Shown: piece after piece, positions 1 through 32,801 of the stretch
Layout: each line of letters begins with the position of its first letter
Numbering within the stretch: position 1 is the stretch's first letter
From: Streptomyces roseochromogenus subsp. oscitans DS 12.976
GTDB taxonomy: Bacteria > Actinomycetota > Actinomycetes > Streptomycetales > Streptomycetaceae
Assembly (NCBI RefSeq): GCF_000497445.1
Contig: NZ_CM002285.1
Location: 2,458,350-2,491,150 of the forward strand
Length of the DNA stretch: 32,801 bases
Direction of reading: 5' to 3'
Made by a program: the position numbers and the translations under genes
Notes under the pieces: model-generated
The model's input: only the letters and a program-made list of their open reading frames with translations
Databases searched by the model: none
What the model was told of the DNA's origin: nothing

Positions 1-465
1 GGACTGCGGGCCCCACACCGGGTTGACCGGTCCGCCGGCGCCCTGGGAGGCGTTGTGGATGGCGAGGTACTCGTTGCGGCCGGCGTGCAGGGTGCCCAGG
101 ACGACGCCGGTCCGGTCGGGGTCCACGGCCTCGCGGACGCCGGCGGCGTGCGCGGCGTACAGCAGCAGCCGGGCGTCGCGGCTCATGGCGCGGGCAGCGC
201 GGGCGCCGGCCACGTCGGTGAGGTCGAGCGGGGTGCGGACGTGGCCCGCGAAGACCTCCGGGTCGGTGTCGTCCGCCGTGGCCCGCTCCGGGTGGGCGGC
301 GGGCAGTGGGTTGGCGACGAGCGGGACTCCCTGGGTGGTGAAGGGCCGCCGGCCGTCCAGCAGGTCCTCGAAGAGCCGGGCGACCGAGGTGCCGCAGGCG
401 GTCACCGCTCCGGCAGCGGTGATCACGGCGCCCGTCGAGGGCGGTGACGGATTCGGTGTACGCAC
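1..465 (-). CDS. Ketosynthase/chain-length-factor-like protein, N-terminal part (cut by window edge)
   Basis: The frame is open from a GTG at 465 to the window edge, giving 155 residues. An AAGGA ribosome site lies five bases before the GTG. The start ITAAGAVTACGTSVARLF resembles the first strand and helix of thiolase-fold ketosynthases, and VVLGTLHAGRNEY and NPVWGPQS fit the region before the active-site nucleophile. That nucleophile lies outside the window, so an active KS cannot be told from a Cys-lacking chain-length factor. It follows a Cys-containing ketosynthase by 83 bases on the same strand, which is the usual KS-then-CLF order in type II polyketide clusters, so I favour a CLF-like partner. 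It is divergent; a second independent ketosynthase is the alternative. Confidence 0.7.
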   Translation of the reverse strand, partial: MRTPNPSPPSTGAVITAAGAVTACGTSVARLFEDLLDGRRPFTTQGVPLVANPLPAAHPERATADDTDPEVFAGHVRTPLDLTDVAGARAARAMSRDARLLLYAAHAAGVREAVDPDRTGVVLGTLHAGRNEYLAIHNASQGAGGPVNPVWGPQS

Positions 466-548
466 ATCAATCCTTCAGGCAGTGAGGGCGGTTGACGAGG
501 GGCGCCCGGCCCGTCGGGGTGGGGCGCGTCGGCGGGCGTGCGGGCGGC

Positions 549-1766
549 TCAGTCCGGGTAGCGCGCCAGCACGATCGCCGAGGTGTTCCCGCCGAAGCCG
601 AACGCGTTGCTGAGGGTCACCCGCACGGGCATGTCGCGGGCGGGTCCGCGCACCACGTCCAGGCCGGCGCAGCTCTCGTCCGCCTCCCGCAGGGTGGGGT
701 TGCCGGGGACGCGGCCGTCGCGGATGGCGAGGACACACGCGATGGCCTCCACGGCGCTCGCGCCGCCCTGGGAGTGGCCCATCAGGCCCTTGATGGAGGA
801 GACCGCGGGCGTGCCGCCCCGGCTGCCGAAGTACTCGGCCAGGCAGGCCGCTTCCAGGGAGTCGTTGGCCGGGGTGCCGGTCCCGTGCGCGCTGACGTAG
901 TCCACCTCGCGCGGGTCGATGCCGGCCTGTTCGAGGCTGTCCTGCATGCACCGCAGCATGCCGAGACCCTGCGGGTGAGGGGCCGTCATGTGGTGGGCGT
1001 CGGCGGCGAGCGCGTAGCCCGGCAGTTCGGCCAGGACGGTGGCGCCGCGCCGCACCGCGTGCTCCAGGGACTCCAGCACCAGGACGCCGGCGCCTTCGGA
1101 GGGCATCATGCCGCGCCGGTCCCGGTCGAAGGGGCGTACGGCGTCGGGGGCCAGCGCGCGCAGGGTGGTGAACAGCCGGTACACGGATTCCGACAGTTCG
1201 TCCACGCCGCCGGCGACCATGGCGTCGGCCTGTCCGGAGCGGATGGCGTCGGCGGCCATCGCGAGGGCGGTGTTGCCCGCGGCGCAGCCGGCCGCGACCA
1301 CCTGCCGGGGCCCGCGCAGTCCGAAGGCACGACCGGGTTCCCGGGCCAGCGACTGCGGTGAGTCCCAGGAGAAGTCCTCGGTGAGCGGGCGGCCCTGGCG
1401 GCGCAGTTCCTCCAGATGCGGGCGGGTGCCCATGACGGTGCCGACCACGATGCCGGTGCGTGCCAGACCCGGGTGGCCGAGCAGTCCGGCGTCTCGCAAC
1501 GCGGCGTCGACGGAGTGGTGGACGTAGCGCAGGGAGCGCGGGACGCTGCGGCCGTCCGAGGTCAGCGGGGCGGTCAGGGCGGGGTCGGTGACCTCGGCGG
1601 CCAAGTGGGTGGGGTATCCGTCGGTGGGGAACCGGGTGACGGGTGCGGTCGCGACGGTTCCAGCCGTGACGTTGCGCCAGAACTCCTCGACCTCGGTGCC
1701 GAGCGGGGTGGCCAGCCCCAGGCCCGTCACGACAACCCGGTGGCGGCCCCTCGTGTCACGCGACAT
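549..1766 (-). CDS. Beta-ketoacyl-ACP synthase (FabF/type II KS family)
   Basis: This 405-residue protein has the full condensing-enzyme layout. VVVTGLGLATPLG opens the fold. The nucleophile is Cys161 in AAGCAAGN, and the two active-site histidines are His294 in SAHGTGTPAND and His331 in SIKGLMGH, with Lys326 beside the second. It should catalyse decarboxylative Claisen condensation on an acyl carrier protein. The start is the ATG whose first 11 bases overlap the end of the ACP gene; upstream in-frame sequence is out-of-frame ACP. The AAGCAAGN nucleophile context differs from the TACASG-like motif of aromatic type II KSs, suggesting a specialised, possibly reducing or starter-specific, system. 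It sits in the P450-UbiA-ACP-KS-CLF operon. Family assignment is firm; substrate is unknown. Confidence 0.93.
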   Translation of the reverse strand: MSRDTRGRHRVVVTGLGLATPLGTEVEEFWRNVTAGTVATAPVTRFPTDGYPTHLAAEVTDPALTAPLTSDGRSVPRSLRYVHHSVDAALRDAGLLGHPGLARTGIVVGTVMGTRPHLEELRRQGRPLTEDFSWDSPQSLAREPGRAFGLRGPRQVVAAGCAAGNTALAMAADAIRSGQADAMVAGGVDELSESVYRLFTTLRALAPDAVRPFDRDRRGMMPSEGAGVLVLESLEHAVRRGATVLAELPGYALAADAHHMTAPHPQGLGMLRCMQDSLEQAGIDPREVDYVSAHGTGTPANDSLEAACLAEYFGSRGGTPAVSSIKGLMGHSQGGASAVEAIACVLAIRDGRVPGNPTLREADESCAGLDVVRGPARDMPVRVTLSNAFGFGGNTSAIVLARYPD

Positions 1767-1998
1767 GCCGGGCGACCTGACGGCAGAGGTCCTCGACGGT
1801 GTCGCTGACGGCGACCTGCTCGTGGGTGAGCGAGCAGTTGAACCGGGACTCGATGTGGGCGACGATCTCCAGCTTCTGCAGCGAGTCGCCGCCGAGGTCG
1901 TCATAGAAACGAGCCTGAGGGGGCACCTGTTCGGTCGGCAGGGTCAGTACGCCGGCGACGACGTCGGTGACCACGGCGCGGATCTCGGTCTCGTTCAT
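1756..1998 (-). CDS. Acyl carrier protein
   Basis: An 80-residue protein of normal ACP length with the phosphopantetheine motif DLGGDSLQKLEIV, the modified serine being Ser39. The start ATG at 1998 shares an ATGA overlap with the stop of the prenyltransferase gene, and its own end overlaps the ketosynthase start by 11 bases, so the three genes should be translationally coupled. It would carry the growing chain for the neighbouring ketosynthase and be activated by the Sfp-type transferase at 7034-7738. A free-standing ACP beside KS and KS/CLF genes points to a type II polyketide or fatty-acid-like line rather than a modular PKS. Confidence 0.95.
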   Translation of the reverse strand: MNETEIRAVVTDVVAGVLTLPTEQVPPQARFYDDLGGDSLQKLEIVAHIESRFNCSLTHEQVAVSDTVEDLCRQVARHVA

Positions 1999-3059
1999 GA
2001 GTGCTCCTTGACGGTGAGGGCGGGGCCGAACAAGCGGACCCAGCGGCGCAGATGAGACAGGGTCAGGCCGCCTGACCAGTGCAGGGTTTTGGAGGCCACG
2101 AGCCAGTAGGCGATCCCCGCGGCGGCGGCCGCGGCGGCGGCCCGGGTCGGGGCGCAGGCCGTCAGGCACAGCGCGAGGAAGTAGAAGGTGTACTGGTGCA
2201 TCACCTCGCGGGCCGCCTCACGGTCCAGCGGGGCGACCGCCCGGGACGCGGCGGTGACCACGAGCGCCGACACCGCCACGAGCGGCAGCAGCGCAAGGGC
2301 CGGCAGCGGCAGGACGTGCAGCGCCGCGTACAGCGCCAGCAGCAGGAACGGTGCGCCGATGAAGGCGTACACGGCGGCGCCCCGTCCGATCCGGGCCACC
2401 GAGAGCCACAGGCTGGAGTAGCCCAGGCGACGGTCGCCCTCGACGTCGGTGATGTCCTTGATGCCGGACAGACCGAGGCTGAAGGCGGCCAGCACGGACA
2501 CGGCCGGCAGTACCGGGGACAGCAGGGTGTCATATCCGCCGTACACCGCCCAGCCGGTCAGCAGGGGCGTGATCAGCGGTGCGGTCAGGGCGAGCAGGGC
2601 AAGGACGCGGTGGCGCTTGAAGGCGGGGCCGATCGAGTAGCCGATGGCCACGCCGATGTCGACCAGCAGCAGGGCGGGCAGGGCGAAGCCGGGGTGCCGC
2701 CAGGTGAGGGCCGCGCCGATGAGGACGAACACCGTCCAGGACAGCACGGCCACCGCAGTGAGCCGGGACCAGCCGAACTCCTCGCACAGCCGGGTGCGTT
2801 CGGGCCGGTTGACCTCGTCGGCCGCCCGGTCGGCGATCCGGTTGACCGACTCGGTGCCCACGCAGTAGGCGAGCCACATCGGCACGCCCAGCAGGGCCAG
2901 GCCGGGACCCAGGTGCCCGGTGGCCGCGAGTCCGGCGGCGAAGCCCACCCAGTAGTAGGCGGTGAAGCGGACGCTGCAGCTGCGCAGCAGAAGCAGCACC
3001 GCACGGCGGGCGGTCGGCGGTCGCACCCGGTGGGCCGGGGCCGTCAGGGGGGCGGTCAT
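1995..3059 (-). CDS. UbiA-family membrane prenyltransferase
   Basis: A 354-residue, very hydrophobic protein with about eight or nine predicted membrane segments. It carries both aspartate-rich motifs of the UbiA superfamily: NRIADRAAD (Asn73, Asp77, Asp81) and DITDVEGD (Asp202, Asp205, Asp209). These bind Mg2+ and the prenyl diphosphate. YSIGPAFKRH at about 141-150 matches the conserved YSxxPxxxK-type loop. The family transfers prenyl groups to aromatic rings or quinone precursors in the membrane. The start follows the P450 stop by one base and the stop overlaps the ACP start, so it is co-translated with both. Placement beside a class II DAHP synthase suggests a chorismate-derived aromatic acceptor, but acceptor and prenyl length cannot be read from sequence. 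Confidence 0.92.
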   Translation of the reverse strand: MTAPLTAPAHRVRPPTARRAVLLLLRSCSVRFTAYYWVGFAAGLAATGHLGPGLALLGVPMWLAYCVGTESVNRIADRAADEVNRPERTRLCEEFGWSRLTAVAVLSWTVFVLIGAALTWRHPGFALPALLLVDIGVAIGYSIGPAFKRHRVLALLALTAPLITPLLTGWAVYGGYDTLLSPVLPAVSVLAAFSLGLSGIKDITDVEGDRRLGYSSLWLSVARIGRGAAVYAFIGAPFLLLALYAALHVLPLPALALLPLVAVSALVVTAASRAVAPLDREAAREVMHQYTFYFLALCLTACAPTRAAAAAAAAGIAYWLVASKTLHWSGGLTLSHLRRWVRLFGPALTVKEHS

Positions 3060-3060
3060 G

Positions 3061-4335
3061 TCAGCTCACCCGCTTTCGCACCACGACCGGAAGGCGGGCC
3101 GGGCCGCGCAGGCCCATGCCGGGCTTGTAGGCGATCGGCTCCTCGGCCAGGGCGAGCGAGGTGATGCGCACGGTCAGCCCGCGCAGTGCCTCCTTGGCCA
3201 TCATCGTGGCCAGCGGGGCGCCCAGGCAGTAGTGAATGCCCCGGCCGAAGGACAGGTGGTTGCGGCCTTCACGCCCGATGTCGACGGCGTCGGGGGCGGG
3301 GAAGGCCCGCTCGTCACGGTTGGCGGAGGCGACCAGCAGGATCACCGCGTCGCCCGGCTCGATGACCTCGCCGTGCAGTTCCATCCGCTCCAGGGCGATC
3401 CGGCCGACCTGGTGGGCCGGGGGCTCCAGCCGCAGGATCTCCTCGAGTGTGGCGTCGGTCGTCTCCGGCCGCTCGGCGATCCGGGTGAAGGCCTCGGGCT
3501 GCCGGGCGAAGACGACGGCGGCGTTGCCCAGCAGGTTGGAGAACGTCTCCTGTGCGGCGACGACCAGCAGGACGCAGGTGGCCGCGATCTCCTGGGTGGT
3601 GAGCGCGCTGCCCTGGTCGCGGGCGCGCACCAGCTGGGAGACGAGGTCCTCGCCGTCGCCGCCGGCCCGCCGGGCGGCGAGTTCGAGGAAGTAGGAGGTG
3701 CAGGCGGCGACCGCGGTGCGGCGGGCCTCGGCGACCTCGGGGGGCAGGGCGACGTCCAGGTCCAGCAGACCCGCGATCTCGGTCGACCAGGTGGTGAACT
3801 GCGCCTGGTCCTCGGCCGGGATGCCCAGCATGGTGCCGAGGACGCGGATCGGCATCGGGGTGGCCAGCCGCTCCATGAGGTCGAAGCGCTCGGGGAGTTC
3901 ACCCAGGAGTTCCTCCACGATCGCGGTGACCGCGGACCGCAGGTTCCTGATCATGGCCGGGGTGAAGGCCTGGCCGACCAGACCGCGCAGCCGGGTGTGC
4001 TCCGGCGGGTCGGTCAGCATGAACAGCTTGGCGTCCCAGTCGTCCAGGCCGAGGCCCAGGAAGGGCGGCGGCTCGTCGCCGGCCTCGCCCATGATCTGCT
4101 GGAAGAACTTGGAGTTGGCGAAGTCCTTCCCCATCCGTCGGTCCCGCAGGAGCAGTTCGCAGTCCTCGTAGCGACTGACCAGGAAGGCGCCGAGCGGCCC
4201 GCGCAGCACCGGGAAACGGTCGCGCAGAACGCGGTAGGCGGGAAACGGATCGGCCTGGAAAGAGGGATCGGCGGGATTGAAGGGCAATTCGGCGACACCG
4301 GCGCCGGAGGAGGCGGAAACCTCGGTCTGAGTCAT
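3061..4335 (-). CDS. Cytochrome P450
   Basis: A 424-residue soluble bacterial P450. Visible signatures are the I-helix oxygen-activating motif AAQET (260-264, T264 the conserved Thr), the ExxR pair E299-R302, and the heme loop FGRGIHYCLG with Cys370 as the proximal ligand. The sequence resembles actinobacterial secondary-metabolite P450s of the broad CYP105/107 type. It likely oxidises the cluster product or an intermediate, using ferredoxin from elsewhere since none is encoded nearby. The ATG at 4335 has an AAGG ribosome site about eight bases upstream. It is the first gene of the P450-UbiA-ACP-KS-CLF operon, with a 253-base upstream gap holding regulatory-looking repeats. The exact reaction is unknown. 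Confidence 0.95.
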   Translation of the reverse strand: MTQTEVSASSGAGVAELPFNPADPSFQADPFPAYRVLRDRFPVLRGPLGAFLVSRYEDCELLLRDRRMGKDFANSKFFQQIMGEAGDEPPPFLGLGLDDWDAKLFMLTDPPEHTRLRGLVGQAFTPAMIRNLRSAVTAIVEELLGELPERFDLMERLATPMPIRVLGTMLGIPAEDQAQFTTWSTEIAGLLDLDVALPPEVAEARRTAVAACTSYFLELAARRAGGDGEDLVSQLVRARDQGSALTTQEIAATCVLLVVAAQETFSNLLGNAAVVFARQPEAFTRIAERPETTDATLEEILRLEPPAHQVGRIALERMELHGEVIEPGDAVILLVASANRDERAFPAPDAVDIGREGRNHLSFGRGIHYCLGAPLATMMAKEALRGLTVRITSLALAEEPIAYKPGMGLRGPARLPVVVRKRVS

Positions 4336-4489
4336 TTCTGAAGCCTTTCGGAAACGGCCGGTTCAGGGCCCTGCGAAATCAGCGACTGCACCGCGCACGA
4401 GGGGTCAGGGAAACAGTCGGGGAACAAAGCGTCAACCGCGATCGGCCGCCGGGTGCACGAACGGCCGGCCGTGCTGCGACGCACAGGCG

Positions 4490-4542
4490 GGGCAAGGCGA
4501 TGGGGAGCGGTGGGCAAGGACCGGAAACGCGGGCGGGCAAGG
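4490..4542 (-). repeat. Three CCTTGCCC direct repeats at 22-23 bp spacing upstream of the P450 operon
   Basis: GGGCAAGG on the plus strand (CCTTGCCC in the direction of the P450 gene) occurs at 4490-4497, 4512-4519 and 4535-4542. Start-to-start distances are 22 and 23 bases, about two helical turns. The third copy is also the right arm of the 29-bp dyad element at 4535-4563. Same-face spacing is typical of cooperative regulator binding, but this is inference and the sequence is GC-rich. Confidence 0.4.
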
Positions 4543-4563
4543 GGGGAATTTCCCCGGTTGCAC
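4535..4563. promoter_or_regulatory. 29-bp dyad element, probable StrR/NovG-type activator site before the P450 operon
   Basis: Read in the direction of the P450 gene, the left arm is GTGCAACCG and the right arm CCCTTGCCC, separated by 11 bases. An inner perfect dyad GGGGAA-T-TTCCCC sits at 4543-4555. The element matches the one at 12537-12565 at 24 of 29 positions. StrR and NovG sites are known to be 9-bp arms around an 11-bp spacer, starting GTTC; these arms start GTGC. The site lies about 200 bases upstream of the P450 start. The regulator at 11374-12447 is the natural candidate to bind it. Confidence 0.5.
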
Positions 4564-4588
4564 GCCCGGTTCCGGCCCGGCGCGGCGG

Positions 4589-6007
4589 TCAGTCCCTGAG
4601 CATCTGCGCCAGGAGGAAGGCCAGTTCGAGCGACTGGCGGTGGCTCAGACGTGGGTCGCACGCCGTCTCGTAGCGCCGGTGCAGGTCCTGGACGAGCAGC
4701 CCGTCCGCGCCGCCCAGGCACTCGGTGACGTCGTCGCCGGTCAACTCCACATGGACGCCGCCCGCATGCGTGCCCAGCGCCCGGTGCACCTCGAAGAAGC
4801 CGGACACCTCGTCCAGGATGTCGTCGAAGCGCCGTGTCTTGTGACCGCTGGTCGCCTCGAAGGTGTTGCCGTGCATGGGATCGCACACCCAGGTGACCGC
4901 GACGCCGTTGGCGGTCACCTTCTCCACCAGCCCGGGGAGCACGTCGCGGATGCGGCTCGCGCCCATGCGGGTCACGAACGTCAGCCGGCCGGGGCTGTTG
5001 CCGGGGTTGAGCCGGTCGGCGTAGGCGAGGGCCTCGTCCGCGGTGACGGACGGGCCGAGTTTGACCCCGATGGGGTTGCGGATGCGGGCGAAGTAGTCGA
5101 CGTGCGCCCCGTCCAGGTCACGGGTGCGCTCCCCGATCCACAGGAAGTGGCCGCTGGTCGCGTACGACAGCCCGGTGCGCGGGTCGGTGCGGGTGAGGGC
5201 GTCCTCGTAGTCGAGGAGCAGCCCTTCGTGCCCGGCGAAGAACTCGACGCCACGGGTGGCGTGGGGGTCGACGCCGCAGGCTTTCATGAAGCGCAGCGAG
5301 CGGTCGATCTCGCCGGCCAGGTCCTCGTAGCGGCGGCCGGCGGGCGAGTCGCGTACGAACCCCTGGTTCCAGGCGTGCGCCTCGCGGAGGTCGGCGGAGC
5401 CTCCGGTGGCGAAGGCGCGCACCAGGTTGAGGGTGGCCGCGGAGGAGTCGTACATCCGGCGCAGTCGGCGGGCGTCGGGGGTGCGGGACGCGGGGCTGAA
5501 CTCCAGCCCGTTGACCGCGTCCCCACGATAGGCGGGCAGCGTGACGTCGTCACGGGTCTCGGTCGGCCGTGAGCGCGGCTTGGCGTACTGGCCGGCCATC
5601 CGTCCCACCTTGACCACGGGCACCTGTGCGGCGTACGTGAGGATCACGGCCATCTGCAGCAGGGTGCGCAGTTTTCGGCGGACGGAGTCGGTGGTGGTGC
5701 CGGTGAACGTCTCGGCGCAGTCGCCGCCCATGAGGACGAAGGCCCGGCCGTGGGTGACGTCGGCCAGCCGGGCGGTGAGGCGGTCGGACTCCTCGGCGGA
5801 GACGAGTTCGGGTGCGCGGGCCAGTTCGGCGGTGACGGCGGCGAGCAGCGCCGGATCGGGCCACCGGGGCTGCTGAGCGGCCGTCAGGTCGCGCCAGGTG
5901 CTGTGCGCCGTGCGCGGTACGGGTGCTGTGGTCATGTCGGGTTCACGCATCACGGCCTTCGCTTCGGTCGGCGGGACAGTGGGTGGGCGCTCGGCGGGCA
6001 CGGTCAT
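4589..6007 (-). CDS. Class II (plant-type) 3-deoxy-D-arabino-heptulosonate 7-phosphate synthase
   Basis: A 472-residue protein that condenses phosphoenolpyruvate and erythrose 4-phosphate, the first step of the shikimate pathway. Family landmarks are LMGGDCAETF, the GRMAGQYAKPRS phosphate/PEP-binding stretch, GVEFFAGHEGLLLDYE, IGVKLGPS, the metal-site region WVCDPMHGNT, and an HVELTGDDVTEC tail. The start is set by the ATGA overlap with the TesB gene stop at 6004-6007; longer reading upstream runs into TesB out of frame. Pathway copies of class II DAHP synthase, as in phenazine and other aromatic clusters, raise chorismate supply and often escape feedback control. With the trpD copy at 14972 it argues that the cluster product has a shikimate-derived aromatic part. 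Confidence 0.95.
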   Translation of the reverse strand: MTVPAERPPTVPPTEAKAVMREPDMTTAPVPRTAHSTWRDLTAAQQPRWPDPALLAAVTAELARAPELVSAEESDRLTARLADVTHGRAFVLMGGDCAETFTGTTTDSVRRKLRTLLQMAVILTYAAQVPVVKVGRMAGQYAKPRSRPTETRDDVTLPAYRGDAVNGLEFSPASRTPDARRLRRMYDSSAATLNLVRAFATGGSADLREAHAWNQGFVRDSPAGRRYEDLAGEIDRSLRFMKACGVDPHATRGVEFFAGHEGLLLDYEDALTRTDPRTGLSYATSGHFLWIGERTRDLDGAHVDYFARIRNPIGVKLGPSVTADEALAYADRLNPGNSPGRLTFVTRMGASRIRDVLPGLVEKVTANGVAVTWVCDPMHGNTFEATSGHKTRRFDDILDEVSGFFEVHRALGTHAGGVHVELTGDDVTECLGGADGLLVQDLHRRYETACDPRLSHRQSLELAFLLAQMLRD

Positions 6008-6903
6008 CGGGCCCCCTCGTGGCCGCGCGGGCCCAGCCGGAACAGCGCCTCCTGGACCACGCTGGCCACCAGCCGGCCGTCCTCGTCGAAGAAGCGGCCA
6101 CAGGCCAGGCCCCGGCCCTGGCCGGCGGTCGGGGACTCGCAGTCGTACAGCAGCCAGGTGTCGGCCCGGAACGGGCGGTGGAACCACACCGAGTGGTTGA
6201 GGCTGACCATGGTGACCGGGTCGAGGCCCCAGTAGACGCCGTGGCCGAGCAGGATCGAGTCCACGAGCGTCAGGTCGGTGGCGTAGGCGAGCGCGGCCTG
6301 GTGCGACAGGGGTGTGTCCGGGAGCCGTTCCACGGCGCGCAGCCAGGCGCGGTGAGCAGGCCGCCCGGGTCCGCGTGCGGCACCGGCCCAGGGCGGCTCG
6401 GTCTCGTAGCGCAGGTCGAAGGGGCGGACGACGTCGGGGATCGCGCCGAGCCGACCGGACATGGGGCCGAGCGCGTGCGCGTACGTCGGCCACCGGTCGG
6501 GCGGGGGTGCTGCGGGTGCGGTGACGGCGTGTTCGGGGCCCTGCTCGGTGTCCTGGAACGAGACGGTGACCGTGCACACGGCCCTCTCGCCCTGGCGTAC
6601 CGCCACCTGCCGCACCCCGAAGGACCGGCCGTCGTGCAGATCCTGCACGTGGAAGTCCAGGGGACGGGCGGGATCCGCACCGCGCAGGAAGACGATCTGC
6701 GCGGCGTGCGCGGTACGGCCCCCGGGCACGGTACGGGAGGCCGCGGTCAGCGCCTGGGCGAGCAGTTGGCCGCCGAAGACGCGGGGCGGGGCGGCTGCCG
6801 GGCTGTGTCCGCGGAACACTCCTGCTTCGATTTCCTCCAGATCCAGTATTTCCAGCAGCGGGCTCGTGGCCGCGTTCTTTTCGGCGGCTCGCGTTTCTGA
6901 CAT
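6004..6903 (-). CDS. tesB: Acyl-CoA thioesterase II (TesB family)
   Basis: A 299-residue double-hotdog thioesterase, close to the 286 residues of E. coli TesB. The catalytic triad of the family is visible: Asp in YATDLTLVDSIL, Ser/Thr position in VSLNHSVWFHRPF, and Gln in SVVQEALFRLG. It hydrolyses acyl-CoA, or possibly acyl-ACP, thioesters. It is translationally coupled to the DAHP synthase through ATGA. The ATG at 6903 has only a weak ribosome site; a GTG further upstream is possible, but the N-terminus from MSETRAAEKN aligns best with family length. It could release a polyketide or fatty acyl chain or remove misprimed chains; the direct substrate is not evident. Confidence 0.9.
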   Translation of the reverse strand: MSETRAAEKNAATSPLLEILDLEEIEAGVFRGHSPAAAPPRVFGGQLLAQALTAASRTVPGGRTAHAAQIVFLRGADPARPLDFHVQDLHDGRSFGVRQVAVRQGERAVCTVTVSFQDTEQGPEHAVTAPAAPPPDRWPTYAHALGPMSGRLGAIPDVVRPFDLRYETEPPWAGAARGPGRPAHRAWLRAVERLPDTPLSHQAALAYATDLTLVDSILLGHGVYWGLDPVTMVSLNHSVWFHRPFRADTWLLYDCESPTAGQGRGLACGRFFDEDGRLVASVVQEALFRLGPRGHEGAR

Positions 6904-7033
6904 GGGAGATGGAATCCAATCCGCGGGAGGGCGAGAAAGAGCGGTGCGCACAACGACGGAATGAGGGGCGGGAAATGCGTGCGAACTCCGGCACACTTCG
7001 GTGAATTTCCCGGTGGTGCAGAGCCGTCGGCCC

Positions 7034-7738
7034 TCAGCCGGCCGCGGGCAGCACGGTCCAGCACAGCACCGCTCCGGCCACCCACCGCACCCTTGTCCGC
7101 AGCACGGGCCCGGCCTGCCCGTGCTGCCATGCCTCGAACCCGTGCGGGACGGGTCGTACGGCGATGTCACGCAGGGTCCGCGGCGATGCGGCGCCTCCGG
7201 GCAGGGCGGCGAGGGCCTTGAACACGGCCTCCTTGGCGGAGAAGACCGTGTGCAGCAGCCGCCGGGCCGCCGCCGGATCACCGGCGGCGGTCGCCTCCAG
7301 CCATCCGGCCTCCCGGGGAGTCAGCACCAAGTGTGCCGCTTCCAGGGGGAGTTGATGCAGTTCAAGGTCGACACCCACCGTACGGCAGGTGTCCCTCCGC
7401 GCGGCAAGTGCGACCGCCGTCCCGCCGGAGTGGGTCAGTGAGGCCACGGTCCGGTCGGGCACCTTCGGCCGCCGACCCTCGTAGGAGATGTCCGGGGCGG
7501 GGCAGCCGACCGCGTCCAGGGCCCGGCGCAGTGCCCACCGGCCGGCCAGGAACTCCTGGCGTCGCGCGGCCCCCATGCACCGGGCGAGGCCGCGCTCGGC
7601 GGGACCGCCGGGCAGAAGCGCGGTCTCCTCGGTGCCGGCCAGACCGAGTGCCAGACCCTGTGCCGAAAGCAGCGGGCGCAGGGCCCGGACGGCGTCGGCG
7701 AGGCTGCTCACCCGCCCCTGGGGCACCGGTGCACGCAC
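7034..7738 (-). CDS. Sfp/EntD-type 4'-phosphopantetheinyl transferase
   Basis: A 234-residue protein with the two metal and CoA-binding signatures of Sfp-type transferases, GVDLE and FSAKEAVFKAL, plus the substrate-contact segment RRQEFLAGRWALRRAL. It transfers the phosphopantetheine arm of CoA to carrier-protein serines and most likely activates the ACP at 1756-1998. I choose the GTG at 7738, four bases after the lyase stop, because an upstream ATG at 7792 would place 18 residues inside the lyase gene and gives unfamily-like sequence. It is the third gene of the aspartate N-oxygenase-lyase-transferase operon. Family is certain; the start is moderately sure. Confidence 0.92.
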   Translation of the reverse strand: MRAPVPQGRVSSLADAVRALRPLLSAQGLALGLAGTEETALLPGGPAERGLARCMGAARRQEFLAGRWALRRALDAVGCPAPDISYEGRRPKVPDRTVASLTHSGGTAVALAARRDTCRTVGVDLELHQLPLEAAHLVLTPREAGWLEATAAGDPAAARRLLHTVFSAKEAVFKALAALPGGAASPRTLRDIAVRPVPHGFEAWQHGQAGPVLRTRVRWVAGAVLCWTVLPAAG

Positions 7739-7742
7739 CGTG

Positions 7743-9137
7743 TCACCGCGGCCTCGGCCCGACCGCGCGGTCGACCAGGGCTCCGGCGGCACCGACGTAG
7801 GAGTCCGGGTCGACGAGTCCGGTCAGCTCGGCGGGGGCCAGGGCCGCACGGACCTCGGGAAGCTCGGCCAGCACCTGGTGGAGCGGGCGGTCCAGGGTCC
7901 GTGCGGTCGTGGAGGCCTCGTCGACCAGCTCGCGGGCGCGGGCCTTGCCGAGCGCGGGGACCAGGCGGGCGGCGATGCGTTCCGTGACGAGTTGCCCGCC
8001 GGTGCGGGCGAGGTTCTCCCTCATTCGGTCGGGGTGCACGCGCAGTCCCTCGGCCAGTTCGACCGCGGTGTACGCGGCGCCGCCGACCAGGCGCAGGCAT
8101 TCCCGCAGCGGCTGCCATTCGGCGTGCCAGGCCCCGCCGGAGCGCTCGTCCTCGGCGAGCAGGCACTGCGTCAGGCCCGCTGCCAGCACAGGGACCTGGA
8201 GAGCGGCGGTGCGGATGAGGGTGGCCAGGACCGGGTTGCGCTTGTGCGGCATGGCCGAGGAACTGCCCCGGCCGGGCACGAACGGCTCGCTGACCTCGCC
8301 CAGTTCGGTCCGGGTCAGGTTCTGCACATCGACGGCGATCTTGCCCAGCGCTCCCGCGGTGAACGCGAGGGCGGCGGCGACGTCCGCGATCGGGGTGCGC
8401 AGCGCGTGCCAGGGCAGGGCGGGCCGGGACAGCCCGGTCTCGGCCGCGAAGGCCTCCTCCAGGTCGGTCACGTACTCCTCGGGTGTGCGCCGTACGCCGC
8501 CGATGCCGGCGTACTCCAGGTATCCGGCGAGTGTGCCGGCCGCGCCCCCGAGGGAGACCGGCAGGTGCTGCCCGGCGACCCGGGCGAGCCGCTCCTCGGC
8601 GTCCAGCAGCGACTGGCGCCAGCCGGCCGCCTTCAGCCCGAAGGTGGTGGGTACGGCCTGCAGCGCCAGGGTGCGGCCGGCCATCGGGGTGTCGCGGTGT
8701 TCGGCGGCGAGGCGGGCCAGGGCCTCGGCGGCCCGCGCCAGGTCCGCCCTGATGACGGTGAGCGCGCGCCGAACCACCAGCATCGCGCCGGTGTCGAAGA
8801 TGTCCTGGCTGGTGGAGCCGCGGTGGACGTAGTCGGCGGCGGCCGGGACCTCGGCCGCGACGAGCCGGGTGAGGGACTGCACCAGGGCGACGACGGGGTT
8901 GGCGGTCTCGCGCGCGGCGAGGGCGATTTCCCTGAGGTCGAAGCGGGTGGCGTCGGCGGCGCGGGTGATGGCCTCGGCGGCGAGGACGGGCAGGGTGCCC
9001 AGTTTCGCCTGCGCCCGGGCCAGGGCGGCCTCGGCGTCCAGCATGGCCTGCAGCCAGGCCCGGTCGCTGACGGCCGCCTCGACCTCGGTGCCGGCGCGCA
9101 CGGGCGAGAGCAGCCCGGTATCGGCCATGTCCTTCAT
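7743..9137 (-). CDS. creD: Nitrosuccinate lyase-like (CreD-type) member of the fumarase/aspartase superfamily
   Basis: A 464-residue fumarase/aspartase-superfamily protein with the HRGSTSQDIFDT segment (105-116) and the mobile catalytic loop signature GSSSAMPHKRNP (291-302) bearing the catalytic serine. Overall it reads like 3-carboxymuconate cycloisomerase/adenylosuccinate lyase relatives. Alone that would be ambiguous, but it is translationally coupled by an ATGA overlap to a CreE-type flavoprotein. That exact pair defines the aspartate-nitrosuccinate pathway of cremeomycin, fosfazinomycin and triacsin clusters, where the lyase eliminates nitrous acid from nitrosuccinate to leave fumarate. 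AGGAG seven bases before the ATG at 9137 fixes the start. A muconate-cycloisomerase role is unlikely, since no protocatechuate genes are near. Confidence 0.87.
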   Translation of the reverse strand: MKDMADTGLLSPVRAGTEVEAAVSDRAWLQAMLDAEAALARAQAKLGTLPVLAAEAITRAADATRFDLREIALAARETANPVVALVQSLTRLVAAEVPAAADYVHRGSTSQDIFDTGAMLVVRRALTVIRADLARAAEALARLAAEHRDTPMAGRTLALQAVPTTFGLKAAGWRQSLLDAEERLARVAGQHLPVSLGGAAGTLAGYLEYAGIGGVRRTPEEYVTDLEEAFAAETGLSRPALPWHALRTPIADVAAALAFTAGALGKIAVDVQNLTRTELGEVSEPFVPGRGSSSAMPHKRNPVLATLIRTAALQVPVLAAGLTQCLLAEDERSGGAWHAEWQPLRECLRLVGGAAYTAVELAEGLRVHPDRMRENLARTGGQLVTERIAARLVPALGKARARELVDEASTTARTLDRPLHQVLAELPEVRAALAPAELTGLVDPDSYVGAAGALVDRAVGPRPR

Positions 9138-11092
9138 ATGATCACTCCTGTGATGTCCGCGTCGGGCACGGGCGCGTCGACCGTCGGCTCCAGCTCCAGC
9201 ACCGCGCGGGCGACGGCGTCGGAGTCACCGAGGGTCACCGAGTCCACGCCGGGCCGGATGCCGGCCGCGGTGGCCCAGTGCACCGACTCCGTGGGCACTC
9301 CGTACGCGAAGCGGCGGGGGTGTTCGCGGCCCTGTGCGTCGAGCAGACGGTAGGGGCGTGTGCCGACGGCGAGTCCGCCGGTGTGGTAGGTGGTGCCGCA
9401 GGCGGCGGAGATGCGGTGGGTGGTGGCCTGGCCCGTGCCGAGCAGGTGCAGCAGCAGCGGGTCGGCGGTGCGGCGCACGTCCGCGTCGGGGATCCGGGCC
9501 TCGATCAGCGCGGTGGCACGCACCGGTGGCCCGGGTACGGCCGTGGACGTGGTGACGTACGTCGAGGAGCGCAGGTCGATGCGGATGACCGTGTCCGGGC
9601 CGGTCAGTTCCAGGACCCCGGCCTCGATCAGTGCCGCCGTCTCCTCGATCCGCGAGGCGGGCGGCCCGATGGACAAGAACGCGTTCAGGGGTGTGTACCA
9701 CCGGTCGAGGTCGTCGCGATGGGAGTCGCCGTCGAGGCCGCCGTGGTCGACCGCCAGCCGGACCTCGTTGCGCAGATCACGCAGGACGTCCAGGGCCGCT
9801 TTGAGCGGGTTGCTCACGTTGCCACCACGGGCCTGGCGTACGTCCGCGGCCAGGTGGGCGCTCAGCCAGGCCTGGAAGTCGGCCCGGTCGGCGAAGGTGC
9901 GGCCGGCGTAGGGCCGCTCCAGCCGCGCCCAGTTCCAGCGCTCCTCGGCGGTGATGCCGTAGGCGTCCAGGAGGCCGGGCAGCTCCGTCTCGTCGGCGTG
10001 CAGATAGCCGGTGACGAGGCGCTCGCGATCCGCGCCCCGGCCGCGGGCGGCCAGCAGGGCGCCGTAGTAGACGCTCTCCACCTCTCGGGCGATCAGCGGC
10101 CACAGGTCCCGGCGGAAGTCGAGGCCCTCGCCCGGCGGGCGCGAGCCCCGCAGCGCGGTGACGTGGTCGGCGGTCAGCAGCCGGGGGTGGTGACGGCCGT
10201 GCGCGCCCTTCTCGTTCTCGCCGCGGGCGTGGTACGGGATGCCCCGCCGGGAGGTGGCGAAGAGCACCGGTTCGTTGCCCGAGGGCCGGTACACCAGGCG
10301 CTCCGCCCCGTCACGGGCGAAGGTGCCGCCGCGGCCCGTGGTGAGCAGGGCCATGTAGTCGAAGAAGTTCAGGCCGAGCCCGCGCAGCAGGACGTGCTCA
10401 CCGGGCGCGATCACGTCGAGGTCGACGTCCGCCGGGTTGGCGGGCGGCAGATAGGTCAGGCCGTGCACCCGGGCGAGCTGAGCATGGCGCTCCTCGCGGG
10501 CCGTCGGCCGGTTCGCGAGGTGTCCCTGGGCAAGGACGACGGCGTCCAGCGGCTCGAGCCAAGTGCCGTCCTCCAGGCGTACGGCCTGGGCGCCCCGGTG
10601 CTCGCCGGACAGGTCAGTCACCGCCACCGCGCGCTGTCGGTACGTCCGCACGGTCACATGGGCGGGGGCGTCCCGCACCACGCGCTGGAACATGTCGCGC
10701 AGGTAGCAGCCGTAGAAGGCCCGTGACGGGTAGGAGTCGGGGGTCAGGTCCCGGGCCTCGGCCAGGGTCTGGTCGTCGCATGCCCCGAAGCCGCCTCCGG
10801 CGAGCCGGCGTGCCCACTCGTAAAGGCTGGGTCCCGGTTCGACCGGGCCGTCGATGCGCACACTCTTGTCGGTGAACACGGTTATCTGGGAGGCGACGGT
10901 GTTCATCAGCAGCAGGCGGGACTGCTCGGGCCGCCACACGGCTCCGGCTCCCGGCGTGCCGGGGTCCACCACGTGAACGGTCACGGCGGAGTGAGTGGGC
11001 GTCATCCGTGCGTTGGCGCACAGCCGTTCCAGCACGGACAGTCCGCGGGGTCCGGCGCCGACGATGCACAGGGCAAGGGCACTGCTGGGCAT
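9134..11092 (-). CDS. creE: Flavin-dependent aspartate N-oxygenase, CreE-type (nitrosuccinate synthase)
   Basis: A 652-residue FAD/NAD(P)-binding protein. CIVGAGPRGLSVLERL at the N-terminus is the FAD Rossmann motif. VDPGTPGAGAVWRPEQ followed by LLLMNTVASQITVFTD is characteristic of the family of CreE and FzmM, which oxidise L-aspartate in three steps to nitrosuccinate with NADPH and oxygen. The neighbouring lyase would then release nitrous acid, supplying a reactive nitrogen donor for diazo, N-N or related bond formation. The start ATG has only a weak ribosome site. The gene is first in its operon and is separated from the StrR-like gene by a strong hairpin at 11250-11283. Substrate assignment rests on family resemblance and on the coupled lyase. 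Confidence 0.9.
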   Translation of the reverse strand: MPSSALALCIVGAGPRGLSVLERLCANARMTPTHSAVTVHVVDPGTPGAGAVWRPEQSRLLLMNTVASQITVFTDKSVRIDGPVEPGPSLYEWARRLAGGGFGACDDQTLAEARDLTPDSYPSRAFYGCYLRDMFQRVVRDAPAHVTVRTYRQRAVAVTDLSGEHRGAQAVRLEDGTWLEPLDAVVLAQGHLANRPTAREERHAQLARVHGLTYLPPANPADVDLDVIAPGEHVLLRGLGLNFFDYMALLTTGRGGTFARDGAERLVYRPSGNEPVLFATSRRGIPYHARGENEKGAHGRHHPRLLTADHVTALRGSRPPGEGLDFRRDLWPLIAREVESVYYGALLAARGRGADRERLVTGYLHADETELPGLLDAYGITAEERWNWARLERPYAGRTFADRADFQAWLSAHLAADVRQARGGNVSNPLKAALDVLRDLRNEVRLAVDHGGLDGDSHRDDLDRWYTPLNAFLSIGPPASRIEETAALIEAGVLELTGPDTVIRIDLRSSTYVTTSTAVPGPPVRATALIEARIPDADVRRTADPLLLHLLGTGQATTHRISAACGTTYHTGGLAVGTRPYRLLDAQGREHPRRFAYGVPTESVHWATAAGIRPGVDSVTLGDSDAVARAVLELEPTVDAPVPDADITGVII

Positions 11093-11160
11093 GGAAGGGT
11101 ATCCGTTTCACGAGGAGGCAGCCCGCCGCCGCGCGTCAGCGCAGGGGCCGGGGGCCGCAG

Positions 11161-11217
11161 CGGGTTCGGCCGGCTGACCGGCCGGACCGGGTTCGGGCGC
11201 GGCCGGGCCGGGTTCGG
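11161..11217. repeat. Three CGGGTTCGG repeats and a hairpin in the creE upstream region
   Basis: CGGGTTCGG recurs at 11161-11169, 11188-11196 and 11209-11217. The first copy is part of an inverted repeat with arms 11163-11173 and 11178-11188 (10 of 11 paired, four-base loop CTGA). The block lies between the start of the CreE-type gene and the terminator of the upstream regulator, where the promoter of the nitrite operon must be. Function is unknown; simple GC-rich repetition is possible. Confidence 0.35.
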
Positions 11218-11249
11218 CGCGTGGGTTTCGCACGATGTGCGGATGTCGT

Positions 11250-11283
11250 GCGGTGCGGGGGCACCCGAGTGCCCCCGCACCGC
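11250..11283 (-). terminator. Strong hairpin terminator after the StrR-like gene
   Basis: A perfect 15-bp stem (11250-11264 with 11269-11283) closes on the four-base loop CCGA. It begins 91 bases after the stop of the StrR-like gene and precedes the CreE-type gene, so it should end the regulator transcript and insulate the nitrite operon. No long T-run follows, as is usual in Streptomyces. Confidence 0.7.
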
Positions 11284-11373
11284 CGCGCCCGAATCAGCCG
11301 GACGCCGAACATACCCAACACCCGGGCCGTCCAAGGGGCGGCCGGCGAACAGCGCCTGACGCCCGCGGAAGGT

Positions 11374-12447
11374 TCAGGAGGCGACGGACGTCACCGTCAC
11401 CTCGCCGGCCTCGATACGGGCGGCGAACCGGTGCCACTGCTGGGCGCATTCCATGGCCAGCGCCGAGACGACCTGCGCGCGGTGCCGCGGGACCGAGCGG
11501 GCGATACTGTCCCAGCGCTGCGGGTGCAGGACGTGCATCTCCATCATGCGCAGCAGCTGGCGGCCGTCCTCGGTGAGCCGCAGCGATGGGTCGCGGCACA
11601 TCCGGCGGAACATGTCGATCCAGTCGAGGTTGTCCACCATCGGCTGCCGCGGCCGCTCATCCGTCTCCCAGCCCGGTGCGACGACCGACCACGGCTGTGG
11701 GCGGGGTGCGCTCTGCGGGGCCGGGGGCGTGGTGGGTTTCTCGCCGCGCCGGTGGCTGGGCACGATGTCGTCACCGCGGTCGAGGCGGGCGCGGACATCG
11801 CGCACGGTGCCCGGTGAGACGCCCGCCTGTTTCGCGATGGCACGCAGCGAGGCGTGCGGCGACTCAAGGATGAGCCGGCCGGCGATGCGGCGGCCCTCCG
11901 CGCTGTTCAGTGGGCGTCCCCGCCCGTCGCGCCCGACGCGTGTGGTGGCCTCGCCCAGGTCGCCGAGCTTGTGGCGCTGGGCGCCCACGGTCTTGGACGA
12001 CAGACCGGTGACCCGCGCGATGGCACGGTCGGACCACTCCGGATGGGAGCCGAGGATGCGTACCGCGGCCGCCCTGCGGTCGGCGAGGGAGAGCGGCAGG
12101 CCGTGCCTGACGTTCGTCCTGACGGCGAAGACGAAGGCGTCCTCCGCGGATCCGTCGAAGAAGCGGACCTCGATCTCGGTCTCGCCGCGCAGGACCGCGG
12201 CCTTCAGGCGGTGCCGTCCGTCGACGACCTCCATGGTGGCGCGGTGGACGACCAGCGGTGGCCGTGCCTCGTCGGAGTCCGCCAGCAGACGTACGTGTTC
12301 CTCGTCCTCCGCGTTGACGCGCGGTGAGCGCCCGGGCCGGAGCGAGGCGACCGGTACCCGGTGCACCTCGGAGAGCCGGTCCTCCGCACTGGCTCTCGCA
12401 CGTTCCGCCTCGTGAGCGGCCTGCTGTACGTCATCGGCCATAACCAT
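11374..12447 (-). CDS. StrR/NovG-type pathway-specific transcriptional activator (ParB-like N-domain)
   Basis: A 357-residue regulator. Residues about 30-110 (VPVASLRPGRSPRV, PPLVVHRATMEVVDGRHRLKAA, EIEVRFFDG) form the ParB/sulfiredoxin-like domain, followed by NVRHGLPLSLADRRAAAVRIL and the helix-turn-helix SDRAIARVTGLSSKTVGAQR. A second HTH-like segment, ASLRAIAKQAGVSPGTVRDVRARL, precedes a variable C-terminus. This arrangement is that of StrR, NovG and related antibiotic activators. The ATG at 12447 follows a GGAAGG ribosome site. Its promoter carries an ARE-like receptor box and, further upstream, a 29-bp dyad element shared with the P450 operon, so it is probably repressed by a butyrolactone receptor and may autoregulate. 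It is the likely master activator of the cluster. Confidence 0.9.
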   Translation of the reverse strand: MVMADDVQQAAHEAERARASAEDRLSEVHRVPVASLRPGRSPRVNAEDEEHVRLLADSDEARPPLVVHRATMEVVDGRHRLKAAVLRGETEIEVRFFDGSAEDAFVFAVRTNVRHGLPLSLADRRAAAVRILGSHPEWSDRAIARVTGLSSKTVGAQRHKLGDLGEATTRVGRDGRGRPLNSAEGRRIAGRLILESPHASLRAIAKQAGVSPGTVRDVRARLDRGDDIVPSHRRGEKPTTPPAPQSAPRPQPWSVVAPGWETDERPRQPMVDNLDWIDMFRRMCRDPSLRLTEDGRQLLRMMEMHVLHPQRWDSIARSVPRHRAQVVSALAMECAQQWHRFAARIEAGEVTVTSVAS

Positions 12448-12492
12448 GTCGCTGACACCTTCCCCGTTGGATGCCGCATGATCGTCACTCGA

Positions 12493-12521
12493 AGATTACA
12501 AACCAGACGATCGGTTTTCAA
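12493..12521 (-). promoter_or_regulatory. StrR-like gene promoter with embedded ARE-like butyrolactone-receptor box
   Basis: On the minus strand -35 TTGAAA (12521-12516) and -10 TAATCT (12498-12493) are separated by exactly 17 bases, an excellent sigma-70-type promoter about 50 bases upstream of the start codon. The spacer is an imperfect inverted repeat of ARE type, read on the plus strand from 12498 to 12521 as ACAAAC...GATCGGTTTT. It matches the afsA-upstream box at 18 of 24 positions. Receptor binding here would block RNA polymerase directly. Confidence 0.75.
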
Positions 12522-12536
12522 CATCCTCACCGCAGT

Positions 12537-12565
12537 GGGCAACCGAGGAAGTTCCCCGTTTGCAC
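12537..12565. promoter_or_regulatory. 29-bp dyad element, probable StrR/NovG-type site upstream of the StrR-like gene
   Basis: In the direction of the StrR-like gene the arms are GTGCAAACG and CGGTTGCCC (7 of 9 complementary) around 11 bases, with an inner GGGGAA/TTCC dyad. Twenty-four of 29 bases match the element before the P450 operon. It lies just upstream of the -35 at 12516-12521, in an activator position for autoregulation, and about 160 bases before the divergent TetR gene, so it may serve both. Confidence 0.5.
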
Positions 12566-12723
12566 GGCCCATCTGTCCATGTTTATAGGGAATTTGACGC
12601 CAGCTCGCCCGATCAAAGAAGGACGCCCGGTGCGGCAAAATAACCCGACGCGCGTCCTGCTACGCGATCATAGGTCTTTACCTTTCCGTGACCATCCTCA
12701 CTGCTATCACCCAGGGATCCCAC

Positions 12724-13341
12724 ATGATCCAATCCAGAGCGGTGCGCACGCGCCAGGAACTGATCCGGGCCGCGGCGGAGGCGTTCGCGCTCCGCAGCTA
12801 CCACCAGGCGACGATCGCCGACATCAGCGAGGCCGCCGGGGTCAGCCCCGGCGGCCTGCACTTCCACTTCACGAACAAGGCGGCCATAGCCGAGGCGGTG
12901 GAGGACGAAGCGGCCCAACTGCTGCGCGCCACCTGTCGCGACGCACGCTCGGGCGCACACACCAGCCTCCAGGCGCTCATCGACGCCTCGCACGCGATCG
13001 CCGCACTGCTCAGCGGGAACATCGTCGCCCGCGCAGGCCTCCTCCTCGGCCAGGAGCCCACCCGCTCTTCGAAGCTGTCCCTGCATCAGGAGTGGGCCGA
13101 GTGCATTCACCTGCTGGTCCGCCGCGCGGTCGAGGAGGGGCAGCTGTCCTCCGACGTCTCCCCGCGGGACCTGTACACGGCGGTACTCGCGGCGACCGTG
13201 GGACTGGAGGCGCTCGGCCGAGGCGACGGGCGCTGGCTCACCCCGCAGACACTCGCCTCGTTCTGGCGTCTGCTCCTGCCCCGCATCTGCCCGCCGCACC
13301 GGGCCGTCCACCTCAACCCGACCGGGACGGCGGCCCGTTGA
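12724..13341 (+). CDS. TetR-family regulator of the gamma-butyrolactone receptor type (possible pseudo-receptor)
   Basis: A 205-residue protein. The N-terminal DNA-binding domain includes RTRQELIRAAAEAF and the HTH TIADISEAAGVSPGGLHFHF. The C-terminal FWRLLLPRICPP...LNPTG matches the tail of ArpA/ScbR-type receptors and that of the second receptor at 18975. A tryptophan at position 124 (HQEWAE) corresponds roughly to the ligand-pocket Trp of this family. I choose the ATG at 12724, which has a GGGA site six bases upstream, over an ATG 36 bases earlier. It is divergent from the StrR-like gene and just upstream of the exporter. The HTH is less receptor-like than that of the second copy, so a pseudo-receptor binding other signals, such as the product, is possible. 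Confidence 0.85.
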   Translation: MIQSRAVRTRQELIRAAAEAFALRSYHQATIADISEAAGVSPGGLHFHFTNKAAIAEAVEDEAAQLLRATCRDARSGAHTSLQALIDASHAIAALLSGNIVARAGLLLGQEPTRSSKLSLHQEWAECIHLLVRRAVEEGQLSSDVSPRDLYTAVLAATVGLEALGRGDGRWLTPQTLASFWRLLLPRICPPHRAVHLNPTGTAAR

Positions 13342-13365
13342 CCATTGGCGGATATTCTGTATCCA
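13338..13365 (+). promoter_or_regulatory. Probable exporter promoter with GGATA-TATCC operator
   Basis: TTGACC at 13338-13343 could be a -35 and TATCCA at 13360-13365 a -10, with 16 bases between. The inverted repeat GGATATTCTGTATCC (13350-13364, 5-bp arms, 5-bp centre) overlaps the -10. That is a classic repressor placement, and the TetR gene immediately upstream is the obvious candidate. The -10 is a weak match, so the promoter call is tentative while the dyad is plainly present. Confidence 0.45.
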
Positions 13366-13423
13366 TGATAGCCATTTAATGCCCAGTCAGAACGAGACAT
13401 CAGAACGACATTCGGGAGAAGGC

Positions 13424-14866
13424 ATGGCCCTCACTCGCTCGGACTCGTCAGCAGCCTCCGAGGCGGTGCAGCCACCCCCAGGATCGCGTGAGTGGCGTGT
13501 GCTGTCCGTGGCGCTCATCGCCGCGTTCATGGCGGTCTTCGACCTGTACGTGGTCAACATCGCCGCCCCGACCCTGCGCACCGACCTGCACGCCGGTGAC
13601 GCCTCTCTGGAACTCGTGGTGTCCGGCTACGCGTTCACCTACGCGGCGGGCCTGGTAACCGGGGGCCGGCTCGGCGACCGCTTCGGCTACCGCACGATGT
13701 TCGTCGCCGGCATGGCGGCCTTCTCCGTCGCCTCCCTGCTGTGCGCGCTGGCCACGACCCCCGGCCAACTGGTCGCCGCCCGACTGCTGCAGGGCCTGAC
13801 CGCCGCTGCGATGGTCCCCCAGGTCCTCGCCCTGATCACCGTCACTTTCCCGGCCGCCCACCGCGCCCGGGCGACCGGCTGGTACGGCGCGGTCAGCGGC
13901 CTCGGCGCCCTGTGCGGGCAGATCCTTGGCGGCCTGATCCTCAAGGCGGACCTCTTCGGCCTCGGCTGGCGCGGCATCTTCGTGGTCAACGTGCCCGTCG
14001 GCGTGATCGCGGTGGCGCTCGGCCTGACCGTTCTGCCGCGCACCCCGGCGGCGCAGAAGGCCAAGTTCGACCCGATCGGCGCGCTCACCGTCTCACTGGC
14101 CCTGGCCCTGGTGCTGGTCCCGCTCTCCCTCGGCCGGGAGTCCGGCTGGCCGCTGTGGACCTGGCTCTGCCTGATCGCCTCGGTCCCGGTCATGTTCGCG
14201 GCGATCGCCTGGCAGCGGTCCCTGCTCCGGCGCGGCGGCGCGCCCATCATCAACACCGCCCTGTTCCGCAACCGGCCCTACTCGCTGATGCTGTCGGCCG
14301 CTTCGACGTACCAGCTGTACTTCGGCAGCTTCCTGTTCGCCCTCACCCTGGTGGTGCAGAGCTGGCTCGGCACCTCCCCCGACCGGGCCGCACTCGTGTT
14401 CCTGCTCCAGGGCGTACTGTTCACCGTCGCGTCCATGGTCGGCGGAAAGCTGATCGCCCGGTACCGCACCGGTGTACCGGTGGTGGGCGGCGTCCTGGTG
14501 ATCGCAGGCCTGCTGCTGATCACCGGCGAACTGGCGGCGGGCGGACCCGGGTTGTCTGCCTGGTGGCTCGTGCCGCCGCTGGCCGTGATCGGCCTGGGCA
14601 ACGGCCTGCTGCTGCCCCCGCTGATCGGCGGCGCGCTGTCCCGCGTGCAGCCGGAGCAGGCGGGCGCCGCCTCCGGAACCCTGAACACGGCCCAGCAGTT
14701 CGCCAATTCGCTCGGCGTCACCGTGATCGGCACCGTGTTCTTCGCGCTCGCCGGACCGGCGCTGCACTCGGCGGGCCACGCCATGGAGATCCTCAACGTG
14801 GTGTACGCCCTCCTGACCGCCGCCGTGATCGCCCTGGTGAAGCTGGCGGACCGGGCCGGCCGCTGA
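13424..14866 (+). CDS. DHA2-family MFS drug exporter (14 membrane segments)
   Basis: A 480-residue membrane protein. Segments run from WRVLSVALIAAFMAVFDLYVVNIA through the motif-A-like loop GGRLGDRFGYRTMF between helices 2 and 3, GRESGWPLWTW in the middle, and NTAQQFANSLGVTVIGTVFF near the end. This is the pattern of 14-helix proton-driven drug/H+ antiporters such as those that export actinomycete antibiotics. The ATG at 13424 is preceded by GGAG; the upstream in-frame ATG lacks a ribosome site. Controlled probably by the TetR gene 83 bases upstream, it likely exports the cluster product and gives self-resistance. Confidence 0.92.
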   Translation: MALTRSDSSAASEAVQPPPGSREWRVLSVALIAAFMAVFDLYVVNIAAPTLRTDLHAGDASLELVVSGYAFTYAAGLVTGGRLGDRFGYRTMFVAGMAAFSVASLLCALATTPGQLVAARLLQGLTAAAMVPQVLALITVTFPAAHRARATGWYGAVSGLGALCGQILGGLILKADLFGLGWRGIFVVNVPVGVIAVALGLTVLPRTPAAQKAKFDPIGALTVSLALALVLVPLSLGRESGWPLWTWLCLIASVPVMFAAIAWQRSLLRRGGAPIINTALFRNRPYSLMLSAASTYQLYFGSFLFALTLVVQSWLGTSPDRAALVFLLQGVLFTVASMVGGKLIARYRTGVPVVGGVLVIAGLLLITGELAAGGPGLSAWWLVPPLAVIGLGNGLLLPPLIGGALSRVQPEQAGAASGTLNTAQQFANSLGVTVIGTVFFALAGPALHSAGHAMEILNVVYALLTAAVIALVKLADRAGR

Positions 14867-14971
14867 CGCGCCCGCCGCTGCCCCGACCCCGCGACCTGCC
14901 ACCACCCGCCCCGCCCGTACTGCCCGTTGTCGTCCTGTAAGTCTCCCGTCACCGTGTGAGGAGAAGCTGGC

Positions 14972-16030
14972 GTGTCCGCTCAGTCGCAAGGCCGTAGCTG
15001 GCCGAAACTGCTGGATTCGCTGCTGCGCCGCAGCGACCTGCACGCGCGGGACACCGCTTGGGCCATGGACCAGGTGATGTCCGGCGCCGCCCCACCCGCC
15101 GCTCTTGCAGGCCTGTTGGTGGCCTTGCGCGCCAAGGGCGAGACCGTCGAGGAGGTCGAGGGGCTGGTGCGCTCCGCGTACCGGCACGCGCTGCCGCTGG
15201 AGATCGCCGGTCCCGCGCTCGACATCGTCGGCACCGGCGGGGACGGCTCCGACAGCGTCAACGTCTCGACGATGTCAGCGATCGTGGCGGCGGGTGCCGG
15301 GGCCCGGGTGGTCAAGCACGGCAACCGTTCCGCGTCCTCCGCCTGCGGCTCGGCCGACGTCCTGGAGGAACTGGGTGTGGTGCTCGACCTGTCCCCGCAA
15401 GACGTCCGGGACGTGGCCGAGGACGTCGGCATCACCTTCTGTTTCGCCCGGCTCTTCCATCCTGCGATGCGCCACGCCGCGCCCACCCGGCGCTCGCTCG
15501 GGGTACGTACGGTGTTCAATCTGCTCGGGCCGCTGTGCAATCCGGCCCGGCCCTCGGCCCAGGCGGTGGGTGTGGCGGATCCGGCCGCGGCACCGCTGAT
15601 CGCGAGGGTACTCGCCCGCCGCGGCGTGTCGGCCCTGGTCTTCCGGGGCGACGACGGAGTGGACGAGTTGTCGGTCACCACGACCTCCGCCATCTGGTCG
15701 GTCACCGGCTCGGGAATCCGGTCCGAGACCTTCGACCCTCGCGACATCGGCTTCACGCTGGCCAGCCCCGACGCTCTCCGCGGTGGCGACCCCGCCCACA
15801 ACGCCCGGGTGGCCCGTGACATTCTGGCCGGCGAACAGGGGCCGGTCCGCGACGCCGTGCTCCTGTCGGCCGCCGCCGGTCTCGCCGCGCTGGAGCCGTG
15901 CGACCGTCCGGTGGCCGAACGCCTGGAGGACGGCGTACGACGAGCCGCCGCGTCCATCGACTCGGGGGCCGCCGCGAGCATCCTGGAACGCTGGGTCGCG
16001 GTCACCGTGAAACGCGCGCTGGACGCCTGA
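14972..16030 (+). CDS. trpD: Anthranilate phosphoribosyltransferase, pathway copy
   Basis: A 352-residue protein with all main TrpD landmarks: [17 protein letters not shown] (PRPP/phosphate loop), [22 protein letters not shown], and [17 protein letters not shown]. It transfers phosphoribose from PRPP to anthranilate in tryptophan synthesis. GTG at 14972 has GAGGAG eight bases upstream. It follows the exporter by 105 bases on the same strand and ends at a strong bidirectional terminator. No trpE, trpC or trpA/B genes accompany it, so it is not part of a primary trp operon. It either boosts tryptophan supply, diverts anthranilate, or acts on a related aromatic amine; the sequence alone does not decide. 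Confidence 0.92.
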
Positions 16031-16038
16031 GAAAACCG

Positions 16039-16081
16039 AAGGCGGTACCGGCCGAGGGGGATCCCCGGCCGGTACCGCCTT
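16039..16081. terminator. Bidirectional terminator between convergent trpD and the NmrA-type gene
   Basis: A perfect 15-bp inverted repeat (16039-16053 with 16067-16081), starting AAGGCGGTACC and ending GGTACCGCCTT, surrounds a 13-base loop that itself contains the palindrome GGGGATCCCC. The flanking A and T runs are short on both sides, so it can act for both converging transcripts. Confidence 0.85.
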
Positions 16082-16102
16082 GTCGTGTGCGCGGCCGCTA
16101 CG

Positions 16103-16966
16103 TCACGTACCTCGCGCGAAGGCCCGCAAGGACCGCTCGATCCAGGCGGCGTACGTGCCCGCGGGGCGGCCCAGCAGCCGCGCCACGGTGTCGGCCACGC
16201 CTCCCTTCGCATCGGCCGACCGCCCGTCGGCCCGGTCCACGAGGGCCTGGGCCACCGGTTCCGGGTAGCGCCGGTGCAGCATCGCCAGCGTTTCCTCCCG
16301 GGAACGCTCGGCGAAGGACAGCGGGCGACCGAGCGCCCCGGACAGGATCCGGGTCTGCTCCCGGGCCGTCAGCGCCTCGGGGCCGGTCAGCGGGTAGGCC
16401 CGTCCGGCATGCCCGTCCTCGGTGAGGACCCGGGCCGCCACCGCCGCGACGTCCGCCGGATCGACACAGGCCGACGGGACGTCCCCCGGCCAGTGCCGCA
16501 CCGTGTCCGTGGCCTTCACCTCGGCGGCCCACGCCAGGGTGTTGGTCATGAACGCGCGGGGCCGCAGCAGTGTCCAGTCCGAGCCCGAGGCCCGGATGCG
16601 GTCCTCGCTCTCCCGCTGCCAGCGGGTCACCAGGTCCCGCGCCCGTGCCTGGGTGGCGGCGAGCGCGGACAACTTCACCAGGTGGCGCACACCCGTGTCG
16701 GCCGCGGCCCGCACCAGGTGGGCGTCCTGCTCCGGGCGGGTCGGGTCGGACGTGATGACGAGAACCGCCCGGACGCCGGTCATGGCCCGCCGAAGCGTCT
16801 CGGGAGCGTCGAAGTCCCCGATGGCGACCTGCGCTTCGGCGCCGGGTTCCGGCGCCGGTGCGCGAACCGCGTCGCGCACCAGCAGCCGGACGGGGTGGCC
16901 CGAACGCATCAGGGTCCGGGCGGTGAGCCGCCCCACCGTGCCGCTCGCGCCAGTGATCAGGATCAC
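16103..16966 (-). CDS. NmrA-like NAD(P)-binding reductase
   Basis: A 287-residue atypical short-chain dehydrogenase. MILITGASGTVGRLTARTL is the NAD(P) Rossmann motif, LVKLSALAA and SDWTLLRPRAFMTNTL are typical of NmrA/NAD(P)H-binding (YtfG-like) proteins, and PSACVDPADVAAVAARVL follows. It is third in the afsA-SDR-NmrA operon, starting 16 bases after the SDR stop. Butyrolactone synthesis needs reductases after the AfsA condensation, so a role in reducing the butenolide or keto group is plausible. Some members are redox sensors or quinone reductases instead; the exact role is inferred from context. Confidence 0.85.
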   Translation of the reverse strand: MILITGASGTVGRLTARTLMRSGHPVRLLVRDAVRAPAPEPGAEAQVAIGDFDAPETLRRAMTGVRAVLVITSDPTRPEQDAHLVRAAADTGVRHLVKLSALAATQARARDLVTRWQRESEDRIRASGSDWTLLRPRAFMTNTLAWAAEVKATDTVRHWPGDVPSACVDPADVAAVAARVLTEDGHAGRAYPLTGPEALTAREQTRILSGALGRPLSFAERSREETLAMLHRRYPEPVAQALVDRADGRSADAKGGVADTVARLLGRPAGTYAAWIERSLRAFARGT

Positions 16967-16982
16967 CGTGCTCCTCGTGTTG

Positions 16983-17759
16983 TCATCGCGCGGTCACCCC
17001 GCCGTCGACCGGCACGGTCGCCCCGGTGACGAAGGACGAGCCGTCGCCGAGCAGCCACGCGGCGGCCCTGGCCACCTCCTCCGGCTCCGCGAGCCTGCCC
17101 ACCATCGACTCGGAGGCCAGCCGGTCCTCCAGACCCGGGTACTGGTCGAGCGCCTCTTGGAGCAGCTCGGTGCGGGTGGCGCCGATGGCCAGGACGTTGG
17201 CCCGGATCCCCTGGGACCCGTACTGGTCCGCCGCCGCCTTGGTCAGGCCGATCACGGCGTGCTTGGCCGCGATGTAGGGGGCGCCGGGCAGAAAGTGGCC
17301 GACGACCCCGGCGGTGCTCGACGAGCTGACCACGGCGCCGCCGCCCGCGGTGGCGATCATCGCGGGGATCTGGCGGCGCAGACAGTTCCACACACCTCGC
17401 ACGTTCACGTCGAAGACCCGGTCGTACTCGGAGTCCTCCGTCAGATGCAGCGGCGTACGGGGAGCGCCCCAACCGGCGTTGTTGAACGCGCCGTCCAGCC
17501 GCCCATAGGTCTCGACAGCCGCCTCGACCACACGCCGTACATCCTGTGCCGAGGTGACGTCACCGGCGACCGCGTGGGCCGGGCCACGGGTCGCAGTGAT
17601 CTCCCTGGCCAATGCCTCGAGGGGCTCAGGGTTGCGGGCCATCAGCACTACGCGGGCGCCTTCGGCGCTGAACACACGGGCGGCCGCGGCTCCGATGCCG
17701 CTGGAGGCACCGGTGATCATGACGACCTTGCCGGCGAGCATGCCCTGGGAGTGCGTCAT
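16983..17759 (-). CDS. Short-chain dehydrogenase/reductase in the butyrolactone operon
   Basis: A 258-residue classical SDR. It has the TGASSGIG cofactor loop, FNNAGWG, the catalytic Ser in SSSSTAGV, the YIAAK Tyr-Lys pair, and a C-terminal GATVPVDGGVTAR. It should reduce a ketone or oxidise an alcohol with NAD(P)H. The ATG at 17759 shares an ATGA overlap with the end of afsA, which sets the start; an upstream in-frame ATG lies inside afsA. Butyrolactone clusters commonly pair AfsA with such a reductase to reduce the 6-keto group or the butenolide of the signal. A tailoring role in the main product is the alternative. Confidence 0.9.
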   Translation of the reverse strand: MTHSQGMLAGKVVMITGASSGIGAAAARVFSAEGARVVLMARNPEPLEALAREITATRGPAHAVAGDVTSAQDVRRVVEAAVETYGRLDGAFNNAGWGAPRTPLHLTEDSEYDRVFDVNVRGVWNCLRRQIPAMIATAGGGAVVSSSSTAGVVGHFLPGAPYIAAKHAVIGLTKAAADQYGSQGIRANVLAIGATRTELLQEALDQYPGLEDRLASESMVGRLAEPEEVARAAAWLLGDGSSFVTGATVPVDGGVTAR

Positions 17760-18742
17760 ACCGCCCTCCCCGCGAGCTGGAGCACCGGCTGCCTCTGCTC
17801 GGACGGGTACGGAAGGAACGTGAGCTCCAGTCCGTCCCCGCACGGGCTCAGGGGGATCACTCCGCGGGCCGCCTCCTGGTCGCGCTGCCACACCTGCACC
17901 GGTACCTCGACGGCTCCTCCGTCCGGCCGGGTCGGTGTGCCGGTGGTGAGGTAGCAGGGCAGGTCGTGCTCGACATAGTGGGAGAAGGCCGTCTGCATAC
18001 GGGCCGTCACCGCGCCCGACAGACCGGTCACGGCCTGGGCCGTCTGCCGCATCGCCTCGATGATCGCCATGCCCGGGACATGATCGAGCGGGTGGTCGTA
18101 GAGGACCGGGTGATCGCGTTCGGCTCGCAGCAGGAACGTACCGGGCAGTCCACTCGACGCGATGACGACGTCCTGGGGACGTACCCGGCCCACGGCGACC
18201 GGCTCCACGGGAGCCGGAAGTGCGGGCAGGGCCGGATCCTCGGAGGAGCGGGCCTCGGCCCGCAGCCGCCGGTAGACGCCCGGCGACATGCAGCGGTAGT
18301 CGAACGTACCCGAAGCGACCTCCCGGCCCTCGCGCCTGAGCACCATCGTGCCCCGGACGCCGAACAGCGTCCGGCCGCGCCGCCGCACCTCCAGGCAGTT
18401 CACCTCCAGATCCAGCCGGGTCCGGGTGTCGGCCGGAGCCAGCGCCTCCCAGTCGACCGTGTGGCTCAGCTCGTTCATGACAAAGCTGTGCCCCTTCGGC
18501 ACGTCGTACGCGACGTGACCGACGAGGATCCCCGCCTGCCGCATCGTCTCGGACACCAGTTGCGGATCACTGCCGCCGTCCGCGCACGGGCCGTAGAACC
18601 TGTGGTCCCGCGGCCAGTGCACAGAGACATTGAAACGATTCTCCTCGCATTGCTCCACCCCCGTGACGAGCACCTGCTCGCCGTTGCGGCGGTGCACCAG
18701 GTCCTTCAGCAGAGTCGCACTCCGCGTCGCAGCCAGGCACAC
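17756..18742 (-). CDS. afsA: AfsA-type gamma-butyrolactone synthase
   Basis: A 328-residue protein with two hotdog-like AfsA repeats. The first contains FNVSVHWPRDHRFYGP and KGHSFVMNELSHTVDW, and the second VLYDHPLDHVPGMAIIEAMRQTAQ. AfsA joins a beta-ketoacyl-ACP to dihydroxyacetone phosphate, the key step in making A-factor-type signals. The GTG at 18742 has GAGG four bases upstream. Its promoter region carries an ARE-like box matching the one before the StrR-like gene, so the receptor probably controls signal synthesis as well. It heads an operon with an SDR and an NmrA-like reductase and is divergent from the receptor gene at 18975, the classic synthase/receptor arrangement. Confidence 0.95.
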   Translation of the reverse strand: MCLAATRSATLLKDLVHRRNGEQVLVTGVEQCEENRFNVSVHWPRDHRFYGPCADGGSDPQLVSETMRQAGILVGHVAYDVPKGHSFVMNELSHTVDWEALAPADTRTRLDLEVNCLEVRRRGRTLFGVRGTMVLRREGREVASGTFDYRCMSPGVYRRLRAEARSSEDPALPALPAPVEPVAVGRVRPQDVVIASSGLPGTFLLRAERDHPVLYDHPLDHVPGMAIIEAMRQTAQAVTGLSGAVTARMQTAFSHYVEHDLPCYLTTGTPTRPDGGAVEVPVQVWQRDQEAARGVIPLSPCGDGLELTFLPYPSEQRQPVLQLAGRAV

Positions 18743-18794
18743 GTCACCTCACCAGCTTTCGTTCCACCCCCGCCCAGCGCGGGAAGATCGGGAG

Positions 18795-18825
18795 CCAATA
18801 AAAACTGACTGATCGGTTTTGTCAA
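18795..18825 (-). promoter_or_regulatory. afsA promoter with ARE-like butyrolactone-receptor box
   Basis: On the minus strand TTGACA (18825-18820) is a consensus -35. A -10 is less clear: TTTATT (18802-18797, 17-base spacer) or TATTGG (18800-18795, 19-base spacer). The spacer is the box read on the plus strand as AAAAAC...GATCGGTTTT (18800-18823), an AAAC/GTTT-type inverted repeat sharing 18 of 24 bases with the box before the StrR-like gene, including an unbroken GATCGGTTTT. Confidence 0.7.
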
Positions 18826-18831
18826 TGAGAA

Positions 18832-18860
18832 TTGACGACCTTATTTGGACGACATATCCG
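18832..18860 (+). promoter_or_regulatory. Candidate promoter of the second receptor gene
   Basis: TTGACG (18832-18837) and TATCCG (18855-18860) with a 17-base spacer point toward the TetR gene at 18975. It lies next to the afsA promoter, so a receptor bound at 18800-18823 could touch both divergent promoters. Confidence 0.4.
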
Positions 18861-18881
18861 AAATGTCTCATTTGATGGAGC

Positions 18882-18903
18882 AAACAAACCATCCAGTTGT
18901 TCT
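18882..18903. promoter_or_regulatory. Third ARE-like box in the receptor gene leader
   Basis: AAACAAACC at 18882-18890 and GTTGTTCT at 18896-18903 form an ARE-like inverted AAAC/GTTG element of 22 bases about 70 bases before the receptor start. The left half is a strong match to receptor boxes, the right half weaker. A perfect GTTCT-CA-AGAAC dyad (18899-18910) overlaps its right end. It fits autoregulation of the receptor gene. Confidence 0.5.
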
Positions 18904-18974
18904 CAAGAACGGGGATAGGATGCACCAAGCAATACGGCCCAAAGGAGAAGGAACGCAGCCCGGAGGAAGGGACA

Positions 18975-19625
18975 TTGGCCCGCCAAGAACGCGCTTTGCG
19001 CACCCGAAGAAAACTCATCGATGCCGCCGCGGCCGTCATCAGCAAGCGCGGCTACCGGGCTGCCACGATCGCCGACATCATGGAGGCCGGCGACGTCACC
19101 AGAGGCGCGCTCTACTTCCACTTCAGCTCGAAGCGGGCGCTCGCCGACGCCATCATCCAGGAGCAGACCCTCCCCTACACGGTGACCGCGCCCGGCTCCC
19201 CGCTCCAGCGGCTCATTTCGATGAGCCTGGAGATCGGACGGGGGCTGCAGAACGACCCGTTGCTCAGAGCGGGCACCCGCATTACCGTCGATACGGTCTT
19301 CGACGATGCGCCGGTCACCCCGTTCGAGGAGTGGAACACGGTGGCCGTCGCGCTGCTGACGGAGGCCCGCGACGCCGGGGAGCTGCTGCCGCACATCGAT
19401 CCCGGAACCTGTGGCGAGTTCATCGTGGCCGCCTTCACCGGAGTCCAGCTCTTCTCCCAGGCGGCGTCCGGTCACGCGGACCTGTCGGAGCGCATCACCA
19501 ACCTGTGGCGACTGCTGCTGCCGGGCATCGCCCATCCCGCGGCGATCACCTACCTGAATCCGACCTTCCCCGACAGCCGCCCCGGAGCCCCGGCCGACCA
19601 GCCCCTCGAACCCTCGGACGCCTGA
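18975..19625 (+). CDS. Gamma-butyrolactone receptor (ArpA/ScbR-type TetR repressor)
   Basis: A 216-residue protein if it starts at the TTG at 18975. The HTH TIADIMEAGDVTRGALYFHFSSKRALADAI is very close to the receptor signature, and the ligand-pocket tryptophan is Trp120 in FEEWN, near ArpA Trp119. It ends LWRLLLPGIAHP...LNPTF. I choose TTG because GGAGGAAGG lies just upstream and the length then equals ScbR (about 215); the longer frame to an ATG at 18897 adds an unfamily-like tail. Divergent to afsA and flanked by ARE-like boxes, it should repress afsA, itself and the StrR-like gene until the butyrolactone binds. Confidence 0.9.
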   Translation: MARQERALRTRRKLIDAAAAVISKRGYRAATIADIMEAGDVTRGALYFHFSSKRALADAIIQEQTLPYTVTAPGSPLQRLISMSLEIGRGLQNDPLLRAGTRITVDTVFDDAPVTPFEEWNTVAVALLTEARDAGELLPHIDPGTCGEFIVAAFTGVQLFSQAASGHADLSERITNLWRLLLPGIAHPAAITYLNPTFPDSRPGAPADQPLEPSDA

Positions 19626-20959
19626 AGCACGTCGGCACCCGCCGCCACGGGTGAAACGGCGTTCCGACACGCTGCTCGCGCGGCTCATGACCGGGCGCCG
19701 GCGGCGGCGCAAGCGCTGAGGCATGCGCTGTGACGTCGCAGCGGTTCGGCTTCGAGAGCGGCACGCTCTACGCCTACAGCCAGGTCACGCAGGACCGCCC
19801 CGCGACGAGCGCGGGATCCTGCACGGCCACGCAGTCCGTCATCACACCGGCTCCGCCGGCGCACCGGCATGCCCGCGGCCCGGCCTACGGTACGCCGCCG
19901 ACCCCGGACCGCGTCTCGGGGCTGCCACTGATCCTCTCAGGTCGCCGTCTGTGCCGCCCACGCCCTGACCGCCGCTCCGCCGTTGCCTCATTGACCGCCC
20001 GTGCGGCAAGCGGGCCGCCGCCCCGGCGGCTGCGGCTGCGGCTGCGGCCTGACAGGTGGTGCGCTCGCGGGCTCGATGTCGGTACCGAACCCTGAACTCA
20101 GTTCCTGTGCTTCGTCTCGCGGGCACCGGTACGCGCGTCAGGGTGAGCGGCGTAACAGGTCGGCCCCGCCTGTCGGTTGACGGCAACGGGACGGACGCGT
20201 GCTCGCGGCCGTTCAGGCAGCGGCCGAGCACACCGACCCGGTCCTGGTAGATCGCCTCGACCTCGCTGAGCACGGCGTCGTGCTGCTCCGTGAAGCCGGC
20301 GCCCGCAGCTCGCCGTGCCCGCACCCCGCGGACAGAATCGCGGCCTCCGCCTCCGACGCCCGCTGTCCCGGCCCCGGTTGCCATGCCGGACGGCGTCCGG
20401 GCTGATGCCGCCTGGGGACGTGCCGTCCGAGGAAAGCGTGCGTCCGTCCCCGCTCGGGTGCGGGACTTGTGACGTTTGAACGTTCGAATGCGCTGGAATT
20501 CCAGGGCACTTCCGTGACGGCTGTGCCCTGCGATGACGGATGACAACGACAACCGGTCTTCGGCCTTCGGCTGACCAGCGACCCCGCCGGTCCCGCCCGC
20601 TCTGCACCACGGGGCTGGACCGGCGGGCACCCGGCCCTCAGACCGGGGCCGCCCGACGACCAGTTGATCCCCGCCGAGAAGCGGCCGCCGGCTGCACGCC
20701 CGTCCCCGCGCGGGCGACGATCACACGGGCGGCCACGATCACCGCACGATCGCGACAGCCACGCCCACCCCGCCCCTCGGCCCGACCACGTGACCCATCC
20801 GCCTCGGCCCCGAAGGCCAAAGCGCGAAAATCTCCGCAAGTCGGCGGGTCTTCCACTGCCAGAAAACCGTCAACCGCATGACTCCGGTATCCCGCCCCTG
20901 GGGGTGGGCCCGGGCCGGGAGCCCTTGCCGAGACCGCTTTCCGTCCTACGGTCTGACGC
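19626..20959. other. Gene-poor boundary of about 1.3 kb, possibly with decayed gene fragments
   Basis: I find no convincing intact gene. Two short stretches keep strongly GC-biased third codon positions. One is 19730-19850 on the plus strand (protein-like start TSQRFGFESGTLYAYSQ). The other is about 20130-20300 on the minus strand (FTEQHDAVLSEVEAIYQDR). Both then run into low-complexity Arg/Pro/Ala-rich translations, as expected for degraded reading frames. A near-palindrome TTTGAACGTTCGAA lies at 20475-20488. No transposase, integrase or tRNA is recognisable. The stretch separates the biosynthetic cluster from conserved chromosomal genes and may be the scar of gene gain or loss. Confidence 0.5.
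20925..20952 (+). promoter_or_regulatory. Candidate promoter giving a leaderless transcript
   Basis: TTGCCG (20925-20930) and TACGGT (20947-20952) with a 16-base spacer end seven bases before the ATG at 20960. Transcription would start at or next to the start codon, and there is no ribosome site, so the mRNA is probably leaderless. Confidence 0.45.
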
Positions 20960-21904
20960 ATGTCCGAAACAGGAGCTTCCCCACTCCCCTCCACGCCCCC
21001 GGCACGCTCTCCGCTCTTCCGCGCCGAGCAGTTCGTGTGGCTCAACGCGCGCGTGCTGGAGCAGCACCTCTTCGCGTACCGCTTTCTGCACGGCACCCCG
21101 GACGCGGTGGAAGCGGCACTGGACGCCTACCGCAACGAGGACGGCGGGTACGGGCACGGGCTGGAGCCCGATCTGCGCGGGCCCATGAGCCAGCCCCTGC
21201 ACACCGCGCACGCTCTGCGCGTCCTGGACGCCATCGGGCGCTGCGGCGGGCAGCGGGTCGAGCGGGTGTGCCGCTATCTGACGTCGGTCTCCACCGCGGA
21301 CGGCGCCCTGCCGGCGATCCGTCCGAGCCAGCGCGGGTATCCGACGGCGCCGTTCGTCCCGGTCGTCGACGACCCTCCCAGCGAGCTGCTCGCCACCGGG
21401 CCGGTGGTCGGGCTGCTGCACCGCAACGAGGTGTGGCACGCCTGGCTGTTCCGGGCCACCGACTTCTGCTGGCAGGCGGTGGAGTCCCTGGGCAAGTCCC
21501 ACCCGTACGAGGTGGAGGCCGCCGTGGCCTTCCTGGACTCGGCTCCCGACCGCTCGCGCGCGGAGGCCGCGGCGGACCGGCTGGGCCGCATGGTGCGGGA
21601 GCAACGGCTCGCGGTCCTGGACCCCGACCGGCTCGACGCGTATCCGGTCGCCTCCGGCTATGCCCCGGGCGAGCACCACTTCCCGCACGACTTCGCCAGG
21701 AGTCCGGAGTCGTTCGCGCGCGCGTGGTTCACGGACGACGAGATGGCCCGCTCCCTGGACCACCTGGCCGCCGAGCAGCAGGACGACGGCGGCTGGCCCA
21801 TCAGCTGGCGCCAGTGGGCCCCGGCCCCCGCACTGGAAGCGCGCTCCCTGGTGACGATCGAGGCACTGCAAACCCTCCGGTCCTACGGCCGCTTCGTGGG
21901 CTGA
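20960..21904 (+). CDS. Prenyltransferase/squalene-cyclase-repeat (alpha/alpha toroid) protein
   Basis: A 314-residue protein with QW-like repeats typical of the terpene cyclase/prenyltransferase alpha-alpha toroid fold: AYRNEDGGYGHGLEPDLR near residue 55 and EQQDDGGWPISWRQW near 275. The DxDD motif of class II cyclases is not seen, so it is probably not an active cyclase. The family is annotated from the fold only and no reaction is established. It lies upstream of the lhr helicase on the same strand with a 171-base gap. It belongs to the conserved chromosomal side and not, by position and orientation, to the biosynthetic cluster. Confidence 0.8.
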   Translation: MSETGASPLPSTPPARSPLFRAEQFVWLNARVLEQHLFAYRFLHGTPDAVEAALDAYRNEDGGYGHGLEPDLRGPMSQPLHTAHALRVLDAIGRCGGQRVERVCRYLTSVSTADGALPAIRPSQRGYPTAPFVPVVDDPPSELLATGPVVGLLHRNEVWHAWLFRATDFCWQAVESLGKSHPYEVEAAVAFLDSAPDRSRAEAAADRLGRMVREQRLAVLDPDRLDAYPVASGYAPGEHHFPHDFARSPESFARAWFTDDEMARSLDHLAAEQQDDGGWPISWRQWAPAPALEARSLVTIEALQTLRSYGRFVG

Positions 21905-22046
21905 GCCGGACGGCCGCGCCGGTCGCGTGTCACCCGCCGACGGCCTGGGCCGCGGTGCGCATGGGCGGGCAGCAGGCCGAGGCCCGGCGGCACCGCCAGG
22001 CCCGCGCCCGCTCCTCACCGAACGGCGTTTGCCCAGGTCAGCGCGA

Positions 22047-22069
22047 TTGTCAGTGGTCGGGTGCAGGAT
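22047..22069 (+). promoter_or_regulatory. RecA-NDp/PafBC-type DNA-damage promoter of lhr
   Basis: TTGTCAGTG (22047-22055), eight bases, then CAGGAT (22064-22069) closely fits the RecA-NDp motif described for actinobacterial DNA-repair genes (tTGTCRGTG-N8-TANNNT). Only the first -10 base differs. The ATG at 22076 falls where transcription should begin, so the message is probably leaderless. This motif is bound by PafBC in mycobacteria and predicts induction by DNA damage. Confidence 0.75.
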
Positions 22070-22075
22070 GGACGC

Positions 22076-25000
22076 ATGGTCAGCTCCGCACACCGAGCCC
22101 TCGATGGCTTCTCACCCGCGACCCGCGGCTGGTTCACGGGGGCGTTCTCCGCGCCCACCGCGGCCCAGGCCGGCGCGTGGCGGGCCATCGGCGCGGGCTC
22201 GGACGTGCTGGTGGTGGCCCCGACCGGTTCGGGCAAGACGCTGGCCGCGTTCCTCGCCGCCCTGGACCAGCTCGCCTCGGCCCCGCCCCCGGCCGACCCG
22301 AGGAAACGCTGCCGGGTGCTGTATGTGTCCCCGCTCAAGGCCCTCGCGGTCGACGTCGAGCGGAATCTGCGCAGCCCGCTGACCGGCATCCGCCAGGAGT
22401 CGGTGCGCCTGGGCCTGCCCGAGCCCGAGGTCAGGGTCGGCATCCGCTCCGGCGACACCCCGGCGGCCGAGCGGCGCGCCCTGTCCACCCGCCCGCCGGA
22501 CATCCTGATCACCACCCCCGAGTCGCTGTTCCTGATGCTGACCTCGGCCACGCGCGACGCGCTTACGGGCGTGGAGACGGTGATCCTGGACGAGGTGCAC
22601 GCGGTCGCGGGCACCAAGCGCGGCGCCCATCTCGCGCTCTCCCTGGAGCGGCTCGACGAGCTGTTGCCGAAGCCGGCCCGCCGGATCGGCCTGTCGGCCA
22701 CCGTCCGCCCGGTGGACGAGGTGGCCCGGTATCTCTCACCGCGCCGCAAGGTGGAGATCGTCCAGCCGGAGTCGGGCAAGGAGTTCGACCTGTCCGTCGT
22801 CGTCCCGGTCGAGGACATGGGCGAGCTGGGCGGCTCCCCGGCGGCGGACGCTGCTGAGGGCGCGGAGCGGCCGTCGATCTGGCCGCATGTGGAGGAGCGG
22901 ATCGCCGACCTGGTCCAGGCCCACCGTTCGACCATCGTGTTCGCCAACTCGCGGCGCCTGGCCGAGCGCCTGTGCAACCGGCTCAATGAGATCGCGTACG
23001 AGCGGGCGACTGGCGAGACGCTGGAGGAGCATCACTCCCCGGCCCAGCTGATGGGCGGCTCGGGCGCGGCCCAGGGCGCACCCCCGGTGATCGCCCGCGC
23101 GCACCACGGCTCGGTCTCCAAGGAGCAGCGTGCCCTGGTCGAGGAGGACCTGAAGGCGGGCCGGCTGCCCGCCGTGGTCGCCACGTCCAGCCTGGAACTG
23201 GGCATCGACATGGGCGCCGTCGACCTGGTCGTGCAGGTCGAGTCCCCGCCGTCCGTCGCCTCCGGGCTCCAGCGCGTCGGCCGCGCGGGGCACCAGGTGG
23301 GCGCCGTCTCCACCGGCGTGGTCTTCCCCAAGTACCGGGGTGACCTCGTCCAGGCGGCCGTGGTCACCGAGCGGATGCGCTCGGGCTCGATCGAGTCCCT
23401 GAAGGTCCCCGCGAACCCGCTGGACGTGCTCGCCCAGCAGCTGGTCGCCATGACTGCGCTGGACACCTGGCAGTTCGACGACCTGCTCGCCGCGGTCCGC
23501 CGCGCGGCGCCCTTCGCCTCGCTGCCCGAGTCGGCGTTCACGGCGACTCTCGACATGCTTGCGGGCCGGTATCCGTCCGACGCGTTCGCGGAGCTGCGCC
23601 CGCGCGTGGTGTGGGACCGCGTGACCGGCGAGATCACCGGTCGGCCGGGCGCCCAGCGCCTCGCCGTCACCTCGGGCGGCACGATCCCCGACCGCGGGCT
23701 CTTCGGGGTCTTCCTCGCCGGTTCCGACCCCAAGAAGGGCGGCGGACGGGTCGGCGAGCTGGACGAGGAGATGGTCTACGAGTCCCGGGTGGGCGACGTC
23801 TTCACGCTGGGCACGAGTTCCTGGCGCATCGAGGACATCACCCGCGACCGCGTCCTGGTCTCACCGGCGCCCGGCGTGCCGGGCCGGCTGCCGTTCTGGA
23901 AGGGCGACCAGCTGGGGCGCCCGCTCGAACTGGGCCGCGCGGTGGGCGCGTTCCTGCGCGAAGTCGGCTCGCTGCCCAAGGACGCGGCCCGGCCGCGTCT
24001 GCTGGCGGCGGGCCTGGACGCCTGGGCGGCGGACAACGTGCTGTCGTACCTGGACGAGCAGCGCGAGGCCTGCGGCCACGTCCCGGACGACCGCACGATC
24101 GTCGTGGAACGCTTCCGCGACGAGCTGGGTGACTGGCGGGTCGTCGTCCACTCCCCCTTCGGCGCCCAGGTGCACGCCCCCTGGGCCCTAGCACTAGGCG
24201 CCCGCCTGTCCGAGCGGTACGGCATGGACGCGCAGGTCATGCACGCCGACGACGGCATCGTGCTGCGCCTGCCCGACGCCGACCTGCTGGGCCTGGACCT
24301 GCTCGACCGGGAACCGACGAAGGCCGGCACGGAGTACGACAGCGAGCAGGCGCCCGTCGGAGCGGCGGACGTCGCCTTCGACAAGGGCGAGGTCGACCAG
24401 ATCGTCACCGACCAGGTCGGCGGCTCGGCCCTGTTCGCCTCCCGGTTCCGCGAGTGCGCCGCCCGTGCGCTGCTGCTGCCGCGCCGCAACCCCGGCAAGC
24501 GCACCCCGCTGTGGCAGCAGCGCCAGCGAGCGGCCCAACTGCTCCAGGTGGCAAGTGAGTTCGGCTCGTTCCCGATCGTGCTGGAGGCGGTCCGCGAGTG
24601 CCTCCAGGACGTCTTCGACGTCCCCGGGCTCGTCGAGCTGATGGGCGACATCGAGTCCCGCAAGGTGCGCCTGGTCGAGGTCACCACCCCGGAGCCGTCC
24701 CCGTTCGCCCGTTCACTCCTGTTCGGATACGTCGCCCAGTTCCTGTACGAGGGCGACTCCCCGCTCGCCGAGCGCCGTGCCGCCGCGCTGTCGCTGGACT
24801 CCCGGCTGCTGGCCGAGCTGCTGGGCCAGGCGGAGCTGCGCGAGCTGCTCGACGCCGAGGTGCTGACCGAGCTGGAGCGCGAGCTGCAGTGGCTCACCGA
24901 GGACCGCCGGGTCAAGGACGTGGAGGGCGCGGCCGATGTGCTCCGGCTGCTCGGCCCCTTGACGGACGCCGAGCTGGTCGCGCGGGGCGCGGATCCGCAG

Positions 25001-27127
25001 TGGGCGCGCGAGCTGGCCGGGGCCCGCCGGGCGATCAAGGTCCGGATCGCCGGAGCCGACCACTGGGCGGCGATCGAGGACGCGGGCCGGCTGCGCGACG
25101 CGCTCGGCACGGCCCTGCCGGTCGGCGTGCCCGAAGCCTTCACCGAGCCGGTGAAGGACCCCCTGGGTGACCTCCTCGCCCGTTACGCCCGTACGCACGG
25201 CCCGTTCACGTCGGCCACGGCGGCCGCCCGCTTCGGCCTGGGCGTGGCGGTCACCGAGGGCGCCCTGCAGCGGCTCACCGCGAGCGGCCGGGTCGTCCAG
25301 GGGGAGTTCCACCCGGCGGGCATCGGCCAGGAGTGGTGCGACGCGGCCGTACTGCGCCGCCTGCGCCGCCGCTCCCTGGCGGCCCTGCGCCACGAGCTGG
25401 AGCCCGTGCCGCCGGCCGCGCTCGCCCAATTCCTGCCCCAGTGGCAGCACATCGGCAAAGGACATGGTCTGCGCGGCATCGACGGACTGGTGCGCGCCGT
25501 CGAGCAGTTGCAGGGCGCCTCCGTGCCGGCCTCCGCGCTGGAGAAGCTGGTCCTGCCCTTCCGCGTGGCGAACTACACGCCGTCGATGCTCGACGAGCTG
25601 ACCTCCGCCGGCGAAGTGATGTGGGCGGGTGCGGGCGCGCTGCCCGGCAAGGACGGCTGGGTCTCCCTCTATCTGGCGGACACGGCCCCCCTGTTGCTCC
25701 CGCCGCCCCACCCCCTCGAACTGACCGCGCTCCACCGGTCCGTCCTGGACGCGCTCTCCGGAGGCTACGGCCTGTTCTTCCGCCAGATCTCCGACCAGGT
25801 CCGTGCCACCACGCACCCCGACGTCAGCGACCCCCAACTGGCCGACGCCCTCTGGGACCTGGCCTGGTCGGGCCGGCTCACCAACGACACCCTCGCCCCG
25901 ATGCGCTCGCTCCTGGGATCCGGTCGTACGGCGGGTTCCACGGCCCACCGTGCCAAGCGCGCGGTCCCGCGCGGCCGCTACGGCTCCCTGACGGCGGCGG
26001 CCCGCACCGCGTCCCGTACGGGCCCGCCGACCGTCGCCGGCCGCTGGTCGCTGCTCTCCGCGGCCGAACCGGACGCCACCGTGCGCGCCCACGCGCTGGC
26101 CCGCACCCTCCTGGACCGGCACGGCGTGGTCACCCGCGGGGCGGTCGCGGCGGAGGGGATCGAGGGCGGCTTCTCGGCGGTGTACCGGGTGCTGTCCGCG
26201 TTCGAGGAGAGCGGTCAGGCACGGCGCGGCTATGTGGTCGAGGGTCTGGGCGCGGCCCAGTTCGCCATGGACGGTGCGGTGGACCGGCTCCGCGCGGTGG
26301 CCAACGCCCGCGAACGCGGCGAGAGCCTGATGGCCCAGACCCGCCAGGACGGCTTCCCCGCCCCGGCCTTCCCTCCGGGCTCCACGAATTCGGCCTTCCC
26401 TTCCGGCTCCACCGAACCGGCCTTCCCACCCGGCTTCACCGACGCGGCCTTCCCGGACGGCTTCGGCGCGTCCGACGGCGCACCGCACGACCACGCACTC
26501 CCTGGCGCCGTCGACGGAAGCGACGGCGGATTCGCGCACCCCGGTCTCGACGGAGACTTCACCTGGCCCCCGGCGGACCCCCCGCCCGCCCCCGGCGACT
26601 ACATCTCGCCCCGCGACCTCCCCGACCCCTTCGCCTCCCCCGGCTACGGAGGCCCCCGAGGAGGCGGCACCGGCGGCTACGGCGCGCCGGCACACCGGGG
26701 GTACGGCAGTGGTCGTACGGGCACGTCCGCGCCCGACCCCCGTGCCGTGGTCCTCGCCGCGGCCGACCCCGCCAACGCCTACGGCGCGGCCCTCTCCTGG
26801 CCCGAGCCACCGACCGGCGCCGGGCACAAGCCGGGCCGTAAGGCGGGCTCGCTGATCGTCCTGGTGGAGGGCGAGCTGACGCTGTACATGGAGCGCGGCG
26901 GCAAGACCCTGCTGGCCTGGCCCGTCACCGCGGACACCGCAGCCCCGGACGATCCCCGTCTCCGTACGGCCGCCGAGGCCCTGGCAGCGGCCGCTCGCGC
27001 GGGCTCCCTCGGCACGGTCACGGTCGAGCGGATCAACGGCGCCCAGGCCCTGACCTCCCCCATAGGCACCCTCCTGGAAGCCGCGGGTTTCGTGGCCACG
27101 CCACGCGGCCTGCGCCTGAGAGCGTGA
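22076..27127 (+). CDS. lhr: Lhr-type ATP-dependent DNA/RNA helicase, long form
   Basis: A 1,683-residue superfamily 2 helicase with N-terminal Lhr-core: Walker A APTGSGKT (48-55), DEVH box in ILDEVHAVAGTKRG, GLSATVRP, and the motif VI region ERVGRAGHQ-like (QRVGRAGHQVG). The long C-terminal region is typical of actinobacterial Lhr, a single-stranded-DNA translocase with 3' to 5' polarity linked to DNA repair. It is longer than mycobacterial Lhr (about 1,500), mainly from a Pro/Gly/Phe-rich low-complexity insert around residues 1,425-1,560. The start is the ATG placed at a DNA-damage-type promoter, not the GTG 15 bases earlier. The neighbouring nei gene strengthens the repair theme. Confidence 0.96.
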   Translation: MVSSAHRALDGFSPATRGWFTGAFSAPTAAQAGAWRAIGAGSDVLVVAPTGSGKTLAAFLAALDQLASAPPPADPRKRCRVLYVSPLKALAVDVERNLRSPLTGIRQESVRLGLPEPEVRVGIRSGDTPAAERRALSTRPPDILITTPESLFLMLTSATRDALTGVETVILDEVHAVAGTKRGAHLALSLERLDELLPKPARRIGLSATVRPVDEVARYLSPRRKVEIVQPESGKEFDLSVVVPVEDMGELGGSPAADAAEGAERPSIWPHVEERIADLVQAHRSTIVFANSRRLAERLCNRLNEIAYERATGETLEEHHSPAQLMGGSGAAQGAPPVIARAHHGSVSKEQRALVEEDLKAGRLPAVVATSSLELGIDMGAVDLVVQVESPPSVASGLQRVGRAGHQVGAVSTGVVFPKYRGDLVQAAVVTERMRSGSIESLKVPANPLDVLAQQLVAMTALDTWQFDDLLAAVRRAAPFASLPESAFTATLDMLAGRYPSDAFAELRPRVVWDRVTGEITGRPGAQRLAVTSGGTIPDRGLFGVFLAGSDPKKGGGRVGELDEEMVYESRVGDVFTLGTSSWRIEDITRDRVLVSPAPGVPGRLPFWKGDQLGRPLELGRAVGAFLREVGSLPKDAARPRLLAAGLDAWAADNVLSYLDEQREACGHVPDDRTIVVERFRDELGDWRVVVHSPFGAQVHAPWALALGARLSERYGMDAQVMHADDGIVLRLPDADLLGLDLLDREPTKAGTEYDSEQAPVGAADVAFDKGEVDQIVTDQVGGSALFASRFRECAARALLLPRRNPGKRTPLWQQRQRAAQLLQVASEFGSFPIVLEAVRECLQDVFDVPGLVELMGDIESRKVRLVEVTTPEPSPFARSLLFGYVAQFLYEGDSPLAERRAAALSLDSRLLAELLGQAELRELLDAEVLTELERELQWLTEDRRVKDVEGAADVLRLLGPLTDAELVARGADPQWARELAGARRAIKVRIAGADHWAAIEDAGRLRDALGTALPVGVPEAFTEPVKDPLGDLLARYARTHGPFTSATAAARFGLGVAVTEGALQRLTASGRVVQGEFHPAGIGQEWCDAAVLRRLRRRSLAALRHELEPVPPAALAQFLPQWQHIGKGHGLRGIDGLVRAVEQLQGASVPASALEKLVLPFRVANYTPSMLDELTSAGEVMWAGAGALPGKDGWVSLYLADTAPLLLPPPHPLELTALHRSVLDALSGGYGLFFRQISDQVRATTHPDVSDPQLADALWDLAWSGRLTNDTLAPMRSLLGSGRTAGSTAHRAKRAVPRGRYGSLTAAARTASRTGPPTVAGRWSLLSAAEPDATVRAHALARTLLDRHGVVTRGAVAAEGIEGGFSAVYRVLSAFEESGQARRGYVVEGLGAAQFAMDGAVDRLRAVANARERGESLMAQTRQDGFPAPAFPPGSTNSAFPSGSTEPAFPPGFTDAAFPDGFGASDGAPHDHALPGAVDGSDGGFAHPGLDGDFTWPPADPPPAPGDYISPRDLPDPFASPGYGGPRGGGTGGYGAPAHRGYGSGRTGTSAPDPRAVVLAAADPANAYGAALSWPEPPTGAGHKPGRKAGSLIVLVEGELTLYMERGGKTLLAWPVTADTAAPDDPRLRTAAEALAAAARAGSLGTVTVERINGAQALTSPIGTLLEAAGFVATPRGLRLRA
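26366..26473 (+). repeat. Four tandem 27-bp repeats inside lhr (9-residue AFPxG units)
   Basis: Four in-frame 27-base units encode AFPPGSTNS, AFPSGSTEP, AFPPGFTDA and AFPDGFGAS (residues about 1,431-1,466). They begin a disordered Gly/Pro-rich insert of the helicase. Such units expand and contract by slippage, so length should vary among strains. Confidence 0.85.
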
Positions 27128-27143
27128 CGCTCCGCCAGGAGCG
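27128..27143 (+). terminator. Short hairpin just after lhr
   Basis: CGCTCC-GCCA-GGAGCG forms a 6-bp stem immediately after the lhr stop. It is short and lacks a T-run, so termination strength is doubtful. It may partly separate lhr from nei. Confidence 0.3.
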
Positions 27144-27283
27144 CCGCGGTGTTGGGGGTGCCGCATATCAACCACAGCCCCGCGCCCCTTCGGGACGTTC
27201 CCCGCACCCCCTCCAGAGCTCTGCCGGCGCACCCCACCAGCCACGCCGTCCCCCGGCCTTCCCCCTCGTGGCACCCTGGACGC

Positions 27284-28129
27284 ATGCCCGAAGGTGACAC
27301 GGTCTGGCAGGCCGCGCGGCGGCTGCATGAGGCCCTCGCGGGCAAGGCACTGACCCGCAGCGACTTCCGGGTGCCGAAGTACGCGACGGTCGACCTCACG
27401 GGCCGTACGGTGCTCAGCACGATCCCGCGCGGCAAACACCTGCTCACCCGGTTCGAGGGCGGCCTGACCCTGCACACCCATCTGCGGATGGAGGGCGCGT
27501 GGAAGGTGTACGGCACCGGCGAGCGCTGGCGCGGCGGCCCCGCCCATCAGATCCGGGCCGTCCTCGGTACCGTCGACCGCACGGCCGTGGGCTATCGCCT
27601 CCAGGTCCTGGAGCTGCTGCGCACGAACGAGGAGGAGCGAGTCGTCGGCCACCTCGGCCCTGATCTGCTCGGCCCCGACTGGGACCCCGAGCGCGCCCTC
27701 GCCAACGTCCTCGCCGATCCCGCCCGCCCGCTCGGCGAGGCCCTGCTCGACCAGCGCAATCTGGCCGGCATCGGCAACGTCTACAAGAGCGAGCTGTGCT
27801 TCCTGCTCGGCGTCACCCCTTGGCTGCCGGTCGGCGCACTGCCCGCCGACCGCGCCGAGAAACTGCCCGCGCTCGCCAAGAAACTCCTGGAGGCGAACCG
27901 CGACCGCCCGGTCCGCCAGACCACCGGCCTGCACCGGCACGACCTGTTCGTCTACGGCCGCGCGCCCCGCCCCTGCCTGCGCTGCCGCACCCCCGTCCGC
28001 GTGGCCGACCAGGGCGACGGCTCCCAGGACCGCCCCACCTACTGGTGCCCCACCTGCCAGCCGGGCCCCGCCCCCGCCCCCGGCTCACCGCAGCGTTGGC
28101 GCGACCGCTACCCCCGCCGCACACCCTGA
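27284..28129 (+). CDS. nei: Endonuclease VIII/Fpg-family DNA glycosylase (Nei type)
   Basis: A 281-residue bifunctional glycosylase/AP lyase. After Met1 removal, Pro2-Glu3 (PEGDTVW) supply the catalytic amine and acid. IPRGKHLL and LRMEGAWKVY are the N-domain strands, and LDQRNLAGIGNVYKSELCFL is the helix-two-turn-helix motif. The C-terminal zinc finger has CLRCRTP and WCPTCQ. It removes oxidised pyrimidines in base-excision repair. The ATG at 27284 has no ribosome site, and the preceding GGACGC is the same as at the lhr start, so it may also be leaderless. Lhr and Nei as neighbours suggest a repair locus. Confidence 0.95.
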   Translation: MPEGDTVWQAARRLHEALAGKALTRSDFRVPKYATVDLTGRTVLSTIPRGKHLLTRFEGGLTLHTHLRMEGAWKVYGTGERWRGGPAHQIRAVLGTVDRTAVGYRLQVLELLRTNEEERVVGHLGPDLLGPDWDPERALANVLADPARPLGEALLDQRNLAGIGNVYKSELCFLLGVTPWLPVGALPADRAEKLPALAKKLLEANRDRPVRQTTGLHRHDLFVYGRAPRPCLRCRTPVRVADQGDGSQDRPTYWCPTCQPGPAPAPGSPQRWRDRYPRRTP

Positions 28130-28180
28130 CGACGCCCCGCCTCGAGCGGTGATCGGCAATCCACACCACCCCGCCACCAA

Positions 28181-28210
28181 TTGACGATCCGTCAGAAATG
28201 CTCGTACCGT
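28181..28210 (+). promoter_or_regulatory. SDR gene promoter with TGACG/CGTCA operator-like dyad
   Basis: TTGACG (28181-28186) and TACCGT (28205-28210) have an 18-base spacer, and the ATG at 28217 lies seven bases after the -10, predicting a leaderless mRNA. TGACG-ATC-CGTCA (28182-28194) is a perfect inverted repeat covering the -35, the usual place for a TetR- or GntR-type repressor. Confidence 0.55.
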
Positions 28211-28216
28211 CGCTTC

Positions 28217-28981
28217 ATGCCCCTCACGGCGTACGACCTCACCGGACGCACCGCATTCGTCACCGGAGCCGCCGGCGGCATCGGCCGGGCCTCCGCCGTT
28301 CTGCTCGCCGAGGCGGGCGCGACCGTGCACTGCGCCGACCGGGACGCGGACGGTTTGCGGAGCACGGCGGAACTGATCGAGAAACGCGGTGGCACGGCCC
28401 GTACCCATGTCCTGGACGTCACCGACCGGGCGGCGCTGGCCGAGGCGGTCCGATCCTGCGAGCGCCTGGACGTGATGGCGGCGATCGCCGGGATCATGCA
28501 CAGCAGTCCCGTGCTGGAGACCCGCGACGAAGACCTCGACCGGGTACTGAACGTCAACTTCAAGGGCGTGCTCCACGCCTGCCAGGAGGCGGCCCGGCTG
28601 ATGCTGGCCAATGACACCCGGGGCAGCATCGTCACCATGGCGTCCGGCGCGGTCGACACCGGTGGCCCCGGGCTGCTCTGCTACGGCGCGGCGAAGGCGG
28701 CCGTGGTCCAGCTGACCAAGACGCTGGCCGCCGAGGTCGGCCGGCACGGCATCCGGGTCAACGCGATCGCGCCCGGCTGGATCCGCACCCCGATGACCGA
28801 GCGCCACGACCGTGAGGCGCAGGCGCACACCGAGGGCATGATGGCCCGGATGGCACCACTGGGCCGGGTCGGCGAGGCGGGCGACGTCGCGCACGCGGTG
28901 CTGTACCTGGCGTCGGACGCGTCGGCGTTCACGACGGGTCAGATACTTCGCCCGAACGGGGGTGTGGCGATGCCCTGGTAG
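28217..28981 (+). CDS. Short-chain dehydrogenase/reductase, glucose/3-oxoacyl type
   Basis: A 254-residue classical SDR: TGAAGGIG cofactor loop, AAIAGIM in place of the usual NNAG, Ser in TMASGAVD, YGAAK catalytic pair, and IAPGWIRTPMTE. The substitution of NNAG by AIAG is modest but unusual. The ATG at 28217 is chosen because the promoter elements lie just before it; the in-frame ATG-equivalent at 28181 would lie in the -35. Substrate is unknown. It stands alone, with a convergent small gene overlapping its 3' end. Confidence 0.9.
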   Translation: MPLTAYDLTGRTAFVTGAAGGIGRASAVLLAEAGATVHCADRDADGLRSTAELIEKRGGTARTHVLDVTDRAALAEAVRSCERLDVMAAIAGIMHSSPVLETRDEDLDRVLNVNFKGVLHACQEAARLMLANDTRGSIVTMASGAVDTGGPGLLCYGAAKAAVVQLTKTLAAEVGRHGIRVNAIAPGWIRTPMTERHDREAQAHTEGMMARMAPLGRVGEAGDVAHAVLYLASDASAFTTGQILRPNGGVAMPW

Positions 28982-29210
28982 CGTCGCGTCCCGCCCGCCA
29001 GGCGGCCACCCAGCGCCCCGCCGGCAACGCCCCGTCCGCCCGCCCCTTGGGCACACAGTGCACCGGAAGCAGGCTCAGCCCCCACCCGCCGGCCGCGACG
29101 GCACCTTCCAGCACACCCGCGCCCTGCCCTAGGGCGAGCCGCAGCACGGCCCACCACCACACGGCCCCCAGCACCAGGGCGACCCCGCAGCGCGCTATCC
29201 GCACCACCAT
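28929..29210 (-). CDS. Small membrane protein of unknown function
   Basis: A 93-residue protein starting at an ATG with a near-perfect GGAGGTGA site five bases upstream. Residues about 8-25 (GVALVLGAVWWWAVLRLALG) form one clear membrane segment, and VLEGAVAAGGWGLSLLPVHC a second, weaker one. A basic C-terminal tail follows. It overlaps the last 53 bases of the convergent SDR gene. I do not recognise the family. The good ribosome site and the membrane pattern make it more than a chance frame. Confidence 0.6.
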   Translation of the reverse strand: MVVRIARCGVALVLGAVWWWAVLRLALGQGAGVLEGAVAAGGWGLSLLPVHCVPKGRADGALPAGRWVAAWRAGRDATRASPHPRSGEVSDPS

Positions 29211-29442
29211 GGCCGTCACCTCCAGCGGGACGCTAGATCGCCGATCCCGAGCACCGGCAGGGCGCACTAAGGGCACACAGACGCACCACTCCACTCAGCC
29301 CAGCCGCGCGGTCATCGTGCCCGTCCGGCGTCGGGGACGAGGCCGAAGGCCGATGAGCGGGAGCCCGGGACGCGAGCCCAGGACGGCAACCCCGGCACCG
29401 GACCACCACCCATCGCAGTTCGCCTACCTAGGCCAAAGGCGC

Positions 29443-29913
29443 TTACGCGTTCTCCGCCTGGAACATCCAGTGATGCTTCTCCAGATCCGCCGTGATCGAG
29501 ATGAAGATGTCCTGGGACACCGCGTCCGGCTCCCCCGTCGCCGCCACCCGCTCCCGCATCCGGACGATCACCGCGCCGAGCGCCTCCACCATGGTCCTGA
29601 CGGCGTCCGTGTCCTTGATCCAGCCCGCCGGAGTCGCCTTGATGCCGCTGCCGGAAGCCACCGAGGCGGCGCGCCCGTCGGGCGGGACGCCGAGGGCCGA
29701 GGCCCGCTCGGCCACGGTGTCGGAGTGGGTGCGCGCGGAGGCGACGACCTCGTCGAGCTGGAGGTGGATGGAGCGGAAGCGGGGCCCGACGACGTTCCAG
29801 TGGATCTGCTTGGCGACCAGCGAGAGGTCCACCAGGTCCACGAGGGCACCCTGCAGCGCCTCGGCCACGGTCTTCAGGTCCGCGTCGGCCAACGGGCTCT
29901 TCACTACGTACAT
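29443..29913 (-). CDS. dps: Dps-type ferritin-like DNA-protection protein
   Basis: A 156-residue Dps. AKQIHWNVVGPRFRSIHLQLDEVVASA contains the inter-subunit ferroxidase ligands (His, then Asp/His, then Asp-Glu) of the family. It stores iron and protects DNA from peroxide in a 12-mer shell. The ATG at 29913 has GGAGGAAG six bases upstream; a longer in-frame start adds sequence with no family match. A terminator at 30036-30086 separates it from clgR, so it has its own promoter in 29914-30035, where I could not fix the -35 and -10. Confidence 0.95.
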   Translation of the reverse strand: MYVVKSPLADADLKTVAEALQGALVDLVDLSLVAKQIHWNVVGPRFRSIHLQLDEVVASARTHSDTVAERASALGVPPDGRAASVASGSGIKATPAGWIKDTDAVRTMVEALGAVIVRMRERVAATGEPDAVSQDIFISITADLEKHHWMFQAENA

Positions 29914-30035
29914 CCGCTTCCTCCAGTGCTTCGGCGACGTCACATCCCTCCACCATGACCGCACCACCCAAGCCCGGCAAATGGACGCATAAATGGATAG
30001 ATAAGAGACACACATCACATGCGCGGGCAACAAGA

Positions 30036-30086
30036 AAGCCCCGGCCGGGCTCCCCAGGTCTCCCTGGAGAAGCCCGGCCGGGGCTT
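30036..30086 (-). terminator. Strong terminator after clgR
   Basis: A perfect 16-bp stem (30036-30051 with 30071-30086), AAGCCCCGG...CCGGGGCTT, encloses a 19-base loop with its own CCAGG/CCTGG hairpin. It ends the rimO-pgsA-cinA-clgR transcripts before dps. Confidence 0.85.
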
Positions 30087-30132
30087 CACACGTATCGGGT
30101 CGCTAAGCCGCGCTAGGCCGCGCACGCGGACG

Positions 30133-30507
30133 TCACGCGGCGACCACGTCCACCGCCTCGGCGGGCGCCTTGATGGTCACCCGTTCCGGTGGCACACCGG
30201 CCACCGACACCGAACCCAGCATCGGACGGACCGACGCGGGAACGGACTCGGTGGCCCTGGCGGACTGGGCCAGTTCGGCGAGCGCCAGCTCGTCGCTCAC
30301 TTCCCGCATGAGTTCCGACATCCGTACGTCCAGCGCGTCGCAGATGGCGGCGAGCAGCTCGGAGGAAGCCTCCTTCTGCCCCCGCTCCACCTCGGAGAGA
30401 TAGCCGAGTGAGACTCGGGCGGACGAGGAGACTTCGCGCAGAGTACGGCCCTGGCGTTGGCGCTGCCGACGCAGCACGTCACCCAGCAGGCGACGGAGCA
30501 GAATCAT
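30133..30507 (-). CDS. clgR: ClgR-type XRE regulator of Clp protease genes
   Basis: A 124-residue protein with the Cro/[41 protein letters not shown] and the conserved C-terminal part of ClgR. ClgR activates clpP1P2, clpC and lon in actinomycetes. It ends in VVAA; in Streptomyces ClgR the two terminal alanines are a known degradation signal that couples its level to ClpP activity. The ATG at 30507 follows a GAGGAGGGA site. It lies 109 bases after cinA on the same strand. Confidence 0.88.
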
Positions 30508-30616
30508 CGGTGGCTCCCTCCTCGGACCGCGTAGCCGCATCCTTCTCGCCCCACCGTACCGCCTCGCGCCGCGGCCGTGCGGGGAGCGATGTCGTGTTCA
30601 CTCAGGGCTGCAAACA

Positions 30617-31162
30617 TCAAAACCCCCCGTTCCGTTCCGTATCCTGTGCCCGCTCATTCCCGGTGTGTTCGCCCGCAAGCTGCTCCAGGAGCAGTGCGAG
30701 CACGCTCCGTACACTCTCCATACGGATTTCCGCACGGCTGCCGTTCAACCGCAGGGCTTCCACTTTTCCGCCACCGGCGGAACCGGGGCGGTCGGTGAAC
30801 GGCCCGTCGACGGCCGCGAACACCGTCCCGACGGGCTGGCCGTCCTGCGGTTCGGGACCGGCGACTCCGGTGGTCGCGATGCCCCAGTCGGCGCCCAGAG
30901 CCTTCCGTACCCCAGCTGCCATCTGGCCCGCGACCTGCGGGTCCACCGCTCCTTGCCGCGCCAGCAGGGTGGCGTCGACGCCCAGCAGCTCATGCTTCAG
31001 CTCGGTGGCGTAGGCGGTCACCGAGCCCCGGAACACCTTGGACGCTCCGGGGACCGAGGTGATATCCGCGGCCACCAGGCCACCGGTGAGCGACTCGGCG
31101 ACGGCGAGGGTCTCGCCCCTCACGGTCAGTAGTCGCACCAGTTCGGTGGCCTGCTCACTCAC
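30617..31162 (-). CDS. cinA: CinA-family nicotinamide-nucleotide amidase (PncC domain)
   Basis: A 181-residue stand-alone C-terminal CinA domain. AVAESLTGGLVAADITSVPGASKVFRGSVTAYATELKHELLGV and WGIATTGVAGPEPQDGQPVGTVFAAV are the signature segments, with the catalytic Ser in AESLTGG. It deamidates NMN to nicotinate mononucleotide in pyridine-nucleotide salvage. GTG at 31162 overlaps the pgsA stop as GTGA, so the genes are coupled. An N-terminal MoCF-like domain found in longer CinA is absent. Confidence 0.93.
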   Translation of the reverse strand: MSEQATELVRLLTVRGETLAVAESLTGGLVAADITSVPGASKVFRGSVTAYATELKHELLGVDATLLARQGAVDPQVAGQMAAGVRKALGADWGIATTGVAGPEPQDGQPVGTVFAAVDGPFTDRPGSAGGGKVEALRLNGSRAEIRMESVRSVLALLLEQLAGEHTGNERAQDTERNGGF

Positions 31163-31917
31163 GCTTCCTTCTCCTCCGACGCTGCCGCGCGCTCGGCGAT
31201 TCCCCGGCGGCGCAGCACAATGGCTTGTCTTACGTAGTCGAGGCCCGTGACGACGGTGAGGACGACTGCCGCGGCCATCACCCAGAACCGCAGAGTGGCC
31301 AGCCACCCCGTGAGCGGCAGGACATACATCCCGACCGCCACGCCCTGGGTGAGGGTCTTCAGCTTGCCCCCGCGGCTGGCCGGGATCACGCCGTAGCGAA
31401 TGACGAGAAAACGCAGCAGCGTGATGCCGAATTCCCGGCCGAGGATCACGGCCGTCACCCACCACGGCAGATCGCCCAGGGCCGACAGACAGATGAGCGC
31501 CGCCCCCATGATCGCCTTGTCGGCGATGGGGTCGGCGATCTTCCCGAAGTCGGTGACCAGGTTGTAGGTGCGCGCCAGATGCCCGTCGAACAGGTCGGTG
31601 ATCATGGCGATGGCGAAGGCGGCCCAGGCCAGCGAGCGCCAGGCCGGGTCATAGCCGCCGTTCGCCAGCATCAGCGCCACGAAGCCGGGCACCAGGACCA
31701 GGCGGAGCATGGTCAGCAGATTGGCCACGTTCCAGACGCTCGCCTGGTTGACGGCCGCGGCCGCGATCTTGGCGCCGCGCGGTGCCCTGCCGCCACCTTC
31801 GGGGCCTGAAGCAGAACCGGAGACCTCGGACTTGACGCCGTCGGCAGGGGCGGCGGGCCCCCGGGCGCCGTGCGCGCCGGAGGAGCCACCCGCGGCGGAT
31901 GCCGGGACTCCGGTCAT
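31159..31917 (-). CDS. pgsA: CDP-diacylglycerol-glycerol-3-phosphate phosphatidyltransferase
   Basis: A 252-residue membrane enzyme with the CDP-alcohol phosphotransferase motif [12 protein letters not shown]...[12 protein letters not shown], carrying all the catalytic aspartates. It makes phosphatidylglycerol phosphate from CDP-DAG and glycerol 3-phosphate. About the first 50 residues are Gly/Ala/Pro-rich and extra to the family core. The ATG at 31917 overlaps the rimO stop as ATGA. A good NxxT-like [13 protein letters not shown] start of the core lies near residue 62; an internal start is possible but the coupling favours this one. Confidence 0.95.
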
Positions 31918-32801
31918 CTGCCCGCCTCCTCACTACACGCGAGCGAGCCGGTGAGCGGCTCGGCCACCAGGTCGACACCTTCCGTACCGACCACCTTTGC
32001 CTCGACCATACGTCCGACGGTGAGACCCGCGCCGCTCGTGAGCAGCACCTGGCCATCGGTCTCGGGCGCCTGGTGCGCGGCGCGGCCGTAGACGCCCTCT
32101 TCCTCGTCGACGGACTCGACCAGCACGTGCACGGTTTCGCCGACGCGCTCCTCGGCGCGCTGCGAGACGAGTTCCTCGGCCAGCCGGGACACCCGCGCCA
32201 GACGCTCGGCCACGACGTCCTCGTCCAGCTTGTCGTCGTAGGTCGCCGCCTCCGTGCCCTCCTCGTCGGAGTAGCCGAAGACACCGATGGCGTCCAGGCG
32301 GGCGCCGGTCAGGAAGCGCTCCAGCTCGGCCAGGTCCGCCTCGCTCTCGCCGGGGAAGCCGACGATGAAGTTGGAGCGCACGCCGGCCTCGGGGGCCTTG
32401 GAGCGGATCGTGTCGAGCAGCTCCAGGAACCGGTCGGTGTCGCCGAAGCGGCGCATGGCGCGCAGCACGTCGGGCGCGGAATGCTGGAAGGACAGGTCGA
32501 AGTACGGGGCGACCTTGGGGGTCGAGGTCAGGACGTCGATGAGTCCCGGGCGCATCTCGGCGGGCTGCAGGTAGCTGACGCGCACCCGCTCGATGCCGTC
32601 GACCTCGGACAGTTCCGGCAGCAGGGACTCCAGCAGGCGGATGTCGCCCAGGTCCTTGCCGTAGGAGGTGTTGTTCTCGGAGACCAGCATGATCTCCTTC
32701 ACGCCCTGCTCGGCCAGCCAGCGGGTCTCGTTCAGCACGTCGCTGGGGCGGCGGGAGATGAAGGAGCCGCGGAAGGACGGGATGGCGCAGAAGGAGCAGC
32801 G
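31914..32801 (-). CDS. rimO: Ribosomal protein S12 methylthiotransferase RimO, C-terminal 295 residues (cut by window edge)
   Basis: The frame is open to the window edge. It begins with [19 protein letters not shown], the end of the radical-SAM cysteine cluster, and continues with [37 protein letters not shown] and [16 protein letters not shown]-terminal TRAM domain ends in [22 protein letters not shown]. RimO adds a methylthio group to an aspartate of ribosomal protein S12 using two iron-sulfur clusters. The stop overlaps pgsA. The N-terminal part and first cluster are outside the window. Confidence 0.95.

Follow-up and report, generated by a model that had tools for sequence, protein, structure and literature searches.

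A 61.3-kb genomic island of Streptomyces roseochromogenus that probably interleaves aurachin-type and diazo-anthranilate gene lines

Results

The nitrite-linked cluster in the window (the whole 32,801-nucleotide stretch of Streptomyces roseochromogenus subsp. oscitans DS 12.976 analysed here) belongs to a 61.3-kb genomic island, of which the window holds the right half. Judged by its gene content, this island probably interleaves two anthranilate-fed lines, one aurachin-type and one diazo-anthranilate, with nitrite feeding a CreM-like enzyme that would act on (chloro)anthranilate. Both halves are of known kinds, and the joined island is undescribed as far as the open-licence literature was searched. 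The preliminary description had known of no such combination; this holds for the joined island in that literature but not for its halves, each of which has been described.

According to the accessible text of the respective papers, aurachins inhibit the respiratory chain (PMC10295502) and few natural products carry a diazo group (PMC10477347). For the tasikamides, the coupling of natural pathways by way of an aryl diazonium has been described. A bounded 61-kb element that would unite aurachin and diazo chemistries lends itself readily to heterologous expression and offers a test case for the generality of aryl-diazonium pathway coupling beyond the tasikamides. The pairing of two known pathways could yield a new hybrid molecule.

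Extent and insertion site of the island

In window coordinates, the island runs from about -40.5 kb to about +20.9 kb, and it is inserted at a DUF3046 gene beside recA. Its ends carry a 26-bp direct repeat, with the right copy at 20856..20881 and the left copy at -40470..-40445 (one mismatch). In G031, the one relative compared, the same site is uninterrupted, i.e. empty: homology to this site changes flank at the 26-bp repeat, and the distance from recA to g41 is 2.5 kb, against about 64 kb in the island-bearing genome. The conserved right flank outside the island (21035..28129, plus strand; a conserved ORF, Lhr helicase and Fpg) adjoins recA in G031. The terminal direct repeats and the empty site in this relative point to a bounded, site-specifically integrated genomic island. 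No integrase was recognised among the called island genes, N-runs and small uncalled ORFs lying outside that scan, and no tRNA was found at the island ends. Neither recA nor lhr occurs within the first 389 kb of G031 examined.

The left flank is joined to the window across N-runs of 788, 350, 350, 25 and 25 bases, which are found at -787..0 and at -15.8, -18.7, -29.8 and -30.8 kb; the island ends and the gene order of S. alanosinicus are consistent with this join, without read-through of the N-runs. The cluster had been called truncated on the left. The system does extend left of the window, but the truncation is that of the window edge only, as the genome continues leftwards. The leftward extension proposed at the time yielded aurachin-type partners, a second anthranilate line, the CreM-like protein l35 and the island's left end. 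An anthranilate starter and a CreM-like match were missing from the earlier account because both lie outside the window.

The aurachin-type core

Genes were taken from gene calling and families from profile searches, and all the gene types named in the preliminary description were present. At the window's left edge, on the minus strand, lies the N-terminal end of a KS-beta/chain-length factor (SauD-like, 1..465), which continues to about -1270. It is legible only at its two ends because an N-run at -787..0 interrupts the gene; at the far end, a KS C-domain is matched at borderline strength, with 20.8 bits equalling the cut-off. The S. alanosinicus homologue a38 (376 aa) has neither HGTGT nor K...GH, and its active-site position shows no visible Cys; this motif loss is the pattern expected of a chain-length factor. 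The adjoining ketosynthase KS-alpha (SauC/AuaC-like, 549..1766, minus strand; PF00109/PF02801) retains the catalytic Cys, HGTGT..ND and K...GH, and is 73% identical to that of S. alanosinicus and 54-72% to those of three other UbiA loci.

The same strand continues with an acyl carrier protein (SauB-like, 1756..1998; PF00550, 2e-12; GGDSL site), a UbiA prenyltransferase (SauA-like, 1995..3059; PF01040) and a cytochrome P450 (3061..4335; PF00067; heme motif FGRGIHYCLG), the SauP counterpart by gene set. The UbiA protein is 60% identical to a UbiA of Streptomyces sp. NA04227, which we infer from strain and family to be SauA; prenylation had been expected from this gene. The P450 shares 78% identity with the one adjoining UbiA in S. 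alanosinicus.

The left flank contributes an aryl-CoA ligase, a thioesterase, MEP genes, an isoprenyl diphosphate synthase and an anthranilate synthase. The ligase scores over the TIGR02262 cut-off (benzoate/anthranilate type), and the PDB entries that it matches include anthranilate-CoA ligases. The anthranilate synthase is a fused TrpEG (869.8 and 932.1 bits, over the TIGR01815 and NF010081 cut-offs), and the isoprenyl diphosphate synthase (357 aa, -9953..-8880) matches the farnesyl diphosphate synthase structure 8f8f (E 3e-55). The fused TrpEG and the ligase make anthranilate the most likely aromatic starter; with this starter, the KS, ACP, UbiA and P450 become the described sau/aurachin gene set. 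A phenazine origin of the DAHP synthase/TrpEG pair was also considered and rejected: TrpEG scores as an anthranilate synthase, and PDB 3r74, which we take to be PhzE, matches weakly (E 2e-20).

The closest known systems for this core are aurachin SS (sau, Streptomyces sp. NA04227), rau of Rhodococcus and aua of Stigmatella. As tabulated in PMC10295502, sau comprises UbiA, ACP, two KS, an anthranilate ligase/transferase, a thioesterase and a P450, together with genes for isoprenyl diphosphate synthase, DXP synthase and HMBPP synthase, and every one of these functions finds its counterpart in the island. The aurachin-type set is complete (UbiA, ACP, KS-alpha, KS-beta and a putative anthranilate ligase); P450, thioesterase, MEP genes and isoprenyl diphosphate synthase (sauL) are all present as in sau, and counterparts were found for sauA-E, K, L, M, N and P. 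Beyond sau, the island holds CreE/CreD, DAHP synthase, PPTase, TesB, TrpEG, IspH, a PEP-utilising enzyme and the halo-anthranilate/diazotase line.

The nitrite module and its co-directional string

CreD, the nitrosuccinate lyase (7743..9137, minus strand), scores 764.7 bits against NF052556 (cut-off 650), has as its best PDB match 5xny, 'CreD' (E 9e-169), and is the genome's sole match above this family's cut-off. CreE, the FAD L-aspartate N-monooxygenase (9134..11092, minus strand; PF13454), best matches PDB 8cp2 (E 2e-197), and no NCBIfam family matched it in the profile search. The two genes are adjacent and overlap by 4 bp (starts as called). With the CreD score above its cut-off, they form an aspartate-nitrosuccinate (ANS) module, in agreement with the nitrite supply predicted for the cluster.

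CreE and CreD head a head-to-tail string on one strand that continues with an Sfp-type phosphopantetheinyl transferase (7034..7792; PF17837/PF01648), a TesB-type acyl-CoA thioesterase (6004..6903; PF02551, TIGR00189 below cut-off) and a class II DAHP synthase for shikimate supply (4589..6007; TIGR01358, 680 bits, cut-off 614.7). With starts as called, CreD and PPTase overlap by 50 bp and TesB and DAHP synthase by 4 bp. The PPTase and TesB, with KS, KS-beta and ACP, agree with the type II acyl chain building foreseen earlier, and the DAHP synthase, with the left-flank TrpEG, with a chorismate-derived aromatic. CreE was rejected as a pathway marker, as 321 of 392 genomes hold a match at E <= 1e-60.

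A predicted halo-anthranilate line and a CreM-like protein

Further left lie a tryptophan halogenase, a dioxygenase, a kynureninase, a CoA ligase, an oxygenase and a CreM-like protein, l35, at -36.4 kb and about 43 kb left of CreD. Compared with the CreM-like protein of S. alanosinicus, no other protein of the genome matches at E <= 1e-30. Against the AvaA6 diazotase family NF058622 it scores 53.8 of 975 bits, far under the cut-off, so it is labelled CreM-like only; l34 likewise falls under the cut-off of its best family (320.9 of 1078 bits). AMP-binding proteins encoded near CreE/CreD in SID8352, S. xiaopingdaonensis and S. alanosinicus share 45%, 44% and 43% identity with l35, and a copy in G386 without CreE nearby shares 46%. 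The Mg-binding glutamate of YGQ(S/T)E is retained in 7 of 7 aligned CreM-like copies. CreM-like relatives lie at most 10 kb from CreE in S. alanosinicus, S. xiaopingdaonensis, SID8352 and G031. No NRPS was found among the island genes scanned.

The nearest described likenesses of this half are aha (tasikamides) and pzm (penzonemycins), which, in the text available, make hydrazones from diazo-anthranilate by Japp-Klingemann chemistry (PMC9323291, PMC11705231). By gene description there, they share CreE, CreD, a CreM-type diazotase and an anthranilate core with the island, and pzm, like the island, also has DAHP and anthranilate synthases (PMC11705231, PMC9323291). The island differs in its tryptophan halogenase/dioxygenase/kynureninase supply, in showing no NRPS among the scanned genes and in the aurachin core inside it. 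The ava/cma systems, as accessible in PMC10777205, combine nitrite-dependent diazotisation with a type II PKS and share CreE/CreD, a diazotase, KS, CLF, ACP and an acyl-ACP ligase with the island. They use 3,4-AHBA, there is no UbiA among the ava/cma genes seen in that source, and l35 scores under the AvaA6 cut-off.

The CreM-like gene together with CreE/CreD is the ava/cma arrangement (PMC10777205, in the portion available), and this would suit a branch that strips an amino group by diazotisation-dependent deamination, as for avenalumic acid, giving a product without an N-N bond. We regard this as very improbable: no AvaA7 denitrification enzyme could be assigned, and the NmrA-like protein at 16103-16966 adjoins AfsA/SDR.

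Proposed pathway

The favoured two-line reading draws on gene families, motifs, linkage (across N-runs) and island ends, and its substrates and the order and direction of its steps are predictions. In the first line, DAHP synthase and TrpEG would boost anthranilate, the ligase would place it on the ACP, and KS/CLF would add malonyl units to give a 2-alkyl-4-quinolone. UbiA would then prenylate the quinolone with isoprenoid that the island's own MEP genes and isoprenyl diphosphate synthase supply, and the P450 would oxidise the prenylated product. In the second line, tryptophan would be halogenated and opened by tryptophan dioxygenase, and de-formylation followed by kynureninase cleavage would give (chloro)anthranilate, to be activated by the CoA ligase and hydroxylated. 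CreE and CreD would convert aspartate to nitrite, with which the CreM-like adenylating enzyme may diazotise the aryl amine. The diazonium could couple to the quinolone line (azo/Japp-Klingemann), couple elsewhere or lose N2.

Counting against this reading, CreE/CreD sit in the DAHP synthase/PPTase string by the aurachin operon, away from the diazotase candidate. The co-directional CreE/CreD/PPTase/TesB/DAHP synthase string adjoins the P450-UbiA-ACP-KS operon, and nitrite could act on the prenylated polyketide itself, as in the preliminary description's reading, with the free amine on the aryl ring of an aminobenzoyl-ACP chain diazotised and either ring-closed at a chain carbon to a cinnolone (aza-aurachin) or coupled into an N-N prenylated aromatic. 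The diazotase candidate, however, sits in the other line and not in the aurachin-type one, and with the relatives' loci given below we hold this to be quite unlikely.

Relatives and the linkage of the two lines

In S. alanosinicus JCM 4714, one 69-kb contig (NZ_BMVG01000035) carries both gene kinds in a different order. There, some 20 kb separate TrpEG-CreE-CreD-CreM-like from the same core, a proximity that also speaks for nitrite acting on the polyketide. Identities to the island proteins are 59% (DAHP synthase), 43% (CreM-like), 68% (TrpEG), 64% (CreE), 69% (CreD), 78% (P450), 71% (UbiA), 73% (KS), 65% (ligase) and 70% (PEP-utilising enzyme). The halogenase, dioxygenase and kynureninase are unmatched in the 59 kb examined; instead there are a Paa-type oxygenase, a BBE oxidase, an acyl-CoA dehydrogenase and further KS-like genes.

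UbiA itself is found in 4 of 392 genomes at E <= 1e-40, counting the source genome and a 34% match, and a search over 296 relatives gave no genome beyond those already found. In the proposed check on co-occurrence of CreE/CreD with UbiA, S. alanosinicus has both, but CreE/CreD are absent from the stretch examined at five of the six other UbiA loci with at least 10 kb of flank. In G031 and G154 no match to them lies closer to the core than about 40 kb, and the 10-kb core flanks of SID8352, S. physcomitrii and A. xylanica show none either. These cores argue against a polyketide substrate for nitrite, and they do not bear out the idea that CreE/CreD regularly belong to aurachin-type cores. Adjacency of core and CreE/CreD is conceivable in SID8352, where a contig ends a few kb from the core and CreD/CreE/CreM-like occupy the edge of a second contig.

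The nearest core on a long contig, that of Streptomyces sp. NPDC050997 (UbiA 87%), has no apparent co-contig CreE among the best 120 of 1458 matches, nor do any of the 37 UbiA proteins among the same 120, own protein included. As these 120 omit the 64% S. alanosinicus CreE, only closely related CreE is excluded.

UbiA, ACP, KS, ligase and thioesterase are retained in S. alanosinicus, SID8352 and S. physcomitrii. G031 and G154, one lineage (UbiA 96%), retain UbiA, ACP, KS and thioesterase, and neither shows a ligase or P450 match in 80 kb, even at 1e-5; an anthranilate start therefore need not hold for every such core. G031 also encodes CreM-like, g06-like, l36-like and l34-like proteins, TrpEG, CreE and CreD in about 15 kb, a CreM-like/ligase/oxygenase/TrpEG/CreE/CreD cluster whose counterparts flank the aurachin core in the island; in G031 it lies about 390 kb from the UbiA core. 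G386 has a related halogenase/kynureninase cluster with a CreM-like gene and no UbiA match in the genome. With 3 of 22 candidates scored, the best CreE match in that genome reaches only 4e-74, which suggests that the CreM-like enzyme may work independently of CreE/CreD.

Since each line thus occurs alone elsewhere, and both stand far apart in G031, the island might house two independent pathways, one making an ordinary aurachin and the other a diazo- or hydrazone-anthranilate metabolite, with anthranilate supply as their only common chemistry. This seems unlikely: diazo genes, TrpEG, aurachin core and CreE/CreD interleave in one bounded element, S. alanosinicus has the same pairing differently arranged, and G031/G154 and SID8352 likewise contain both kinds. 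Conversely, the two lines could form a single pathway, fixed in one mobile element and present in at least two arrangements (source genome and S. alanosinicus), in which a (chloro)anthranilate diazonium would couple to the aurachin-type line to give an azo- or hydrazone-linked or cinnolone prenylated quinolone; we put this forward tentatively, as possible rather than expected.

The PEP-utilising enzyme is present in the source genome, S. alanosinicus and S. xiaopingdaonensis (3 of 8). It is apparently co-contig with 18 of the 37 UbiA proteins (best 36 of 156 homologues compared), apparent contig sharing being an indirect criterion and a lead only. About one in two UbiA relatives thus seems to have this enzyme alongside, as a putative step of such clusters. 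A nitrite-linked role was dropped, as the 18 UbiA contigs showed no close CreE among the best 120 of 1458.

Regulation, export and signal genes

To the right of CreE are an HTH regulator (11374..12447, minus strand; weak HTH matches), a TetR regulator (12742..13341, plus strand; PF00440), an MFS exporter (13424..14866, plus strand; PF07690) and TrpD, an anthranilate phosphoribosyltransferase (14972..16030, plus strand; TIGR01245, 357.5 bits, cut-off 199). An NmrA-like reductase (16103-16966), an SDR and AfsA follow, assigned by profile families (together 16103..18742, minus strand); by these families, they would serve gamma-butyrolactone-type signal synthesis. The second TetR protein beside them (18975..19625, plus strand; PF00440/PF21935) is, from its position, possibly the butyrolactone receptor.

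Gene content of the window and its left flank

Codon-model gene calling followed by Pfam and NCBIfam scans recovered every gene type named in the preliminary description. Every gene from CreE leftward to the edge of the window, where a chain-length factor begins, lies on the minus strand. CreD (7743-9137) scores 764.7 bits against the nitrosuccinate lyase equivalog (cut-off 650) and also matches the solved CreD 5xny, and the best match of CreE (9134-11092) is 8cp2, annotated 'FAD-binding protein', which we take to be the solved L-aspartate N-hydroxylase. A solved enzyme of that activity is described in PMC10404684. The Pfam/NCBIfam scans placed next a PPTase (7034-7792), TesB (6004-6903) and, by NCBIfam, a class II DAHP synthase (4589-6007), followed after a 253-bp gap by a P450 (3061-4335), UbiA (1995-3059), an ACP (1756-1998), a KS (549-1766) and the start of a second KS, the chain-length factor (CLF; 1-465), which runs into an N-run at -787..0 (negative coordinates lie left of the window in the same numbering). 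Rightward of CreE are a regulator, TetR, MFS, TrpD (above its family cut-off in the NCBIfam scan), NmrA/SDR/AfsA and TetR genes; past about 21 kb ordinary chromosomal genes follow (Lhr helicase, Fpg, ferritin, CinA, CDP-alcohol phosphatidyltransferase).

The cluster had been called truncated on the left, and extension was proposed. The window corresponds to G000:C1:2458350-2491150 of a 9.78-Mb genome, which indeed continues leftward with aurachin-type and putative diazo-anthranilate genes. The far end of the CLF, which matches an S. alanosinicus gene, lies left of the N-run; the start-to-stop span across this interruption is a non-integer number of codons. There follow an aryl-CoA ligase (-2817..-1267; above the benzoate-CoA ligase family cut-off, and matching solved benzoate- and anthranilate-CoA ligases), thioesterase II (-3557..-2814), an 821-aa PEP-utilising enzyme (-6327..-3862), a tyrosine-phosphatase-like gene (-7352..-6438, plus strand), LytB/IspH (-8883..-7708), an isoprenyl diphosphate synthase (-9953..-8880; best PDB match a farnesyl diphosphate synthase, E 3e-55), DXP synthase (-11839..-10010), GcpE/IspG (-13032..-11875) and a fused TrpEG (-15406..-13187, plus strand; above two anthranilate synthase cut-offs).

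Left of TrpEG come, in order, two 2-oxoacid-oxidoreductase-like genes, two luciferase-like monooxygenases, KAS III and g06 (-24315..-22984), a 443-aa protein whose weak carrier-protein match precedes a weak transglutaminase-like one. Beyond g06 are an ACP, crotonyl-CoA carboxylase/reductase, tryptophan 2,3-dioxygenase, an esterase and a tryptophan halogenase (-29394..-27799); then a Na/H-exchanger piece and a flavin reductase, kynureninase (-33285..-32098; above its family cut-off), the CoA ligase l36, the CreM-like AMP-binding protein l35 (-36423..-34837), the FAD oxygenase l34 (-38183..-36420; best NCBIfam match salicylyl-CoA 5-hydroxylase, below its cut-off), and FAD-oxidoreductase-like and glyoxalase-like genes. 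Besides that at -787..0, N-runs occur near -18.7 and -15.8 kb (25 bases each) and near -30.8 and -29.8 kb (350 bases each).

Boundaries of the inserted element

In the same-genus genome G031, a counterpart of g41 (a conserved ORF right of the island) comes 2.5 kb after recA, lhr comes next, and the flanks are collinear on either side; in the source genome about 64 kb lie between recA and g41, with RecA/RecX at -44.9..-42.8 kb, outside the island. Aligned to the source genome, the intergenic sequence of G031 follows the left flank as far as -40447 and picks up the right flank from 20856. At -40470..-40445 and 20856-20881 stands a direct repeat of 26 bp with a single mismatch, CTGCCAGAA(G/A)ACCGTCAACCGCATGA, which overlaps the start of the DUF3046 gene next to recA. 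Judged from this comparison with one relative, the 61.3 kb between the repeats behaves as one inserted element, although the block may have arrived stepwise at a single hot spot. Among the called island genes none was recognised as an integrase, and no tRNA lies at the island ends. Because both ends agree with one uninterrupted site, the scaffold order is also supported, with the N-runs not read through. The DUF3046 gene start may serve more generally as an integration site in this genus.

The aurachin-type half

For sau, the aurachin SS cluster of Streptomyces sp. NA04227, the review PMC10295502 lists a prenyltransferase, an ACP, two KS, an anthranilate ligase/transferase, a thioesterase, an isoprenyl diphosphate synthase, DXP and HMBPP synthases and two P450s. 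Every function listed there has a counterpart in the island, but the island has one P450 to the two of sau. The window UbiA shares 60% identity with a UbiA of NA04227 (P0030).

A protein search returned 37 UbiA relatives, and a named-genome scan five UbiA loci. UbiA, ACP, KS, ligase and thioesterase are common to S. alanosinicus, SID8352 and S. physcomitrii; the A. xylanica locus has UbiA (42%), KS, ligase and P450, and a 5.3-kb S. xiaopingdaonensis contig holds only P450, UbiA and an MFS gene. Within the genus this UbiA has 4 matches in 392 genomes, counting the source genome and a 34% match. G031 (whose UbiA shares 99.7% identity with the S. buecherae protein) and a second genome, G154, carry UbiA, ACP, KS and thioesterase. 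Since no ligase or P450 match was found there in 80 kb, even at 1e-5, their core is possibly the same prenylating PKS with a different starter. In a UbiA tree with several deep forks open and NA04227 on a long branch, the window protein groups with P0001 (95%) and P0002 (NPDC050997, 87%). Two relatives, P0031 (431 aa) and P0033 (500 aa), combine PF01040 and PF00550 and appear to be prenyltransferase-acyl carrier protein fusions.

The PEP-utilising enzyme has a rifampin-phosphotransferase/PigC-like architecture, with every score below cut-off; tailoring or self-protection are guesses at its role. As a proxy for co-location, 18 of the 37 UbiA proteins have, among the matches listed, a homologue of this enzyme on a contig of equal length.

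Nitrite genes and a diazotase candidate

CreE-like matches occur in 321 of 392 genus genomes at E <= 1e-60, so their presence by itself says little. All eight tested other genomes with a UbiA match have a CreD-like gene, which lies about 390-420 kb from UbiA in G031 and G154 and on a separate contig in five. Co-occurrence of creE/creD with UbiA, a check named in the preliminary description, was seen as close linkage (a CreD-like gene within about 25 kb of UbiA) in S. alanosinicus and not in the other seven, among which the S. xiaopingdaonensis assembly is too fragmented to judge. In G031 and G154, neither CreE nor CreD was matched up to a distance of about 40 kb from the core, and neither was matched in its 10-kb flanks in SID8352, S. 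physcomitrii and A. xylanica; the SID8352 core is a few kb from a contig end, and CreD/CreE/CreM-like genes sit at another contig's edge. Being distant or unmatched near UbiA in these relatives, CreE and CreD do not seem to belong to the standard equipment of an aurachin-type core.

No UbiA protein among the 37 lies on a contig equal in length to that of a CreE homologue (best 120 of 1458, own protein included). This rules out only close CreE relatives, because the S. alanosinicus CreE (64%) is missing from those 120 (64-71%, self excepted). The same absence, rather than a tree, suggests that the nitrite module joined the aurachin core separately in the source genome and in S. alanosinicus.

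When the source genome was searched with the CreM-like protein of S. alanosinicus, l35 was the one match at E <= 1e-30. It keeps the glutamate of the YGQSE motif, present in 7/7 aligned copies. It scores far below the cut-off for AvaA6, the diazotase of the nitrite-dependent ava cluster, and is therefore named CreM-like only. Elsewhere in the source genome are a second CreE homologue (57%), far away at 6855984-6857843, and a CreD-like match split over two frames (G000:C1:1436021-1437339; 58 and 477 bits, below cut-off).

The two halves in other genomes

Relatives of l35 (39%), g06 (32%), l36 (43%), l34 (40%), TrpEG (62%), CreE (61%) and CreD (64%) lie together within about 15 kb in G031, about 390 kb from the UbiA core. 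A cluster in another genome of the genus (G386:C43) closely resembles the left line in its halogenase (78%), esterase (74%), tryptophan dioxygenase (70%), l36 (70%), kynureninase (66%), l34 (64%), CreM-like protein (46%) and g06 (43%); G386 has no UbiA match, and among its first-look CreE candidates, of which 3 of 22 were scored, the best reaches only 4e-74. In the source genome, genes of these kinds flank the aurachin core on both sides. S. alanosinicus has a head-to-tail set of CreM-like, hotdog thioesterase, aryl ligase, BBE oxidase, TrpEG, CreE and CreD genes about 20 kb from its P450-UbiA-ACP-KS-CLF-ligase-thioesterase-PEP-utiliser genes. A region of about 60 kb on this contig (contig 35), where a nitrite/CreM-like/TrpEG operon lies beside an aurachin-type core, also carries Paa-type multicomponent oxygenase genes, extra KS-like genes, a CoA transferase and an acyl-CoA dehydrogenase.

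Homologues of g06 were found in 16 of 392 genus genomes, including all three with a UbiA of at least 60% (the source genome, G031 and G154, the latter two being one lineage at 96%), and in two of six further genomes with a UbiA match (SID8352 and A. xylanica), a distribution suggestive of co-occurrence with UbiA. Relatives of g06 adjoin CreM-like genes in several genomes, for example G031, G154 and SID8352.

The aurachin half and the nitrite/diazo half are each already a known kind. No described cluster joining them was found in the open-licence PMC papers searched, including term look-ups in PMC11705231, PMC11429834 and PMC13061610.

Proposed biosynthesis

The first line most likely follows the aurachin route, proposed on homology to the described sau route. 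Anthranilate would be loaded as anthraniloyl-ACP, extended with malonyl units by KS/CLF and closed to a 4-quinolone, which UbiA would prenylate and the P450 oxidise. In the second line, halogenated tryptophan would be converted by dioxygenase, hydrolase and kynureninase to (chloro)anthranilate, which would be CoA-activated and then ring-hydroxylated; l35 would diazotise it with nitrite from CreE/CreD. TrpD probably turns anthranilate back into tryptophan for the halogenase.

A bolder, unproven reading is that the diazonium of the second line couples to the quinolone line, giving a coupling product. Each line is found apart in other genomes, which speaks against such coupling; their nesting within one mobile element and the parallel case in S. 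alanosinicus speak for it. For the tasikamides, PMC9323291 and PMC11705231 describe diazo-anthranilates coupling by Japp-Klingemann chemistry.
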